Source: Epilithonimonas arachidiradicis
GTDB lineage: Bacteria > Bacteroidota > Bacteroidia > Flavobacteriales > Weeksellaceae
Direction: 5' to 3'
Assembly (NCBI RefSeq): GCF_003610695.1
Contig: NZ_RAQH01000005.1
Coordinates: forward strand, 1 to 64,000
DNA length: 64,000 bases
Shown: piece by piece, positions 1 through 64,000 of the stretch
How positions within the stretch are numbered: position 1 is the first letter of the stretch
How the letters are laid out: every line of letters starts with the position of its first letter
Notes under the pieces: generated by a model
Seen by the model: the letters and a program-made list of their open reading frames with translations, nothing else
The model's database searches: none
Told to the model about the DNA's origin: nothing
Position numbers and translations under genes: made by a program

Positions 1-530
1 GCACAAGAATGAAAGTTATTAGAGTTTACCCTAATAAAAAAGCAGAAAGTACGATACATTTTTTAGGTGAAATTTTGGATACATTCTATTTTCCTATACA
101 GCATATTCAAACCGATTGGGGTACGGAATTTTTTAATTACTCCTTCCAATATGAGCTGCATGAACATTTTATCAAATACAGACCTATAAAGCCCAGATCC
201 CCTCATTTAAATGGTAAAGTAGAAAGAACCCAACAGACTGACAAATCCGAATTTTGGTCACTAGTGGATTTATCTGATCCAGATCTTAATTTAAATACTT
301 TAGCTATTGAATGGCAGGAGTTTTACAATAAGAAAAGACCACACTCTTCTTTGAATGGAAAAACGCCTTGGGAAAAATTACAGTCTTTAGAACATCTTAT
401 CCCTATTCAGCCTGATGTTACTGCTAAATTTTGGGACTCAAATGAAGAAATATTGCCCAGAAATTATACGTATTTAAATTACATAAGACAAAAAAATACT
501 AATTTAGTCTCAAAGCCCAAGAGGAAGTAG
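1..530 (+). CDS. IS481-type transposase, 3' part (5' end outside window)
   Basis: Catalytic part of a DDE (rve/integrase-core) transposase. The frame is open to the left edge of the window, so the first catalytic Asp and the N-terminal helix-turn-helix lie outside. Counting from the first visible Met at 9, the second Asp is D36 (in QTDWGTEF) and the Glu is E72 (in HLNGKVERTQ), which gives the D-35-E spacing of this fold. The C-terminal PHSSLNGKTPWEKL stretch is typical of IS481/IS3-like transposases. It is followed by a strong terminator and then the unrelated kdp operon, converging on it. I could not identify the terminal inverted repeat. Family assignment between IS481 and a neighbouring IS3-like group is from motif memory only. 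Confidence 0.8.
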   Translation, partial: TRMKVIRVYPNKKAESTIHFLGEILDTFYFPIQHIQTDWGTEFFNYSFQYELHEHFIKYRPIKPRSPHLNGKVERTQQTDKSEFWSLVDLSDPDLNLNTLAIEWQEFYNKKRPHSSLNGKTPWEKLQSLEHLIPIQPDVTAKFWDSNEEILPRNYTYLNYIRQKNTNLVSKPKRK

Positions 531-580
531 GCTCTGCTGGGGAGCAACCTACCAGCAATAGGCTTTTAGATATACGGAAA

Positions 581-612
581 AGGAGACCCAAAAAGGTCTC
601 CTCTTTTTATTT
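581..612 (+). terminator. Rho-independent terminator after the transposase
   Basis: An 8-bp perfect stem (AGGAGACC at 581-588 with GGTCTCCT at 595-602), loop CAAAAA, followed by a T-rich run CTTTTTATTT. It lies about 50 nt after the transposase stop. Confidence 0.8.
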
Positions 613-726
613 CCGGTATCTTTTATGGCTAAGAAAACCCTCTGTTAATTTGTAGCGAATCTATTGTTATAGCACATTTAAATTTACCTCTCAGGATTAC
701 GCAACTCTAAATTCTATATAAATTTC

Positions 727-2475
727 TTACAAATGTTTCGATATTTCTTTGGTTATGGGTAAATAAAACGAAAACAAACTCCCCACACCCAGATCACTTT
801 CAACCGAAATTTGTCCTCCTTGAGCTTCAACAAACTGCTTGCTGATACTCAATCCCAATCCAGTCCCTTCTTTTTTTGTACCCGGAATTCTGAAATATCG
901 ATCGAAAATTTTATCCAGATATTGTTCTTCTATTCCACGACCAAAATCCCTAACTGAAAATTTGACTTTATCATTTTCATTCCGAACATCTATCCCAACT
1001 TCTGAGTTTTCGTAAGAATATCGGATGGCATTTGACAAAAGATTATTGAGAATCCAAGACGTTTTTTCTTCATCGGCAAAAATATTTGTCAACCCATCTT
1101 CTACTCTAATTTTGATATTAATTTGCTTTTGCTCAGCTGCTGATTTATTGGCATTTACAGCATAATCAATGATATCTTGGACATTAGTAAATTTTGAATT
1201 GATTTGTATAGAACCACTTTCTACCTGAGCGATATTCAATAATTCACCTGTAATTTTTAAGAGTCTGTTAGAGTCTTCTTTGATTCCGTTCACTAGGTTT
1301 TTCTGTTCATCATTCAGGTTTCCGATTCTTTCATTTTCTAATAGTTGAAGTCCCATTTGGATGGAAGAAATTGGTGTTTTGAATTCGTGCGAAACCGTTC
1401 CTAAAAAGTTGGTTTTAGCCAAATCCAATTCTTTGAAAGGTGTAATATTTCGAAGCATAATTACTTGACCAATAAATTGACTGTTTTTTTCACCAGTTGG
1501 AATAACATTAATGTCAATGATTTCTTTTTCAAAATAACTTTCCTTTCCGTCTGCATAAATTTTCATCGATTCTTTATCTGAAATATTGTTTGTAGATTGA
1601 ATCATTTCTTTAATCAAATCCCGCACTAAATCATTGTTCACCGCCACATCCTGAATCAATTTCCCGACAAAATTTTCTTTTCTAAGGCCTGTAATTTTCA
1701 ACGCTTCGTCATTTACGAAAAGTACTTTTTTATTTTCATCAATACCAATCACAGGATCGTGCATGTTATCAATCAAAGTCTCGATGCGTTTTTTGCCTCT
1801 GATGATTTTATCCAGTTTACTCTCAGAGTATTCCTGAAGCTTTTCAGCCATTGTGTTGAAGGATTTTGCCAATTCTCCGAACTCACTTCTGCTTTCAAAA
1901 TGAACCCGTTCTTTATAATTCTGATTTGCTATTTGCCTGATACTTTCAGTAAGTGTCTTGATTGGATTTGCAATGTTGGAAGGCAGATTTACCAACAAAA
2001 TGAAGGCAATGATAAAACATAACATTCCAGCGACTGAAATTACCATAATCGCACTTTTAGCCGTAGAATCTGCAATACTGCTTTTATGTTCAATCGCACT
2101 CATATTGAGTTGCATCAATTCAGCAATATCTTTTCTTATCGATGATTGAAGAATCGTATTTTTTGAATCTTTTTTTAAAGCCTGAAAATGAATCGCAACA
2201 TTATCTGTAGCTTCTTTCTCTCCCGGTTCAGTCACATTTTTTTGTTGATTTTTCAAATGTTTTTCAAACACATTGAAAGCGAGTGGATCCGTATTGATCT
2301 CTTCCAAAGCAAGAAGCATATTGCGGGAATACTCCAGAGTATTGTAATTGGCTTTCAGAATGTTATTCGTATCTTTTTTCAATTGATTGATATACCATCC
2401 GCTCAGAACAGACAGGATGAATATCATTATAAAAAGAAGACCAACACCGATGTTAAGTTTTGTTTTAATTTTCAT
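727..2475 (-). CDS. Membrane sensor histidine kinase of the split Kdp system
   Basis: 582-aa kinase, last gene of the kdp operon. Visible layout: N-terminal membrane helix (about residues 8-29), an extracytoplasmic segment, a second helix (about 142-163), HAMP linker (about 164-220), PAS domain (about 230-345), HisKA box with phospho-acceptor H363 in VSHEFKTP, then an HATPase domain with the DFGRGI and GTGLGLSI nucleotide boxes. It has none of the KdpD Walker-A/Usp part, which is encoded separately just upstream: the KdpD stop overlaps this start by one base (TAATG), so translation is probably coupled. Inference: with the KdpD-like protein it forms the K+/turgor sensor and phosphorylates the sigma54-type regulator at 10172-11521, because no OmpR-type KdpE is present in the operon. 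Confidence 0.88.
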   Translation of the reverse strand: MKIKTKLNIGVGLLFIMIFILSVLSGWYINQLKKDTNNILKANYNTLEYSRNMLLALEEINTDPLAFNVFEKHLKNQQKNVTEPGEKEATDNVAIHFQALKKDSKNTILQSSIRKDIAELMQLNMSAIEHKSSIADSTAKSAIMVISVAGMLCFIIAFILLVNLPSNIANPIKTLTESIRQIANQNYKERVHFESRSEFGELAKSFNTMAEKLQEYSESKLDKIIRGKKRIETLIDNMHDPVIGIDENKKVLFVNDEALKITGLRKENFVGKLIQDVAVNNDLVRDLIKEMIQSTNNISDKESMKIYADGKESYFEKEIIDINVIPTGEKNSQFIGQVIMLRNITPFKELDLAKTNFLGTVSHEFKTPISSIQMGLQLLENERIGNLNDEQKNLVNGIKEDSNRLLKITGELLNIAQVESGSIQINSKFTNVQDIIDYAVNANKSAAEQKQINIKIRVEDGLTNIFADEEKTSWILNNLLSNAIRYSYENSEVGIDVRNENDKVKFSVRDFGRGIEEQYLDKIFDRYFRIPGTKKEGTGLGLSISKQFVEAQGGQISVESDLGVGSLFSFYLPITKEISKHL

Positions 2476-3596
2476 TATGAAAGAATGACTAAATCTATAT
2501 TTTCTTTTGACAATCTGTTAAGTAAAGAATTGAAAGTATCCGTCGCCACAATTATTTTCCAAAGATTAAGATGCGGTTTTCCGATGCAGACTGTCGTGAT
2601 TTTCCGTTCTTCGCATTGTTCCATTATGGTGTGAGCGATATTTGTACCTTCAACCTTTATAATTTCAGCGCCTAATTCTGTTGCTAATTTAAAATTATTA
2701 ATCAAATGTCTTTGCTTGTCCAGTGCTATTTTATCTGCACGTTCTCTAGGAATCTGAACATAAAGCAAACACCATTGGCTGTTATAATAATTGGCTAATC
2801 TCGCCGTTTTTCTAATGACATTTTTCGCCGTTTTCTCGTTGGAACTAATGCAAGCCAAAAACTTTTCTTTCCTGATATTTTTGATGGATGAAACTTCGGT
2901 TTCTACCTTCCGCTGAACTTGGGAAGCTACTTCTTTCAAAGCCAATTCACGCAGTTGAAGGATATTTTCACTTTTGAAAAAATTACTAAGTGCAGAATTG
3001 ATCTTAGATTGGTCATAGATTTTCCCTGCTTTCAATCGGTCAATCAATTCTTCTGCTGTCAAATCAATATTCACGACCTCATCAGCTTGAGCCAAAACAC
3101 TGTCAGGAATTCTTTCTTTGACTTCAATATCAGTAATATTTTTCACGTCTTCATTAAGACTTTCGATATGCTGAATATTGACTGCGCTGATGACATTGAT
3201 GCCAGATTCCAGAATCTCCATCACATCCTGCCAGCGTTTCTCGTTTTTGCTACCTTCGATGTTGGTGTGCGCCAACTCATCCACAATCACGACTTCCGGA
3301 CGTAGATTGATGACCGCTTGTACATCCAACTCATTCAACTCTTTTCCTTTATAAAACAATGTTCTTCTGGGAATCACCGGAAGTCCGTCCAGCAAAGCGT
3401 GCGTTTCTTTTCTATTATGAGTCTCGATATATCCAATTTTTACATCGATGCCGTTTGACAAAAGTGTATGCGCTTCCTGAAGCATTCGGTAGGTTTTTCC
3501 TACACCGGCGCTCATTCCGATGTAAATTTTGAATTTTCCCCGTCTTGATTTTTTGATTAAATCGAGGAAGTCCTGCGCAGATTTTTTCTCATCCAT
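2475..3596 (-). CDS. kdpD: KdpD N-terminal sensor protein (KdpD domain plus Usp domain, no kinase)
   Basis: 373-aa cytosolic protein equal to the front part of classical ~900-aa KdpD. The KdpD family domain carries a Walker-A motif GMSAGVGKT at residues 27-35 and the VDELAHTN Walker-B-like box. A universal-stress-protein-like domain follows from about residue 245. The four membrane helices, HisKA and HATPase domains of E. coli KdpD are missing; the next gene (727-2475), overlapping by one base, supplies a kinase. This split form is known in Bacteroidota kdp operons. Inference: it modulates the partner kinase in response to K+ or nucleotide signals. Confidence 0.9.
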   Translation of the reverse strand: MDEKKSAQDFLDLIKKSRRGKFKIYIGMSAGVGKTYRMLQEAHTLLSNGIDVKIGYIETHNRKETHALLDGLPVIPRRTLFYKGKELNELDVQAVINLRPEVVIVDELAHTNIEGSKNEKRWQDVMEILESGINVISAVNIQHIESLNEDVKNITDIEVKERIPDSVLAQADEVVNIDLTAEELIDRLKAGKIYDQSKINSALSNFFKSENILQLRELALKEVASQVQRKVETEVSSIKNIRKEKFLACISSNEKTAKNVIRKTARLANYYNSQWCLLYVQIPRERADKIALDKQRHLINNFKLATELGAEIIKVEGTNIAHTIMEQCEERKITTVCIGKPHLNLWKIIVATDTFNSLLNRLSKENIDLVILS

Positions 3597-3625
3597 AGGG
3601 AGATTATCTTTATCAAAGTTAATAA

Positions 3626-3654
3626 ATCCCTTACCAAGATTTTCGGTAAGGGAT
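3626..3654 (-). other. Intercistronic hairpin between porin and kdpD
   Basis: A 10-bp perfect inverted repeat (ATCCCTTACC at 3626-3635 with GGTAAGGGAT at 3645-3654, loop 9 nt) in the gap between the porin gene and kdpD. Only a weak T-rich tail follows on the minus strand, so it may be a leaky terminator or an mRNA-stabilising hairpin that separates transport genes from sensor genes. Confidence 0.5.
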
Positions 3655-3670
3655 GATAATATGGAAATTG

Positions 3671-4750
3671 TTAAAAACTAACGGCCAACGATGTCACTGC
3701 CGAAAAATTATTGTTCTTAAAAGCATCATTTCTGGTCAGGAAAATTTGGTCTTTGCTCTTCAAATTTTTGATTTCTGTTCGCCAAACCAAATTAGGAAGA
3801 ATCCAGTAATCGGCGTTCAGAGAATATCCAAACGTTTGAAAACCATTATCCGTTCCAGTTGCGATGATGACACCTTTTTTATCTTGGTAATACTCGCCTC
3901 TCACAGCAAAACTCAGCTTTCCTGTCGGACTGAATTTCGCAATAATCACGGGCGAATACCAAACATTATATTGCTCACTTTCTTTCGCTTTTTGTTCCGC
4001 ACCAACATCAAATCCTGTTGTCAACGCCAACTTATCCGTCAATTGAAAAATGCCATAAAAATTATGAAAATATCGCATTTGTCTGAGGCTATCCGGTTTA
4101 TCATTCCCGATGAATGAACTGCTGTTCAAGGTGATTTTTTCGGTCGGTTTATAAGTTAATTGATGACCGAACGCCACAGTAGAATTGCCTTCAATTCTCT
4201 GGATTCTTTGCCAACCATTCAGCACCAAACCGCTTAAAAACCATTTTCCTGAATTGCTGGTGTAAGAAATCTTGGCTCCACTTTCAAAGTAAGGCGAATT
4301 TTCCGCCTGCAGGCTCCTGGTCAACGCCCAGCAATCTTTGCTTACCGCACTTTCAAAACCGATATGAGAAGGTAAAATTCCTGCATCAATCCAAAGATTT
4401 TTTGATTTTGAAATTTTCACGCCAACATTGGCTTCATAGATATTTTTCAGCACACCAGATTCCGCAGAATAATTAGCATTCATATAAGTTCCGGTTGCTA
4501 ATGAGAGATTGGCTCGGAATTTATCGGTTTCATAATTGGCCTTGATGAAGCCTAAGTTCAGATTGACTTCATTGTTTCTGTTGTGGCTGTAAATAAATGA
4601 AGGACGTGAATTATTTTTAGGATTATTAGCATCGAACTGATAATATAATTCTGCGTAGCCAGATATTTTCAGTGGTTTGTTTTCTTCCTGTGCAAAAAGC
4701 ATTGTGGATAATCCAAGCATCGAAAATGCCAGTTTTATAGTTGTTTTCAT
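3671..4750 (-). CDS. Outer-membrane beta-barrel porin of the kdp operon (BBP2/OmpL-like)
   Basis: 359 aa with a clear signal peptide (MKTTIKLAFSMLGLSTMLFA, cleavage before QEENK). The rest is alternating amphipathic strands ending in an aromatic residue (AVSF), as expected of an outer-membrane barrel. It matches the putative beta-barrel porin-2 group that often sits between kdpC and kdpD in Bacteroidota. It lies 17 nt after kdpC. Inference: it provides a route for K+ or small cations across the outer membrane when the high-affinity pump is induced. Substrate is not known from sequence. Confidence 0.78.
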   Translation of the reverse strand: MKTTIKLAFSMLGLSTMLFAQEENKPLKISGYAELYYQFDANNPKNNSRPSFIYSHNRNNEVNLNLGFIKANYETDKFRANLSLATGTYMNANYSAESGVLKNIYEANVGVKISKSKNLWIDAGILPSHIGFESAVSKDCWALTRSLQAENSPYFESGAKISYTSNSGKWFLSGLVLNGWQRIQRIEGNSTVAFGHQLTYKPTEKITLNSSSFIGNDKPDSLRQMRYFHNFYGIFQLTDKLALTTGFDVGAEQKAKESEQYNVWYSPVIIAKFSPTGKLSFAVRGEYYQDKKGVIIATGTDNGFQTFGYSLNADYWILPNLVWRTEIKNLKSKDQIFLTRNDAFKNNNFSAVTSLAVSF

Positions 4751-4767
4751 TCTTTAATTTTTCGTAA

Positions 4768-5328
4768 TTATTTCAAACCGTCTAAAGCAATATTGAGTTT
4801 CAGAACATTGATTTTTTCTGTACCGAATATTCCCAGAAAAGGTTTTTCTGTATTGGAAGTGATTAATTTCTCAATTTGATTTTCATTAAGATTTCTGATT
4901 TTTGCAATTCGTTTAGCTTGAACATTAGCTGCTTGAACAGAAATATTCGGGTCCAATCCACTTCCGCTTGCTGTGACCAAATCAGAAGGGATTTCTGATT
5001 TTTTGATATCCGGATTATGTTTCAAAAAGTTGTCGATTCTTTCCTGAACCGTTTTAAGATAATCAGGATTGTTCGGACCTTTGTTGCTTCCTCCTGCTCC
5101 GGCTGCATTATAATCTACAGCGGAAGGACGCGACCAGAAATATTGGTCTTCCGTAAAGGCTTGACCAATATTGGCGTAATATTTTTTATTATTGAAAGTC
5201 ACGATTTCGCCTTTTCCATTGTCGGGAGAAAACTGGGCGATTCCAAAACCGATTAAGGTATAGAATCCAGCAAAGAATACGAGGCAAACTGCTGTGAGTC
5301 TGATGGCTGGTAATATATTTTGTTTCAT
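4768..5328 (-). CDS. kdpC: K+-transporting ATPase subunit C
   Basis: 186 aa, usual KdpC length. One N-terminal membrane helix (about residues 9-31) is followed by a periplasmic domain with the family hallmarks YFWSRPSAVDYN, AAGAGGSNKGPNN and SGSGLDPNIS. The conserved C-terminal region reads VLKLNIALD. KdpC binds KdpA/KdpB and stimulates ATP-driven K+ uptake. It is separated from kdpB by a 150-bp gap of low-complexity AG/TG-rich sequence that is longer than other gaps in this operon. Confidence 0.96.
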   Translation of the reverse strand: MKQNILPAIRLTAVCLVFFAGFYTLIGFGIAQFSPDNGKGEIVTFNNKKYYANIGQAFTEDQYFWSRPSAVDYNAAGAGGSNKGPNNPDYLKTVQERIDNFLKHNPDIKKSEIPSDLVTASGSGLDPNISVQAANVQAKRIAKIRNLNENQIEKLITSNTEKPFLGIFGTEKINVLKLNIALDGLK

Positions 5329-5339
5329 TATGATTGATT

Positions 5340-5470
5340 TTTATTTTAGTTAGAAGTCAGATGTGAGATGTGAGAATTTAGATGATGAATGAGTAATTAA
5401 CTTTTATAATGTTGTAGTGCTTTGCCCTAAAACTAGCAACCTCACCAATTTTCACCTTTTACCTTTCACT
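5340..5470. repeat. Low-complexity GAAGTNAGA-type spacer between kdpB and kdpC
   Basis: Imperfect reiterations such as TTAGAAGTCAGATGTGAGA make up part of this spacer. Closely similar reiterations occur before kdpA (9255-9300) and inside kdpB (7137-7175). No start codon or ORF of interest is seen in the spacer. Confidence 0.4.
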
Positions 5471-5478
5471 TCTCTCAT

Positions 5479-7539
5479 CTAAAAGAATAACGACACCAAA
5501 AGGTCTATGATTTTTATCCCGATGAAAGGAATCAAAACGCCTCCCAAACCGTAAATCAAAAGGTTTCTTCTGAGCAATGCACTGGCACCAATTGGTTTGT
5601 AAGCAACGCCTTTCAGAGCCAGTGGAATCAGCATCGGAATGATAATCGCATTGAAGATAACTGCTGATAAAATGGCGGTTTCCGGAGAATGCAGATTCAT
5701 AATATTAAGACCTTGGAGCGCCGGAATCGACGCGATGAACAACGCCGGAACAATGGCAAAATATTTTGCGACATCGTTGGCAATACTGAACGTCGTCAAG
5801 GTTCCGCGGGTCATCAAAAGCTGTTTTCCGATTTCCACGATTTCAATCAGTTTGGTTGGGTCGTTGTCCAAATCCACCATATTTCCGGCTTCTTTCGCCG
5901 CCTGAGTTCCACTGTTCATTGCTACACCGACATCGGCTTGAGCGAGTGCGGGAGCATCATTGGTTCCGTCGCCCATCATTGCGACCAAACGGCCTTCTGA
6001 CTGTTCTTTCTTGATGTAGTTCATCTTATCTTCCGGTTTAGCTTCCGCAATGAAATCATCCACACCAGCTTTTTCAGCGATGTATTTAGCAGTCAAAGGA
6101 TTATCCCCAGTTACCATCACCGTTTTAATTCCCATTTTTCTCAAGCGTTCAAAACGTTCCTGAATGCCCGGTTTGATAATATCCTGCAGCTCTACAACAC
6201 CTAAAACTTTTTCGTTTTCCGAAACGACTAAAGGTGTCCCACCATTGCTTGAAATATTTTTTACGGCTTCTTCTGTTTCTTTCGGAAATGGATTTCCTGC
6301 TTTTTCAACCAAATTTCTAATCGCATCAGAAGCACCTTTTCGGATTCGGATATTGTCATAATTGATACCTGAACTTCTTGTTTCCGCCGTAAACTTGATG
6401 AATTCCGAATTGTTGATTTCATAACTTAAAGGATTAACACCAGCTAGCTCTATTATGGATTTTCCTTCCGGTGTTTCATCCGCCATTGAACTTAATACAA
6501 CAGCTTTCGTGAAATCTTGTTCATTAGTTCCGTTAACCAAATGAAAGTGAGTTGCTTTTCTGTTTCCGATGGTGATGGTTCCTGTTTTGTCTAACAAAAG
6601 AACATCTACGTCGCCAGCCGTTTCTACCGCTTTTCCACTTTTCGTAATCACGTTGGCTCGCAAAGCTCTATCCATTCCTGCAATTCCGATGGCTGATAAT
6701 AATCCACCGATGGTAGTTGGAATTAAACAAACAAATAATGAGATAAAAGCCGCAATTGTAATGGGTGTGTGTGCATAATCTCCGAATGGTTTCAATGTCA
6801 CAGTTACGATGATGAAAACTAAAGTAAAACCTGCCAACAAAATCGTCAAAGCAATTTCGTTTGGTGTTTTTTGTCTGGAAGCACCTTCTACCAAAGCAAT
6901 CATTTTATCCAGAAAACTTTCGCCAGGTTCTGTGGTTACTTTTACTTTTATTCTGTCAGACAGAACTTTTGTTCCGCCTGTCACACTGCTTTTGTCACCA
7001 CCAGATTCTCGGATGACGGGTGCACTTTCTCCTGTGATGGCACTTTCATCGATAGTTGCGAGACCTTCGATAATTTCTCCGTCTGAAGGAATAATATCTC
7101 CAGGTTCACATAGAAACACATCACCTTTTTTTAGCGAGTTAGAAGTTGTAAGTAAGAAGTCAGAAGAATTCAAATCGAAAACACTTTTTACATTCAACAT
7201 CTCTCTTTTCACCATTTTTGCGGGCGTTTCTTCCCTTGTTTTTCTAAGTGAATCGGCTTGAGCTTTTCCTCTAGCTTCAGCGATAGCTTCTGCAAAATTG
7301 GCAAAAAGCAAAGTGATAAAAAGAACTGCAGTCACGACAATATTGTAAATCAAACTTCCCTGATTTTGTTCTCCTGCGGCAATCCAGATACAAACGCCAG
7401 CCATTACCAGCGTTCCTACCCAAACCATAAACATTACCGGGTTACGGAACATTTTAGCTGGATTTAGTTTTATAAAAGATTGTTTCAAAGCTTCGTTGAC
7501 GAGTTCTGCCTGAAACAAATTGTTATTATTTCCTTTCAT
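5479..7539 (-). CDS. kdpB: K+-transporting P-type ATPase subunit B
   Basis: 686 aa from the ATG at 7539; an in-frame TTG two codons earlier is unlikely. Class IA P-type ATPase: actuator motif TGESAP (about residue 170), phosphorylation motif DKTGTIT with D317, the KGA box of the nucleotide domain (IRKGASDA) and hinge [16 protein letters not shown]. Membrane helices are in the expected places. It forms the catalytic core of the KdpFABC pump. Odd: residues about 123-135 ([13 protein letters not shown]), before LKKGDVF, are encoded by an AGAAGT-rich stretch that resembles the operon's intergenic low-complexity sequence, suggesting a small in-frame expansion in a surface loop. It starts 12 nt after kdpA ends. 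Confidence 0.97.
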
Positions 7540-7551
7540 TATCAATAAAAA

Positions 7552-9249
7552 TTAAAGTGAAAAATATTCTGCGATTGGACCTAGTGCCAAAGCCGGAAAG
7601 AAAGATAAAGCTGCAACCAATGCAATGACCGCAAAAACCATTAATCCGAATGTGGAAGTATCGGTTTTCAAAGTTCCTGCACTTTCGGGAATGTATTTTT
7701 TAGCAGCTAAACTTCCTGCAATCGCAACCGGACCAATAATTGGAAGATATCTTGCCATCAACATCACGATTCCACAGGCAATATTCCAGAAGGGTGTATT
7801 GTCTCCCAAACCTTCGAAACCGCTACCGTTATTGGCACTTGATGACGTGAATTCATAAAGCATTTCGCTGAAACCGTGGAACCCAGGATTGTTGAGCCAG
7901 CTTGCATAAGCTTCAGGATTATCGGCATAAGTGTAACTTGCAATCGCTGTTCCTGCAAGAATCAAAAATGGATGAAGAAGTGCAATCATCATTGCGATTT
8001 TCATTTCTTTAGCTTCAATTTTTTTTCCGAGGAATTCTGGTGTTCGGCCAACCATCAATCCACTGATGAAGACAGCGAGAATAATAAATATATAGAAATT
8101 GAGAAACCCAACACCAACACCACCGTAGAAACAGTTGACCATCATTCCGAGCAGTTGATTCATTCCACTAATCGGCATAAAACTGTCGTGCATAGAATTG
8201 ATACTTCCTGTAGAAATGACGGTAGTTGCGATGCTCCAATAAGCCGAAGCTGCAGAACCAAAACGAATTTCTTTTCCTTCCATATTGCCCATCGTTTGAG
8301 AAATTCCCATTTGAGAAATATTTGGATTTCCATTGACTTCTGAGACAACTGTAGGAATCGTAAGAATCAGAAAACCAATCGTCATTACACCAAAGACTGT
8401 CCACGCCAATTTTCTCCTTTTGATTACATATCCCATCGCAAAAATCATTGCTAACGGAATCAGCATTTGGGTAACAATCTCAACAATATTGGTAAAGTAA
8501 TTTGGATTTTCTAGTGGATGAGCTGAGTTGGGACCAAAAAATCCACCTCCATTTGTTCCCAAATGTTTGATGGCCACAAATGCAGCAACTGGACCGCGGC
8601 TGACTTCGACTTTATCACCTTGTAAATTAACAATCGAATCTTTGCCTTCAAAAGTCATAGGCGTTCCGTTGAATGCCAACAGAGAGGCAACTATGATTGC
8701 AATTGGTAACAAAATTCTTGTACAACTTCTTATAAAAAAGAAGTAAAAATTTCCTAATCTCTCCGTAGTTCTTTCCTTCATCGCTATAAAAACAACTGCC
8801 GCCACAGCCATTCCGCAACCTGCAGAAATGAATTGCCAAAGCATCAATGTCAATTGTCCTAAATATGACATTCCTGTTTCGCCTGAATAATGCTGAAGAT
8901 TGGTATTGGTCACAAAGCTTACCGCTGTATTAAATGCTAAATCACCGCTCATTGACGGATTGTTGTCGGGATTCAATGGAAGCCAGTTCATATTGGTTAG
9001 AACAAACATTGCCACTAGAAACCAAACTAGATTAATAGTTAATAGAGCGAGCAAATGTTGTTTCCAAGTCATTTTCTTTTCCGGATCGATACCTGAAAGT
9101 TTGTAGAAAATGTTGTCTATGGGATTTAAAATTTTATCCAGCCAAGTTTTTTCATTACTGAATATTTTGCCAATGTATCTTCCCAATGGTATCGCAAGAG
9201 AAACAGCGAGAAAGAACATTAATATAATTCCTAAAATTTCTGAGTTCAT
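7552..9249 (-). CDS. kdpA: K+-transporting ATPase subunit A (channel-like subunit)
   Basis: 565 aa from the ATG at 9249 (MNSEILGIILMF), matching normal KdpA length. The longer frame adds 19 residues encoded by low-complexity leader sequence and is rejected. About ten membrane helices. The selectivity-filter-type segments of the K+ channel-like repeats are visible (SFVTNTNLQHYSGE; KHLGTNGGGFFGPNSAHP; EFTSSSANNGSGFEG). It binds and translocates K+ in the KdpFABC complex. Confidence 0.97.
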   Translation of the reverse strand: MNSEILGIILMFFLAVSLAIPLGRYIGKIFSNEKTWLDKILNPIDNIFYKLSGIDPEKKMTWKQHLLALLTINLVWFLVAMFVLTNMNWLPLNPDNNPSMSGDLAFNTAVSFVTNTNLQHYSGETGMSYLGQLTLMLWQFISAGCGMAVAAVVFIAMKERTTERLGNFYFFFIRSCTRILLPIAIIVASLLAFNGTPMTFEGKDSIVNLQGDKVEVSRGPVAAFVAIKHLGTNGGGFFGPNSAHPLENPNYFTNIVEIVTQMLIPLAMIFAMGYVIKRRKLAWTVFGVMTIGFLILTIPTVVSEVNGNPNISQMGISQTMGNMEGKEIRFGSAASAYWSIATTVISTGSINSMHDSFMPISGMNQLLGMMVNCFYGGVGVGFLNFYIFIILAVFISGLMVGRTPEFLGKKIEAKEMKIAMMIALLHPFLILAGTAIASYTYADNPEAYASWLNNPGFHGFSEMLYEFTSSSANNGSGFEGLGDNTPFWNIACGIVMLMARYLPIIGPVAIAGSLAAKKYIPESAGTLKTDTSTFGLMVFAVIALVAALSFFPALALGPIAEYFSL

Positions 9250-9343
9250 TTTTTTTAATTTGAAGTGAGTGAGAAGTAAGAAGTGAGAGGTAAAAGAAAG
9301 CGGCACAGACCTTCTGACTTTTTACCATAAACTTTTCACCTTT

Positions 9344-9421
9344 TTAAAATTTTTCCGGTTTTACAAGCACGTAACACATATATGCGAAGACGGCAATAGC
9401 AATGATAAATAATGCAGTCAT
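9344..9421 (-). CDS. kdpF: KdpF-like 25-aa membrane subunit
   Basis: 25-aa ORF, ATG at 9419-9421 and TAA at 9344-9346. It is one hydrophobic helix (LFIIAIAVFAYMCYVLV) ending in KPEKF, which fits KdpF (29 aa in E. coli), the small stabilising subunit of KdpFABC. It sits directly before kdpA, the conserved place of kdpF. Its ATG overlaps the stop of another mini-ORF (ATGA overlap). Too short for routine gene callers. Confidence 0.75.
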   Translation of the reverse strand: MTALFIIAIAVFAYMCYVLVKPEKF

Positions 9422-9498
9422 ATTTTTTCGAAGTATTTGACGGTTAGAAAAAAGATTATGAACAGAAATAGTCCTGTAATGATTAATAGTGTTGTCAT
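9418..9498 (-). CDS. 26-aa single-helix membrane peptide overlapping kdpF
   Basis: ORF of 26 codons plus TGA stop; ATG at 9496-9498. Almost wholly hydrophobic (LLIITGLFLFIIFFLTV) with a short charged tail KYFEKI. The 4-nt ATGA overlap with kdpF argues for real, coupled translation. It could be a duplicated KdpF-like subunit or a different small regulator of the pump. I do not know a named family. Confidence 0.6.
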   Translation of the reverse strand: MTTLLIITGLFLFIIFFLTVKYFEKI

Positions 9499-9507
9499 TT
9501 TAAATTT

Positions 9508-9642
9508 TTATGAAAATTGAATAATTGCCGCAAATACAAAAACGCTGAGAATCACGGCTAGATTGACGATTAGAATCTGAAGATTATGTTTTGAGTTGGA
9601 AGCTTTCCACTGTTCCCAATTCCCTTGATTTCGGTTTTTCAT
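9508..9642 (-). CDS. 44-aa small membrane protein of the kdp operon
   Basis: Start taken at 9642 (MKNRNQGNWEQWKAS); the longer frame overlaps the upstream gene and adds an unlikely tail. A polar N-terminus with two Trp is followed by one membrane helix (about residues 22-42, LQILIVNLAVILSVFVFAA). It lies 11 nt after the 119-aa gene and 9 nt before the next mini-gene, so it is a tight member of the operon. Function unknown; an accessory or regulatory peptide of the pump is an inference from position only. Confidence 0.6.
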   Translation of the reverse strand: MKNRNQGNWEQWKASNSKHNLQILIVNLAVILSVFVFAAIIQFS

Positions 9643-9653
9643 TGTTTGGAAAT

Positions 9654-10013
9654 TTATAATCCGGATTTGTAAACCTGACGGAAATAAGCTTTCTGTAGCC
9701 CAACAGGAATTTTCTCGAAAATGAGATTTTTGTAAACTCTGTCGCAAGAAAAAGTGAGTCTATCCAAAGAATAAATAAAAATAGACTCTACCGCATTCTT
9801 CAATGTTTCGTCTCCTTTTCTGTAGATCTCATTCATTTTGTTGAGACAATTTATCAATACGATTTTGTCTTTTCTTTGTATCAGTTTCTGGATTTGTTTT
9901 GTGAAAACATTGATGACCATAAAAGAATTTTTGGTCTTGTAGATTTCTTTGAACTCTTCTTCGGACTCAGGTGCAACTTTGATGATTTCCTGAATGGCTT
10001 CTGTGTGATTCAT
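9654..10013 (-). CDS. 119-aa conserved hypothetical protein, first gene of the kdp operon
   Basis: Soluble, charged and probably all-helical, with no signal peptide or membrane helix. Starts MNHTEAIQEIIKVAPE and contains a Lys-rich middle (TKQIQKLIQRKDK). I do not recognise a characterised family. It is followed after 11 nt by a small membrane protein and then the kdp structural genes, so a role in expression or assembly of the K+ pump is possible but unproven. Confidence 0.65.
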   Translation of the reverse strand: MNHTEAIQEIIKVAPESEEEFKEIYKTKNSFMVINVFTKQIQKLIQRKDKIVLINCLNKMNEIYRKGDETLKNAVESIFIYSLDRLTFSCDRVYKNLIFEKIPVGLQKAYFRQVYKSGL

Positions 10014-10027
10014 TTTATTATTATTTT

Positions 10028-10044
10028 GAACCAGTTATGCCAAG
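10028..10044 (-). promoter_or_regulatory. Possible sigma54 (-24/-12-like) element before the kdp operon
   Basis: Minus-strand TTGGCATAACTGGTTCA matches the -24 half well (TTGGCA) and the -12 half partly (GTTCA instead of TTGCA). It is suggested by the NtrC-type regulator next door. Against it: the -12 G is changed and the predicted start of transcription would leave almost no leader before the ATG at 10013. Confidence 0.28.
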
Positions 10045-10121
10045 ATATATTCCCTTTAAGAACTTAATCATCCTATCAATTGCAAATCAATTAATTAAAA
10101 TTTATTTTTGAAATTTGGACA

Positions 10122-10150
10122 ACAAAAAAGCCTATCAAAATGATAGGCTT
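10122..10150 (-). terminator. Terminator of the sigma54-type regulator gene
   Basis: A 10-bp perfect stem (AAGCCTATCA at 10128-10137 with TGATAGGCTT at 10141-10150), loop of 3, followed on the minus strand by TTTTTTGTTG. It lies 22 nt after the regulator stop, so the regulator is probably transcribed apart from the kdp operon. Confidence 0.8.
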
Positions 10151-10171
10151 TTTCTCAATATGATAATTAAT

Positions 10172-11521
10172 TTAAGATATTTTGTATTCCTCTATTTTGC
10201 GATATAAAGTTGCAATTCCTATTTCCAGCAAACGTGCAGCTTCAGCTTTATTTCCTTTAGTATAATTAAGAGTTTTCTGAATATGAATTTTCTCCGCACT
10301 TGCCATAGAAAATGCTGACAAGGATTTGTTGCTAGAAGTATCAGATGTCGACAATTGCTGCAAATCGAAAGGTAAGCTTTGAATTGTTAATTCCTGACTA
10401 TCTTCCAGAATTACGCTTCTCTCTATAACATTCCTAAGTTCACGAATGTTTCCTTTCCAAGTATGCTTTTTCAACACATCCAAATATTCTTTGGAAATTG
10501 ATGTAATTTTCTTTCCGATTTTTTGTGTGAATTTTCTCAGAAAATAATTAGCAAGTTCCTCAATATCTGAAGTTCTCTCACGCAAGGATGGCAGAACAAT
10601 ACTGAATATATTAATTCGATAAAACAAGTCTTCACGGAAATTTCCTTTCTCAATTTCATTTTGCAAATCTCGGTTCGTTGCAGCAATTATTCTTACATCA
10701 ACTTTGGTAGGTTTGCTGTCTCCAACTTTCAGAAACTCGCCAGATTCTAAAACACGAAGTAATTTTGCCTGTAAATCCAATGGCATCTCTCCTATCTCAT
10801 CAAGAAAAACAGTTCCGTTGTTGGCTTCTTCAAAAATTCCTTTTGAATCTTTCATTGCGCCAGTGAACGCTCCCGCTTTGTGACCAAACAATTCGTTTTC
10901 CAATAATTCTTTGCTGAAAGCCGAGCAGTTGATGGCTACAAAATTTTGCTTATTGCGATTACTTGCATTATGAATAGCCTGCGCAAAAACTTCTTTTCCA
11001 GTTCCGGTTTCCCCATTTAGCAAAACTGTTGCGTCAGTTCCAGCCACTTTTTTAGCTGAATCGATAGCGAACTGAATCAGTCTTGATTTTCCGATGACAT
11101 TGTCAAAAGATTGCTTGTTGTCTAGTTGTTTTTCCAACTGTAAAACTCTCCTATTGAGAACAACTTTTTCTAATGCTTTGTAAACAAGAGGAATAATTTT
11201 GTTGTTGTCATCACCTTTTGTAATATAATCGAAAGCGCCGTTTTTAATTGCCTGAACACCATCCGGAATATTGCCGTAAGCCGTCAAAAGAATAGTTTCT
11301 ACTGAAGGATATTTCTCTTTAATAATTTTAGAAAACTCAACACCGCTTCCATCGGGAAGTTTGACATCGCTTATAACAACATCAATATCAGAAACTTCTA
11401 ATCGCTTTTTTGCATTTTTCAAATCAGAGGCCTGAAAAACTTCAAAACATTCCAAACTGATAATTCTGGAAAGTAAAGTCCTGATTTTTTCTTCGTCGTC
11501 TATGATTAGGATTTTGTTCAA
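10172..11521 (-). CDS. NtrC-family sigma54-dependent response regulator, probable kdp regulator
   Basis: 449 aa. Receiver domain at residues 1-120 with acidic pocket D8/D9 and phospho-acceptor D52 (VISDVKLPDG). AAA+ domain at about 135-375 with Walker A GETGTGKE, the sigma54-contact loop GAFTGA and Walker B GTVFLDEIGEM. Fis-type helix-turn-helix at the C-terminus (NKAEAARLLEIGIATLYRKIEEY). It needs RpoN to activate transcription. Position upstream of a kdp operon that holds KdpD-like and kinase genes but no KdpE makes it the likely output regulator. The family is certain; the target is inferred. Confidence 0.92.
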   Translation of the reverse strand: MNKILIIDDEEKIRTLLSRIISLECFEVFQASDLKNAKKRLEVSDIDVVISDVKLPDGSGVEFSKIIKEKYPSVETILLTAYGNIPDGVQAIKNGAFDYITKGDDNNKIIPLVYKALEKVVLNRRVLQLEKQLDNKQSFDNVIGKSRLIQFAIDSAKKVAGTDATVLLNGETGTGKEVFAQAIHNASNRNKQNFVAINCSAFSKELLENELFGHKAGAFTGAMKDSKGIFEEANNGTVFLDEIGEMPLDLQAKLLRVLESGEFLKVGDSKPTKVDVRIIAATNRDLQNEIEKGNFREDLFYRINIFSIVLPSLRERTSDIEELANYFLRKFTQKIGKKITSISKEYLDVLKKHTWKGNIRELRNVIERSVILEDSQELTIQSLPFDLQQLSTSDTSSNKSLSAFSMASAEKIHIQKTLNYTKGNKAEAARLLEIGIATLYRKIEEYKIS

Positions 11522-11633
11522 TGGCTGAGATTATGATGCAAATGTAAATATTGTCTTTAGAAATAATTACATAATATTTGAATTTATATAGAAAAATATA
11601 ATTGGAAGCAATTATAAAATTGGTATTTCTATT

Positions 11634-11677
11634 CCAGACACCACAGGACAATCACAACTCCCATTTATTTTAAATTG
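11634..11677 (+). promoter_or_regulatory. Regulon site 1: direct-repeat operator and -7 box before GH105
   Basis: 16-bp element at 11634-11649 matching CAGGACAGTGCAGGAY at 11 of 16 positions (proximal half CAGGAC perfect), then exactly 21 nt, then TAAATTG at 11671-11677. One of seven such modules in the window. Predicted transcription start near 11684 supports the ATG at 11706 rather than the one at 11688. Confidence 0.65.
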
Positions 11678-11705
11678 CGATAGATCAATGTCAAAATTTA
11701 AAATA

Positions 11706-12959
11706 ATGAATATCATAAATCATAAAATCAAAATCCTTTCTTTCATAACTTTAAGTTCGGGATTATTCTTTATTTCTGCTCAATCAAAAATTTCGACAAA
11801 AACAGAAACTCCAAAATCACAATCAGTAAAAGTTGTTCCCACCAATCTAAAATGGTCAGAGAGAATGATGCTTTCCGAGATGCATCGTTTCCCGGAAGCT
11901 TGGATGTTAGATTTCAGCAAAAGTCCAAAATGGACTTATCCTTCTGCAATTGTATTAGACGGCGCAGAAAAACTCTATGCAAAAACCGGGAAGAAAGAAT
12001 ACTATGATTACATCAGCGAATTTGGAGAAAAATTGATTAAAGATGACGGAACAATTCTCACCTATGAGTTAGAAAAGTACAACATCGATATGCTGAATAG
12101 CGGAAACGTATTGCTTTATCTTTACGAAAAAGAGAAAAAAGAAAAATATCTGAAAGCGCTTCAAACCTTACGCTTACAAATCGATGGACAGCCAAGAACT
12201 AAAGAAGGTTCTTTCTGGCACAAAAAAATTTATCCTTATCAGGTCTGGTTGGACGGTCTTTATATGGGAATGCCTTTCTACACGCATTATACAAAAGATT
12301 TCACAAAAGGCTCAGATGCTCTTAAAGCATATGATGACATTGTTTTTCAGTTTGATTCCGTTCAGAAAAATCTTTTAGACAAAAAAACAGGATTGCTTTA
12401 TCACGCTTGGGACGAGAGCAAAGAACAAGCTTGGGCCAATAAAGAAACAGGATTGTCTCCTAATTTTTGGGGCAGAGCGATGGGTTGGTATGGGATGGCG
12501 ATGGTTGACGTTCTGGATTTTTTGCCTAAAGATCATCCTGGAAGAGCAAGAATCATATCTTATATCAAATCTTACGCAGATGCTGTAATCAAAGTTCAGG
12601 ACAAGAACTCCGGACTTTGGTATCAGGTTTTGGATAAGCCTTTGGAAAAAGGTAATTATGAAGAAGCCAGCGCTTCTGCAATGTTTGTTTATACCATTAT
12701 AAAGTCTGTGAACGAAGGCTATTTGCCACAATCTTACAAAGCTGCTGCTAAAAAAGGTTATGATGGGATTATCAAAAACTTAATCACAGTCGACGAAAAT
12801 GGTGTCGTCAATCTTAATAAATGCTGTGCTGTTGCAGGCTTAGGTGGAAAGCCGTACAGAGATGGTTCTTACGAATACTATGTCAATGAAAAAATCCGTT
12901 CCAATGACGGTAAAGGAACTGGTCCATTTATTTTGGCAAGTCTAGAATTCGAGAAATAA
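11706..12959 (+). CDS. GH105 unsaturated rhamnogalacturonyl hydrolase
   Basis: 417 aa from the ATG at 11706; the ATG six codons earlier would sit almost on the predicted transcription start. Signal peptide ending SGLFFISAQS, then an (alpha/alpha)6 barrel of the YteR/GH88-GH105 type: PKWTYPSAIVLDGAEKLY, YELEKYNIDMLNSG, the YPYQVWLDGLYMGMPF box with the conserved Asp, and FWGRAMGWYGMAMVDVL. These enzymes release the 4,5-unsaturated galacturonic acid left at the end of oligosaccharides by lyases such as PL11. The signal peptide suggests periplasmic action. A second GH105 (40576-41736) is a lipoprotein version. Confidence 0.9.
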   Translation: MNIINHKIKILSFITLSSGLFFISAQSKISTKTETPKSQSVKVVPTNLKWSERMMLSEMHRFPEAWMLDFSKSPKWTYPSAIVLDGAEKLYAKTGKKEYYDYISEFGEKLIKDDGTILTYELEKYNIDMLNSGNVLLYLYEKEKKEKYLKALQTLRLQIDGQPRTKEGSFWHKKIYPYQVWLDGLYMGMPFYTHYTKDFTKGSDALKAYDDIVFQFDSVQKNLLDKKTGLLYHAWDESKEQAWANKETGLSPNFWGRAMGWYGMAMVDVLDFLPKDHPGRARIISYIKSYADAVIKVQDKNSGLWYQVLDKPLEKGNYEEASASAMFVYTIIKSVNEGYLPQSYKAAAKKGYDGIIKNLITVDENGVVNLNKCCAVAGLGGKPYRDGSYEYYVNEKIRSNDGKGTGPFILASLEFEK

Positions 12960-12974
12960 CTATAATTATTTAAT

Positions 12975-13066
12975 TTAGGGCAGCTTAATCCGCCTTCCGC
13001 TCCCAATCTTTTCACTCCACTTCGTTGCGTAAAAAGGATTTCCGCTCAAGTCGGGCTGCGTGCGAT
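12975..13066 (-). repeat. Dispersed ~90-bp repeat, copy A (inverted)
   Basis: On the minus strand it reads CGCAGCCCGACTTGAGCGGA, then a TTTTT-containing middle with an AAGTGGAGTGAAAAG core, and ends GGCGGATTAAGCTGCCC. Nearly the same as the copies at 29513-29604 and 43803-43894. Lies between the GH105 and CE12 genes. Confidence 0.8.
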
Positions 13067-13086
13067 TCAACATTAAAATCAATCAA

Positions 13087-13821
13087 ATGAACAAAAAACT
13101 TTCTATCATATTTCTGTTTCTGTCATTAATGATTGGGGCTCAGAAACCGACATTATTTTTAATTGGCGATTCGACAATGTCCAACAAAGACAATCTTGAA
13201 AAAAATCCCGAACACGGCTGGGGACAAGTGCTTCCTCAGTTTTTCACATCAGGAATCGAAATCCAAAATCACGCGATGAACGGCAGAAGCTCAAAAAGTT
13301 TCAGAACGGAAGGTCGCTGGGACAAAGTGGAAAAGCAGCTTAAAAAAGGAGATTTCGTGATTATTCAATTTGGGCATAACGACCAAAAGCTAAAAGATTC
13401 AACAAAATTTACAAATCCTTACACACAATACAGAGCTAATCTGGAAAGATATGTGAATGAAACCAGAGCCAAAGGTGCAACGCCGATTCTGATGACCTCA
13501 ATCACAAGAAGAAATTTCAACGAAAATGGTGTTTTAGTCGATACGCACAAAGAATATCCTTTGGTTGTAAGATTGGTTGCTGATGCGATGAAAGTGCCTT
13601 TTGTCGATATGCAATTATTGACCGAGCAAATGGAAATTTCGGCCGGGCCGGAAAAATCAAAACAGCTTCACCTGCATTTCAAAGCAGGCGAAAACCCTTA
13701 CTACACCAAAGATAAAGCTGATGACACGCACTTGTCCAGGTTAGGTGCAGAAACTGTTGCAAAGCTTGCTGTCAACGCTCTGAAAACCTTAAATACTGGA
13801 TTAGAAAAACACATCAAATAA
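13087..13821 (+). CDS. Rhamnogalacturonan acetylesterase (CE12, SGNH hydrolase)
   Basis: 244 aa from the ATG at 13087 (MNKKLSIIFLFLS); the longer frame starts inside the dispersed repeat. Signal peptide, then SGNH blocks: LFLIGDSTMSNKD with nucleophile S29, the Gly block NGRSSKSFR, FGHNDQK (block III) and the catalytic pair in DDTHLSRLGAE. CE12 enzymes take acetyl groups off galacturonic acid in rhamnogalacturonan I so that lyases and glycosidases can work. A longer CE12 protein is encoded at 47948-49270. Confidence 0.92.
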   Translation: MNKKLSIIFLFLSLMIGAQKPTLFLIGDSTMSNKDNLEKNPEHGWGQVLPQFFTSGIEIQNHAMNGRSSKSFRTEGRWDKVEKQLKKGDFVIIQFGHNDQKLKDSTKFTNPYTQYRANLERYVNETRAKGATPILMTSITRRNFNENGVLVDTHKEYPLVVRLVADAMKVPFVDMQLLTEQMEISAGPEKSKQLHLHFKAGENPYYTKDKADDTHLSRLGAETVAKLAVNALKTLNTGLEKHIK

Positions 13822-13846
13822 CTTCATTATCATTAACCGATTGACA

Positions 13847-14752
13847 ATGAAAAAATTCGGATTTCTTTTATTGATATTAATTGTAAATTTAATTTCAGCT
13901 CAGGAAAAAATTACGCTCTGGCCAAAAGATCAGATGCCGAACTCTAAAGGATTACAATTAAAAACCGAAGAAAAAGACGGACGAATTGTACAAATAAAAG
14001 AACCCGAACTTTTTGCATTTTTACCTCCAAAAGAAGAACGAAAACTAATGGCAGTGATTGTCATTCCCGGCGGCGGTTATTACAAATTGACTTATGATTT
14101 GGGAGGTTTTCAGATTGCAAAATGGTTTAACATAATGGGAGTTTCAGCTTTTGTATTGAATTACCGCTTACCGATTTCTCCTGATGTGAAACAAAGAGAA
14201 ATCGCGCCGTTACAGGATATACAGGCAGCTATAAAATACCTTAGAAAAAATGCTGTACAATACGGGATTTCACCAGAACAAATTGGAGTAATTGGAACTT
14301 CAGCTGGTGGACATTTAGCAGCATCAGTGAGTAACATCTCAGCAGATTATACAGAATTAAAAGACGATTGGACGTCAATTTCCACTATTCCGAATTTTGC
14401 AATTTTAGTTTCTCCTGTCATCGACTTGGGCGAATTTGCACACGTTGGAAGTCGCAATAGTTTGCTGGGAGAGAATGCTTCTAAGGAAAAAATCAGCGAA
14501 TACTCTATGCAAAATCGAGTGACTGACAAAACGCCACCTACAATTCTTTTCCACGCCCAAAATGATAAAACCGTTCCAGTGATGAACAGCCTTTTATACT
14601 ATCAGGCAATGACCAAAAATAAGGTAAAAGGAGCATTATTCGTTTTTCCTGAAGGTGAACATAAAATCGGAATAACCAATAAATCTGAACTGACGGACAA
14701 TTGGAAAAAATTATGCTATGACTGGCTGAAAACCTTATTTTCAAACAAATAA
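13847..14752 (+). CDS. Secreted alpha/beta-hydrolase, acetylesterase-like
   Basis: 301 aa from the ATG at 13847 (an upstream in-frame TTG is rejected). Signal peptide MKKFGFLLLILIVNLISAQ. Oxyanion-hole box PGGGYY at residues 74-79, nucleophile elbow GTSAGGH with S152, Asp in FHAQNDKTVP and His in PEGEHKIG. It resembles the xylan/pectin acetylesterase-type BD-FAE and esterase/lipase group. In this locus it most likely removes acetyl or other acyl esters from pectic oligosaccharides. It starts 25 nt after the CE12 gene and is probably co-transcribed. Confidence 0.82.
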   Translation: MKKFGFLLLILIVNLISAQEKITLWPKDQMPNSKGLQLKTEEKDGRIVQIKEPELFAFLPPKEERKLMAVIVIPGGGYYKLTYDLGGFQIAKWFNIMGVSAFVLNYRLPISPDVKQREIAPLQDIQAAIKYLRKNAVQYGISPEQIGVIGTSAGGHLAASVSNISADYTELKDDWTSISTIPNFAILVSPVIDLGEFAHVGSRNSLLGENASKEKISEYSMQNRVTDKTPPTILFHAQNDKTVPVMNSLLYYQAMTKNKVKGALFVFPEGEHKIGITNKSELTDNWKKLCYDWLKTLFSNK

Positions 14753-14759
14753 TTTCACA

Positions 14760-14803
14760 ACCGACAGTGCAGGATAATCAATTCTTATATTTATTTTAGA
14801 TTG
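14760..14803 (+). promoter_or_regulatory. Regulon site 2: operator and -7 box before GH28
   Basis: Element at 14760-14775 matches CAGGACAGTGCAGGAY at 13 of 16 positions; 21 nt later TAGATTG at 14797-14803. About 40 nt of leader precede the GH28 ATG. Confidence 0.7.
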
Positions 14804-14844
14804 CAGTACATATAAATAATCTGATATTTTGAATCTAAATCCTT

Positions 14845-16248
14845 ATGAAAAAATATATTCCATTCTTGTTCGCATTGGTTTTGTCCGTGGCCCTTTCGGC
14901 ACAATACAAACCCTGGACTTCCGCAAAACAGCCTTTAAAAGAAATCAAAGCTTTAAAAAAGCAAATCAAAAAACCCGAATTCAGGAAAGTTGATTACCTG
15001 ATTACCGATTTCGGTGCGGTTGGAGATGGAAAAACAAAAAATACGGAAGCTTTCAAAAAAGCGATTGAAAAATGTAATGCAGAAGGCGGCGGAAGAGTTG
15101 TCGTTCCAAACGGCGTTTTCTTAACGGGAGCAATTTATCTTAAATCGAATGTGAATCTTCATTTGAGCGATGGTTCTACGATTTTATTCAGTCAGGACAG
15201 CAACGACTACCCTATCGTTTTCACACGTTGGGAAGGAATGGAATGTATGAATTATTCATCTTTGATTTACGCTTACGAAGAAGAAAACATTGCCGTAACC
15301 GGAAAAGGAACTTTAGATGGAAATTCTGATAATGACAATTGGTGGTTTTGGTGTGGCGCTACAAAATATGGTTATAATGAATCTCGTCCGGGAAGACAAA
15401 ATCCTGCACGAGCAAAACTTCACGAATATATGGCGCAGAGAAAACCTGCAAGAGAAAGAGTTTTCGGGGATGGATGGTATTTAAGACCGAATTTTGTTCA
15501 GCCTTACAAGTCGAAAAACTTTTATATGGCGGATGTTTTGGTTAAAAATTCTCCAATGTGGAATTTGAATCCTGTTTTGTGTGAAAATGTTTTAATTGAA
15601 AGAGTAAAAGTCATCAGTCACGGACCAAACAACGACGGTTTCGACCCTGAAGCCTGTAAAAATGTCTGGATTAAAGATTCCTATTTCGACACAGGTGATG
15701 ACTGTATCGCCATTAAATCAGGACGAGACGAAGACGGAAGAGACATCGGAAGACCTGCCGAAAACCACATCATCGAAAACTGCGAAATGAAAGATGGTCA
15801 CGGCGGAGTCGTTATCGGAAGCGAAATCGCAGGTGGAGCAAAAAACATTTATGCCATCGGAAATGTGATGGACAGTAAAAATCTTGATCGTGCTTTAAGA
15901 ATTAAAACCAGCTCAAGCCGTGGCGGAATTATCGAAAATGTATTTTTCTACAATACAAAAGTAGGTGCTTACAAAGAAGCAGCCATTCGTTTCAATATGC
16001 ATTATGAAAAGCCGGGAAATCACATTCCGACGATGAGAAATATATGGGTTGAAAATCTAACCGTTGACAAAGGTGGAAAATATGCCGTATTTTCTGATGC
16101 TTACGAATCCTCCCCAGTAACCGATTTCACAATGATTAATGCTAAAATGGTGGGCGTTCAGATTCCTTACAAAGTGGATTATATGAAAAACGTGACGCTG
16201 AAAAATGTAACCGTTAACGGACTACCATTAACTGAGTTAAAACCGTAA
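14845..16248 (+). CDS. GH28 polygalacturonase
   Basis: 467 aa, signal peptide MKKYIPFLFALVLSVALSAQ. Right-handed beta-helix glycosidase with the GH28 set in order: NND (residues 262-264, in GPNNDGFDPEA), DD 285-286 in DTGDDCIAIKSGRD, GHG 318-320 and RIK 352-354. The N-terminal DFGAVGDGKTKNTEAF box is the common start of the fold. The exact pattern looks like the exo-acting galacturonidase group rather than the endo group, but that is a judgement from motif style. It hydrolyses galacturonic acid linkages in pectin. It has its own regulon-type promoter. Confidence 0.93.
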   Translation: MKKYIPFLFALVLSVALSAQYKPWTSAKQPLKEIKALKKQIKKPEFRKVDYLITDFGAVGDGKTKNTEAFKKAIEKCNAEGGGRVVVPNGVFLTGAIYLKSNVNLHLSDGSTILFSQDSNDYPIVFTRWEGMECMNYSSLIYAYEEENIAVTGKGTLDGNSDNDNWWFWCGATKYGYNESRPGRQNPARAKLHEYMAQRKPARERVFGDGWYLRPNFVQPYKSKNFYMADVLVKNSPMWNLNPVLCENVLIERVKVISHGPNNDGFDPEACKNVWIKDSYFDTGDDCIAIKSGRDEDGRDIGRPAENHIIENCEMKDGHGGVVIGSEIAGGAKNIYAIGNVMDSKNLDRALRIKTSSSRGGIIENVFFYNTKVGAYKEAAIRFNMHYEKPGNHIPTMRNIWVENLTVDKGGKYAVFSDAYESSPVTDFTMINAKMVGVQIPYKVDYMKNVTLKNVTVNGLPLTELKP

Positions 16249-16313
16249 TTCAGATTTTGTATAAGTGAACACAAAGAACACAATGTTTTTAAAAATTATA
16301 TTGTTTAAAAGTC

Positions 16314-16387
16314 CACAAAGCCGCTTCGCTTATAAAAGCATTATAAGTTTTTCACAAAGAATCTTTTATAAGCGAAGCGGCTTTGTG
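16314..16387. repeat. 25-bp perfect inverted repeat, 24-nt loop
   Basis: Left arm 16314-16338 and right arm 16363-16387 are exact reverse complements (core GCCGCTTCGCTTATAAAAG). It fills the 237-bp gap between the GH28 and DUF4450 genes. No T-run directly follows either arm, so it looks more like a palindromic repeat element than a terminator. Confidence 0.8.
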
Positions 16388-16485
16388 AGACTAAAATTAT
16401 TAGATGATTATCAAAACTCTTTGTAAGCTTAGTGTTCAAAAAATCAATGTGACAGAAATGATTACAAAATATTTTAACAATTAAA

Positions 16486-19400
16486 ATGCGCAGGAAACCC
16501 ATTTTCGCCGGACTCATCATTTTATCAGCACTCTCCCATTCTTTTGCCCAATCAAAACATTGGCAGAACAAAGAGCGTGAACTGCACTATAAAGAAGACA
16601 AAGGCGATTTCTTATTGGTCAACGGAAAATACCGTTTCAATCGAGCTTTGTACGGAGACAACCGTGCATCAAGAGTTGAGGCGGGAGATTTGCCGGAATT
16701 TGCATTGTATCTTCCGGGAATGGGCGGAAATCTTCAGTTTGTCATTCAGAAAGGAAATTCCATTAAAAAATTAATTCAGGCTGATAAAATTGAAACCCGT
16801 TATCGTCCGGGAATAATGTTGTATGAAATCAAAGACCCGATTCTTGGAACCGGAATTTTGAAATTAACCGTTTTGGCTCAAGCGAAAGAAGAAGGTTTGG
16901 TTTTAAAAATGGAAACGGTCAATATAGATTCGTCAACGAAAATCTATGCGGTGTATGGCGGTGCGAGCGGAACGACTTTCAGCAGAAACGGAGACATCGG
17001 CGCAGACCCGGAATCCGGATTTTACTTGTTGCCTGAATATTGCCTGAATAACCAGTATAAGATTAATAAAAATCAATTCCAGCTTAATTATTTAAATAAG
17101 AAAAAAGAAACTCAAATTGTCAGTGGAAGTTTTTCAAATGTAAATTTATTACAGCAAACCGATGCTCAAACTTTAGAAAAACTGACTGAGTTTACTCAAA
17201 ATAAAACAGACAAATCTCCGATTGTTTACGCTTCCTATTCTTCACAAAAAAATCCGGTTTATATTCAAATTGCGAAAGGAAAATCAGCTAAAAACTTTTC
17301 GGACGAAGACTTAAAAAACATATTTAATGAAGCTGAAAAATCCCGTTTAACATTAACGAATAGAATTCAGTTAAAAACTCCGGATGCAGATTTAAATAAT
17401 TTCGGAGCCAATCTGGCCGTTGCTGCAGATGGAATTTGGGAAAGCCCAACCTTTTTACACGGTGCCGTTGCGTGGAGGATGAGATTGAACGCGTGGCGCG
17501 GAGCTTATACAGCCGATGCCTTAAGTTGGCACAACAGAGCAAAAGAACACTTTGAAAGTTACGCCAATTCGCAGGTTTTGAAACCGGATTCTGCGCCTGT
17601 GGAAATGGACACTCTATTGCATTTGGCGAGAAGTGCCGAAAAAATCGGGACTTCGGTTTTTTCGAGCGGATACATTTCGAGAAATCCGAACGACAATACA
17701 AAACCACATCATTACGATATGAACCTGGTCTTTTTTGATCAGCTTTTTTCGCATTTTAATTACACAGGAGACAAAGAATTTCTGAAGAAAATGTGGCCAA
17801 CAATGGTTCGTCATATGGATTGGGAAAAACGAAATTTTAAACGTGGCGATTTATACGATGCATACGCTGCAATTTGGGCAAGTGATGCGCTTCAGTATTC
17901 GGGTGGAAAAGTGACGCACACTTCGGCGTATAATTACAGAGCCAACCGTGAAATGGCGAAATTGGCGAAAGTCATTGGCGAAAACCCTCAACCTTATGAA
18001 CAGGAAGCCAATGCGATTTTAAAGGCAATGAAAAGCCAACTTTGGATTAAGAACAAAGGCTATTTTGCTGAATATAAAGATGCTTTGGGTAATCAAATCG
18101 TTCACGACAAACCGGGAATATGGTCGATTTATCACGTTTCGGATGCGTTTATTCTGAATGAATTTGAGGATTATCAGAACTTACAATACATCAACAATCA
18201 CACCCCGAAAATTCCGATTACGGTGAAAGGTGCGGCTCATAAAGGCTATTTTACGTTAGCGACCACCAATTGGCAACCTTACGACTGGTCGATTAACAAT
18301 GTGGCTTTGGCGGAAAATTTACAGACCGCTTTGGCATATTGGCAAGCCGGAAGAAATGAAGATGCCTACCAACTTTGGAAGGGAAATTTGGTTGAATCGA
18401 TGTATTACGGCATCAGTCCGGGTAATTTTGAACAGCTTTCTCACTACGATGCGTTTCGTGGAGAATTGTACAGAGATTTTGCAGATCCGATTGGTGTGGC
18501 TTCAAGAACTTTAACGGAAGGACTGTTTGGAGTTTATCCGAATTTGCTGGAAAATAAAATCAGCATCAAACCCGGATTTCCGAAGGACTGGAATTCTGCC
18601 GAGCTGAAAATTCCGGATTGGGAGTTTAAATTTAGCCGAAATTCAAAGAAAATAGAATATTTTTTCAAATCAAATTATTCTAAATCGGTGGTTTTGGAAA
18701 TGCAGATTCCGGTAAATTATTCCAACATCAAATCGGTACAAGTAAATGGTAAAAAAGTAGATTGGAAGATTAAACCTAATTCTATTTTACAGCCGATTAT
18801 CCAGTTTGAAACGCCGAAAGGGAAGGATTTTAAGATTGAAATCAATTATTCGGGAGGAGAAGAATTAAGAGAAGAACAGACAGATTATATCAGTTATATT
18901 TCTGAAAATCTACAGTTAAATTTTGATTCAAAAAAGAAAATAAAGCAAGTCTACGATCCGCAGGGACTAATCAAAAATTCCCCTCCTCTGGAAGGGTGGA
19001 TTCGACCGAAGGGAGAAGACGGGGTGGTTAAAAAATTTAATTTAGTTCAGGAAGAAAGAAAAGGAACTTTCTTCGTCCAAGTTGAGCAAAACAGAACAAG
19101 TTGGTGGCAACCTGTAAATGTAGATATCCGTTTTCCTTTGGAGACAAAATGGGTGAATAAAAAACTACAAATTCAGTCAAAATCATTCAATCCAATTAAT
19201 GGAAAATTGAATATTAATGGATTAAATAAAACTTTTAACATTCAGAAAAATCAAAATAGCACAATCGAAATTCCTGTAAATTATTTAAGTAAAGGAACGA
19301 ATTCTATTGCGCTTGAATACAACGGAATTAAACAAAATATTGAAATCACAGATTGGGAAATTGAAAACCAAGGTCAGTTCAGCAACATTTCTTTGGCTTC

Positions 19401-20094
19401 AAAATACAATGAAAAAGTAACCGAAATTTTTAATCAAAAATACCTTTCGCCAAGACTGAAAGTCCCTACTTTACAACTTCCGTGGCAGGGAATCGGAAAC
19501 TGGTGTTATCCGTTGATTACTGCTCAAATCGATGACAGCGGATTGATGAATAAGAGAAAAAACAACAAAGTTGATTTCTTTGGAATTCCATTTTTAATTG
19601 ATAAAGCAGATAAAAATATAGCTTTTGCAAGTCAGTGGGACAACTATCCTGATTCAATTGAAATTCCTTTGACAGGAAAAGGAAAGAAAATCTATTTCCT
19701 GATGGCTGGTTCTACCAATCCGATGCAGTCGCAGATTGTGAACGGAACAATTACCGTTCAATATGTTGATGGTTCAACTTCAGAATTGGAATTGAAAAAT
19801 CCAGTGAATTGGTGGCCGATTGAGCAGGATTTGTTTGATGACAATTTTGCTTTTGAAATTCCGGATGATAAAATTCCTTATCGTGTAAAATTAAAAACCG
19901 GTGAATTGTACAAAGGCGGAACTTTGAGTAAATATTCGAGCATTAAAGGATTTACAGACCGTCAAATTGATGGTGGTGCTGCAACGATTCTGGATTTGCC
20001 GATTGACCAAAATAAAGAATTAAAATCGATAAAATTAACGGCAGTGAGCAATGATGTGGTGATTGGAATGATGAGTGCGACTGTTTTGAAATAA
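16486..20094 (+). CDS. Large secreted DUF4450-type (alpha/alpha)6 glycosidase-like protein
   Basis: 1202 aa with signal peptide (cleavage near SFAQS). From memory the N-terminal region (residues about 25-300) resembles the DUF4450 family. The middle (about 300-720) is a six-hairpin glycosidase-type barrel, ending in the box SPGNFEQLSHYDAFRGE and a GLFGVYPNLLENKISIKPGFP segment like that found in rhamnosidase-type clan enzymes. Beta-rich domains follow. No activity is known to me; context argues for a glycosidase on rhamnogalacturonan side chains. Odd: residues about 831-850 (KNSPPLEGWIRPKGEDGVV) are encoded by a C/G-rich, repeat-like stretch at 18975-19033 unlike the rest of the gene. Confidence 0.75.
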   Translation: MRRKPIFAGLIILSALSHSFAQSKHWQNKERELHYKEDKGDFLLVNGKYRFNRALYGDNRASRVEAGDLPEFALYLPGMGGNLQFVIQKGNSIKKLIQADKIETRYRPGIMLYEIKDPILGTGILKLTVLAQAKEEGLVLKMETVNIDSSTKIYAVYGGASGTTFSRNGDIGADPESGFYLLPEYCLNNQYKINKNQFQLNYLNKKKETQIVSGSFSNVNLLQQTDAQTLEKLTEFTQNKTDKSPIVYASYSSQKNPVYIQIAKGKSAKNFSDEDLKNIFNEAEKSRLTLTNRIQLKTPDADLNNFGANLAVAADGIWESPTFLHGAVAWRMRLNAWRGAYTADALSWHNRAKEHFESYANSQVLKPDSAPVEMDTLLHLARSAEKIGTSVFSSGYISRNPNDNTKPHHYDMNLVFFDQLFSHFNYTGDKEFLKKMWPTMVRHMDWEKRNFKRGDLYDAYAAIWASDALQYSGGKVTHTSAYNYRANREMAKLAKVIGENPQPYEQEANAILKAMKSQLWIKNKGYFAEYKDALGNQIVHDKPGIWSIYHVSDAFILNEFEDYQNLQYINNHTPKIPITVKGAAHKGYFTLATTNWQPYDWSINNVALAENLQTALAYWQAGRNEDAYQLWKGNLVESMYYGISPGNFEQLSHYDAFRGELYRDFADPIGVASRTLTEGLFGVYPNLLENKISIKPGFPKDWNSAELKIPDWEFKFSRNSKKIEYFFKSNYSKSVVLEMQIPVNYSNIKSVQVNGKKVDWKIKPNSILQPIIQFETPKGKDFKIEINYSGGEELREEQTDYISYISENLQLNFDSKKKIKQVYDPQGLIKNSPPLEGWIRPKGEDGVVKKFNLVQEERKGTFFVQVEQNRTSWWQPVNVDIRFPLETKWVNKKLQIQSKSFNPINGKLNINGLNKTFNIQKNQNSTIEIPVNYLSKGTNSIALEYNGIKQNIEITDWEIENQGQFSNISLASKYNEKVTEIFNQKYLSPRLKVPTLQLPWQGIGNWCYPLITAQIDDSGLMNKRKNNKVDFFGIPFLIDKADKNIAFASQWDNYPDSIEIPLTGKGKKIYFLMAGSTNPMQSQIVNGTITVQYVDGSTSELELKNPVNWWPIEQDLFDDNFAFEIPDDKIPYRVKLKTGELYKGGTLSKYSSIKGFTDRQIDGGAATILDLPIDQNKELKSIKLTAVSNDVVIGMMSATVLK
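18975..19033. repeat. Repeat-like GC-rich insertion inside the DUF4450 gene
   Basis: Sequence with CCCCTCCTCTGGAAGGGTGG and GACGGGGTGGTT cores, locally self-complementary and GC-rich in an AT-rich gene. It is read in frame. Similar strings occur as dispersed intergenic repeats in flavobacteria (from memory). Confidence 0.45.
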
Positions 20095-20333
20095 ATTAAA
20101 TGCCACGAATGCACGAATAGTTGAATGAAAATTTTGTGGATTGGTGGCTAATAAAAAATAAATGATTAAATAATTTAACCGTAAAAGGTTCAAAAGAAAT
20201 GTTTGAAAATAAGAAATTCAAAAGTTTGCAAAATGTATGATTTTCCATTCTCGTTTTTGCCACCTTTTGAATAGCTAGATAATAAGAGAAATCTTTTGTC
20301 TCTTTTGCGGTTAAAAACAAAATAAATTTAAAA

Positions 20334-22469
20334 ATGAAGAAAATTGCAATATATCTGAGTCTTTTCTGTATCGGGTTTTCATCCCTGAATGCTCAGAAAA
20401 TCGACCGTAAAAAAGTCGTTCAGCGACATAATATCGTCAATGTAAAAGCAGATACTTTATCAACTTTAACGGTTGGAAACGGAAAATTTGCCTACACCGT
20501 TGACATCACCGGAATGCAGTCGTTCCCAGAATATTACAAAAACGGAGTTTCTTTGGGAACGCAGTCGGAATGGGGCTGGAACAGTTTTCCGAATACTGAA
20601 AATTTCAAATTTGAGGAGACTTTAAAACCTTATGATTTCAATAACGACGGAAGAAAAGCGTTGTACAGTGTTCAAATCAAAGAACCGGAACGCAACAAAA
20701 AAGCCGTTGAATATTTCAGAGTTAACCAACATCGTTTGCAATTAGGAAATGTCGGGATTGAACTGATTAAAAAGAACGGACAAAAAGCGCAGGTTTCAGA
20801 TTTGCAAAACATCAATCAAAAAATTGATTTATGGACTGGAATTATTACAAGTGAGTTTTCATTAGAAGGTACTCCGGTAAAAGTCTGGACGGCTTCTTTC
20901 CAAAATTCAGATAAAATCGGGGTTAAAATCGAGTCTGATTTAATTTCTCAAAAAAGATTAAAAGTTTTTGCAAAATATCCTTATCCGAGCGGACAGTTTT
21001 TGGATGAAGCGGCTTTTTACGGGAATGCTGATAAACATTCAACAAAAATTATTTCTTCAAACTCAACTCAGGGATTGATTGAGCATAAATTGCAAAGTGC
21101 TGATTATTTTACTCAATTATATTTCACCGATGGAAAATTGAGCGAGGCTGGAAAACATTATTTTGTATTCGAACCTTCTTCAAAAAGTAAAAATTTAGAA
21201 TTGACGGTTGAATTTTCAGAAAAAAATCAGAAAACTTCAAAAAGCTTATTTGCTGATGCTGAAAAAGAAAGTATTTCAGGCTGGAAAAACTTCTGGGAAA
21301 GCGGTGCTGCCGTTGATTTTGAAGGAAGCACTGATAAAAGAGCCAACGAATTGGAGCGCAGAATTGTTTTGTCTGAATATTTAACAAAAGTTCAGTGTGG
21401 AGGAAGCAATCCGCCGCAGGAAACAGGTTTGACATTCAACAGTTGGTATGGAAAACCACACACCGAAATGCATTGGTGGCACGGTGTTCACTTCGCATTG
21501 TGGGGAAGACCGGAGATTTTGGAAAAGCAATTGGATTATTATTTCAGGTCGTTTGAAAAAGCAAAAAAATTAGCGGAAAGACAAGGTTATAAAGGTGTTC
21601 GTTGGATTAAAATGTCGGATAATGAAGGAAACGAAAGTCCTTCTTCCGTAGCCGCATTTTTGATTTGGGAACAACCGCATTTGATTTATATGACTGAGCT
21701 TTTGTACCGTCACAACAAAGACAAAAAAGTTTTAGAAAAATATAAAGATTTGGTGTACGAAACAGCAGAATTTATGGCTGATTTTGCAACTTACGATAAA
21801 GAGAAAAACCGTTATAATTTAGGAAAAGGTGTCATTCCAGCACAGGAAGTTTTCCCTGCGAAAGATACTTATAATCCGACTTACGAAGTGGCGTATTGGG
21901 ATTGGGCTTTGAAAGTGGCTCAGCAATGGAAAGAAAGATTGGGTGAATCGAGAGATAAAAAATGGGATGATGTGATTAATAAATTAGCTCCGCTTCCTGT
22001 TCAGGATGGAGTATATTTATCGACAGAATCGGCGAAAGATTCTTTCACATTTCCAAAATGGATGACGGATCACCCCGCAGTTTTAGGAGCTTTGGGAATG
22101 GTTCCTGAATCTCCGAAATTGGATAAAAAGATTATGAAAAATACGCTCGACATCGTTTGGGAAAGATGGAACTGGGGTCACACTTGGGGTTGGGATTTTC
22201 CGATGACAGCGATGAATGCTGCAAGATTGGGACTTCCGAACAAAGCGTTGGATGCTTTATTTATGGATGTTCAGACCAATACTTATTTGAAAAACGGACA
22301 TAATTTTCAGGATGGAAGACTGAGAATTTATCTTCCCGGAAATGGTGGTGTTTTGACAACCGTTGCGATGATGCTTGAAGGTTGGGACAGTTCGACAGGA
22401 CAATTCCCAGGATTCCCAAAAGATGGGACTTGGAAAATAAAAGCAGAAGGTTTTAAAAAGATGCCTTAA
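20334..22469 (+). CDS. Secreted (alpha/alpha)6-barrel glycosidase-like protein, family unassigned
   Basis: 711 aa with signal peptide (cleavage near SLNAQ). The N-terminal half is beta-rich (about residues 25-310). The C-terminal half is helical with Trp/His-rich boxes FNSWYGKPHTEMHWWHGVHF, WGRPEILEKQLDYYF, WGHTWGWDFPMTAMNAARLG and HNFQDGRLRIYLPGNGG. This beta-sandwich plus (alpha/alpha)6 layout is that of GH65/GH95-type clans. I cannot give a family or substrate. It follows the DUF4450 gene by 239 nt and ends in a clear terminator. Probably a periplasmic glycosidase for pectic oligosaccharides. Confidence 0.7.
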   Translation: MKKIAIYLSLFCIGFSSLNAQKIDRKKVVQRHNIVNVKADTLSTLTVGNGKFAYTVDITGMQSFPEYYKNGVSLGTQSEWGWNSFPNTENFKFEETLKPYDFNNDGRKALYSVQIKEPERNKKAVEYFRVNQHRLQLGNVGIELIKKNGQKAQVSDLQNINQKIDLWTGIITSEFSLEGTPVKVWTASFQNSDKIGVKIESDLISQKRLKVFAKYPYPSGQFLDEAAFYGNADKHSTKIISSNSTQGLIEHKLQSADYFTQLYFTDGKLSEAGKHYFVFEPSSKSKNLELTVEFSEKNQKTSKSLFADAEKESISGWKNFWESGAAVDFEGSTDKRANELERRIVLSEYLTKVQCGGSNPPQETGLTFNSWYGKPHTEMHWWHGVHFALWGRPEILEKQLDYYFRSFEKAKKLAERQGYKGVRWIKMSDNEGNESPSSVAAFLIWEQPHLIYMTELLYRHNKDKKVLEKYKDLVYETAEFMADFATYDKEKNRYNLGKGVIPAQEVFPAKDTYNPTYEVAYWDWALKVAQQWKERLGESRDKKWDDVINKLAPLPVQDGVYLSTESAKDSFTFPKWMTDHPAVLGALGMVPESPKLDKKIMKNTLDIVWERWNWGHTWGWDFPMTAMNAARLGLPNKALDALFMDVQTNTYLKNGHNFQDGRLRIYLPGNGGVLTTVAMMLEGWDSSTGQFPGFPKDGTWKIKAEGFKKMP

Positions 22470-22504
22470 ACATCACTTTAATTTACGTTCATATTTTTAA
22501 TTTG

Positions 22505-22535
22505 AAGTCTGTCAGCAATGGCAGACTTTTTCTTT
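22505..22535 (+). terminator. Terminator after the (alpha/alpha)6 protein gene
   Basis: 10-bp stem (AAGTCTGTCA at 22505-22514 with TGGCAGACTT at 22519-22528, one G-T pair), loop GCAA, then TTTTC. Directly followed by regulon site 3. Confidence 0.8.
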
Positions 22536-22536
22536 A

Positions 22537-22580
22537 CAGCACAGTGCAGGACGATTTAATAGGACTAAGATAATAACTTG
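22537..22580 (+). promoter_or_regulatory. Regulon site 3: operator and -7 box before pectate lyase
   Basis: Element at 22537-22552 (CAGCACAGTGCAGGAC) matches the consensus at 15 of 16 positions; 21 nt later TAACTTG at 22574-22580. Sits between a terminator and the lyase gene, as a promoter should. Confidence 0.75.
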
Positions 22581-22597
22581 TTCATTCATTAACAGTT

Positions 22598-23986
22598 ATG
22601 AAAAAAATAGCAATCATCGTCATTTCGTATTTATCTATTTGTTGTCAATCCCAAAATCTTGAGAATGCCAGGACAATCCGTCCAAAAACGATTGCTTTCC
22701 CCGGAGCGGAAGGTTTTGGAAAATTTGCAAAAGGTGCGAAAGCGTCAGCAAAACCAGAAGTTTATATTGTTAGCAATCTGAATGATAGTGGTAAAGGTTC
22801 TTTTCGCGACGCTGTGAGCCAGCCAGGGCGATTTGTAGTTTTCTCTGTTGGTGGAATTGTCGAGTTGAAAAGTCCGGTTACGGTTTCTAAAAACATTACA
22901 ATTGCAGGACAGACTGCTCCGGGAAAAGGTATTTTTCTCTATGGTGAAAAAGTGTCTTTCAGCGGAGCCGATGATACCATTGCCAGATATTTGAAAATAC
23001 GTCTCGGCAATAAGAATAAACCATCCAATAATACAGATGCTTCCGGAATATCGAACGGGAAAAACATTATGCTGGACCACCTTTCAATTTCCTGGTCAAT
23101 GGACGAGGTTTTTTCCATCAATTGGGACAAGCGCGGCACAGAACCTGACAGTATTACGCTTCAAAACTCGATTATTGCGCAGGGATTGCATTTGTATAAC
23201 CATTCTGCAGGTGGATTGATTCAGACGAATGGCAGCATTAGTATTATAAAATCTCTCTATGCCAGCAACAAAACCCGAAATCCGAAAGTGAAAGGTAAAA
23301 ATGAGTTTGTCAATAATATAATTTACAATTTCGGAAATCTAGGTAATACAAAAGGTCATACTGTTTCGGGTGATGGCTACATTATGGGAGGTTCTGTGCA
23401 GAATTCTGAAGTCAATATCATCAACAATTATTTTATAGGAGGACCACTGACTTTGGAAGACCATAAAACACCGTTCAGCAGAGGAACGAATACTTTTCAT
23501 CTTTATGAATCCGGGAATTATTTTGACAACAATAAAAACGGCATTTTGGATGGTCAGTTAGTTCCACATAATTCCATCGGTTTTCCTGGTGAAGCGCCTG
23601 TAGTTTTTATGGATTCGCCATTTCATTATCCTGATTCCAAAACCGATTTATCTGCTAAACAAGCTTTTGACTATGTCGTCAAAAATGCCGGCGCCAGCTT
23701 TCCAAAGCGGGATGATGTAGATGAGCTCATCATCTCGGAAGTCAAATCTCTGGGAAAAAAGGGAATTTATGTCTTTACAGAAAATGATTTGCCTTTGGCT
23801 AATAATGGCGTTGGAAATTTCCCGAAAACTGTTGCGCTTAAAGATTCGGATTCTGATGGCATTCCGGATGTTGCTGAACTCAAAATGGGACTTAATCCTA
23901 ATGACTCATCGGATGCATTGAAATTCAATAAAACACAAAGCAATTATCTCAATATCGAAGTTTATGTCAATGACTTGGTACGTTAA
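22598..23986 (+). CDS. Secreted pectate lyase (PL1-type beta-helix)
   Basis: 462 aa. N-terminal signal, possibly lipoprotein-type (YLSICCQSQ; the residue before Cys is not ideal). PL1-like beta-helix: AFPGAEGFGKFAKGA, VSNLNDSGKGSFRDAVSQPGR, IAGQTAPGKG, LDHLSISWSMDE and the later HNSIGFPGEAP segment. It ends with a calcium-binding DSDSDGIPDVAELKMGLNP thrombospondin-3-like motif and a short tail. Pectate lyases cut polygalacturonan by beta-elimination and leave the unsaturated ends that GH105 enzymes remove. Single-gene unit with its own regulon promoter; the regulator gene follows. Confidence 0.88.
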   Translation: MKKIAIIVISYLSICCQSQNLENARTIRPKTIAFPGAEGFGKFAKGAKASAKPEVYIVSNLNDSGKGSFRDAVSQPGRFVVFSVGGIVELKSPVTVSKNITIAGQTAPGKGIFLYGEKVSFSGADDTIARYLKIRLGNKNKPSNNTDASGISNGKNIMLDHLSISWSMDEVFSINWDKRGTEPDSITLQNSIIAQGLHLYNHSAGGLIQTNGSISIIKSLYASNKTRNPKVKGKNEFVNNIIYNFGNLGNTKGHTVSGDGYIMGGSVQNSEVNIINNYFIGGPLTLEDHKTPFSRGTNTFHLYESGNYFDNNKNGILDGQLVPHNSIGFPGEAPVVFMDSPFHYPDSKTDLSAKQAFDYVVKNAGASFPKRDDVDELIISEVKSLGKKGIYVFTENDLPLANNGVGNFPKTVALKDSDSDGIPDVAELKMGLNPNDSSDALKFNKTQSNYLNIEVYVNDLVR

Positions 23987-24104
23987 TCATTTAATTAAAA
24001 TAGAAATTTAACCAATTGATATAAAATTTGTAACTTGTCTTAGATTTTGAAACACTAATAACTCAATTTAATTCATAAACACATAATTATCATTGCTTAA
24101 TCCG

Positions 24105-25151
24105 ATGTCTGAAATATTCGAAGTTCATATTAATGAAAGTTCCAGAGTGCCAAAATACAAACAGATTGTGGACTCTATACTCAACGGAATTGACGCTGGA
24201 GACATCAAAATCGGGGAAAAAATCCCGTCTATTAATGAGCTCAGCGAATCCTGCTTTCTCTCCAGAGACACTGTAGAAAAAGCTTATAAAGAACTGAGAA
24301 AAAGGCAGATTATCGAGTCTGTAAAAGGAAAAGGCTACTATATCTCGAGAATCAATAAGAGCGACAGCATCAACATTTTTTTCCTGATTAATAAGTCCAG
24401 TACTTACAAAATGATGATTTATAATTATTTTGTGGATGCGATTGGGAGCAAAGGCAATGTGGAAATGTATATTTACCACTGCGACGAAACACTCTTCATC
24501 AATGCCTTGAAAAAGAATCTCGGCGTCTATGATTATTATGTGATAATGCCTCACTTCCGCGACGAAAACTCCAAGCATACCAGCTCTACAAAAGAAGTTA
24601 TTGACATCATCGAAAAAATACCGAAGAACAAACTTCTGCTTCTGGATAATACCAAACCGAACATCTCCGGCGAATACGGAACGATTTTCCAGGATTTTGA
24701 ACACGACATTTACAATGCACTGAAGGAAGGCCTCGAAAAAATAAAAAAATATGAAAAACTGATCCTTGTTTATCCTGCAAAGTCGGTTCATCCCTACCCT
24801 TTCCGCATTGTTCACGGGTTTGAGAAATTCTGCAAAGATTATAAACTGGATTACGAAATATTGGACGAAATTTATCCTGATATGGAGTTGCAGGACAAAG
24901 ACCTTTTCATCACCATTCAGGAAAGAGATTTGGTAAATCTCGTTAAGCAAATCAGACAGAAAAATCTGAAATTGGGTGAAGACATTGGCATCATTTCCTA
25001 TAACGAAACACCGCTGAAAGAACTATTGGGCATCACCGTCGTCACAACGGATTTCAAAGCGATGGCGGAGTCTGCAGCTTATATGGTTTTGAAGAATAAA
25101 AAAGAACAGGTGAATAATGTTTTCAAATTTATTGAAAGGGAATCCTTGTAG
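24105..25151 (+). CDS. GntR-type regulator with sugar-binding (LacI/PBP-like) effector domain
   Basis: 348 aa from the ATG at 24105; the four-codon longer TTG start is unlikely. N-terminal winged helix of the GntR family (about residues 5-72, with IGEKIPSINELSES and SRDTVEKAYKELRKR), then a periplasmic-binding-protein-like effector domain (about 80-345). This architecture is shared by AraR of Bacillus and FucR of Bacteroides. It is the only classical one-component regulator inside the locus, next to pectate lyase and the rhamnose genes. It is therefore a candidate controller of the rhamnose/pectin regulon, with L-rhamnose or an intermediate as possible effector (inference). Confidence 0.85.
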   Translation: MSEIFEVHINESSRVPKYKQIVDSILNGIDAGDIKIGEKIPSINELSESCFLSRDTVEKAYKELRKRQIIESVKGKGYYISRINKSDSINIFFLINKSSTYKMMIYNYFVDAIGSKGNVEMYIYHCDETLFINALKKNLGVYDYYVIMPHFRDENSKHTSSTKEVIDIIEKIPKNKLLLLDNTKPNISGEYGTIFQDFEHDIYNALKEGLEKIKKYEKLILVYPAKSVHPYPFRIVHGFEKFCKDYKLDYEILDEIYPDMELQDKDLFITIQERDLVNLVKQIRQKNLKLGEDIGIISYNETPLKELLGITVVTTDFKAMAESAAYMVLKNKKEQVNNVFKFIERESL

Positions 25152-25223
25152 CGATTAAACCACAAAAGTCACAAAAGATTTTCACAAAAGTATTGAGGAC
25201 AAAATTTCAAAAAAGATATATAC

Positions 25224-25248
25224 AAAAAAACGAACTACAAAAGTCCGT
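25224..25248 (-). terminator. Probable terminator of the lldD unit
   Basis: 7-bp stem with one mismatch (ACGAACT at 25230-25236, AGTCCGT at 25242-25248), loop of 5, followed on the minus strand by seven T. Lies about 30 nt after the lldD stop, between convergent genes. Confidence 0.5.
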
Positions 25249-25276
25249 TCTTTTCAAGTAAAACTTAAACAAACAA

Positions 25277-26428
25277 CTATTTTACTCTGAAATTTTGTAA
25301 ATCTTCCGGTTTCTCACAGCAAACCTGTTCCATCACTTGTCGGAATTGCATCTTGAGCATCTCGATAATATGATCACCGCCTTTTTCTCCTAAAGCACCA
25401 ACTGCGTACATAAACGTTCTGCCCATAAAGGTAAATTCGGCGCCACAACTCAAGGCACGTGCCACATCAGGACCGGTTCTTACACCGCTATCCATCATTA
25501 CTTTGATTTGATTTTTATATTTTTCACTGATTTCTTTCACCACAGCAATTGTAGATTCCCCAGCGTCCAACTGCCTTCCACCGTGGTTGGAAATAATCAT
25601 TCCGTCGAAACCAAGACGAACAGCTTCCGCCGCATCTTCATCGGAAGCAACACCTTTAATCACCAATTTTCCCTTCCATTTATCACGGATTTGTTTTAAT
25701 CTATCTGAATTCAATCTGCCGGAAAAAGTCGAGTTCATAAACTGTCCCAACTGTTTCACGTTCATATTCTTGTCCATATATTTCTCCATCGTTTTGAAAC
25801 TCGGAACACCGTGTTTCAGCATTTCAAGACACCATTGAGGTTTTGCCAAAGCCTGAGAAACATTTCTGAAATTCAATTGTGGAGGCATCGCCAAACCGTT
25901 TCTGATTTCTTTGGCTCTGTAACCAAACGTCGGAACATCGGACAATACGCAAAGCACATCATAACCAGAAGCTTCGCAACGGTTGAGAATGTCGTCACGT
26001 AACCATTCTTCTCTTGGATGATATAACTGATACCACGCTTTTCCTTCGGTCAATTCAGCAATTCTTTCGATACTGCTTGTCGTAACGGTACTTAGAATGA
26101 ATGGAATATTATGTTTGAAAGCGGCTTTCGCCAAAATCTCCGGAGCATTGGGCCACATCAAACCTTGCAATCCAACAGGTGAAATCCCGAATGGTGCAGA
26201 ATATTTGACACCAAATAATTCCGTTTCCATATTGGCTTCAGCAAAATTGTTATCCAAATAGCGCGGACGAAGTAAGACTTCTCTTAATTCAGTTGTATTT
26301 CTATCCCGGTTGATATTCTCATTACAACCGCCATCCAGATATTCGAAAGCGAAACGAGGCATTCTTTTTTTTGCCTTTTCAATTAAAAGTTCAAGCGATG
26401 CATATTTGGTATCAAATGGAAATGACAT
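25277..26428 (-). CDS. lldD: FMN-dependent L-lactate dehydrogenase / alpha-hydroxy acid oxidase
   Basis: 383 aa from the ATG at 26428 (MSFPFDTKYASLE); the longer frame reads through an AC/TG-rich low-complexity leader and is rejected. TIM-barrel FMN enzyme: FEYLDGG near the N-terminus, IVIKG-like Lys (KLVIKGVASDEDA), the catalytic His segment IISNHGGRQLDAG, the phosphate-binding DSGVRTG and GRTFMYAV. Members oxidise L-lactate or related 2-hydroxy acids and pass electrons to the respiratory chain. It follows the rhamnose genes, where RhaEW makes L-lactate, so oxidation of that lactate to pyruvate is the natural role. Confidence 0.85.
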   Translation of the reverse strand: MSFPFDTKYASLELLIEKAKKRMPRFAFEYLDGGCNENINRDRNTTELREVLLRPRYLDNNFAEANMETELFGVKYSAPFGISPVGLQGLMWPNAPEILAKAAFKHNIPFILSTVTTSSIERIAELTEGKAWYQLYHPREEWLRDDILNRCEASGYDVLCVLSDVPTFGYRAKEIRNGLAMPPQLNFRNVSQALAKPQWCLEMLKHGVPSFKTMEKYMDKNMNVKQLGQFMNSTFSGRLNSDRLKQIRDKWKGKLVIKGVASDEDAAEAVRLGFDGMIISNHGGRQLDAGESTIAVVKEISEKYKNQIKVMMDSGVRTGPDVARALSCGAEFTFMGRTFMYAVGALGEKGGDHIIEMLKMQFRQVMEQVCCEKPEDLQNFRVK

Positions 26429-26509
26429 AATTGGTTGGTGGTTGTTGGTTGATTGTTGTTGGTTTTTGAGATTTGCTATCAACTGACAACTATCAACCAA
26501 CAACAAAAT

Positions 26510-27895
26510 TTATAAATTAAAAATTAACGGTTGAAGCACTTTCATCTGATAATGTTGCTGTAGAAATGTTTCGTCTATTTTTTTGTTCGAGATGACCATC
26601 GAAGCACCCAAAGCTGACCCAAGCGGAGAATGCGTGGACATCACATTGTAATGCTGGAAATGATGCGACATCAGTTTCATAAAGACATCATTATCCGTGA
26701 ATCCGCCATCGATATAAATATTTTTGATTTCTGAGTTTCCAATAGCATTCGTTATTGTGTGAATCTGTAAATCCATCAGTTCTATCATCAGTTGATGATA
26801 AGCTTCTTCAAATGTTGAAAACGAATTCAGGTCGGTTTCTGTAATCATTTTTCTTTTCAAAATAATACCTTCGAAACGGAAATAAACCGCTTTGTGCTTC
26901 ATCAAATGCAGATACAAATCCTGGTCAAACTGAACTTCTCTGTGAGCCCCATATTCTTTGCCATAGTAAGCACACAACTTCTCAACCTGAATCCTATATT
27001 CATTTCCCATAAAAAAACGAGAAGCTTTCACACGTTTTCCGTCGATTCGCATATAATTGAGACAATTATTTTCGATGTCATCATCAGTCAGACTTTCATC
27101 GTTAAAAGGATTGAGAGAAATGCTCCAGGTTCCTGTTGATAACAATAAAAACGGTTCTTTTTTACTTAAAATGTATGGCAACAATGCTGAAGAACTATCG
27201 TGGATCCCAACACCAATTTTAATTTTTTTATTTCTGTAAGACGTATTTATACTCGCAGAAGTTGGTACAATTGGTGGTAACAAAACATCAATTTCTTCTT
27301 CATAAACCCAATTGTGGTAATCATTTTTATCATAATCCCAAAGATTGGTATGACAGCCGATTGAAGTAAATTCCGACACACAAATTCCCGTAAATAAATA
27401 GGATAAATATTGTGGCAAATGCAGACTGTAACGGATTTTCTTAAAAACTTCAGGATGCTTATATTTTAACCAAAACAACTGTAAACCGGAATTCAACATT
27501 CCTGCTTGTGGAGAAGCTGTTTCACGGGAAATTTTCAATTTGTCACCGTGCTTTTCATAGAACAGATCAAGAATCTCCTGATCCATTGGTTTTGTGTAAT
27601 TGTATAAAGGAGTGAGAACATTTCCTTTTTGATCCAGATGTACAAAACTTGCTCCGTACGTCGAAAAATTAATAGCTTTTACTTCATATTCATCATTTTC
27701 AAGGATGTTATGAAAATTTTCTTTGATCCAATTTTGCAAAGCCGGAAGATCTTCTGTGGGATAACCATCTTCGTCCGTTGTCAGAGGCAATTCTGTATAT
27801 TCCCTAACAACTTCTTGATAATTCTTATCAAATAAAAAGAATTTTTTATTGGTCTTTCCAATATCAAATACGATGGTTACTTTCTTTTTGGACAT
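26510..27895 (-). CDS. rhaB: L-rhamnulokinase (FGGY carbohydrate kinase)
   Basis: 461 aa. FGGY/actin-like kinase: the N-terminal phosphate loop is FDIGKTNKKFFLFD, the middle has SASINTSYRNKKIKIGVGIHDSSSALLPYI, the adenosine site LLLSTGTWSISLNPF and the C-terminal IYIDGGFTDNDVFMKLMS. Placed between rhaI and lldD, it phosphorylates L-rhamnulose to L-rhamnulose 1-phosphate. FGGY kinases vary in substrate; the context of RhaI, RhaEW and RhaT makes rhamnulose by far the best choice. Confidence 0.9.
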   Translation of the reverse strand: MSKKKVTIVFDIGKTNKKFFLFDKNYQEVVREYTELPLTTDEDGYPTEDLPALQNWIKENFHNILENDEYEVKAINFSTYGASFVHLDQKGNVLTPLYNYTKPMDQEILDLFYEKHGDKLKISRETASPQAGMLNSGLQLFWLKYKHPEVFKKIRYSLHLPQYLSYLFTGICVSEFTSIGCHTNLWDYDKNDYHNWVYEEEIDVLLPPIVPTSASINTSYRNKKIKIGVGIHDSSSALLPYILSKKEPFLLLSTGTWSISLNPFNDESLTDDDIENNCLNYMRIDGKRVKASRFFMGNEYRIQVEKLCAYYGKEYGAHREVQFDQDLYLHLMKHKAVYFRFEGIILKRKMITETDLNSFSTFEEAYHQLMIELMDLQIHTITNAIGNSEIKNIYIDGGFTDNDVFMKLMSHHFQHYNVMSTHSPLGSALGASMVISNKKIDETFLQQHYQMKVLQPLIFNL

Positions 27896-27959
27896 TCCTG
27901 AAAATGAATTTAATAATTGTATGAAAGTATAAAAATGGAATTTCCGAATCTTATGCTTT

Positions 27960-28040
27960 CAAATTAAAAACAATTAAGGAGTGTTTAGAATTAAGGAAAA
28001 TCATTACTAGTGAAACTTAGTATCCTAAACACCCTTAATT
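27960..28040 (-). other. Long hairpin between rhaI and rhaB (terminator or processing site)
   Basis: Arms 27972-27988 and 28025-28040 are reverse complements apart from one bulged base (core GTGTTTAG/CTAAACAC). On the minus strand the second arm is followed by a T-rich stretch TTGTTTTTAATTT. It could end or attenuate the rhaI message before rhaB. Confidence 0.5.
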
Positions 28041-28118
28041 AAAATAAAAATAAGTGGTTTATTTTTCAAACTTTCAAATTATAAGATGAAAGTTATTTCT
28101 ATCATATTAGGTAGGACT

Positions 28119-29399
28119 TTATAATCCTGTTGCTTTTACATTCAGACCTCTTTCGGAGATTAATGTTTCTCTTACTTTAAGGTTTCTGTACGCTGCAATT
28201 GGGTCTAATGCAGCACCTGTCTGTAATCTTGCCGCTTTTAATAATGGACGCACGTCTGTTCTGTAAGCATTCTGCAAAATTTCCTGTGCACGAACTACGT
28301 CATTGTTCAATTGAGCATCTTTCAATGCTTTTTGGTCGACCAAAAGAGCCTGTGCATAAGCAATTAGAATCGCTTCCAAAGACTGAATTAAATCTTCCAA
28401 AGGATCTTTTATGTTATGACTCGCATCGATCATCCAAGCCGGATAAGGGTTTTGAGGATTGTTCTCGATTCCGTACACCAATTCGTTGAAAATTAGGAAT
28501 AATGCATAAGGTTTGATTGAACCTACCGTTAAATCATCATCTCCATATTTGCTGTCGTTGAAATGGAAACCTCCTAATTTACCTTTGTACATCAAGGTTG
28601 CAACGATTTGTTCGATGTTTGAGTTTGGTAAATGGTGACCTAAATCTACCAAAGTATACGCTCTGTCACCACAAGCATTTGCTAACATAAACGAAGTTCC
28701 CCAATCCTGGATGGTTGTTGAATAGAAATTCGGTTCGTATGGTTTATATTCGATGAATAATTTCCAGTCTTCCGGCATTCCTGCGTAGATTTCTTTTAAA
28801 CTCTGTTCGGTTTTTGACAAAGCTGTCTGGAAATTTAATTGTCCCGGAAAACTTGCTCCGTCCGCCAACCAAACGGTTAAACTTTTTGAGTCTAATTCTT
28901 TCCCGATTCTGATGACTTCTTTGTTATGCTCTACTGCGTAAGCTCTTGCATCTTCATTTACCGCATTTAACGAACCAAATTTGTACGATTGTTTTGCGTT
29001 CGGCTGATCCTGGAATGTGTTTGAATTCATTGCATCGAAAATCAATCCGTGAGAAGCTGCTTTTTCTTTAATCGCTGCAACATCACTCGGAATATCCCAA
29101 GGAATATGTAATGAAATAGCTCCTGCAGAATGTGTTAAAGCGTGAATTAATCCTACATCATCTAATTTTTGTTCTAAAGAAGAGGGTTCGCCGCCGTAAG
29201 AAAATCTTCCGAAACGTGTTCCGCCTGCTCCCAAAGCCCAACTTGGAATTGCTACTTGGAAGTCAGCAATTTTGTTGACAATTTCAGAAACGTTGGCTCC
29301 TGATTTTGTTAATTTATCTGATAAATAAGCGTAGTCTGAATTGAAATTTTCAACCTCGCTTTTATTGTTTTGTTCAATGATATCTTTTCCTATAATCAT
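28119..29399 (-). CDS. rhaI: L-rhamnose isomerase (Pseudomonas-type RhaI)
   Basis: 426 aa from the ATG at 29399 (MIIGKDIIEQ); the 15-residue longer frame is unlikely. Xylose-isomerase-like TIM barrel without a signal peptide. Visible: PSWALGAGGTRFGRF, HIPWD, the metal-binding stretch FIEYKPYEPNFYST, LVDLGHHLPNSN and GKLGGFHFNDSKYGDDDL. Converts L-rhamnose to L-rhamnulose in the cytoplasm. Length and sequence fit the Pseudomonas stutzeri-type isomerase that pairs with RhaEW in non-enteric bacteria, rather than E. coli RhaA. Confidence 0.87.
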   Translation of the reverse strand: MIIGKDIIEQNNKSEVENFNSDYAYLSDKLTKSGANVSEIVNKIADFQVAIPSWALGAGGTRFGRFSYGGEPSSLEQKLDDVGLIHALTHSAGAISLHIPWDIPSDVAAIKEKAASHGLIFDAMNSNTFQDQPNAKQSYKFGSLNAVNEDARAYAVEHNKEVIRIGKELDSKSLTVWLADGASFPGQLNFQTALSKTEQSLKEIYAGMPEDWKLFIEYKPYEPNFYSTTIQDWGTSFMLANACGDRAYTLVDLGHHLPNSNIEQIVATLMYKGKLGGFHFNDSKYGDDDLTVGSIKPYALFLIFNELVYGIENNPQNPYPAWMIDASHNIKDPLEDLIQSLEAILIAYAQALLVDQKALKDAQLNNDVVRAQEILQNAYRTDVRPLLKAARLQTGAALDPIAAYRNLKVRETLISERGLNVKATGL

Positions 29400-29415
29400 A
29401 TTTTGATTTTTGATT

Positions 29416-29448
29416 ATCCTTGTCAAGGTTTTGAACCTTGACAAGGAT
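29416..29448. repeat. 33-nt perfect palindrome, copy 1
   Basis: 15-bp perfect arms (ATCCTTGTCAAGGTT and its complement) around a 3-nt loop. An identical copy is at 43755-43787. Each copy lies tens of bases before a copy of the ~90-bp repeat, which suggests the two elements travel or act together. Confidence 0.85.
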
Positions 29449-29512
29449 AAATTTATTGTCTAAATTAGTACTAAATATTTTATTTTCGTTTCTTCAATTG
29501 CTTTCGAAATCG

Positions 29513-29604
29513 CTCGCAGCCCGACCTGAGTGGAGCTCTTTTTGTCGTAGCGAAGCGGAGACAAAAAAGCGGGAACGGAGGGCGGATAAAGCTGCCCAAA
29601 TAAA
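29513..29604 (+). repeat. Dispersed ~90-bp repeat, copy B
   Basis: Starts CTCGCAGCCCGACCTGAGTG, has a GTAGCGAAGCGGAGAC core and ends GCGGATAAAGCTGCCCAAAT. Lies between rhaEW and rhaI. Compare copies at 12975-13066 and 43803-43894. Confidence 0.8.
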
Positions 29605-29620
29605 AAATATTTATAAATAA

Positions 29621-31723
29621 TTATCTTGGGAATGCATTTGCCATTCCGCCGTCTACATTGATGATATTTCCTGTACTTTTATCTAAAATCGCAACACACG
29701 CAAACACTCCGTTGGCGATATCTTCCGGAAGAATGATTTCGTTTAAAAGATTTCTTTTTGCGTAAAATGCAGGCAATTCTTCAACGGTGATTCCGTTTGC
29801 TTTTGCACGGCCTTCTGCCCAAGAACCTTCCCAGATTTTGCTTCCAACGATTACGCCGTCAGGATTTACCACATTCACACGGATTTTATCTGCTGCCAAT
29901 TCTGCCGCCAATAGTCTCGTCATATGCTGTTGCGCTGCTTTTGCCGTTCCGTAAGCCACGTTATTTGGGCCCGCAACCAAACCATTTTTACTTGCAATAT
30001 TTACAATGTCGCCACCTAAATTTTGCTTTTTCATAATTTCGACACCGCTTTTTGACATTAGGAACTGACCTTTTACCAAAACATTTTCCAGTAAATCCCA
30101 GTCTTTTGTGGTCGTGTCTTCCAACGATTTAGAAATCGCCAAACCAGCTGAATGAACGATAATATCTACTCCACCGAAAGCCAAAACTGTTTCTTTGAAA
30201 GCATTGGCAATCGCTTCTTCGCTCGTTACATCACACTGAACAGCAACCGCCTGATCTTTGTTGTATTTTGAAGTTGCAGATTCTACCGCTTCTGTATTTA
30301 AATCGGTATAAACGACAACTGCCCCTTCAGCAACCATTTTATCAGCAATTGCCTGTCCGATTCCACCTCCGGCTCCGGTTACGATTGCCACTTTTCTTGA
30401 TAATGGCTTTTCTTTCGGCATTCTCTGAAGTTTTGCTTCTTCCAATAACCAATATTCGATGTCGAACGCTTCCTGTCTTGGTAATGAAGTGTATTCAGAA
30501 ATGGCTTCTGCACCTCTCATTACGTTGATTGCATTGACGTAGAATTCACTTGCAACACGTGTTGTTTGCTTATCTTTCGAGAAACTGAACATTCCCACTC
30601 CCGGATAAATGATAATCACCGGATTCGGATCACGCATTGCAGGGCTGTTTGGATGCTTACAAGTTTCGTAATAGTCTTTGTATTCCTGTCTGTATTGCTC
30701 GAAAAGTGGATTTAATTTTTCTAAAATCGCTTTAGAATCTGTTAAATCTTCGTTTTTATCTAAGGTTAAAACTAAAGGTTGAATCTTAGTTCTTAAAAAG
30801 TGATCTGGACAAGAGGTTCCAAGAGGAGCCAATCTTTCCAAGTCGTTACTATTGATGTATTCCAACACCACATCGCTGTCTGTGAAATGACCCACCATTC
30901 TGTTTTCGGAAGAAGCTAAACCTCTTAGTAAAGGCATAATCTGAGCTGCTTTTTCTTTACGTTCGTCAGCTGGTAAAGATTCTACTTTTTGTCCGCCAAA
31001 AACCTGACCTTTTTCTTCGATTTTTTTAGCGATATATTCAGAAGCCATTTCGATAACTTCCAAACTGTTGATATAAGATTCGTAAGAAGTGTCTCCCCAA
31101 GTGAACAGACCGTGACTTCCCAAAACGATTCCTCTGATTCCAGGATTATCGTTTAAACATTTTTCTAACTGTAAACCTAAGTCAAAACCTGGTTTTTGCC
31201 AAGGAACCCACCCCATTGTATCGCCCCAGATTTCTTTAGTTACCGCCTGACTGTCTTTTGCTGCAGCTACGGCAATTAAAGCATCCGGGTGAAGGTGATC
31301 GATATGTTTGAATGGAAGAAGTCCGTGAAGTGGCGTATCAATAGAAGGCGCTTTGCTGTCCAAATCATAAATACAGTGATTGAAAAGGCCAACCATTCTG
31401 TCTTCGTCTGCCAAACCTTCGTATACATTTTTAAGATTTCTCAATCTTTCTGTGTACAAACCAGCAATCCCTTTTCTCGTCAGCGTTCCGATGTCACCAC
31501 CTGAACCTTTTACCCACATTACCTCAACATCTTCATTCGTTAAAGGGTCTTTCTCGATGGTTTTACAGCTTGTGTTTCCGCCTCCATAATTGGTGATTCT
31601 AAGGTCTGCTCCCAAGATGTTTGAACGGTATAAAAATAAAGCAACCTGGTCATCTCCGAAAGATGCTGCTTTTTCATCATCCCACAAATAGTCTACGTAT
31701 TTGAATGTTTTTACTTTTTCCAT
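29621..31723 (-). CDS. rhaEW: Bifunctional rhamnulose-1-phosphate aldolase / L-lactaldehyde dehydrogenase
   Basis: 700 aa from the ATG at 31723 (MEKVKTFKYVDYLWDDE); 18 upstream in-frame residues would lie inside the promoter. Residues about 1-430 form a class II aldolase (NYGGGNTSCK, TPLHGLLPFKHIDHLHPDAL with metal-binding His, GLFTWGDT). Residues about 440-700 form a short-chain dehydrogenase (IVTGAGGGIGQAIA, YGTAKAAQQHM with the catalytic Tyr-x3-Lys). It splits L-rhamnulose 1-phosphate into dihydroxyacetone phosphate and L-lactaldehyde and oxidises the latter to L-lactate. This RhaEW fusion is known from several phyla. Its promoter carries regulon site 4. Confidence 0.92.
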   Translation of the reverse strand: MEKVKTFKYVDYLWDDEKAASFGDDQVALFLYRSNILGADLRITNYGGGNTSCKTIEKDPLTNEDVEVMWVKGSGGDIGTLTRKGIAGLYTERLRNLKNVYEGLADEDRMVGLFNHCIYDLDSKAPSIDTPLHGLLPFKHIDHLHPDALIAVAAAKDSQAVTKEIWGDTMGWVPWQKPGFDLGLQLEKCLNDNPGIRGIVLGSHGLFTWGDTSYESYINSLEVIEMASEYIAKKIEEKGQVFGGQKVESLPADERKEKAAQIMPLLRGLASSENRMVGHFTDSDVVLEYINSNDLERLAPLGTSCPDHFLRTKIQPLVLTLDKNEDLTDSKAILEKLNPLFEQYRQEYKDYYETCKHPNSPAMRDPNPVIIIYPGVGMFSFSKDKQTTRVASEFYVNAINVMRGAEAISEYTSLPRQEAFDIEYWLLEEAKLQRMPKEKPLSRKVAIVTGAGGGIGQAIADKMVAEGAVVVYTDLNTEAVESATSKYNKDQAVAVQCDVTSEEAIANAFKETVLAFGGVDIIVHSAGLAISKSLEDTTTKDWDLLENVLVKGQFLMSKSGVEIMKKQNLGGDIVNIASKNGLVAGPNNVAYGTAKAAQQHMTRLLAAELAADKIRVNVVNPDGVIVGSKIWEGSWAEGRAKANGITVEELPAFYAKRNLLNEIILPEDIANGVFACVAILDKSTGNIINVDGGMANAFPR

Positions 31724-31746
31724 TATTATATTTCTAAATTTTTCTT

Positions 31747-31791
31747 CAAAATTAGAAGGTTGGATTGTCAACGGCATCCCGTACTATACTG
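31747..31791 (-). promoter_or_regulatory. Regulon site 4: operator and -7 box before rhaEW
   Basis: Minus-strand element CAGTATAGTACGGGAT (31776-31791) matches the consensus at 12 of 16 positions; 21 nt later a full TAATTTTG -7 box (31747-31754). Weakest operator but best -7 box. Gives a leader of roughly 20 nt to the ATG at 31723. Confidence 0.6.
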
Positions 31792-31884
31792 ATGAATCCT
31801 AGATTTAAAGTTAATTTAAATAACAATCAACATTAAAACGAAGATGATTGAGATTAAATCCAACCTTTCCTAATTTGTAAAAGA

Positions 31885-33954
31885 TTAATAGCCTGGCAAT
31901 TGGGTTAGGTTTGGGTTATCTATCATTGGGTGTCCTGCAGAGGCTGCTGCAAATGGCAACAATTCTGTTTTATTGGTTTGGAATCCAAAGAATAAACCAT
32001 CATTAGCAGATTCTACCCAACCTGGATATGCATTCCCATTCTCGACATAACCAAAAGGCTTAGAATACATATTGTTACCCATTCCCAAAACGTTGAATCC
32101 CGCGCCAAATCCTACAGCTTTCCTCGCATTCCCGTTAAATGTGCTGGTATAAGCCTCGAACATTTGTGTAGGATACCATTTATCGTCCGTTGAAGTTGGC
32201 TGTCCGTGCGCAGCCACAATCGCTCTCAATGCTGTTTGGTAAGCTGCATAATTTGCTGAGTTGGTAGGAACATTTTTGATGGTGGCAATTTCCGATGGGT
32301 CAGTTATGTCAATGTACGGTAAAGCTAAAAACGGATCACCATACACCTGCGAATTTTTATGGAATTTGTACAATCTGTAAGTAGCAACATTTGCATATTT
32401 TCCAAGTCTTCTGGTCAGATCTTTCATATCCTGTCTCGTAGCTTCGATTTCAGTTGTTAAGCTATTGGTTCTGATAAGGTCTGTTCTTAACATAAACTCG
32501 CCGGCAAATTCCCATTTTCTTTCCTGAACAATCGCTTTTAAAAAATCGGCTTGTCCGGATGGTAAAGGCAATGATCCAATACCAGCCCTTGTACGCACGG
32601 CTGTCAAAGCAGCATTAGCAGCAGCTGTAGGACCATTATTAAGATAATTTTGAGTCTCTGCATACATCAATAGAACATCAGCATATCTCAACAATGGAAT
32701 ATTAAGGTTTCTGTCAGCAGCAGCCTGCGGTTCAACACACCAGGATAATCTGAATTTGCCTGGCATTATTGCAGAATAAGTAGTTCCTACATCTACGAAA
32801 GTATCACCTGCAGCTCCAGCTTCCAGGAAATAAACACTGTAAGAAGTACAAGTGACATCTCTACGTGTATCATTTTGGTCGAATGAAAGATAGTAAGATG
32901 GTAATATCATTTGTTGAGAAGAACGAGAACCGAATACCCCATTCTTATATCCAGGATGTGCATAAACCTGGAATGCTGAATTGGTATTCTGACCTAATGA
33001 TGCCACATGCCAAAGCATTTCGGAATTGACTGCAGCAAAATTTCTGCGGTCAAAGTTAAACCATAAAGCTTCAAAGCCACTTTTTCCGCTTTGACTTTGA
33101 ACAAGACTTTTTGTTCCACCGTTAATTACTGCTGCGCAAGCATTATCTGCAATTTGGTAAAGTTCCCTAACTCTCGCATTGTCTGAACGACGGGAAACCA
33201 CACCCGGATTGGATGTGTTCAACTCCCAACGTAATGAATATCCAGCAGCGTAAAGTGCAACTTTAGCTAAAAGTGCGTTGATTCCTTCTTTTGACAAGCG
33301 CTCTGTAGTTCCGAAACCGCTGGCGGCTAAAGTAGGAACAGTCACAGCTGCTTCCTGCAAATCACCTACAATCCTGTCATAGATTTCGTCACGTGAAGCA
33401 CGTTTTGGGTAGAATGTATTTTCATCATTCGGATCTAATGTCTCCAATGGCTCGAACACCGAAGGAACATCGCCATAAATCCGAATCAGGTTATAATAAC
33501 AAAATGCGCGGATAGACTTAGCCTCGCCAATCAGGGCGTCGCGCTTTTCACTTGCGGGCATTTTGCCTAATTGATAAACTGCAATATTGGTACGCTCAAT
33601 AACAGCATACATTGCAGAGTAAATCCCTGTTACCGTAAATGGTGTGTAAGCGTCATAATTGTAATTACAAACATTATATTTTGAATTATTGAGCGCTTCA
33701 ACAGAATGGTTCACTGTGTCACCGGCGCCCAGCTGATAGAACATTTCTGTCGGAACCAGACCTCTGTAACATCCCAATACGAACATCTCGGCGGTCTGTA
33801 GATTTTGAAAAACCACATCTGCATCTGTTGTATTGTAAGCTGGCTGGTCCAGAAAATCTTCATTACAGGAATTGGTTGCTAAAACAGCTAAAACCATTGA
33901 GGACAATAGGACTGTCTTCTTTAAAAATTTATGTTGGTTAAATATATTTTTCAT
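31885..33954 (-). CDS. SusD/RagB-like outer-membrane glycan-binding lipoprotein
   Basis: 689 aa, somewhat longer than most SusD proteins. Lipoprotein signal with the lipobox-type ATNSCNEDFLDQPAY start that is typical of SusD. Helical TPR-like body with AKSIRAFCYYNLIRIYGDVP, YPKRASRDEIYDRIVGDL and the C-terminal LLRYADVLLMYAETQNYL and FLKAIVQERKWEFAGE boxes. It caps the partner SusC porin (20 nt upstream) and delivers oligosaccharides to it. Substrate is inferred from the locus: rhamnogalacturonan-I or pectic oligosaccharides. Confidence 0.93.
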   Translation of the reverse strand: MKNIFNQHKFLKKTVLLSSMVLAVLATNSCNEDFLDQPAYNTTDADVVFQNLQTAEMFVLGCYRGLVPTEMFYQLGAGDTVNHSVEALNNSKYNVCNYNYDAYTPFTVTGIYSAMYAVIERTNIAVYQLGKMPASEKRDALIGEAKSIRAFCYYNLIRIYGDVPSVFEPLETLDPNDENTFYPKRASRDEIYDRIVGDLQEAAVTVPTLAASGFGTTERLSKEGINALLAKVALYAAGYSLRWELNTSNPGVVSRRSDNARVRELYQIADNACAAVINGGTKSLVQSQSGKSGFEALWFNFDRRNFAAVNSEMLWHVASLGQNTNSAFQVYAHPGYKNGVFGSRSSQQMILPSYYLSFDQNDTRRDVTCTSYSVYFLEAGAAGDTFVDVGTTYSAIMPGKFRLSWCVEPQAAADRNLNIPLLRYADVLLMYAETQNYLNNGPTAAANAALTAVRTRAGIGSLPLPSGQADFLKAIVQERKWEFAGEFMLRTDLIRTNSLTTEIEATRQDMKDLTRRLGKYANVATYRLYKFHKNSQVYGDPFLALPYIDITDPSEIATIKNVPTNSANYAAYQTALRAIVAAHGQPTSTDDKWYPTQMFEAYTSTFNGNARKAVGFGAGFNVLGMGNNMYSKPFGYVENGNAYPGWVESANDGLFFGFQTNKTELLPFAAASAGHPMIDNPNLTQLPGY

Positions 33955-33974
33955 TTTAAATCAATTTAAAAAAA

Positions 33975-36900
33975 TTAAAATGTTAAGTTAATTCCAAGTA
34001 CATAACTTCTGGACCTTGGATAAGTAGAACTGTCATAGCCAGGCGTCACAGCCACACCACTTGCTGCAGAAACCTCCGGGTCAAAGCCCGAATAACCTGT
34101 TATTGTAGCCAAGTTATTAACGGTAACATAGATTCTGGCATTGGTCACCATAATGTCTCTAAGGAAGTTTTTCGGTAAAGAATAGCCTAAAGTCAACTGG
34201 GCAATTCTAAGATAGGAACCATCTTCTACATAATAGGATGACGGATATGTAATGGTCTGTGTATTGGTGTTACTAAGGCTCCAAAGTCTTGAATCTTCAT
34301 TAGGATTAAGTTCTTTCAACCTTGCCAGATTCATTGTTTGCTGTCCCGTATTCGGATCAATCAGATGATAGAAATTATTTCCAAATTCTGATGGGACATT
34401 TTGAAACAAAGCGTAAGGACTTAAGCTATGCTTTGTTGCATTGTAAACATCACCACCAACACTGAATTTCATAAATACAGCCAAGTCAAAACCTTTGTAT
34501 GAAAAATTATTACTGATACCCCCAATGAAATCAGGCGTTGCATCACCAATCTTTACCATCTTTCTTGTAAACTGATCTCCTGCTTCGTTATCTGCTGCAA
34601 ACTTGATGTCTCCAGGCTTTGGTGTTCCAGTCGCCGGTTTTACCACTCCATCTTTAAGAGTCAATGAACCGTTGGCGTTCTGGATAAAATCATCTGTTGT
34701 ATAGATTCCCTGGTAAACATAACCGTACATCTCTCCAAGCTGCTCACCAACCGTTGCATAATACGTTACCACACCAGCTCTGTTACTTCCAACACTGAAA
34801 GTTCTGGAGTCTCTTCCTCGCTCTAATGAAAGTACTTTGGAACGGTTATGACCAATGTTAAAATCTGTAGACCATCTAAAATTTTCTGACCTCCAGTTAA
34901 TCGTGTTCAATGTAAACTCGATACCACGGTTTCTCATATTACCAATATTCTGATATTGTCTGGAGTAGCCCGATGATGCCGGAAGAACGGCCTGCAAAAG
35001 CATATCACTCACATTGTTGTTATACCACTCGGACGTTAGTCTGATTCTGCTGTTGAATAATGCCAAATCTACTCCAATGTTAGTGGATTTCAGTTCTTCC
35101 CACTTTAGAAAAGGATTTCCAAGATTGGAACTTGTAACATAAGCAGGCGTTCCTGGTGTATTGTTCATTGGATAATCCGTGATGGAATAAGTCGTCAGAA
35201 AAAGATTATTTCCGATATCGTTATTCCCTGTCACACCATATTCCACTCTGAATTTCAAATCATTAATCACATTATTGATTTTAGAATTCTGCCAAAAGCT
35301 TTCTTGCGAAGTTCTCCAGGCAGCAGCTACTGATGGGAAAAAGCCCCATTTATTTTTCTCTCCAAATTTCGAAGAACCATCTCTTCTCACTGTGGCAGTT
35401 AGTAGATATCTGTCATCATAATTGTAAGTTACCCTTCCGAAGTAAGACAAAAGACTTGTACTGCTTCTGTCGGTTGATTTATCGGAAACTGTTGCTGTAG
35501 AAATATCATCTAATCCGAAGTTAGGAAAAGGGAATTTTATCAAAGTCATATTATTACTTTCTGACTGAGAATACACGAGTTCCTGACCAATTAAGGCATT
35601 CAATTTATGCTTATCACCGAATGTATTGTTATAAGTTACAGTATTGGTAATCTGATAGCCGTAAGATTCGCTGTTTCCGATTTTTCCGTTGATTCCCGTA
35701 GTCGTAGGGTCTGTAAGATTGGCTCTTGAATTTTCATCGGAGAAAGATGTAGACTTAACGCTTCTCCAATTATATTGTCCCGCCGTTCTGAATGTGAAAT
35801 TCTTCAGGAAATCGATTTCCAAACCTGTGTTGGCTACGAAGTTTCTGGTGCGGGCGTTAGATGTAGAAGCCTGAAGCTCCACAAACGGGTTTTCTGTATC
35901 AAAACTTGGATCCAACGCTGTAAAATCGCCGTAAGTCTGTGTATTGAAAAGCTGATCCAGACTGAAACGTGTCCCACCGCTTATCGGCTGAAGCAAAATC
36001 TTCTTCATCCCGGAGTAAGCTCCGCCACCATTCAATGAATTGGTGTTGAACACAGAATTGAAATCTACTCTAATCCCTTTATACAACTCAGAAGTAATGT
36101 TGGTTCTCAACGAGTTTCTGGTCTCGCTAAAATTACTCAACAAACCATCCTGCTTGTTATAGTTATAACTTACGAAAGCCTGTGTCTTTTCCGTTCCTAC
36201 AGAAAAATTGAAGTTATGGTTCGTAGTCAAACCCGAACCGCCAAGCATTTTCTTCTGCCAGTCCAGCGTAGGTGCATTAGCATATCTTTCATTAATTCTG
36301 TTAAAAACACCTGTGTAGAAACCCGGAGTTTCCGGTGGAAGATTATTATCGAAATAATTGCTCCACTGAGCCGTTCTGCCAGCCAGGTTAGCCATCTCGT
36401 ACTGATACTTTACATAATCTTCTGCGTTGGACATCATATCCAGTTTTTTGGACAATGTATCGAATGAAGTAAAATTATTATAGTTAATAATCGTTTTGCC
36501 CTTCTTCCCGCCTTTCGTTTTGATAACGATGATACCATTGGAACCACGCGCACCATATATAGCGATTGCAGAAGCGCCCTTCAACACATCAATACTTTCG
36601 ATATCGTTCGGGTTGATGACATTAAGCGCATTATCCAACTGGAAACCGTCCACAATGTAAAGAGGTTCTGTTCCCTGGGTAATAGATGCACCACCACGGA
36701 TGGTGACATTGGCATTGGCACCTGGTGCACCGCTTGCCGTCACAATGTTAAGACCTGCTGCTCTACCCTGTAAAGCCTGCAAAGCGTTCATCGCTGGCGT
36801 TGCTGCCAGCTCTTTCGCAGAAACCGATGAAACCGAACCTGTAAGGTCAGACTTCTTAACCGTTCCGTAACCGATGACCACCACTTCATCAATAACTTTG

Positions 36901-37019
36901 GTACTGACCTTCGCAGTATCGCTGACAGTCTCTTGTTGACCAGCAAGAAAAGCAGAGGACAGCAAAAATGCCGGAAAAACGATTCCCTTTATTGCTTTGT
37001 GTTTAATGATTAAAGACAT
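33975..37019 (-). CDS. SusC/RagA-like TonB-dependent outer-membrane transporter
   Basis: 1014 aa. Signal peptide, TonB box region DEVVVIGYGTVKK, plug domain (GRAAGLNIVTASGAPGAN, TIRGGASITQGTEPLYIVDG, IDVLKGASAIAIYGARGSNG) and a 22-strand barrel ending LGINLTF. The usual N-terminal carboxypeptidase-regulatory-like (CnaB) domain is absent: only about 45 residues precede the plug. Forms an importer with the SusD protein downstream. Regulon site 5 lies in front, so it is probably induced together with the degrading enzymes. Confidence 0.94.
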   Translation of the reverse strand: MSLIIKHKAIKGIVFPAFLLSSAFLAGQQETVSDTAKVSTKVIDEVVVIGYGTVKKSDLTGSVSSVSAKELAATPAMNALQALQGRAAGLNIVTASGAPGANANVTIRGGASITQGTEPLYIVDGFQLDNALNVINPNDIESIDVLKGASAIAIYGARGSNGIIVIKTKGGKKGKTIINYNNFTSFDTLSKKLDMMSNAEDYVKYQYEMANLAGRTAQWSNYFDNNLPPETPGFYTGVFNRINERYANAPTLDWQKKMLGGSGLTTNHNFNFSVGTEKTQAFVSYNYNKQDGLLSNFSETRNSLRTNITSELYKGIRVDFNSVFNTNSLNGGGAYSGMKKILLQPISGGTRFSLDQLFNTQTYGDFTALDPSFDTENPFVELQASTSNARTRNFVANTGLEIDFLKNFTFRTAGQYNWRSVKSTSFSDENSRANLTDPTTTGINGKIGNSESYGYQITNTVTYNNTFGDKHKLNALIGQELVYSQSESNNMTLIKFPFPNFGLDDISTATVSDKSTDRSSTSLLSYFGRVTYNYDDRYLLTATVRRDGSSKFGEKNKWGFFPSVAAAWRTSQESFWQNSKINNVINDLKFRVEYGVTGNNDIGNNLFLTTYSITDYPMNNTPGTPAYVTSSNLGNPFLKWEELKSTNIGVDLALFNSRIRLTSEWYNNNVSDMLLQAVLPASSGYSRQYQNIGNMRNRGIEFTLNTINWRSENFRWSTDFNIGHNRSKVLSLERGRDSRTFSVGSNRAGVVTYYATVGEQLGEMYGYVYQGIYTTDDFIQNANGSLTLKDGVVKPATGTPKPGDIKFAADNEAGDQFTRKMVKIGDATPDFIGGISNNFSYKGFDLAVFMKFSVGGDVYNATKHSLSPYALFQNVPSEFGNNFYHLIDPNTGQQTMNLARLKELNPNEDSRLWSLSNTNTQTITYPSSYYVEDGSYLRIAQLTLGYSLPKNFLRDIMVTNARIYVTVNNLATITGYSGFDPEVSAASGVAVTPGYDSSTYPRSRSYVLGINLTF

Positions 37020-37053
37020 ATGTTAATTTTTAGTAATATTAAATTAATACTGC

Positions 37054-37097
37054 CAAAGTACATTGTTAGGAAAAGTTTGGCATCCTGCATTGTCCTG
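37054..37097 (-). promoter_or_regulatory. Regulon site 5: operator and -7 box before susC
   Basis: Minus-strand CAGGACAATGCAGGAT (37082-37097), 15 of 16 matches, with two perfect CAGGAY half-sites 10 bp apart; 21 nt later TACTTTG (37054-37060). About 35 nt to the susC ATG. Confidence 0.8.
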
Positions 37098-37269
37098 CAT
37101 TATTAATTTAATAATTTATCATAATTTCTAATGATTATTTTAAATACATATTCAAAATATTGAGAATTATATTTAAATATTCAAAATAAATTTGTTAATG
37201 TAAAATTGTTTCAATTTTTAATTTTATAAATAATTTTCGGATTATTTTTCTGAAATCTACATTAATTAT

Positions 37270-37300
37270 AAAAAAAGAACACTGACAAAAATCAGTGCTC
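37270..37300 (-). terminator. Terminator of rhaT
   Basis: 9-bp stem (37277-37285 with 37292-37300, GAGCACTGA/TCAGTGTTC on the minus strand, one G-T pair), 6-nt loop, then seven T. Confidence 0.8.
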
Positions 37301-37390
37301 AGTTTTCATTTAATTTGAAAATGAATTTGTATAAGTCATTTATACAATATATAAGAAAAAATTGTTCAAATTGATTATCATTATGTATTC

Positions 37391-38479
37391 TTATCTCAAT
37401 GAGTTACCATATCCTACAATCAGAATCGAAATAAACATCACAAGCATCCCGACAATAATGGTAGAAATGGTTTTGCGTGAAACGCCTCTCCACTCTTTGA
37501 TGATCACGCCCCAAAGATTGGCAATCAGAATGATAAAGGCCATATGAAGAATCCACGAACTTGGGCCGTTCCCCATTTTGCTTTCTCCCATTCCGTAGAA
37601 GAAAAATTGTAAAAACCACATCGTCCCCGCTAGTGCACAGAAAATGATATTTTTTAAAACAGGTACATTTTTCTTGGTATAATCGGTATAAGATTTATTT
37701 TTAAATGAAAGATAAAGACAACCGATAAGATTGGAAGCCATTCCTCCCCAAAGGACAACGATATACGTTACGTTATTCTGGAACAAAAATTCTCCCTGCC
37801 CAGGATTTGCCAGTTTCCAGGCTTCGTTGGCTACAGATGCCATTGGTTTTCCTGCTTCCAGACCGAAATTGAAACATGCACTTAAAACTCCTGAAATAAT
37901 CGCAACCGTTAATCCTAACCCGAATTTATATTCCGTTTTTGTCTGAACACCGTGTGGATCTACAGATTCGGTCTGAAGTTCCTTGTCTTTCATCACTCCG
38001 GCTTTTCCGCTAATGATAATTCCAACCACGCAGACTAAAAGTCCGAGCAAAACAAACTGTCCCCAAGTATTTGAAAACATTAATCCGATATTATCTTTTC
38101 CTGACTCAGGAGAAAATTCGTAATAAATAGAAGGAACGAGCGAACCGATGACCATTGTCAAGCCCAGCATAATACTGCTTCCGAGCGCAACGCCCAGATA
38201 ACGAACGCCCAAACCATACATAAAACCGCCAATTCCCCAAAGGGCTCCAAATAAAAATGTGAGTCCCAAAATGGATGAAGATTCATTCTGAATGATTGCC
38301 CAGAAATTAGGGATGGTAAGAAATGCAGCCAGCGGCGGAACAATAATCCAGGAAAAAACACCACCGATTAACCAGAATGTTTCCCATTGCCAGCCTTTAA
38401 CTTTTTTATAAGGTAAATAAAAGCTTCCTGATGAAAAGCCTCCTAAAAAATGGAAAATAACGCCTAATAGTGCATTCAT
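37391..38479 (-). CDS. rhaT: L-rhamnose/H+ symporter
   Basis: 362 aa, no signal peptide, about ten membrane helices. The N-terminus MNALLGVIFHFLGGFSSGSF with FYLPYKKVKGWQWETFW is the RhaT signature (DMT superfamily). RhaT brings free L-rhamnose, released by rhamnosidases such as the GH106 here, across the inner membrane. Single-gene unit: own regulon promoter in front and terminator behind. The final residues GYGNSLR match the usual RhaT end in style. Confidence 0.93.
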   Translation of the reverse strand: MNALLGVIFHFLGGFSSGSFYLPYKKVKGWQWETFWLIGGVFSWIIVPPLAAFLTIPNFWAIIQNESSSILGLTFLFGALWGIGGFMYGLGVRYLGVALGSSIMLGLTMVIGSLVPSIYYEFSPESGKDNIGLMFSNTWGQFVLLGLLVCVVGIIISGKAGVMKDKELQTESVDPHGVQTKTEYKFGLGLTVAIISGVLSACFNFGLEAGKPMASVANEAWKLANPGQGEFLFQNNVTYIVVLWGGMASNLIGCLYLSFKNKSYTDYTKKNVPVLKNIIFCALAGTMWFLQFFFYGMGESKMGNGPSSWILHMAFIILIANLWGVIIKEWRGVSRKTISTIIVGMLVMFISILIVGYGNSLR

Positions 38480-38502
38480 AATTAATCTGATTGTTGAATC
38501 TG

Positions 38503-38546
38503 AAAATTAACAAGACGAAACCGATTGCGCATCTTGTTCTGTCCTG
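38503..38546 (-). promoter_or_regulatory. Regulon site 6: operator and -7 box before rhaT
   Basis: Minus-strand CAGGACAGAACAAGAT (38531-38546), 13 of 16 matches, followed after 21 nt by TAATTTT (38503-38509). Here the distal half-site is the perfect one. Confidence 0.7.
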
Positions 38547-38602
38547 CAAAGTAAAAAAAGAGTTGAGAAATGTATAAAAATAATCCGAAAAAGCTGATGA
38601 TC

Positions 38603-40336
38603 TTAATAATGCGTATGATTTACCACGGTATTTTTCAGGTACAATTCATCTTTCTTTCTATCCTTTCCTGATTTTTCAGCAGATTTACTACCCCAAATCC
38701 TCAGATATCCTGAACCCAGTGTTATCACTTCTTCCGCACCGTTGCCCGTAAAATCGAACATATGAAAAACCGGTTCGGGAAAATAAAGTTGTCCTTTTCC
38801 GTTGTCATTAATCAGAAATTTGTACCAGAAAAGTTGTTCTGTTCTACCATTCCAATAGCCTTTTACAAAATCAGGATTACCGTTGACAGGGTTTCCCGGC
38901 CATTTAAACAGAAAATCTCCCGACTGATTGAACCAATATAACTGACTTGAGAGATAAGGTTCTCCAAACTTTCGGTTGCCATAAGTTCTTGCACCTGCTA
39001 CGACCTGCAATCCTGGCATATTTTTCAGAAAATTCCCAACCTGAATCTGCTGCGTATGTTCTGCAACATTCTGCCAGATGATGTTTGCCGTCATCCCATC
39101 ATAGATAAAAATCCCAGTTTCGCTGTTGGCAGTGACGAGGTCTGTTTTGCCGTCCCCATTGATGTCAGCAAACTTATAACTGTCGGCGTGGTCGTGATTA
39201 TCCGGCAGCAAATCAAATTTATTCCAGATTTCTTTTCCATTTGCATTCAGCAAAAGTGAACCGACAAGAACTTCATCAATGCCGTCTTTGTCCAAATCAA
39301 TCGGATAAATATAATGTCCGAGATTATCTTTTTTGCGCTTCTCGGTATGTTGCCAAAGTTTTTTTAATCGATTATCATAAGCCGTAATGTTAATCGTATT
39401 TCCCATATCGGTAAAAACGGCCAATTCATTCGGACGGTTTTTGGTGAGTTTTCCAACCGCCAGACGGAAATTATTGTAAACATGTGGCAGTGGCTGAGTA
39501 GGCCATTCTGTTTTATGCTTTATTCTCCCTGTTATTCCGTCGGCAATGACGAGAAATTCTTTCCCTCCAATCATTCGCCAATGCGCAACTTCTGCCCTTC
39601 CGTCATTATCAAAATCCCAAAGAACGCCCGGTGCTTCGAACTCAGAACGTTCCTTCGAATATTCTTCGGGCGCTTTCCAATGCCAAAGTTCTTTTCCTGA
39701 ATTGTCATAAACCGTTGCTGAAAAATCTCTTTCCAAAACCAGAAAATCTGTTTTTCTGTCGCCATTTACATCACCGAATTTCACAGCATTGCTTTCCGGA
39801 ATTTTATATTCTTTGATGAGAACAACATCTTCATTCAACTGTTTCTGCTGAATATCTTCAATTTTAAGATTCGGATTTTTACTGAATGCCAAAACATCGA
39901 CCATTGCTCCGCCACGGATTCTGGTAATTTTAATGTCGTTAATACCTTTTCTCAGCTTAAAAACACCCCCATTCTGCCAACTAATTTTATCACGTCCAAA
40001 AATTCCTGAAGTAATTTGATCATTAACAATTACTTTGAAGGAGCTTTTTTCATTGCCACTGCTTCGGACAAAAAGATGATAATCGCCTGTATCCGGAACA
40101 GTGAGTTTGGTCATTAAATTGGTTTCAGAATTGAGTAAAATACCGGTATTGTTGAACAGCCATTCCTGTTTTTGCTCTTTCGCATTGGTGAGATAATTTC
40201 CTTTCGGAATTTCATCTACAAAGTCGGATGCCGGAACAATAATCGTGAAATCAGTGTTAGTCTGTGATTTAATCAATGAAATTGAAAGTAAAAAAATTGC
40301 TAAAGTGCATACCCTGAAAATCGAAAAATTCCACAT
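38603..40336 (-). CDS. Secreted FG-GAP/VCBS beta-propeller protein, PL11-like, function unassigned
   Basis: 577 aa from the ATG at 40336 (MWNFSIFRVCTLAIFLLS, signal peptide); a longer frame adds 28 residues and is rejected. Residues about 25-150 look like a carbohydrate-binding jelly roll (PDTGDYHLFVRSSGNEKSSF). From about 170 on there are at least five calcium-binding propeller motifs: DVNGDRKTDF, DFDNDGRAEV, DLDKDGIDEV, DINGDGKTDL, DFTGNGAEEV. The propeller resembles rhamnogalacturonan lyase PL11 (neighbour 41782-43659) but lacks that family's N-terminus. It may be a distant lyase or a non-catalytic glycan-binding protein. Set apart by a terminator upstream. Confidence 0.7.
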   Translation of the reverse strand: MWNFSIFRVCTLAIFLLSISLIKSQTNTDFTIIVPASDFVDEIPKGNYLTNAKEQKQEWLFNNTGILLNSETNLMTKLTVPDTGDYHLFVRSSGNEKSSFKVIVNDQITSGIFGRDKISWQNGGVFKLRKGINDIKITRIRGGAMVDVLAFSKNPNLKIEDIQQKQLNEDVVLIKEYKIPESNAVKFGDVNGDRKTDFLVLERDFSATVYDNSGKELWHWKAPEEYSKERSEFEAPGVLWDFDNDGRAEVAHWRMIGGKEFLVIADGITGRIKHKTEWPTQPLPHVYNNFRLAVGKLTKNRPNELAVFTDMGNTINITAYDNRLKKLWQHTEKRKKDNLGHYIYPIDLDKDGIDEVLVGSLLLNANGKEIWNKFDLLPDNHDHADSYKFADINGDGKTDLVTANSETGIFIYDGMTANIIWQNVAEHTQQIQVGNFLKNMPGLQVVAGARTYGNRKFGEPYLSSQLYWFNQSGDFLFKWPGNPVNGNPDFVKGYWNGRTEQLFWYKFLINDNGKGQLYFPEPVFHMFDFTGNGAEEVITLGSGYLRIWGSKSAEKSGKDRKKDELYLKNTVVNHTHY

Positions 40337-40497
40337 TAAAATAACTTTTAAGTAAAAAAGCAACAGGCTGATTTTTAATTCAATTCTAAAAAATTGAGAA
40401 ACATATCTGGGATTTTCCATAAATGCATACTATTGATTTAATATTCATAGACTGTTGTTTTTAAAATGAACGGACTTAATCCGAATACAATTGTTAT

Positions 40498-40546
40498 TTA
40501 AAAAAGGCTTTAATCAAAACTTATTATTGGTTTTAACTAAAGCCTT
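40498..40546 (-). terminator. Terminator of the GH105 gene
   Basis: Stem AAGGCTTTA (40504-40512) with TAAAGCCTT (40538-40546), extended inward by imperfect AT pairs, followed on the minus strand by six T. Lies 30 nt after the GH105 stop. Confidence 0.7.
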
Positions 40547-40575
40547 ATTCTATTGATATTTAATTTAATGCTTAA

Positions 40576-41736
40576 TTATTTTAATTTATAAACCTCACTA
40601 CCGGCCAATAAAAAACAACCTAAACCGTAATCTTCAAAATCCGGGACTTTATCTACCGCTAATGGCTGGCCGTCTTTCGGTTCTTTTCCGGTTCCCTGAA
40701 CCCAGCCTAAAAATCCGTTCGGCTGAACAGAATCTTTTACCATAGCGTTCCACGCTTTTACCAAAACTGGAAGATATGTCTCTCTGTCGATTAAATTATT
40801 ATTCACGCCATACGCCATTCCGTAAACAAAAAGTGCCGTTCCCGTTGTTTCTTTTCCGCCAAAATTCGTCGGGTCGTGAAGACTCACATTCCAGAAACCG
40901 TCTTCCCGCTGAATCGGCAACAAAGCCGCCAACAAATCTTTGTAATCCTGCAGATATTCCTGATAATGAGGGTCAGTTTTCGGAGTGTCGTGAAGTGTTT
41001 TTGCCAAAGCCGCCACTACCCAACCGTTTCCACGGCTCCAGTAACAGTCTTCACCATTCGGTTCTTTGTACGGTGGAAGAAAACTTTTGTCTCGCCACCA
41101 GATTTTGTCTGCCTGATTGTAAAGACCGTTTCCACCTTCTTTATATTTGGTGTGGGCATACATTTCGTAGTTTTTGTCAAAATATTTTTGCTCGCCAGTG
41201 ATTCTGCCCAACTTTGTGAAAATCGGCATCGACATCTGAAGTGCATCAATCCACCACCAATCATCCGCTTTATTGGTCGCAATCATACTGTCCATCGCAG
41301 CTTTCACGTTTTTAATTCTTTCCGGATTTTTTTTTCCGTCGATTTCGTAAAGGTCAATATAGGTTTGTCCGCAAGCTTGGTGGTCGGCATTTCGGGTATA
41401 TGTTCCACGCTGCAATTCCCAGTTGTGGTTGTTTGCCCAAGACATTGCATAATCGTAATATTCCTTTTTCGGGTCTACGGAATATAAAGCCATCAAACCT
41501 TCGTAGTAAACCGCTCTTGTCCAAAGATTACTGGGCCAGACTTTTTTCCCGACAATTTCTTTTTTAGTGTCGGGCCACTTGTTCATAAAGTATTGATTGG
41601 CGCGTCTTGAAACTTCCAGAACTTCTTTTTTGTTAGGAAGTTCAACCTTTGATGCAGTGCTCTGGTTTTGAACCGAACAGGAAGTTAAGCCTCCGATGAT
41701 GAGTACCAAGAAACCTGTTGTGAATAGCTTTTTCAT
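40576..41736 (-). CDS. GH105 unsaturated rhamnogalacturonyl hydrolase, lipoprotein
   Basis: 386 aa. Lipoprotein signal (LIIGGLTSCSVQNQ, Cys about residue 20). (Alpha/alpha)6 barrel: KKVWPSNLWTRAVYYEGLMALY, DHQACGQTYIDLYEIDGKKN, DDWWWIDALQMSMPIFTKLG with the conserved Asp, and YWSRGNGWVVAALAKTL. It removes unsaturated galacturonic acid from PL11 products. It is only distantly alike to the GH105 at 11706, so the two may prefer different oligosaccharides. It lies 45 nt after PL11, an operon arrangement that fits lyase followed by hydrolase. Confidence 0.9.
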   Translation of the reverse strand: MKKLFTTGFLVLIIGGLTSCSVQNQSTASKVELPNKKEVLEVSRRANQYFMNKWPDTKKEIVGKKVWPSNLWTRAVYYEGLMALYSVDPKKEYYDYAMSWANNHNWELQRGTYTRNADHQACGQTYIDLYEIDGKKNPERIKNVKAAMDSMIATNKADDWWWIDALQMSMPIFTKLGRITGEQKYFDKNYEMYAHTKYKEGGNGLYNQADKIWWRDKSFLPPYKEPNGEDCYWSRGNGWVVAALAKTLHDTPKTDPHYQEYLQDYKDLLAALLPIQREDGFWNVSLHDPTNFGGKETTGTALFVYGMAYGVNNNLIDRETYLPVLVKAWNAMVKDSVQPNGFLGWVQGTGKEPKDGQPLAVDKVPDFEDYGLGCFLLAGSEVYKLK

Positions 41737-41781
41737 TATATTTATTTTATTTTTATTAAGTCGATTTTGAATTGATGATAA

Positions 41782-43659
41782 TTACTTTGCTTTTACATTA
41801 AAAATGTTCGGATTAGGAACACTTTTCACCGATTCATCCAAATAATAATCCGTATGTGGCGGTTGATTATATCCTACATTTTGCCAGACGATACTCAATC
41901 GATACTGAGGATTATGCATCAAAGTATACAAACGATGTTTTGTCGGAATCGTTGTACTGAAAATCCTTAATTCCTGATTATCGGCTGTTCTATATATCAC
42001 TTCTTCCCTCCAATCTCCGAATAAATCGGCAACCAGACCCGGGTTTTTCTTTGTTCCGTTATTCGATTCGCATTGGAAATTTTTAGCATCAAACATCACA
42101 TTTGATTTCTCTTTTTTCCAGTCCCATTTTGAAACAACCGTTCCATCTAAGATTTCGCTCAAAAAATCACCATCCCAATAAATCCCCATATTTGCAGGTG
42201 GATTTTTATCGCTAATTTTTTTTCCTTTTGAGCTATAAACTCCTTTCAATCCGGCTCCTGTCGCCCAACATTCCGAACCTTCATAACGGGGATCGATGTT
42301 TAATGACAAACCTCTTCCCGGACCCTGAAATTTACTTGCCTGACTGTAAACTGTTGATGGTAATTTCCACAAAACCTTTCCGGTTTTCCCATCTCTGAAA
42401 TGCGCTCCCGCATCATCAAACCTCTCCTGAATATCAAAAATTTCCAATCCCGGATTTGAAGGATCCAAATCTCCAACGTGCAAAGCATCCCCGTGACCAT
42501 AACCTGTGCTGTTCAATACTTTTCCGTCATCATCAACCGTCATTGCTCCGAAAATAATTTCATCTTTTCCGTCATTATCGACATCGGCAATGCTCAGATT
42601 ATGATTTCCCTGTCCGCGGTATTGTTTGTTTTCTTCTGAACTTTCGGTATCAAAAAGCCAGCGAAGACTGAGTTTTCCGTCTTTAAAATCCCAGGCTGCA
42701 ATCGCAGTTCTCGTGTAATAACCTCTCGACATAATCACACTCGGCGTTTTTCCGTCGAGATAAGCGACAGCTCCCAAAAACCGGTCGATGCGGTTTCCTT
42801 TGGCGTCGCCCCAAGTTTCGGTCATTTCTTCATTGGTAGGATTTAAACTTCCTGCAAATCTGGGAACCTGATAATTGACTGTGTTTATTTCTTCACCTGT
42901 TTCTCCATTAAAAACCGTTAGAAATTCCGGTCCGGAAAGAATCATTCCGTTTTCGTTGACGTAATTTTTGGTTGGATCTCCAATAAATTTTCCTTTTCCG
43001 TCTTTGCTTCCGTCGGCGGTTTTCATCACGATTTCCGCTTTCCCATCTTGATCTAAATCATACACCAAAAACTGCGTATAATGCGCTCCTTCCCTGATAT
43101 TTTTACCTAAATTGATTTCCCACAAAAACTGTCCGTTCAGTTTATAAGCCTGAATAATCGGCGGATCTGTTTCTCCTTTCTGACTGTTGTCGTGAGATCT
43201 TCCGGTTTGATGAAGGATGATTTCGTATTCGCCGTCGCCATCTAAATCCGCAATTGAAGCGTCATTCGGAGTGTAACCTTCAGGTGTTTTCAATGGAATT
43301 GAAAAATAAGGTTTTTGATTGGCTGTGTACTTTGCAAAATCTTGGTCAACGTCCTGATGTTGCGTATTTGATTTTACGAAATAAGTGTAATTCTTTCCTT
43401 TGTCAGCGGTTTTATCTAAAAAATTGGTTTCGTTGAGTAACGGCTTTTCATTCAGCTTTTTGGTCTGATTATTTTCTGTGCGATACACATCAAAATGAGT
43501 ATTCTGAGCTTCCGTTCCCAGCAAACGCCAACTTATAAAAACGCCTGATTCTGCAGGAATCGCAACGATTCCTCTTTTCAGGTACTCCATTTGTCTTTGC
43601 GCAAAGAATGTTTGCGAAAGAAAAATAGCGGATGTAATGAAGATATATTTGATTTTCAT
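41782..43659 (-). CDS. Rhamnogalacturonan lyase (PL11)
   Basis: 625 aa, signal peptide ending FLSQTFFAQ. PL11 (YesW/YesX type): the N-terminal fibronectin-like part starts RQMEYLKRGIVAIPAESGVFISWRLLG in style, followed by an eight-bladed propeller with repeated calcium motifs (DLDGDGEYEI, DLDQDGKAEI, DVDNDGKDEI), plus HQTGRSHDNS, GEGAHYTQ-like REGAHYTQ, KTADGSKDG and the C-terminal GDWREEVIYRTADNQELRIF box. It cleaves the rhamnose-galacturonic acid backbone of RG-I by beta-elimination. It probably acts with the GH105 just downstream. Confidence 0.95.
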   Translation of the reverse strand: MKIKYIFITSAIFLSQTFFAQRQMEYLKRGIVAIPAESGVFISWRLLGTEAQNTHFDVYRTENNQTKKLNEKPLLNETNFLDKTADKGKNYTYFVKSNTQHQDVDQDFAKYTANQKPYFSIPLKTPEGYTPNDASIADLDGDGEYEIILHQTGRSHDNSQKGETDPPIIQAYKLNGQFLWEINLGKNIREGAHYTQFLVYDLDQDGKAEIVMKTADGSKDGKGKFIGDPTKNYVNENGMILSGPEFLTVFNGETGEEINTVNYQVPRFAGSLNPTNEEMTETWGDAKGNRIDRFLGAVAYLDGKTPSVIMSRGYYTRTAIAAWDFKDGKLSLRWLFDTESSEENKQYRGQGNHNLSIADVDNDGKDEIIFGAMTVDDDGKVLNSTGYGHGDALHVGDLDPSNPGLEIFDIQERFDDAGAHFRDGKTGKVLWKLPSTVYSQASKFQGPGRGLSLNIDPRYEGSECWATGAGLKGVYSSKGKKISDKNPPANMGIYWDGDFLSEILDGTVVSKWDWKKEKSNVMFDAKNFQCESNNGTKKNPGLVADLFGDWREEVIYRTADNQELRIFSTTIPTKHRLYTLMHNPQYRLSIVWQNVGYNQPPHTDYYLDESVKSVPNPNIFNVKAK

Positions 43660-43707
43660 AAACCTTATAAGTTTTGGCTAAAGCCGAATTTGAAACCTCA
43701 TTTTTTT

Positions 43708-43727
43708 AAACGGGCTGAAGCCCGTTT
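43708..43727. repeat. Small palindrome AAACGGGCT-GA-AGCCCGTTT
   Basis: Perfect 9-bp arms with a 2-nt loop in the PL11 upstream gap. A TTTTTTT run precedes it on the plus strand. Part of a cluster of repeats between the PL11 gene and the gene upstream of it. Confidence 0.6.
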
Positions 43728-43754
43728 CTATTGATTTAATTGTTATTGATTCTA

Positions 43755-43787
43755 ATCCTTGTCAAGGTTTTGAACCTTGACAAGGAT
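43755..43787. repeat. 33-nt perfect palindrome, copy 2
   Basis: Identical over 33 nt to 29416-29448 and followed within 16 nt by copy C of the ~90-bp repeat. On the plus strand it is followed by TTTTT. Confidence 0.85.
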
Positions 43788-43802
43788 TTTTAAGTAGAAT
43801 CT

Positions 43803-43894
43803 CTCGCAGCCCGACTTGAGCGGAAATCCTTTTTGTGTAGCAAAGCGGAACAAAAAGATTGGGAGCGGAAGGCGGAAAAAGCTGCCCAAATAAT
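43803..43894 (+). repeat. Dispersed ~90-bp repeat, copy C
   Basis: CTCGCAGCCCGACTTGAGCG start, GTAGCAAAGCGGAAC core, GGCGGAAAAAGCTGCCCAAA end. Lies between the ThuA-like gene and PL11. Confidence 0.8.
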
Positions 43895-43931
43895 TCTAAT
43901 TACACAAATTCAATCGATTGCGCATATCGCT

Positions 43932-44735
43932 TTATTTTTTGGAAACTTGTTTCAGCAACCACTTCACCCACTCTTCAGTTCCCTGATAATTGGTAAAATC
44001 TGCCGGAAGTTTTTTGCCGTCGATATACTCGTTGTAGCACCACGGATCTCCCAATGCGAAAACGGTTCCCTTACCGACTTTTGCAATCGCTCCTATGCTT
44101 TTACCTTCTGCCGTCAAAATGGCTTTGGCAGGAGCTTTTACGTCCATCGAACTTACTTCTTTCATATATAATTTTTGCTCGGAGAAAATCTCGTTTCCAG
44201 CCGGAACCATTACTTTTCCCTGCTCAAATTCCCTTTTCTGAACGCGGTTGTAACTGTCATCATTAAAATGAATCCCGAATTCTCCCGCCAATTTGTTGAA
44301 ATGTTCAAACTCAGAATTGCCGTTGTCGTTGCTCATCAAAACCAAAACACCGCCTTTTTTCACCCATTCTGTAAGGTTTTTGATGGAATTAGCGTCAATC
44401 AAATTGGCTTTTCCTCCGTACGCTTCTTTGTCGATATCGGGATCAACGATGATATAAATATTAGCGTTTTTCAAGTCTTTTTTGGAAGGAGCCGTCGTTA
44501 AAGTACTGATTTCTGCACCTTGTTTTTGGAAGATTTCGCCGAGCAAAGAAAATCCTCCGTTGGAAGTGTCGTTCCACGTGTAATGCCAAGATTCCAGAAC
44601 TTTGGTTTCTTTATTTTCCTTTTTTTCGTTGTTGAAAAAGTTATCCAAAACAACTTTCGGTTTGTTTTGGGCATTGGTAAATCCGAATGTGAAAAGTGTT
44701 CCTAATGCTAATGTTTTTACGATATTCTGCTTCAT
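43932..44735 (-). CDS. Secreted ThuA/glutamine-amidotransferase-like protein
   Basis: 267 aa with signal peptide (cleavage near GFTNAQ). Rossmann-like class I GATase fold: VVLDNFFNNE, SWHYTWNDTSNGGFSLLGEIF, NIYIIVDPDIDKEAYGG, WVKKGGVLVLMSNDNGNSEF and a C-terminal GKGTVFALGDPWCYNEYIDG. No catalytic Cys-His-Glu triad of true amidotransferases is apparent. From memory, similar domains occur fused to unsaturated rhamnogalacturonyl hydrolases in other Bacteroidota; here it stands alone next to PL11 and GH106. Its biochemical role is unknown; binding or processing of lyase products is a guess. Confidence 0.65.
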   Translation of the reverse strand: MKQNIVKTLALGTLFTFGFTNAQNKPKVVLDNFFNNEKKENKETKVLESWHYTWNDTSNGGFSLLGEIFQKQGAEISTLTTAPSKKDLKNANIYIIVDPDIDKEAYGGKANLIDANSIKNLTEWVKKGGVLVLMSNDNGNSEFEHFNKLAGEFGIHFNDDSYNRVQKREFEQGKVMVPAGNEIFSEQKLYMKEVSSMDVKAPAKAILTAEGKSIGAIAKVGKGTVFALGDPWCYNEYIDGKKLPADFTNYQGTEEWVKWLLKQVSKK

Positions 44736-44890
44736 AAATATTTATTTAATATTTTAATTCAATCTATTTCTCTACAATTTTTAACGCAAAGTCCGCAAAG
44801 TTTTTTTAACTACTAACTGTTTTTAAGTTCGCAAAGGCGTTTCACTTAAATAAGAATACAAAAATTGTTAATTGCAGACTGTCATTAAAA

Positions 44891-47662
44891 TTATTTTGAG
44901 AAATATACAGGAATTAATTGAATTTCGCCATCTAAACCTGAAGGTTGTACTTTCCAGTTGGAAGCATCGAACGTCTTGTAATCGATGTTGACAAAATTAA
45001 TTTCGTGGTAATTTCGCCATTGGATTTTATTCTGGTCCATATAACGGATTCGGTTGGCCATCAGGTTGGAAACCTCAATCTGAATGGTATTTTTTCCTTT
45101 TTTCAAATATTTTCCAACGTTGATTTCAAACGGAAGACTCCAAACCATTCCCGCATCTTGTCCGTTGATGATGACTTTTGCACTTTCATATAATTTGTCA
45201 AATTTCAGTATAAAATCGTCGGCTTTTTTATTTAATTTGAATGAAGTTGCGTAAACTCCTGTTCCTGAAAAACTCTGTGTGGATGTATCTTCTGTGAAAT
45301 TCGTCCAAGGTTGAAGTTTATCCAATGTTTTTGATTTCGGAAGTTCGGGTCCGCCTTCTTTGAAAGTCAGTTGCCAAGGTTGGTTTAAAACAATCGGAGC
45401 ATCTGTTTTTTCAACATATTTCCATTTTGGAATTGAATTATCTGGAGTTTCCGAAGCTTTTATAATCAAAGATTCTCCTGATTTCAGTTGAACTTTAACG
45501 GAATTGTTCTGCGTTTCAGCAATTCCAAATTCTCCGTTTTCAGGATTCATCAAAGCAACTTGTTTTCCTGAATAATTTAATGGAATATTTTGATTAATTT
45601 CTTTTGAAGTATGATTGACAATGTAATAATATTTTCCGCCATCGAACTTTTTTCTGATAAATTTTAATCCTGTATCCGTCAGCTTTTCTCTTTCAATTTT
45701 TAAATATTCTAAAGCTTTTTCAACATCAGAACTCAATACAATTTTTCCTTTTCCGAATGTTGCCGATTTTAAATTTCCGTCTTGCTGAAAAGGAATTTTA
45801 GTCCATAAAGACTGCAATTCGTTTCTTCTTTTTTCAAATTCAAAAAATCCCGGAACGTCTTTTGGCTCACTTTGAAAAATTACCGAAGCTCCATTCTGAG
45901 CTAAATTTAAAATATTTTTCAACGTTGGTTCTGAAAAATAATTCAGTTGAGGAATAATCAAAACTTTATAAGAACCACCATTTTCCGAAACCTGAATATT
46001 CTGATTTTCAAACTTCGCTTCACCAATCATTTTATCCGAAATCATATCGAGAGAATAGCCGGATTTTCCTAATTTCTCAAGATTTTCATAAAATACAGTC
46101 GGATGCAGCCACTTTTCAATATTATGAATTTTGAAAGCCATATCTTTCCCTTTTGGATTTGCCCATTGGTCATAAATCGGCCAATACATCAGGATTTCAT
46201 TATCCGATTTTCCACTTTGTAAAACCGATTGTGTTCTTTCGACGTAAGAATTTAAACCTTTAATATTCGGCCACAAAGAATTCTCCGGAACGAAATTCGT
46301 CGAAGCATAAAACAACCAGCCCGGAAACTGAACATTAGCGGGCGTATACGTCGTTCCGTGATAAAAAATGTGATTGATTCCTGATAAAAAAATCTGCTCA
46401 GCTTCCGGTTTTACCTGTGACCAAGACGTTTTGAAATGTTCCGTTAGCCAAGTAAAAGATTCATTGGAAATCAAAGGCTTTCCGGTAATATTTGCCGCCG
46501 AAGAAGCAAATTTCAACATATTGATATCGGGAACTTCCTTTGTATTAATGTCTTCCAGATTTCGTTTTAAACCTTCAATATCAAATTTTGTACTTCCGAA
46601 AGTTTCAGATTCAGGAATATCGACTGCAGCATATAAATCCAGCAAATTCCCCGGCGAACCGTGTGCCTGATTGGTATTTTGGGAGTTTTTTGAATGCGCC
46701 CAATTCGTAAAGTTTTCTGTGAAATTATGTAAAATCAGTTCACTCATTGTTTCACGATAATCTGATTTTATTCTTCCTGCCAATTCGCTTTCTTCATCGC
46801 TCACCAAATATTTGATATACTGACTTAAATCGTAACCTCTTCTTTTCTTAAATTGTTCTTTAAAATCGGCAGTCCAGTCGGCACCGTAAACCTCATAACT
46901 GTCATTGAAAAACGAACGGATTCCATAGTTTGAATTTCCAAAAGCTTTGTCAAATGTTTTCAGATAATCTTTCGTTGCATCGGGAGAAAAATGGTCTAAC
47001 GTATAGCCATCGCCACCCGGAGCGGCACGTTTTACTTTCTGTAAGGTTTTGCCAACAAAAACTGCGTAAATAGTCCATTTTCCTGAAGTCGGTTTCCAGT
47101 TTAAAGTTCCGTCTTGAGCTACTTTATCTGTTAAGACAACCGCTTCATTTTTCTCGTTGTAAGCGGTAACGATATCCAAGTTTATGGTTTTTAAATTCTT
47201 CTGTTTTTCGTCTTTTAAAACAATCTTCTCAGAAAATTTTTCATTGGGCTGAATGCTGTAAGTCTGAACAATCATTTTGGTTGCAGCATCATTTTCATCA
47301 ACCTGCGGTCCGCCAATTGGCCAACCTGTTCCGACTGCCATATCAACGCCCATTTTCAGACTTTTTGCTTTATCTGTCGTGAACTGCAGCATTTTCATCC
47401 ATTCCGGAGAAAGATAATTGATGTATTTATTTTCAAACCCTTTTGCGCCATAAATCGGGACAATTTCTACTCCACCGAAACCTGCCTTGGAAAGGGTTGT
47501 CAATTGCTTGTCTAAACCTTTTTCGTCAACGGCACTTCCCATCCACCACCAACGCGTCCACGGTTGAGCGGTATTGGTCGCTTTTGGCCACGGATTTTGT
47601 GCGGAAAGATTTCCGAAGGCAAAACAGAGAACGCTGAGTTTGACTATATTTTTAATTTTCAT
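44891..47662 (-). CDS. GH106 alpha-L-rhamnosidase
   Basis: 923 aa with signal peptide (ending FGNLSAQ). The N-terminal GH106 hallmark TRWWWMGSAVDEKGLDKQL is followed by LSKAGFGGVEIVPIYG and MAVGTGWPIGGP. A long central catalytic barrel includes FFNDSYEVYGADWT and ISNESFTWL. The C-terminus is a galactose-binding-like beta-sandwich (FDKLYESAKVIINGQDAG, GKNTIQIEVSNLMANRI). It releases L-rhamnose from rhamnogalacturonan oligosaccharides or side chains, feeding RhaT and the Rha enzymes. Confidence 0.93.
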   Translation of the reverse strand: MKIKNIVKLSVLCFAFGNLSAQNPWPKATNTAQPWTRWWWMGSAVDEKGLDKQLTTLSKAGFGGVEIVPIYGAKGFENKYINYLSPEWMKMLQFTTDKAKSLKMGVDMAVGTGWPIGGPQVDENDAATKMIVQTYSIQPNEKFSEKIVLKDEKQKNLKTINLDIVTAYNEKNEAVVLTDKVAQDGTLNWKPTSGKWTIYAVFVGKTLQKVKRAAPGGDGYTLDHFSPDATKDYLKTFDKAFGNSNYGIRSFFNDSYEVYGADWTADFKEQFKKRRGYDLSQYIKYLVSDEESELAGRIKSDYRETMSELILHNFTENFTNWAHSKNSQNTNQAHGSPGNLLDLYAAVDIPESETFGSTKFDIEGLKRNLEDINTKEVPDINMLKFASSAANITGKPLISNESFTWLTEHFKTSWSQVKPEAEQIFLSGINHIFYHGTTYTPANVQFPGWLFYASTNFVPENSLWPNIKGLNSYVERTQSVLQSGKSDNEILMYWPIYDQWANPKGKDMAFKIHNIEKWLHPTVFYENLEKLGKSGYSLDMISDKMIGEAKFENQNIQVSENGGSYKVLIIPQLNYFSEPTLKNILNLAQNGASVIFQSEPKDVPGFFEFEKRRNELQSLWTKIPFQQDGNLKSATFGKGKIVLSSDVEKALEYLKIEREKLTDTGLKFIRKKFDGGKYYYIVNHTSKEINQNIPLNYSGKQVALMNPENGEFGIAETQNNSVKVQLKSGESLIIKASETPDNSIPKWKYVEKTDAPIVLNQPWQLTFKEGGPELPKSKTLDKLQPWTNFTEDTSTQSFSGTGVYATSFKLNKKADDFILKFDKLYESAKVIINGQDAGMVWSLPFEINVGKYLKKGKNTIQIEVSNLMANRIRYMDQNKIQWRNYHEINFVNIDYKTFDASNWKVQPSGLDGEIQLIPVYFSK

Positions 47663-47947
47663 TTTTTAACTTTTATTTTTTAACCACAAAAGGCACAAAA
47701 GTTTGACACTTTAGTTATTTTTAAGTTTGTGATTCGACTTTTGAAAAGAACACATAAGTTTTAAAAATTCAAAGATTTTTTTCTTTATTTCAACATTAAG
47801 AAATTAAGATTTTAAGATTCTTCTTAATGATTCTTATCTAAATCAATTTATTAGTTCTTAATTTTAATATTTATGTCAATTCTTAAATCCTTAATGTTAA
47901 AAAGAATAAACTTTGTTTATTTGATTAAGCTTATTAAGTCCAAAATT

Positions 47948-49270
47948 TTAATTTCCATCAGGTTTTAAAGATTCCATAAAAACAGATTCTGGCCAATGGA
48001 ATTTTTCGACATCATCGGGTTTGTTGAGGTTAAAATTTTTATAATTTTTTGAAATGTATTTCTTTAAAGGTAAGTTTTGGTCGACAATAGATTTTACGAC
48101 ACATTTCGCCAATTCATAAGCTCCGTACGGATTAAAATGTGTATCGTCCGCCAAAGCATTCGGTTGATTGGGGTAAGCGTTTGCGGGATAATAGACAAAT
48201 GCTTTTTTCGCCGCTTCCGGTCCCATTGCTTCGAACAATGTTTTGCTTGATGCATTTAAATCTATTAAATCCACTCTTTCTTCTTTTGCAATCTCCCGCA
48301 TTGCATCAGGAAAATCGTCTAAAGTGTTGACAATTTTATTATTGTCATCAAAAACTCTGCGGTTCATCGAAGTGACCAAAACCGGAATTGCACCCAATTG
48401 TTTAGCCTTCTGAATCCATTCTTTTAATCTTTTTCTGTAACCCGATTTTGTGCTGTTTCCCGCTTTTTGGTCATTGTGACCGAATTGGATAAATAAATAA
48501 TCTCCCGATTTTATTTGAGTCCAGATTTTATCGATTCGGTGGCGGTCTTCGAATGCTTTTAAGGTTTCACCGCTCTCGGCATAATTAGCAATCACCACTT
48601 CATTCGGAACGAAAAAGTACGGTAACATTTGTCCCCAAGAAGCCCACGGCTCGTATTGTGCATCAACAACCGTTGAATCACCCGTTAAATAAATGGTTTT
48701 TGCTGTTTTGTTGGGTTGAATAATGATCGAACACACTTTCGGAGCTTTATCATTGAATTCAATCGTCAGCAAATTATCCCAATGCAAATATTTTGTTTCT
48801 CTTGGTTTTAATTTTACCATTCCGATTTTTTCGCCGTTTTGATTTCTGATAATGCTATCTTTTACGTGAACGGTGATTGTTTTTTCAACAATTTCGCCTT
48901 GCTTGGTTTTGATATCATTTAACATCAATCGGCGGTTTTCTACACGGACTGTTGTTTCTGAAGTTCCTTTTGTATCACCTAAATTCAGTTGAATATCATA
49001 GTTCCCTTCAGGAATTGCTACCGAAAAATAGAAAGGTTTGTCGCTCGTGATAAAATCTCCCGTCAAAGCATTCCCGCCGTTGTCAACAGATTTTAAACCC
49101 GAAATATCCATAAAACCATAGCCAATTTTCCTGTCAAATTTTGAAGTCGAATGAATTGGAATAAAACCTTTTTCTACTCTTTCTCCGCCAAAATCAAATT
49201 TGAAGCTGGTTTGCTGTCCAAAATATAATGAACAGATAAGCATTACTAAAAATGATAATTCTTTTTTCAT
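47948..49270 (-). CDS. Two-domain rhamnogalacturonan acetylesterase (CE12)
   Basis: 440 aa with signal peptide (ending SLYFGQQ). Residues about 20-185 form a beta-sandwich of the galactose-binding type seen in front of CE12 domains (FKFDFGGERVEKGFIPI). Residues about 190-420 are the SGNH esterase: IYLTGDSTVVDAQ with the nucleophile Ser, NYAESGETLKAF, IQFGHNDQKAG and DDTHFNPYGA. It deacetylates RG-I. It starts 2 nt after the GH2 gene and is tightly coupled to it. Compared with the single-domain CE12 at 13087 it has an added carbohydrate-binding-like part. Confidence 0.92.
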   Translation of the reverse strand: MKKELSFLVMLICSLYFGQQTSFKFDFGGERVEKGFIPIHSTSKFDRKIGYGFMDISGLKSVDNGGNALTGDFITSDKPFYFSVAIPEGNYDIQLNLGDTKGTSETTVRVENRRLMLNDIKTKQGEIVEKTITVHVKDSIIRNQNGEKIGMVKLKPRETKYLHWDNLLTIEFNDKAPKVCSIIIQPNKTAKTIYLTGDSTVVDAQYEPWASWGQMLPYFFVPNEVVIANYAESGETLKAFEDRHRIDKIWTQIKSGDYLFIQFGHNDQKAGNSTKSGYRKRLKEWIQKAKQLGAIPVLVTSMNRRVFDDNNKIVNTLDDFPDAMREIAKEERVDLIDLNASSKTLFEAMGPEAAKKAFVYYPANAYPNQPNALADDTHFNPYGAYELAKCVVKSIVDQNLPLKKYISKNYKNFNLNKPDDVEKFHWPESVFMESLKPDGN

Positions 49271-49272
49271 TA

Positions 49273-52128
49273 TTAATCCGTCAAAATATTTTCTTTTGGC
49301 ATTGTAAACTGTTTATTTTCATCGCCTAAATCCGGCAATCCAAAATAGAAATATAAGGTTCTTTTAAACGTTCCGTTCAAATGATTCGGTTCGCTTTCCC
49401 GTCCTAAAGATTCGGTTTTATCGTTAATGTTAAACGCCAAAACAGTTCCCAACGGCGGAATCGCATCGAGGAAAGAAATATTCCCGCCTGGCAATTTCGG
49501 ATAACCTTCAGCTCCATAAATTCCGTAAAAATCGAAAAGTCTGGCGAACATTTTTTCTTCTTTGGTTCCAATCGTAATTTTTCCTTCGGCTGTATCCAAT
49601 TGCAACCACGAAACATCATCAAAATAGCCTTTAAATTCAGTATAAAGCCAAGGAGATTGTCCGGTTCTTGTTGAGTTTTTCAAATTCTGCCAAACATTGT
49701 AAGTCTGTCCCTGAGTTCTGTTTTTCCAAACGTGATAAGGGCCTTTTCCGAGCCATTTTGCATTGATGACGTAATTTTCAGGATAGTCAAAACTTACACC
49801 TGAAAATTGGTAATCTCCCGACAAAGAATATTCATAATTTAATTCTAAAACTCCGTTTGGATTGAGCTTCCAAATGATTTTATTTCCGTTTTTGTAATTA
49901 ACTTCAATCAGTTGATTTTTTCCTTCTGCAAAAGATTTTATCGATGATAATTCCATTGTGCCGTTCACGAAAACAGGACCGTTTTTGAAGGTCATTTTTT
50001 TGCCTTTTTTATCGATAATCACAGATTTTAATAAGCCGTCCTTTTTTCCGATGGCAAATTCTTTTTCGTCTGATTTTAAAATAAATTCAGCATCATTTTC
50101 AGTCACAGAAACCGGAAATTCTTTAATTAAAGATTTTGAAAACTGTTTTGAAATTTCATCATTAGCTTTTAATTTCCAAGTCCAGGTATAAATTTCTTTT
50201 CCGAAAGAATCGGTTGCCGTTAATAACAAACCTTCATTTTCTTTCCAGTTTGAAGGAAGATTTAAATTGATAGTTCCTTTTTCTGTCGGTTGAATATTTG
50301 GGGATTCTGCTTTTCCTGTTTTAATAATATCAAAACCTGATTCAGAAGAAAATGGAGTTTTAAACTTAATTAATTTCCATTCAAACTGACAATCTTTTAA
50401 ATTCGTAAAATGATAACGGTTTTCAACAGGAATATTTCCGTTAAAATCGTTTGGTAACGATTTCAAATCAATTTTTACCGGACTGTAAATTTCACGAATG
50501 GCGTAAAAACTTCCTTCTTTTTCACGATGTGGCCCTAAAACTCCATCGGGAGCGTTGATGGCGTTAACATCAATCTGATTATTGAAATCCGTTCGTACCA
50601 AACCTTCATCTACAAATGCCCATAAAAAACCTCCCGCACCTTTTTTGGAATTCCAGTGAAGTTCCCAATAATCGGCTAAAGAAGTTCCGCCACCACCGTC
50701 GTCCTGTGCGTGTAAAAACTCGGTCGGCATATAAATATTTTCGCCTTCGAGGATATTTTTTGTGCTGTAATAATCTTCGTAATGATTGCAGTCGATGCCG
50801 TTGAAAGCATTTCCAGGTTTGTGATGCGCGTGAATGACTGGACGATTCGATAAGTCGTATTTTGCAAATTCTGCATCCAAATCAAAATTATGTCCGCCTT
50901 CATTTCCGTTGCTCCAGAAAATAATAGAAGGATGATTGGCATCTCTCGTAACCATTTCTTTCACGAGCTTTTTCCCGACTTCTGTGCTGTATTTTTTTTG
51001 CCAACCCGCCAATTCATCCAAAACATATAAACCTAGTGAATCGCAAATCTTTAAAAATGATTTATTCGGCGGATAATGAGAGCAACGAACGGCATTCATA
51101 TTCATTTCTTTGATGAGCTGAACGTCCATTAAATCGATATTTTCCGTAACTGCTCTACCCGTTTCCGGCCACCAAACGTGACGATTGATGCCTTTCATTT
51201 TGACCTTTATTCCGTTGATGAAAATTCCGTCGCCTTTTCGGATTTCTATGGTTCTGAAACCGAATTTTTCTTCGGTTTGACTGATTGTTTTTTTGTTTTT
51301 ATTTAAAGTGAATTTAGCTTTGTATAAATTCGGTGTTTCGGCCGTCCAAAGTTTTGGATTTTTAACCGAAAGCTGAATCAGTTTTAAAGTATCTCCTTTT
51401 TGAATCTGAACCTGAGATTCGCCAACCAGATTATTTTTAACATCAAATAATTCTACTTTCAAATTATTTGTGGAATTAATTCCTTTCAAGCTAATATTCG
51501 AACGGAAAGTTCCGTCTGCTTTAGCATCAATTACCGTTGATGAAATATGTTCTTTCGAAGTTGCTTCCAAATAAACGGGTCGAAAAATTCCGCCTAAAAT
51601 CCAGTAATCTGCTAATCTTTCTGCATTGTTGACCGATTTATCAGCCGACATTTTGGAAACTTTTACTTCGAGAATATTTTCTTTTCCGAACTGAATTTTA
51701 TCCGAAATATCATATTTAAATTCATAAAAAGCACCCTGATGAATGGCTCCTGCCGATTTTCCATTGATTTTCACTTCGGTGTCGGTCATTGAACCTTCAA
51801 AAACGATGTTAATGCTTTTTCCTTTCCACGAATTGGGAACGGTGAATTTGTGTTTGTACAAACCTGTTTCTTCGTGAAACTTGAAGTTTTTGCCATACGT
51901 TACATAATCCCGACCGTAATTATAGGAACCGAAACCTTGCTGTTCCCAATGTGAAGGCACATTGATTTTGCTCCAGCTTCCCGATTTTCTACCGGAGTTT
52001 ATCCAAAAATCCCATTCTTTGGTGTGTTCAGCATCTTTCCCAGTTAAGAATTGAATTTCTTTAGACTGAGAAAACAAAAACTGTGAACAGACACATAACA
52101 GAGCTAATATTTTGAAAGAAAAACTCAT
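49273..52128 (-). CDS. GH2 beta-galactosidase-type enzyme
   Basis: 951 aa with signal peptide (QFLFSQS). GH2 layout: sugar-binding jelly roll (NVPSHWEQQGFGSYNYG), immunoglobulin-like domain, TIM barrel with GINRHVWWPETGRA, CSHYPP, acid/base Glu in SNGNEGGHNF and nucleophile Glu in MPTEFLHAQDDGGGG, then C-terminal beta-galactosidase small-chain-like domains. In RG-I loci such enzymes remove beta-linked galactose from backbone branches. The start codon overlaps the GH28 stop by one base (TAATG). Confidence 0.92.
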   Translation of the reverse strand: MSFSFKILALLCVCSQFLFSQSKEIQFLTGKDAEHTKEWDFWINSGRKSGSWSKINVPSHWEQQGFGSYNYGRDYVTYGKNFKFHEETGLYKHKFTVPNSWKGKSINIVFEGSMTDTEVKINGKSAGAIHQGAFYEFKYDISDKIQFGKENILEVKVSKMSADKSVNNAERLADYWILGGIFRPVYLEATSKEHISSTVIDAKADGTFRSNISLKGINSTNNLKVELFDVKNNLVGESQVQIQKGDTLKLIQLSVKNPKLWTAETPNLYKAKFTLNKNKKTISQTEEKFGFRTIEIRKGDGIFINGIKVKMKGINRHVWWPETGRAVTENIDLMDVQLIKEMNMNAVRCSHYPPNKSFLKICDSLGLYVLDELAGWQKKYSTEVGKKLVKEMVTRDANHPSIIFWSNGNEGGHNFDLDAEFAKYDLSNRPVIHAHHKPGNAFNGIDCNHYEDYYSTKNILEGENIYMPTEFLHAQDDGGGGTSLADYWELHWNSKKGAGGFLWAFVDEGLVRTDFNNQIDVNAINAPDGVLGPHREKEGSFYAIREIYSPVKIDLKSLPNDFNGNIPVENRYHFTNLKDCQFEWKLIKFKTPFSSESGFDIIKTGKAESPNIQPTEKGTINLNLPSNWKENEGLLLTATDSFGKEIYTWTWKLKANDEISKQFSKSLIKEFPVSVTENDAEFILKSDEKEFAIGKKDGLLKSVIIDKKGKKMTFKNGPVFVNGTMELSSIKSFAEGKNQLIEVNYKNGNKIIWKLNPNGVLELNYEYSLSGDYQFSGVSFDYPENYVINAKWLGKGPYHVWKNRTQGQTYNVWQNLKNSTRTGQSPWLYTEFKGYFDDVSWLQLDTAEGKITIGTKEEKMFARLFDFYGIYGAEGYPKLPGGNISFLDAIPPLGTVLAFNINDKTESLGRESEPNHLNGTFKRTLYFYFGLPDLGDENKQFTMPKENILTD

Positions 52129-53501
52129 TATTTTGCAGCGATGTCGGAGTCATCTTTTTTATCGTAGGATTGTGTAAGAGAAGCTACTTTCGTCACATTG
52201 ACTTTGGTTTGCTTTAAATTTTGAATGTTGCTTAAATTTTCTATTTCGGGCTTTAAAGCTTTGATTTTTAAGTTCTCAAAAGTGAAATCCTTTAAATCAA
52301 ACAAATCAGATTTTTCAATAGAGAATGCTGTTTCGCAACTTAAATCTATATTTTTGATGGTAATATTATTTGCCAATCCTTTTCTCGGTCTTGCTTCGCC
52401 TTTCAAATCAAAAAACTGATTCCAGCCTTTAGCGTAAATGAAAGTTTTTACGTTTCCTTTGATATTGTCTAAAGTGATGTATTCGTAGTGCTGAGGCGTG
52501 TCCGGACGCATTTTCAAGTGTAATAATCTTGAAGCGTCTTTCACGGTAGAATTTCTGAAAATAACGTTGTAATTGTGAATCGATTCGCTTCCGCAAGTCA
52601 ATGCAGAATGACAGAATCCGAAAGTGTTGTCTTCAATTAAAATGTTTCTATTTTCTCCGTTATTTGGGTCTGTATCTGCTTTTGGACCTTTTCCACCTTT
52701 TAAAGCAATCGCATCGTCATTCACCGACATATAACAGTTTTTCACCAAGAAATTTGAACAGGCATCGATGTCAATAGCGTCTGTACTTGGTGCTTTTACA
52801 GGTCCTTTCGGCGCTAAAATTGTTAAGTTTAATAATTTTACGAATTGGGACTTATAATAATGCGTGCTCCAGAAGGGTGAATTTTTCACTGTAATTCCTT
52901 CAATCTGAATATTTTTTGAATTGGAAACGTAGATAATCCTAGGTCGCATTTCGTCCATATTGGTACATTTAGGATTCCATTCTCTTCTTTTCCAGAATGA
53001 TTTCCAGAATCTTAAACCATTTCCGTCCAAAGTTCCTTTTCCTGAAATTGTAAAGCCGTCTAATCCGTCTGCATTAATCAAAGCCGGAAAATATTTTACG
53101 GTCTGACCTTCCATTCTTGTTGTCACCACAGGAAAATCGTTGATATCATCGCTTCCTTTTAATTTTGCTCCGGTTTCTAAATGTAAATGCGTTCCCTGTT
53201 TAAAGAAAAGGGAACTGATGAGGAAGGTTCCTTTTGGTATGACAATGACACCTCCGTTTTTTGAAGCTTCATCAATGATATTTTGAACCTGTTTTGTCTG
53301 AAGAATTGTGCTATCGTTCTTTACTCCAAAATCTGTGATGATGTATTTCTTGCCTAATTTATTGATATCTGTTGGTTTGTTTTCTTTAAACCATTTCGGA
53401 ATGGCGGTTCCGTCGGGAAATTTGTCCTGACTTTTTAATCCTGAAAAAGAAAAAAGAAGTGAAAAAGTTAAGAAAAGCTTTGATATATTTTGAAATGTCA
53501 T
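52128..53501 (-). CDS. GH28 glycosidase, divergent active-site pattern
   Basis: 457 aa with signal peptide (LFSFSGLKSQ). Beta-helix GH28 protein: ITDFGVKNDSTILQTKQVQ, GTLDGNGLRFW, STDAIDIDAC, NDDAIALKGGKG, then CHSALTCGSES where GHG is expected and LLHLKMRPDT where RIK is expected. The two Asp and the His stay, while the NTD, GHG and RIK boxes are altered. This points to a GH28 subgroup acting on rhamnogalacturonan rather than homogalacturonan, unlike the canonical GH28 at 14845. It is the first gene of the GH28-GH2-CE12 operon driven by regulon site 7. Confidence 0.88.
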   Translation of the reverse strand: MTFQNISKLFLTFSLLFSFSGLKSQDKFPDGTAIPKWFKENKPTDINKLGKKYIITDFGVKNDSTILQTKQVQNIIDEASKNGGVIVIPKGTFLISSLFFKQGTHLHLETGAKLKGSDDINDFPVVTTRMEGQTVKYFPALINADGLDGFTISGKGTLDGNGLRFWKSFWKRREWNPKCTNMDEMRPRIIYVSNSKNIQIEGITVKNSPFWSTHYYKSQFVKLLNLTILAPKGPVKAPSTDAIDIDACSNFLVKNCYMSVNDDAIALKGGKGPKADTDPNNGENRNILIEDNTFGFCHSALTCGSESIHNYNVIFRNSTVKDASRLLHLKMRPDTPQHYEYITLDNIKGNVKTFIYAKGWNQFFDLKGEARPRKGLANNITIKNIDLSCETAFSIEKSDLFDLKDFTFENLKIKALKPEIENLSNIQNLKQTKVNVTKVASLTQSYDKKDDSDIAAK

Positions 53502-53810
53502 AATCGATTTTGTATAGCTAATAAACGAATTTAAAAGTAGAAGTTTTCTGATTGAAAGGTATCCTGCGCTCTCCTGACAATAAAAATCAGATAAGTTTTT
53601 ACAAACAATTTGTGATGTTACAAGAGAAATAAAGCGCCGTCATAACGCCTTTTAGCAAAGAAAATGATGATTTTCTTTGTTTAGCTTTAGATATTGGTGA
53701 TAATAATAAAGTCGGAATCTTAAATTTAATCGCAACCTTATGATTTCTGATATGCAGCCAAAGAAACAACAAAACTTATAATTTGTATTTTCCTTTACAG
53801 CCTATTGGAT
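53502..53810. other. 309-bp gap between the GH28 operon and the two-component system
   Basis: Holds regulon site 7 near the GH28 start. In the remaining ~230 bp I see only AT-rich sequence and no ORF or RNA. There is a short TTGGATTTAATCCAA palindrome at the end of the response-regulator gene (53805-53819). Confidence 0.6.
53533..53576 (-). promoter_or_regulatory. Regulon site 7: operator and -7 box before the GH28-GH2-CE12 operon
   Basis: Minus-strand CAGGAGAGCGCAGGAT (53561-53576), 14 of 16 matches, two CAGGA half-sites 10 bp apart; 21 nt later TACTTTT (53533-53539). About 30 nt to the GH28 ATG. Confidence 0.75.
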
Positions 53811-54476
53811 TTAATCCAAAGAGACAAGCCCTTCGTTGAGTGCGTATTTGATAAGTCCCACAATAGACTTGGTTTTTGTTTTGATAAAAATATTTCTGCG
53901 GTGAGCCTCTACCGTTCTCTCACTGATGTAAAGCGCTTCGCCGATCTGTTCATTATTATACTCTTTTGCAATCAACTGCAGCACTTCTATTTCTCTGGCA
54001 GAGAGTACTGCTTTGCCTTCTTCGGCAGCATCCAGCAGGTCAATCGGGCTCATGAGGTTATCCATGATGACATTTTGGACGTTACTGCTTAGATAACGCC
54101 CGTTCTGATGTACCGTTTTGATGGCGTCGATCACTTCCTGCATATTGGTTCGTTTCAGGATATAACCGGAAGCGCCAGCCTTGATCATTTTTGAAATAAT
54201 TGAGATATCTTCGTGCATAGTCAAAGCTATAATCTTAACGGAAGGATACAGCATCTTGACATTTTTTGTGATTTCTATTCCTGATGCTTCTGGCATATTG
54301 ATATCCATAAGAATAATATCTACCGGATAATGTTTCAGAAAATCAAGTGCTTCGGTCATTGATGTTGCCCCGGAAACAACTTTGATGCAGTCCTCATCTT
54401 CAAGAAGCACTCTCAAGCCCTCGATCATCAGCTGGTGATCGTCGACTATTAAAACTTTTATTATCTGATGTGTCAT
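53811..54476 (-). CDS. NarL/LuxR-family response regulator
   Basis: 221 aa. Receiver domain with LIVDDHQLMIEGL (acidic pocket D12/D13) and phospho-acceptor D58 in ILMDINMPEASG. C-terminal LuxR-type helix-turn-helix (LSAREIEVLQLIAKEYNNEQIG, SERTVEAHRRNIFIKT). It lies 3 nt after the histidine kinase and surely works with it. Target unknown. It is placed between the pectin locus and a divergent secreted-protein gene, so either could be controlled by it. Confidence 0.93.
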   Translation of the reverse strand: MTHQIIKVLIVDDHQLMIEGLRVLLEDEDCIKVVSGATSMTEALDFLKHYPVDIILMDINMPEASGIEITKNVKMLYPSVKIIALTMHEDISIISKMIKAGASGYILKRTNMQEVIDAIKTVHQNGRYLSSNVQNVIMDNLMSPIDLLDAAEEGKAVLSAREIEVLQLIAKEYNNEQIGEALYISERTVEAHRRNIFIKTKTKSIVGLIKYALNEGLVSLD

Positions 54477-54479
54477 AGT

Positions 54480-56432
54480 CTATGTCTTTTGGATTGGTAT
54501 CAGAATACTGATAATGGTTCCACGGTTTATTTTCGAGTCGATATGTAAACTTCCGTTCAGATTTTCAATCCACGACCGGATATGAGTCAAACCAAAGCTT
54601 GACTGGTTTTTCAGATTTTCAGAATCGAATCCTTTGCCGTTATCTTCTGATATCAATGTAATCTGATGACTGTCTCTTGCAATCTGGATAAACAGCTCAG
54701 AAGCATTGGCATGCTTAATTGTATTATTGACAATCTCCTGTATTGTCCGGTAAAGTGCGTTGTCTATTAGGTCGTCCAGCTGTCCCTGCAGGCCAAATGT
54801 GTCAAAACTCATCTTTATTTTACCGCTCTGATTGACTTTATCGGCTATATTCTTTAAAGCGCCTTTTATACCCTGTTCTGACAATAATGAAGGTGCCAGA
54901 TTATGGGAAATATTCCTTACCTCATCAAACGCTTCATTAATATTCTCCATTAATGCATTGAGCAGCTCATTCTTTTTGGTTTCCGATAGATCGCCACGCT
55001 TCTTTAGCACGCTGGCATTGAGACCAGCGAGCGATAAAAGATAACCGAGACTGTCGTGCAGCTCCCGTCCTATTCTTTTTCTTTCTCTGAATTCAGCTTC
55101 CAATGCTGCTTTGGATTTTCTCTTGGTGAGCTCTATAATAGTATCCTGAAGTTTGACTTTCTGCCTGTTCTGATGATTTCTGTAAATAAAATAGAGTCCC
55201 CCGAAGATGATCAAAAACACCAATGACATCAACAGCAGAATTATATTTTTGTTACTGATAGCCAACTCCTTTTTCTCAAGCTCAAGTTTTTGCAGCTGAT
55301 TGAGCTGATTTAGATACTCGACTTCCACATCATAGATCTGGTTGACAACCGTATTGTTGGTCATTTCCTCTCTTAGCTTGACATGAGTTTTGAAATTCTT
55401 AAGACTTTCTTTATAATCATTTTTATCTTCATAAATACTTGCCAGAAGTTGCATTGCATCAGCTTTTAGAGATTGGCTGTTCTTATCATTTGAAACCGCC
55501 ATCACTTCATTAGCATATTTCAAAGCTTTATCAGGCAGGCCTTCGGACAATGCAAGTCTTGCCAGTCCAACTTTGGATATCGCAAGAAGATTTACAAGAC
55601 CAGCTTTCTCAGCGATAGCAACACTTTTCAAATAAGCATTGTAAGCATTAGCCTTATCATTAAGTGAAAGATAATTATTACCCATGATCTGATAAGATAC
55701 ACAGGTTCCGTACAAATTATTGGTCTTTTCAGATATTGACAGAGAGCGCTTAAGGCTGCTCATCCCTTTTTCAATATCTTTTTTGGCAAAATTACAGATC
55801 GCAATATTGTTAAGAATTGTTGCCGCAAGAATACTGTCTTTATTAATCGTACTTGAGTTTAAGGCTTTCTTGAAATATCCCAAAGCTTTATCCTGATGGT
55901 TCAGATTAAGATAAGTCAAGCCGATATTATTAAGGGTTCCGGTTTTTTTTTGCCGGTTTCCTGATAAGTCATAGTTCTGAAGGGCTTTTATAAAATAAAT
56001 ATAAGCACCCCTGTAATTGCCAAATTCATTGTAAATGGTACCGAGATTATTATTAAGATTAGCGATTTCATAATAATATTTGAGCTGTTCTGCCAAAGAC
56101 AAAGCCTGTTTATAATATTTAATAGCTTTCGAATACTGGGTTTCAAATGCATAAGAAGAGCCTATATATTTGAGACACAAAACTCTGGCTTCTGGCTTAT
56201 CCTGCGAAAGGGTTTTCAGAATATCTGATGATTTCTGACGTGCAAGGGACGGATTCTCGTAGACAAGACGATGTATCTCATCAAATTGTTTTTCATAAGG
56301 TGCTAAAGGATTCTGTACATTGTCTTTAGATGAATCTTTACATGACAGGAAGGATGAGAATATTATCAGCGCGGTAGTTAATACGTACCACCTGCTTGAT
56401 CTGAAAAGGGTGCCAACTTGATAAAGGTTCAT
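54480..56432 (-). CDS. TPR-containing membrane histidine kinase (HisKA_3 type)
   Basis: 650 aa. Lipobox-like signal (IFSSFLSCKDSS, Cys31), then about seven tetratricopeptide repeats (residues 45-350), a coiled-coil (370-395), one membrane helix (about 397-418), HisKA_3 dimerisation domain with H459 in GRELHDSLGYLLSL, and an HATPase domain (IQEIVNNTIKHA, EDNGKGFDSEN, GLTHIRSW). With the signal and one helix, the TPR part is predicted to face the periplasm as the sensor. Partner of the response regulator 3 nt downstream. The signal it senses is unknown. Confidence 0.9.
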   Translation of the reverse strand: MNLYQVGTLFRSSRWYVLTTALIIFSSFLSCKDSSKDNVQNPLAPYEKQFDEIHRLVYENPSLARQKSSDILKTLSQDKPEARVLCLKYIGSSYAFETQYSKAIKYYKQALSLAEQLKYYYEIANLNNNLGTIYNEFGNYRGAYIYFIKALQNYDLSGNRQKKTGTLNNIGLTYLNLNHQDKALGYFKKALNSSTINKDSILAATILNNIAICNFAKKDIEKGMSSLKRSLSISEKTNNLYGTCVSYQIMGNNYLSLNDKANAYNAYLKSVAIAEKAGLVNLLAISKVGLARLALSEGLPDKALKYANEVMAVSNDKNSQSLKADAMQLLASIYEDKNDYKESLKNFKTHVKLREEMTNNTVVNQIYDVEVEYLNQLNQLQKLELEKKELAISNKNIILLLMSLVFLIIFGGLYFIYRNHQNRQKVKLQDTIIELTKRKSKAALEAEFRERKRIGRELHDSLGYLLSLAGLNASVLKKRGDLSETKKNELLNALMENINEAFDEVRNISHNLAPSLLSEQGIKGALKNIADKVNQSGKIKMSFDTFGLQGQLDDLIDNALYRTIQEIVNNTIKHANASELFIQIARDSHQITLISEDNGKGFDSENLKNQSSFGLTHIRSWIENLNGSLHIDSKINRGTIISILIPIQKT

Positions 56433-56624
56433 TACAGGAGCATTTCAAAAAGCGTTATACAAATATGGTATTTAATCCCGAACATTGATGTTTTTTTTAA
56501 ACCCTACTAATAAAAATAAGTGCCAGCACTTAGCTGACAATCTTAAATTTAGCAACTGTCACGGATTGTTTTAATAATGATAATGAAGTTAATTTGTAAT
56601 AGTTAACCATATAACATTATCCTT

Positions 56625-58307
56625 ATGAAGAAAATTTTAACCTTGCTTTCAGTACTTCCTGCTTATCTGATATTCGGAGGAAACCTATCAGCACAGCAGA
56701 CAATCTACACAGAAAATTTTTCATATCCTCCGGGTGCGCTCCCACCAGGCTGGGAAATTAAAGCCGATCAGCCGCCAGGTTGGTCTGTTAACAACTCGCA
56801 GATCTCCGGTGGAACAGCACCTGAGCTTTATATGACTTATGGTATGCAGGTGGGTTTAAGCCGTATGGTTTCACCTGTGATTAATATATCAGGGCATAAG
56901 CACCTGGCGTTATCATACAATCAGTATCTTATTAACTTTTTAGGCGATGCCGGAGAAACTATAGGTGCGGACGTCACATTTGACGGCGGACAAACCTGGC
57001 AGCCACTTTGGGAAAGACCTTTAGGAACGCTTAACATTCCCCAGGATCGTTTTACTTACTTCATAACAGTACCTGAGAATGCAACAGAGATGCAGTACGC
57101 ATTCCGGTATGATGGCAATAATTTTTTTATCAACGGCTGGGCAGTAGATGACGTAAAAATAGATGTCGTGGCTGATAAAGATCTTTTGGTAAGCCAGATA
57201 AGCGGCAATAATACCGTGAATGCCGGACAGCAGGCAATGGCAATGGTGGAAGTGACTAATGGCGGCCAATTGACACAGAGTAATTATACAATCAAACTAA
57301 AATCCAGTAACGGTACAGAGCTGGCATCGGTAGCCGGTGATCCGATCGGCTTTGGTGAAAAATCACAGAAAATATTGTTCTGGACGCCACAGGCAGGTGA
57401 TATGCCTCAACAGTCTGTATTTGCGGTGGTAGAACTCGCCGGAGATCAAAATATCAGCAATGATCAGTCTAAAAATTTGACTTTAAATATTTTAAAAGAC
57501 GGCACCAAAAATGTTCCGATAGGCTCCGGCTCTTTTACACTGCAGCATTCCATTCCGTTTAACTTTTTTAATCTGTACAGCATTGGACAGAGCCTTTACA
57601 CATCTCAACAGATTGGCAAAAGCAATGCTAAAATAACAGGACTCCAATATACCTGTCAATTTGATGAAGATAACAATGATATTCCTATTCAGATTTTCTT
57701 AGCAGAAACTGATCAGCAGGATCTGTCTTCGGATTGGTTAGCACCGTCATCTTTTACAAAAGTCTATGACGGCAAAATGAACTTTAAGAAGGGATTTAAT
57801 CAATTGTATATTCCGCTTCAGAATTCGTTCAATTACACCGGTAAAAATCTTGTGGTTTACACTAATAAGAGTCATCCGCAAATGGTGCTTTGGTCCACAT
57901 TTATCAGTACTTTTTATGAGGAGCCGATCTATTCCAGAAACAGGGATGGAGATGATCAGCCGTTTGATGCGATGAATCCGCCTGAGGGCTTTCCTGTACT
58001 GTATGTACCGAATCTGACAATTTTCTATGAAGATGGTACGATGTCTGTGATTGATGATGCTAATAAGTCATCACTGGTACAGGTTTACCCGAATCCTGTC
58101 AGCGATATACTGAAGATCAAATCAGACTCAGCCGGTTCATTGCAGAAGATTGTACTTATTGATGCTGCCGGACAAATCGTATTGGAACAAAAACTGGATC
58201 AAAACAATCCTGAACTGAATGTCAAAAGTCTTCCTCCGGGTTATTATATAGCTCAAATCAAAACTACTTCCGGAATAGTAAATAAGAAAATTCTAGTCAA
58301 GCATTAA
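56625..58307 (+). CDS. Secreted protein with T9SS type A sorting domain
   Basis: 560 aa. Signal peptide (cleavage near NLSAQQ). N-terminal jelly-roll of the cleaved-adhesin/choice-of-anchor J type (TENFSYPPGALPPGWEIK, SYNQYLINF, NNFFINGWAVDDVKI, residues about 25-185). Middle beta-rich region with a CARDB-like segment (DLLVSQISGNNTVNAGQQ). C-terminal type IX secretion sorting domain from about residue 485 (VYPNPVSDILKI ... IKTTSGIVNKKILVKH). Exported through T9SS and probably kept at the surface. Transcribed divergently from the two-component system, hence possibly its target. Confidence 0.88.
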   Translation: MKKILTLLSVLPAYLIFGGNLSAQQTIYTENFSYPPGALPPGWEIKADQPPGWSVNNSQISGGTAPELYMTYGMQVGLSRMVSPVINISGHKHLALSYNQYLINFLGDAGETIGADVTFDGGQTWQPLWERPLGTLNIPQDRFTYFITVPENATEMQYAFRYDGNNFFINGWAVDDVKIDVVADKDLLVSQISGNNTVNAGQQAMAMVEVTNGGQLTQSNYTIKLKSSNGTELASVAGDPIGFGEKSQKILFWTPQAGDMPQQSVFAVVELAGDQNISNDQSKNLTLNILKDGTKNVPIGSGSFTLQHSIPFNFFNLYSIGQSLYTSQQIGKSNAKITGLQYTCQFDEDNNDIPIQIFLAETDQQDLSSDWLAPSSFTKVYDGKMNFKKGFNQLYIPLQNSFNYTGKNLVVYTNKSHPQMVLWSTFISTFYEEPIYSRNRDGDDQPFDAMNPPEGFPVLYVPNLTIFYEDGTMSVIDDANKSSLVQVYPNPVSDILKIKSDSAGSLQKIVLIDAAGQIVLEQKLDQNNPELNVKSLPPGYYIAQIKTTSGIVNKKILVKH

Positions 58308-58328
58308 TTGGACTTAGATAAATTTAAA

Positions 58329-58358
58329 AACCAGACGGCTTAAACGTCTGGTTTTTTA
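58329..58358 (+). terminator. Terminator between convergent genes (bidirectional)
   Basis: 9-bp stem AACCAGACG (58329-58337) with CGTCTGGTT (58345-58353), 7-nt loop, TTTTTT on the plus side and TTTTT on the minus side. Serves the T9SS protein gene and probably the receptor gene coming from the other side. Confidence 0.8.
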
Positions 58359-58400
58359 TTAGATTAATAATTGAATTTATTAAAATAGAGATCTTGATAT

Positions 58401-60716
58401 TTATAGTCGGTCAGCACTTTCATTGACTGCCTTTTCTTTGTAATTGGATTTACCGATATTGCCTAGGTTGTATTTTAAAGTCAAAGATACTGTAGGTGTA
58501 TTACCATAAAAAATACCTGTAGAAGCTATTTTTTTATAAGTCAATTTTTGAATGTAGTCCATTTGTTTGAAAATATCATTATACCTTGCAGTAATATCAA
58601 ATCGGCCAAAACTCGCATTCAATCCCAGGTTTACCAGACACATTGCATTGTAATCAAAAATACCCTGCGTGCGTTTGGCGATGTATGAAGCATCAAGTAA
58701 AAAGCTGATATTTTTCCTGAAGCTGTAACTGTTGTTGGTGGAGAAATAAATGTAAGGCGTGACTTTTCCAGAGATCGCCATAGCATCTTCGATCTTGTCA
58801 ATATTAAGGCTAAGATCGTTCTGAGATGTCCACTTTTTATAGACCAGTTCATAGTCTACACCCAGATTACCTCCAACTGCCCTGTCGAAATTAACAATTG
58901 TAAATGTTGATATATTCTTTTCTTCGTCAAATACCAACGTGTATCCCATAGGATTTTTATCTTCATAAAGAGAGGCGGTTAATGACCATTTTTTCAATTT
59001 GGCATTCAGTGCCAGTGTATTGGAGTATGACGGTAGCAAGAATGGATTTCCTCTGTACTCGATGTAGGGGCTTCCGTACAATCCTCCTGACGAAAGATTA
59101 CCATAACTGGGTCTTGTAATGCTCCTCCGATAATCCAAGCTAAAGTTAAAATTCTCATTAGGCTCAAAACTCAGCTGAGCGGACGGAAACCAATCAGTAT
59201 ACTCTCGCATTATGTTATCTGCCTCTTTAAATTTATTTTTTCCCTTGGCAATGGTATTTTCCATTCTGACACCACCCTTCAGAGCAAATTTTTTCAAAAT
59301 GATGTCCAGATTAACATAAGTTGCCGTATTCGATTCTTGAAAGTGGTATTCCAAATGTCCCAATTCCTGGGTTGTAGCAAACCGGGTGGTATTATCTGTC
59401 AATGTTTCGGCGCTGTTATAGCTACCTCCAAGTTCCAGTTTCAACAGATCTGAAAATTTCTTTTCTATATCCATTCGTCCTGAATAGACATTCCCTGAAT
59501 AAAGCTGATGCCGAAACTGGCTGAATTCAAAACCTGAAAAATCCCTGTTATCATAAAAATCATATTTGACATTGTCGCTCTCTCTTTTATACTGGAAACC
59601 TGTGAAAATACTGGCATTTAATTTTGGAAGATTTTTATTGAAATTAAACATCGCATTGATCGTTATTCGATTCCTGTCCTGCCTGTTCATCGTCTGTACA
59701 TTGGAACGTATCATATCCTCGGTATAATTTGTAATCGTATTATTATCGCCTTTATCCGGTCGCATATTGCTGTTGAGAGCCATAGAAATATAATCTCCGT
59801 CATTGTCTAATTCCTGATAGAAATTGGCTCCAAAGATCAACTGTGGACGCTTGGTGATAGATTTTATCACATAGTCTGAGGCAATTGCTTTTGTATCGAC
59901 CTTATAATCAAAGCCGTTACTCTCCCAATGATTGATCTGGTTATAGGAAGCATTTAGTTTCCATTCAGATTTATTTTTCTTTGCCTGGTAATTGGCTGAG
60001 AGATAATTGCTGTATTTCTTTTGGAACATTGCTGTTTCTGTCAAAGTTAATTTCTGGCCGTCTTTTTTGCTTTTTTTAAGGTTGATCTTTATAAGAGCTT
60101 TGCCTTCAGCTTCATATTTTATCGATGGATTTCGGATCAGTTCTACTGACTTGATATCATCTACGGAAAGCGAACTTACGACGGAAAAATCAACTCTCTG
60201 ATTATCGATATATAATAAGGGAACGCCTTTGCCAACAAATGAGATACCTTCACCATTGGAATCAATTCTTACAAAAGGAAGCCTTGATAACAGATCTGTA
60301 GAATTTGCCACTTTGCTCAGGGCTGAATTGGTAATATCAATGTTTAGATTGCCGTTCTGAACTTTTATATTATTTCTGTTTTTAATGATCTTCAGTTCTT
60401 CCAGCTCAGTCACATCAGAATTGAAAATGATTTTGGTCCTGTAATCTGAGTTTAAAGTAAAGATCGGCTCATTCTGTATCCTGGAATGGCTGATGATCTG
60501 GATGTAATAACTATTGACATCAACATCTTTGAATTCAAATGTACCGTCTTGCGAAACAGTGGTCTTGATCAAATGATTTTGATTATCGAATAAATTAACT
60601 TCAGACAACTCAAGTCTTTGATTTTTCTGATCCACGATCTCACCTGAAATTCTGAAACGGCTCTGAGCAGCAAGACCAATCGAAAACAGGCAAAGAAGCA
60701 TAATAATGCTTTTCAT
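58401..60716 (-). CDS. TonB-dependent-receptor-like outer-membrane protein
   Basis: 771 aa from the ATG at 60716 (MKSIIMLLCLFSIGLAAQS, signal peptide). Carboxypeptidase-regulatory-like domain first (FRISGEIVDQKNQRLELSEV, about residues 20-105), then a plug-like domain (LPFVRIDSNGEGISFVGKGV, VDDIKSVELIRNPSIKYEAEGKA) and a large barrel of the OMP_b-brl_3 type ending LTLKYNLGNIGKSNYK plus a short tail. There is no SusD partner, so it is not a Sus-type glycan importer. Substrate unknown. Divergent from the TPR-AraC regulator, which may control it. Confidence 0.85.
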   Translation of the reverse strand: MKSIIMLLCLFSIGLAAQSRFRISGEIVDQKNQRLELSEVNLFDNQNHLIKTTVSQDGTFEFKDVDVNSYYIQIISHSRIQNEPIFTLNSDYRTKIIFNSDVTELEELKIIKNRNNIKVQNGNLNIDITNSALSKVANSTDLLSRLPFVRIDSNGEGISFVGKGVPLLYIDNQRVDFSVVSSLSVDDIKSVELIRNPSIKYEAEGKALIKINLKKSKKDGQKLTLTETAMFQKKYSNYLSANYQAKKNKSEWKLNASYNQINHWESNGFDYKVDTKAIASDYVIKSITKRPQLIFGANFYQELDNDGDYISMALNSNMRPDKGDNNTITNYTEDMIRSNVQTMNRQDRNRITINAMFNFNKNLPKLNASIFTGFQYKRESDNVKYDFYDNRDFSGFEFSQFRHQLYSGNVYSGRMDIEKKFSDLLKLELGGSYNSAETLTDNTTRFATTQELGHLEYHFQESNTATYVNLDIILKKFALKGGVRMENTIAKGKNKFKEADNIMREYTDWFPSAQLSFEPNENFNFSLDYRRSITRPSYGNLSSGGLYGSPYIEYRGNPFLLPSYSNTLALNAKLKKWSLTASLYEDKNPMGYTLVFDEEKNISTFTIVNFDRAVGGNLGVDYELVYKKWTSQNDLSLNIDKIEDAMAISGKVTPYIYFSTNNSYSFRKNISFLLDASYIAKRTQGIFDYNAMCLVNLGLNASFGRFDITARYNDIFKQMDYIQKLTYKKIASTGIFYGNTPTVSLTLKYNLGNIGKSNYKEKAVNESADRL

Positions 60717-60881
60717 ACTAACAATAATTTTTGCCAAAAATAGCTTCCGGTATCAAATCACCGAAACATTTGACGTCCCAATTGATGAATTAAGACCACT
60801 CTAAGGTCCTGATCTTTCAATTTGTAGAATAGCTGCCAGTCGTATCTCATCTATCATCTGAACTTCCTTGGAAAAATAGTT

Positions 60882-60889
60882 TATTTTTG
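60882..60889 (+). promoter_or_regulatory. Possible -7 box of the TPR-AraC gene
   Basis: TATTTTTG matches TAnnTTTG and lies 19 nt before the ATG at 60909. No clear -33 TTG at the right spacing. Confidence 0.35.
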
Positions 60890-60908
60890 TGTGTAATAAC
60901 TTTTAGAG

Positions 60909-62597
60909 ATGAAATTATTCAACAAGTTTCTAATTTTCTTTTCTTTTCTGGTGCTCGGTTTGGTTTGGGAAAAAGCTGTTCCGGAAAAGGATTATAATGC
61001 TTTGAGACAACAATATATCTCTCTGCAGGAAAATGACGCTGCAGCTTTTGACAATGGCCTTGATGCTTTTATTGCTAAAGCCATAAAAGAAAAAAATTAC
61101 GAAAAGATGGCTCAGGGATATGATGATGCTATCTTTTTCACCTCTGACAGAAATCAAAAATTAAACTATGCCAATGAAGCCATTAAGAATGCATTAATTT
61201 CCAAAAACAAGGATACGATCGGCAGTGCTTATCTCAGGAAAGGTGTTATTTATTATAATCATTTTAGACAATTCAAAAAAGCACTTAACGAATATTTGCT
61301 GGCTTACAGATATTTAGAAAGTTCAAATAATAAAGTCTTGACTCATCAAAATCTCTATCATATTGCTGAGATGAAAGCTTATCTGGGTTATAATGAAGAA
61401 GCTCTGCTCCTATTCAAAAAATGTCTGGCTTTCTTTGGTAATGATCATAAGAAGTCGGAATCTTACTCAAAAGATTATCTAAATAGCCTGCACCAGATCA
61501 TAGTATGCTTTCAGAAACTGGATCAATTCCAAGAAGCCGATACCTATCTCACAAAAGCACTATATATAGAAAAAGATGCGGGCAACACATTACAAAAAAG
61601 TTTATTTTATAAGTCCAAAGGCATATCAGAGCTGCATCGGGGTAATTATCAATCAGCAGGAAATTATTTTGAAAAAGCACTTCCGGGATTAATTTCGCAC
61701 AACGATTTCATCAATATTTCTATCATCCATTTTTACCAAGGTCTTCTGTTTGATAAAGAAAATCAAAAGCATCTGGCTTTGGAATCTTTCAAAAAAGTAG
61801 ATTCTATTTTCAACAGACATCAATTTGTTCTGCCCGAAGTCCGGCCAGCCTTTGAATATCTTCTGAAAAACGAACAGAGCAAGATGGATGTAAAAAACGA
61901 ATTATATTACACAAGGCAACTCCTAAAAGTGGACGGAAATTTAAATGAAAATTTCCAATATCTATCCGGCAAAATCCACAAAGAATATGATAAACATTCG
62001 CTCGAAGTACAGCAGCAACTGTTAAGAGATCAGGAGAAAAAGACATTGTACATACTGCTTTTTGTAGCTATATTATTGGTATTTTCCATGACATTCGGGG
62101 TTTATAAATTACTGGAGCATCGCCGTTCCAGACGGGAATATTTTGCATTAAAAAATCAGTTGCAACAGATGGAAAATGAACTGAATGCTATAAAGGATAT
62201 TGCTTCTGAACCACTTGAAAAACCAAAGCTCCAAATACCCAAAGATATTACAGAGCAGATCTTACTGAAATTAGAGATATTCGAAAAAGAGCAAGGCTTT
62301 TTACAAAAAGGCCTGACGCAACAGAAACTGGCTTCTCAGCTACAAACCAATGTTAATTATCTCTCACAGGTGATCAATGAATACAAAGGCTCTAATTTTA
62401 ATAAGTATCTTGGCACGTTGAGAATTGGTTATATCACAGAACAGCTGCATAAAAACAGTGTATTTAGAAAATACAGTGTAGAGACCTTAGCTCATGAATG
62501 TGGTATTGCTTCCAGACAAAACTTTTCTGATTTGTTCTTTGATATCAATGGGATAAGACCTACAGATTTTATCCGAGATCTCAAAACAACGATTTAA
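60909..62597 (+). CDS. Membrane-anchored TPR-AraC family regulator
   Basis: 562 aa. N-terminal hydrophobic signal/anchor (about residues 5-20), TPR-like helical repeats (about 60-340), a membrane helix (about 379-402), a coiled linker (405-440) and a C-terminal AraC-type double helix-turn-helix (about 455-560; LTQQKLASQLQTNVNYLSQVINEYKG, VETLAHECGIASRQNFSDLFF). The layout predicts a periplasmic sensor part joined to a cytoplasmic DNA-binding part. Such TPR-TM-AraC proteins are common in Flavobacteriia. The target is probably local (receptor gene 58401-60716), by divergent position. Confidence 0.88.
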   Translation: MKLFNKFLIFFSFLVLGLVWEKAVPEKDYNALRQQYISLQENDAAAFDNGLDAFIAKAIKEKNYEKMAQGYDDAIFFTSDRNQKLNYANEAIKNALISKNKDTIGSAYLRKGVIYYNHFRQFKKALNEYLLAYRYLESSNNKVLTHQNLYHIAEMKAYLGYNEEALLLFKKCLAFFGNDHKKSESYSKDYLNSLHQIIVCFQKLDQFQEADTYLTKALYIEKDAGNTLQKSLFYKSKGISELHRGNYQSAGNYFEKALPGLISHNDFINISIIHFYQGLLFDKENQKHLALESFKKVDSIFNRHQFVLPEVRPAFEYLLKNEQSKMDVKNELYYTRQLLKVDGNLNENFQYLSGKIHKEYDKHSLEVQQQLLRDQEKKTLYILLFVAILLVFSMTFGVYKLLEHRRSRREYFALKNQLQQMENELNAIKDIASEPLEKPKLQIPKDITEQILLKLEIFEKEQGFLQKGLTQQKLASQLQTNVNYLSQVINEYKGSNFNKYLGTLRIGYITEQLHKNSVFRKYSVETLAHECGIASRQNFSDLFFDINGIRPTDFIRDLKTTI

Positions 62598-62695
62598 CAA
62601 AAATCTATTCAAAGCCATAAATAGAAAACGAAGCGTTGCCGGGAATTGTATCTTTCTTGATTTAAAACCATAATAATCAAAAAACATACATTTAA

Positions 62696-64000
62696 TTATT
62701 TCAAAACAGGAATCTCCACAAAACTATCATTAAACCAATATATCATTAACGGTTCTTTTGCATCGGCAATCGTTTCGGAAGTTACTGTTTTCCCGCTTCC
62801 GTAATTCAGTTCTGAAAAAGCATTTTTATTGACATTCAGAATAATGACCAGCCGGCTTCCTTTCTGCAGTTGTTTGCTGATCAGATGCGTATTTTCAAAT
62901 GCAATGGTTTCTTTTTTACCGGGAGTCAGCAATTGTCTTTTGGTATTGTCTTTGGCATAGCTTGCACGACCGATATAGTAGGAAAGATGAAAATATTGGC
63001 CCTCTGGTGTGAGTTCGTAAAGGGTTAGTCCCAGATCTACGTCTTTTTTGTTGATGCTCAGTTTTATATTTCCAAGGAATGATCCGTTCACCAGCATAGC
63101 ATCCAGAGGTTCACTTATAAAAACATAGCCGTTACCAGCCACACTTTCCCGAATAACAGGATCCGGATAATAATCATTATTGCTGGTTGTACGGTCTGCA
63201 AAATCTACTTTCTGAACCAAATATTTATTAGGCTCAGGTTTATTTGGGCTCAATAAATATTCGTTATCACTGACTTTAACAGAACCTAGATAAAATTTCA
63301 AATAACTATTATGCATAGCCTCCAGTGAAGCTGCACTTCGCCATTCATCTGTTCCCATAACCTGATAATTGACCTTATCTTTCAGAAAAGAAGGTTTTTC
63401 TGCGCCTTTCAGAATATAATCCAGCCATTGGTACGTGTATTCCTTGATTGGAAACAAAGCATTTTTACTTACTGTATATCCGTTGACAACTTCCTGTCCG
63501 CCCATTTGTGTTCCGAAATGCCCGTAAGGACCGATCACCAGATAAGCCGGCGTCTTAGGGCTGTATTTATTGAGCTCACGCAGGTAATAAATTCCTGAAT
63601 TCTGGGAATCATTATAATAACCGTCAAATGCCAATACAGGAATATTAATCTTGGCAAAATCTTCCTTATACGGAGCCATATCTTGCCAATATTTGTCGAA
63701 TGCAGGATGATTGATCCAACGCTGAAAAAGTCGGTTCGGTGTGCCGTCAATGCTGTCCATCTTGTTATATGCAACTCCGGTTTCCCACCATTTGAACATC
63801 ATATTTCTGAACCTTTGGCGGTCATCACCTGTTTTATTATCCAGATATTTATTGTTTCCTACGTAAAAAGACCATTCGTAATTGGGATTGATGAAAATAT
63901 TATTTTCCATAGGAAGCCCCATTCCCGGACGGTTGGCAACATAAGGAACAATCGTTTTCAGTGCAGGATGAAGATTTTTAGCTGCCGCCCACTGTGTAAA
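62696..64000 (-). CDS. CocE/NonD-family alpha/beta hydrolase, 3' part (5' end outside window)
   Basis: At least 434 aa visible; the frame stays open to the right edge and reads through to WAAAKNLHPALKTIVP and YVANRPGMGLPMEN, the usual stretch after the nucleophile elbow of CocE/X-Pro dipeptidyl-peptidase-like hydrolases. So the start and the catalytic Ser lie outside. The Asp region (IPVLAFDGYYNDSQNSGIYY) and the His (VIGPYGHFGTQ) are present. The C-terminal jelly roll (LSINKKDVDLGLTLYELTPEG, GSRLVIILNVNKNAFSELNYG) is complete. Family members cleave amide or ester bonds, often as secreted dipeptidases. No link to the pectin locus is seen. Confidence 0.87.
   Translation of the reverse strand, partial: FTQWAAAKNLHPALKTIVPYVANRPGMGLPMENNIFINPNYEWSFYVGNNKYLDNKTGDDRQRFRNMMFKWWETGVAYNKMDSIDGTPNRLFQRWINHPAFDKYWQDMAPYKEDFAKINIPVLAFDGYYNDSQNSGIYYLRELNKYSPKTPAYLVIGPYGHFGTQMGGQEVVNGYTVSKNALFPIKEYTYQWLDYILKGAEKPSFLKDKVNYQVMGTDEWRSAASLEAMHNSYLKFYLGSVKVSDNEYLLSPNKPEPNKYLVQKVDFADRTTSNNDYYPDPVIRESVAGNGYVFISEPLDAMLVNGSFLGNIKLSINKKDVDLGLTLYELTPEGQYFHLSYYIGRASYAKDNTKRQLLTPGKKETIAFENTHLISKQLQKGSRLVIILNVNKNAFSELNYGSGKTVTSETIADAKEPLMIYWFNDSFVEIPVLK

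Follow-up and report, generated by a model that had tools for sequence, protein, structure and literature searches.

A direct-repeat element at fixed promoter spacing joins rhamnose and rhamnogalacturonan genes in Epilithonimonas arachidiradicis and is probably read by a neighbouring GntR-type regulator

Seven upstream regions in a rhamnose and rhamnogalacturonan locus of E. arachidiradicis carry a direct-repeat element ending 21 nt before a -7 promoter box. Comparison of sequences indicates that this repeat is probably read by a rhamnose-sensing regulator encoded in the same locus, here called gntR. The window we analysed is the whole stretch of 64,000 nt (contig NZ_RAQH01000005.1, positions 1 to 64,000). 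An earlier note on this DNA had listed the seven sites and proposed a bound activator. We confirmed the sites, all seven 16-mers being present at the reported coordinates and strands, while the interpretation is partly supported. To it we add gntR as the likely regulator, the conservation across Bacteroidota orders and the tandem 10-bp structure.

Three elements are on the forward strand. Element 1 (11634-11649, CCAGACACCACAGGAC; box 11671-11678, TAAATTGC) precedes GH105 (PF07470; 11688-12959), with a GDSL esterase gene, CE12-type by context (13060-13821), and an esterase gene (13841-14752) downstream. Element 2 (14760-14775, ACCGACAGTGCAGGAT; box 14797-14804, TAGATTGC) stands before GH28 (14845-16248), a DUF4450/GH78-like gene (16486-20094) and a GH65-like gene (20334-22469). 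Element 3 (22537-22552, CAGCACAGTGCAGGAC; box 22574-22581, TAACTTGT) precedes a PL1-like pectate lyase gene (22598-23986), behind which lies gntR (24105-25151, forward strand, with a putative ATG start).

The other four are on the reverse strand. Element 4 (31776-31791, CAGTATAGTACGGGAT; box 31747-31754, TAATTTTG) heads the stretch 25277-31777, made up of rhaEW (29621-31777, true start likely near 31723), rhaI (28119-29444), a rhaB-like kinase gene (26510-27895) and a lactate dehydrogenase-like gene (25277-26506). Element 5 (37082-37097, CAGGACAATGCAGGAT; box 37053-37060, TACTTTGG) precedes susC (33975-37019) and susD (31885-33954), and element 6 (38531-38546, CAGGACAGAACAAGAT; box 38502-38509, TAATTTTC) precedes rhaT, encoding an L-rhamnose/proton symporter (37391-38479). 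Behind element 7 (53561-53576, CAGGAGAGCGCAGGAT; box 53532-53539, TACTTTTA) a single same-strand run (38603-53501) holds GH28, GH2, GDSL (CE12-type by context), GH106, DUF4350-like, PL11, GH105 and FG-GAP/PL11-like genes. Each same-strand run of the locus, a putative operon, is headed by an element, the run with gntR included. One operator/promoter module does join the rhamnose and rhamnogalacturonan genes, as had been claimed. The gene identities given earlier agree with Pfam and NCBIfam except for the 'PL1' gene, which has no Pfam match and matched the NCBIfam pectate lyase PelZ only below its cutoff.

The sites reproduce their consensus matches (11, 13, 15, 12, 15, 13 and 14 of 16), and TAnnTTK, in agreement with the TAnnTTTG-type -7 box of the Bacteroidota primary sigma factor, begins at exactly 21 nt in 7/7. 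In the 150-nt upstream regions of 24 window genes, the seven promoters among them, 0.99% of positions begin a TAnnTTK. The nominal chance of seven boxes at one spacing is about 1e-14, or about 1e-13 if any of 11 spacings is allowed, values that are only indicative because the sites had been picked beforehand. At least 12 of 16 consensus letters are matched at 11 window positions, six of which are reported sites. A score of 11 is reached by 26 positions; therefore the GH105 site (11/16) depends on its spacing and on relatives. A matrix was trained on sites of other species, using 29/34 loci with five recognised congeners left out; the remaining loci may include further congeners. Of about 128,000 positions in the window, it gave its top ranks to five of the sites and placed the other two 11th and 18th.

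A search of the entire genome for element+N21+TANNTTK, allowing 3 mismatches at most, gave 5 matches, all in the locus, and the backward-read control gave 0. The refined consensus with up to 2 mismatches gave 6 matches, five in the locus and the sixth outside it on the same contig. Nor are the element and its 21-nt spacing equally common at unrelated genes, since at least 11/16 with a box at 21 nt occurred in 1/236 unrelated upstream regions (400 kb of the same genome and the two window ends). In other genomes, further refined-consensus matches are at G009:C5:191041, G014:C1:2499870 and G020:C21:222917. One of the two G019 matches and those in G006, G007 and G008 were set aside as chance-like, their 3-kb loci having no homologue of a window gene.

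The reading that weak look-alikes were assembled from chance or shared promoter composition could appeal to sites 1 and 2, which score 11 and 13 of 16 and have matrix ranks 11 and 18. However, the whole-genome and spacing controls are near zero, and both weak sites have counterparts before GH105 and GH28 in G015, G009 and G019. Moreover, in the Chryseobacterium/Epilithonimonas-type loci L085-L118 every tested rhaT, susC and rhaEW upstream has the element. This reading is in the main refuted, and we regard it as highly improbable.

Conservation upstream of orthologous genes, which the earlier note had asked about, was observed in 34/34 rhaT, 32/32 susC, 29/29 rhaEW and 3/4 GH28 upstreams of L085-L118. 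For rhaEW, the other-species matrix found 11/26 within 250 bases; the 29/29 was obtained at 400 bases with a match rule loosened after the rhaEW variant had been seen, and an earlier, tighter rule used in the spacing analysis also gave 29. The rhaT-site element was present in 3/3 Flavobacterium loci and in 27 of the 42 others that could be scored, against a shuffled rate of 0-0.12% (one of 80 loci, with a short upstream, is omitted). The G009 counterpart of element 3, with its box, stands immediately before gntR. In G019 (88% complete), where the contig ends inside the cluster and neither RhaT nor GntR was found, elements precede GH105 and GH28. These comparisons show conservation across Bacteroidota orders.

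The core of the element is two tandem CAKGAYAG units with a period of 10 bp. The length is nearer 18 bp than the 16 given earlier. Direct-repeat identity is 0.67-1.0 over eight positions versus at most 0.41 inverted (non-Weeksellaceae sites), and the best mean inverted complementarity was 0.41 and 0.45 in two site sets, so a palindromic site was rejected. In CATG variants, CATG-N6-CATG is also palindromic, but the repeat continues in the direct sense through GAYAG. An AraC/HTCS-like second half-site 21 bp upstream was likewise rejected, because in an alignment of four orthologous promoters no further conserved site precedes the element.

A spacing peak is also seen across 80 loci (1.47 Mb). 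Counting only elements that have A at both position 2 and position 12, which omits rhaEW-type sites, we obtained 109 element and box pairs at 21-22 nt (22 nt in Flavobacterium) versus 1 to 6 for each of six other spacing pairs; the sum without the A requirement was 143. With the box placed at -12 to -5, as in PMC9723704, the element spans about -49 to -34 and is centred at -41.5. Relative to this predicted start, it would lie over the -35/-33 region as class II activator sites do. The claim that the element occupies the -33 position is supported, as TTG 18-22 nt before the box occurs in 0/7 promoters. It occurs in 0/102 other-species element promoters (selected by the same A requirement, so that rhaEW-type sites are left out), an absence partly forced by the letters of the element. 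In control promoters TTG is found 22 times at 18-22 nt versus 12 and 13 in the adjacent five-spacing windows. Because this enrichment is modest, the missing TTG is weaker support for activation.

The likely reader of the elements is the product of gntR. It has a GntR domain (E 7.5e-12) and a Peripla_BP_3 match of 25.1 bits, just under Pfam's 26.5, and its predicted structure (pLDDT 88) matches LacI/RbsR-type cores at TM 0.5-0.6. It has the architecture of AraR, a GntR winged helix joined to a LacI/periplasmic-binding-type sugar core. Five window regulators were tested and gntR was the sole one kept with the locus in ten relatives. In 46 other neighbourhoods, for which the 25 most frequent families were assessed on their initial residues, gntR was present in 19 and was the sole regulator family in more than two. 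A GntR-type regulator is thus linked to the sites. The gntR of G015 is interrupted by a stop codon at residue 339 of 352 and may therefore end 14 residues early.

Within the genus, RhaT and GntR are held by the same 10/23 genomes, and in the class RhaT was found in 25/295. An element with box lies near rhaT in 13/18 of the genomes with GntR (15/18 counting the weaker G300 and G401) and in 0/7 without it. Up to 7 GntR and 6 RhaT first-look candidates were scored per genome in this class-wide protein search, so absences are not certain. For the 19 genomes with a close RhaT, Fisher's test gave p=0.004 (15/16 vs 0/3) or, strictly, p=0.02 (13/16 vs 0/3), with relatedness not removed. At the level of 42 other loci, gntR in the fetched stretch is a weak predictor, the element being present in 13/17 loci with it and 14/25 without. 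For L125, one of the loci without it, gntR is on another contig of the genome, taken to be G389. G228 has GntR and RhaT and lacks the element, and its recognition helix differs.

Residue 61 of SRDT[V/A] is the helix-turn-helix column most associated with the G/T base of the half-site. We compared 26 labelled rows with readable helix and element (L156 representing Flavobacterium, and G000 representing its own relatives); G147 was unreadable, and G300 and G401 were read and left unlabelled. All 7/7 G rows have V, 16/16 non-V rows have T, and three V rows (L135, L153, G367) have T. The association was first noticed by eye and is confounded by ancestry, and columns 25 and 55 come close.

On balance we favour, with slightly better than even confidence and from the sequence evidence, that the element is the predicted binding site of a sugar-sensing RhaR with GntR helix and LacI-type core, activating from the -33 position. 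Units 10 bp apart would place two DNA-reading domains on one face of the DNA, and the bound element would take over from the primary sigma factor's contact at -33. RhaR, altered by L-rhamnose or one of its close derivatives inside the cell, would then recruit RNA polymerase to promoters with the -7 box alone. Because every same-strand run in the locus begins behind an element, one cytoplasmic sugar signal may induce the entire pathway of outer-membrane import, rhamnogalacturonan breakdown, and rhamnose uptake and catabolism. More tentatively, and with somewhat less than even confidence, we propose a Bacteroidota-wide activator of this type, in a class known for repressors that bind palindromes, on 10-bp tandem repeats at -41.5 that substitute for the -33 element, with Chryseobacterium and Epilithonimonas having extended a rhamnose switch beyond the rha operon to the whole rhamnogalacturonan locus.

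The same protein might instead repress, occupying the element and thereby blocking the -33 region until rhamnose releases it. AraR, of the same architecture, is a repressor, which counts against activation, and an element overlapping the promoter would block polymerase. The -33 TTG is only modestly enriched in own-genome controls, so its lack is no proof that an activator is needed. However, a repressor needs no fixed spacing, whereas the 109 pairs keep 21 nt (22 in Flavobacterium), and TTG is missing from all seven promoters. The constant spacing and the position of the centre, near -41.5, speak for activation, and we consider repression unlikely, though a serious competitor. Less probable still is that a regulator encoded elsewhere (AraC-type, hybrid two-component or OmpR/PhoB-type) binds the repeat and gntR merely co-travels. 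Ten-bp tandem repeats beside -33 would be natural targets for the DNA-binding domain of an AraC protein or for a PhoB-like dimer, and the element is present in 14/25 of the other loci whose fetched stretch lacks gntR. Bacteroides relies for these sugars on hybrid two-component systems and on a RhaR of AraC type (PMC3878776, PMC3870299), but published AraC and HTCS motifs have repeats of about 21 bp. No other regulator family occurred in more than two of the 46 neighbourhoods, the four other window regulators were not found in the ten relatives' loci, and the genome-level co-occurrence and residue-base association indicate GntR.

Candidates inside the window were set aside because none was found in the ten relatives' loci: the LuxR-type regulator/TPR kinase pair (53811-56432), the sigma-54 activator and the TPR-AraC protein. 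No AraC-type regulator was seen in the rha locus; the single AraC-type gene observed (60909-62597) lies outside it and was not found in those relatives' loci. The 36 frames scanned contain neither a hybrid two-component sensor nor a DeoR-type gene, and no sigma/anti-sigma system was found in the locus. Against the favoured reading stand that the element is not the usual GntR palindrome and that tandem GntR sites are exceptional.

A pattern seen by eye thus becomes a defined regulon for which a candidate regulator can be named. The motif can serve annotation in Chryseobacterium/Epilithonimonas, Flavobacterium and Chitinophagaceae and offers a candidate rhamnose-responsive promoter. It also provides a system for directly testing how -7-box-only promoters are activated in Bacteroidota and how tandem repeats could be recognised by a GntR protein whose core is LacI-type. 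If the wider reading is true, control of a polysaccharide locus lies with a monosaccharide sensor in the cytoplasm.

The earlier note knew of no published motif of this kind, and we found no description of one in open PMC text, a scope that leaves RegPrecise, supplements and most subscription papers outside; the main text of PMC8056085 does not use the term 'GntR'. According to PMC3878776 and PMC3870299, RhaR of Bacteroides thetaiotaomicron (BT3768) likewise controls rhamnose uptake and catabolism from a direct-repeat site, but it is an AraC-family protein with a 21-bp repeat period, in place of the 10 bp seen here, and its reconstructed regulon has only one target operon. In PMC3878776, FucR and ManR of Bacteroides are GntR-family sugar regulators, and the ManR regulon includes a SusC/SusD operon; unlike here, they serve other sugars. 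HTCS_Rgu-1/-2 of B. thetaiotaomicron, also described there, place pectin-degrading enzymes and SusC/SusD under one regulator, but by an HTCS sensor with repeats 20-21 bp apart. DeoR-family RhaR also uses two direct repeats of 10-11 bp period at rha genes (PMC3870299), with sequences that are described as specific to the individual taxonomic groups.

Two-domain architecture is shared with AraR of Bacillus subtilis, whose helix domain (4egy) matched gntR at E 2.6e-7. AraR has a LacI-type core, and that of gntR is LacI-type by fold. AraR operators are palindromic and, unlike the proposed activator, AraR is a repressor by its PDB molecule name. The effector domains of NanR, FarR and NagQ are also other than that of gntR. 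The MocR effector domain is aminotransferase-like, and the sequences of these tandem-site GntR members differ from those here. The usual GntR operator is the palindrome yGTM..KACr (PMC4494728), which the element does not follow. Still, as PMC4494728 and PMC5320631 describe, NanR, FarR, NagQ and MocR/PdxR/GabR resemble the proposed RhaR in placing GntR helix domains on direct repeats.

Direct reading of the window confirmed all seven 16-mers proposed in an earlier note, with their coordinates, strands and match counts. They stand before GH105 (11634-11649), GH28 (14760-14775) and a PL1-like gene (22537-22552) on the plus strand, and before rhaEW (31776-31791), susC (37082-37097), rhaT (38531-38546) and GH28-GH2-CE12 (53561-53576) on the minus strand. 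The claimed distance of 21 nt to a TAnnTTK-type -7 box was exact at 7/7 sites. Two window positions had 15 matches to the proposed consensus, one 14, two 13, six 12 and 26 had 11; five of the sites were the top five (13-15 matches) and one more was among the six with 12. The GH105 site is one of the 26 with 11 matches, therefore its support comes from its spacing and its relatives. The element with the box at 21 nt was observed before orthologous GH105 and GH28 genes in genomes G015, G009 and G019.

A matrix scan was done with a matrix from other species: 29 loci supplied 69 sites upstream of rhaT, susC and rhaEW, with 13 distinct sequences, and window sites were excluded. Five of the seven sites ranked first to fifth among about 128,000 window positions with scores of 16.7 to 22.8, and ranks six to ten had no box at 15-27 nt. 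The GH105 and GH28 sites, with boxes at 21 nt, ranked 11 and 18 (10.8 and 9.9). When 400 kb of the own genome was scanned, two positions scored 14 or more, both below 16 and both lacking a box, and at a cut of 9.5 one of 72 positions had a box at 21 nt. The element followed by N21 and TANNTTK, with at most three mismatches, occurred at five places in the whole genome (3.65 Mb), all within the locus, and the backward-read control pattern at none. The concern that element and spacing might be equally frequent before unrelated genes was not borne out, as at least 11/16 matches with a box at 21 nt were found in 1/236 such upstreams (400 kb of the same genome and the window ends). The refined consensus with at most two mismatches gave six places, five in the locus and one outside the window (contig C5 of the own genome, position 185894), which is an eighth element and again has a box at 21 nt. 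G015 and G009 have a nearly identical site before a second PL1-like gene.

According to Pfam and NCBIfam, the plus-strand elements precede GH105, GDSL esterase and esterase; GH28, DUF4450/GH78-like and GH65-like; and PL1-like and gntR. On the minus strand they precede GH28, GH2, GDSL esterase, GH106, DUF4350-like, PL11, GH105 and FG-GAP/PL11-like; rhaT; susC and susD; and rhaEW, rhaI, rhaB-like and lactate dehydrogenase-like. Thus each same-strand run of the locus starts behind an element, and we infer that these runs are operons; gntR (24105-25151, plus strand) is the last gene behind the third. The PL1-like gene (22598-23986) matched NCBIfam PelZ below cutoff and nothing in Pfam, and perhaps belongs to a divergent pectate lyase group. 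The longest rhaEW frame (31723-31777 region) begins inside the element, at its final bases; translation likely starts at an ATG near 31723, downstream of the -7 box. At the contig end a frame (9-530) is present which we take to resemble the end of a transposase/integrase.

In 36 distinct sites from outside the Weeksellaceae, bases i and i+10 agreed in 0.67 to 1.0 of sites over eight positions, and inverted complementarity reached a best mean of 0.41. In 90 Weeksellaceae sites direct agreement was 0.62-1.0 across six positions, with 0.08-0.34 at the two that follow, and the best inverted mean was 0.45, over seven pairs. The repeat unit is CAKGAYAG, the second Weeksellaceae copy ends in GC, and the total is about 18 bp.

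RhaT is present in 10 of 23 genus genomes, own included. Nine of these and G041, from another genus, share largely the same genes in 38-40 kb around rhaT; the plus-strand cluster sits on a separate contig in G015 and G009, and the locus carries insertions in G020 and G003. The elements recur before orthologues in these loci, mostly with TAnnTT at 21 nt. The exceptions are susC of G012 and G014 and the extra susC of G020 and G003, where the element is kept and the box at 21 nt is one base off (TAACATT, TAGTATT). In aligned upstreams of rhaT, susC, rhaEW and GH28, conservation covered the element, the pair of bases after it (mostly GC) as well as the -7 box, with no second block of comparable conservation upstream of the element; in the rhaT alignment the spacer was likewise conserved. 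In the rhaT promoters of several relatives, the stretch from the second half of the element to the -7 box contains an inverted repeat, ACAAGATG...CATCTTGT, possibly an extra half-site; one arm, CGTCTTGT, is found in the window promoter (38502-38546, minus strand).

From a scan of named species we took the best 80 of 542 confirmed loci, of which 34 were of Chryseobacterium/Epilithonimonas type (L085-L118), taken here as Weeksellaceae. In these the element with its box at exactly 21 nt stood before rhaT in 34/34, susC in 32/32, rhaEW in 29/29 and GH28 in 3/4, where the gene was present. Among the same best 80 of 542, Flavobacterium loci had AAGGAYAGTACAGGAY with 22 nt in 3/3. In the others, mostly Chitinophagaceae and Sphingobacteria, rhaT was preceded by the element (typically CATGAYAGTNCATGAY; spacing 21 or 22 nt) in 27/42, and 15/42 lacked it. 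Shuffled upstreams passed the same test in 0 to 0.12%. With both position 2 and position 12 set to A, these 80 loci held 109 element and box pairs at 21-22 nt; each of the six other spacing pairs counted gave 1 to 6. G021, a genome that gave no RhaT or GntR hits, still has an element and box upstream of a GH28 fragment (L043; about 123 aa matched), apparently a relic of the locus. Upstream of rhaT, L206 and L207 (G300, G401) carry copies of the element in both orientations, which would give each of the divergent genes its own site. In G072 an element lies near a CE12-type gene, and the same sequence appears again in L156, L161 and L163.

Among five window regulator genes checked, gntR was the sole one kept with the locus, being present in 6/10 relatives' 38-40 kb loci. 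For the remaining four, gntR was located outside the fetched stretch on the same contig in G003 and G020, and within the separated GH105/GH28 cluster in G015 and G009. In G009 gntR is immediately preceded by an element with its box at 21 nt (L083 15324-15339, minus strand); the distance is about 330 nt, free of long frames, and gntR may be controlled by its own product. In G015 (L074) a stop codon falls at residue 339 of the 352-residue gntR frame. Within the genus, the 10 RhaT genomes are the same 10 GntR genomes. In Flavobacterium gntR adjoins rhaT divergently. It occurs in 19/46 non-Weeksellaceae neighbourhoods, versus two each for the other regulator-like families, AraC-like and TetR-like (among the 25 commonest families, judged by first residues). 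Among 295 class-wide genomes, 25 had GntR homologues (E<=1e-30), 25 RhaT and 18 both. By a strict rule the element with box was near rhaT in 13/18 genomes with both and 0/7 with RhaT and no GntR found; adding G300, which has an element but lacks a box on the strand of rhaT, and G401 (12/16, box at 21 nt) gives 15/18. The three misses are G221 and G362, with distant RhaT and GntR only, and G228, with a changed recognition helix (SRNTIDRA). Seven genomes had GntR without RhaT, one of them (G313) with an element-like site beside GntR. In the 42 named loci outside Weeksellaceae and Flavobacterium, gntR and the element are weakly linked at the local level (element present in 13/17 with gntR in the stretch versus 14/25 without). 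G072 has four GntR/LacI-core homologues with 58, 51, 40 and 35% identity.

The gntR product, P0001, matched the GntR winged helix (E 7.5e-12) and, weakly, Peripla_BP_3 (25.1 bits, cutoff 26.5). Its AlphaFold2 model (alignment of 24 sequences; pLDDT 88, pTM 0.71) gave as best 50 Foldseek matches sugar regulators of LacI type and binding proteins related to them, e.g. RbsR, and 15 PDB sequences matched, mostly GntR helix domains, AraR's included. The ligand would follow from the gene context. In 26 rows grouped by the third base of the second half-site, valine at residue 61 (SRDT-V) occurred in 7/7 with G and 3/19 with T. This was the most associated of 75 columns tested (nominal p 1.8e-4, ignoring ancestry), columns 25 and 55 came close, and the association, first seen by eye, is suggestive only. 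G300 and G401, outside the 26 labelled rows, have V at 61 and CAGG on the rhaT strand.

If TAnnTTTG occupies -12 to -5, as in passages of PMC9723704 for F. psychrophilum, the 16-mer would lie at -49 to -34, centred at -41.5. With GntR as the regulator, we moderately favour activation because the spacing is fixed over families, the centre is near -41.5 and TTG is scarce. Class II activators classically bind at a centre near -41.5. TTG 18-22 nt before the box was found in 0/7 window promoters and 0/102 element promoters of other species, and in 22/108 own-genome controls before TAnnTTTG, with a peak at 19-20. The TTG point is weak, since control five-spacing windows alongside hold 12 and 13 TTG and the element itself fills the place. 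Repression by GntR is the less likely mode, though a serious one, as the protein has an AraR-like architecture.

By title or abstract, no description of the element was found in searches of open-access text. The main text of PMC3870299 lacks 'Flavobacter', 'Chryseobacterium' and 'GntR', and passages of PMC3870299 and PMC3878776 mention no GntR rhamnose regulator. These passages describe rhamnose regulators of AraC, DeoR and LacI types, with 21-bp repeats for AraC sites, 10-11-bp repeats for DeoR sites and HTCS sites near 21 bp; Bacteroides FucR and ManR are GntR-type. The element is a real, strongly conserved regulon site, ordinary in kind; what makes it unusual is how the type of regulator, the geometry of the repeat and the reach come together.
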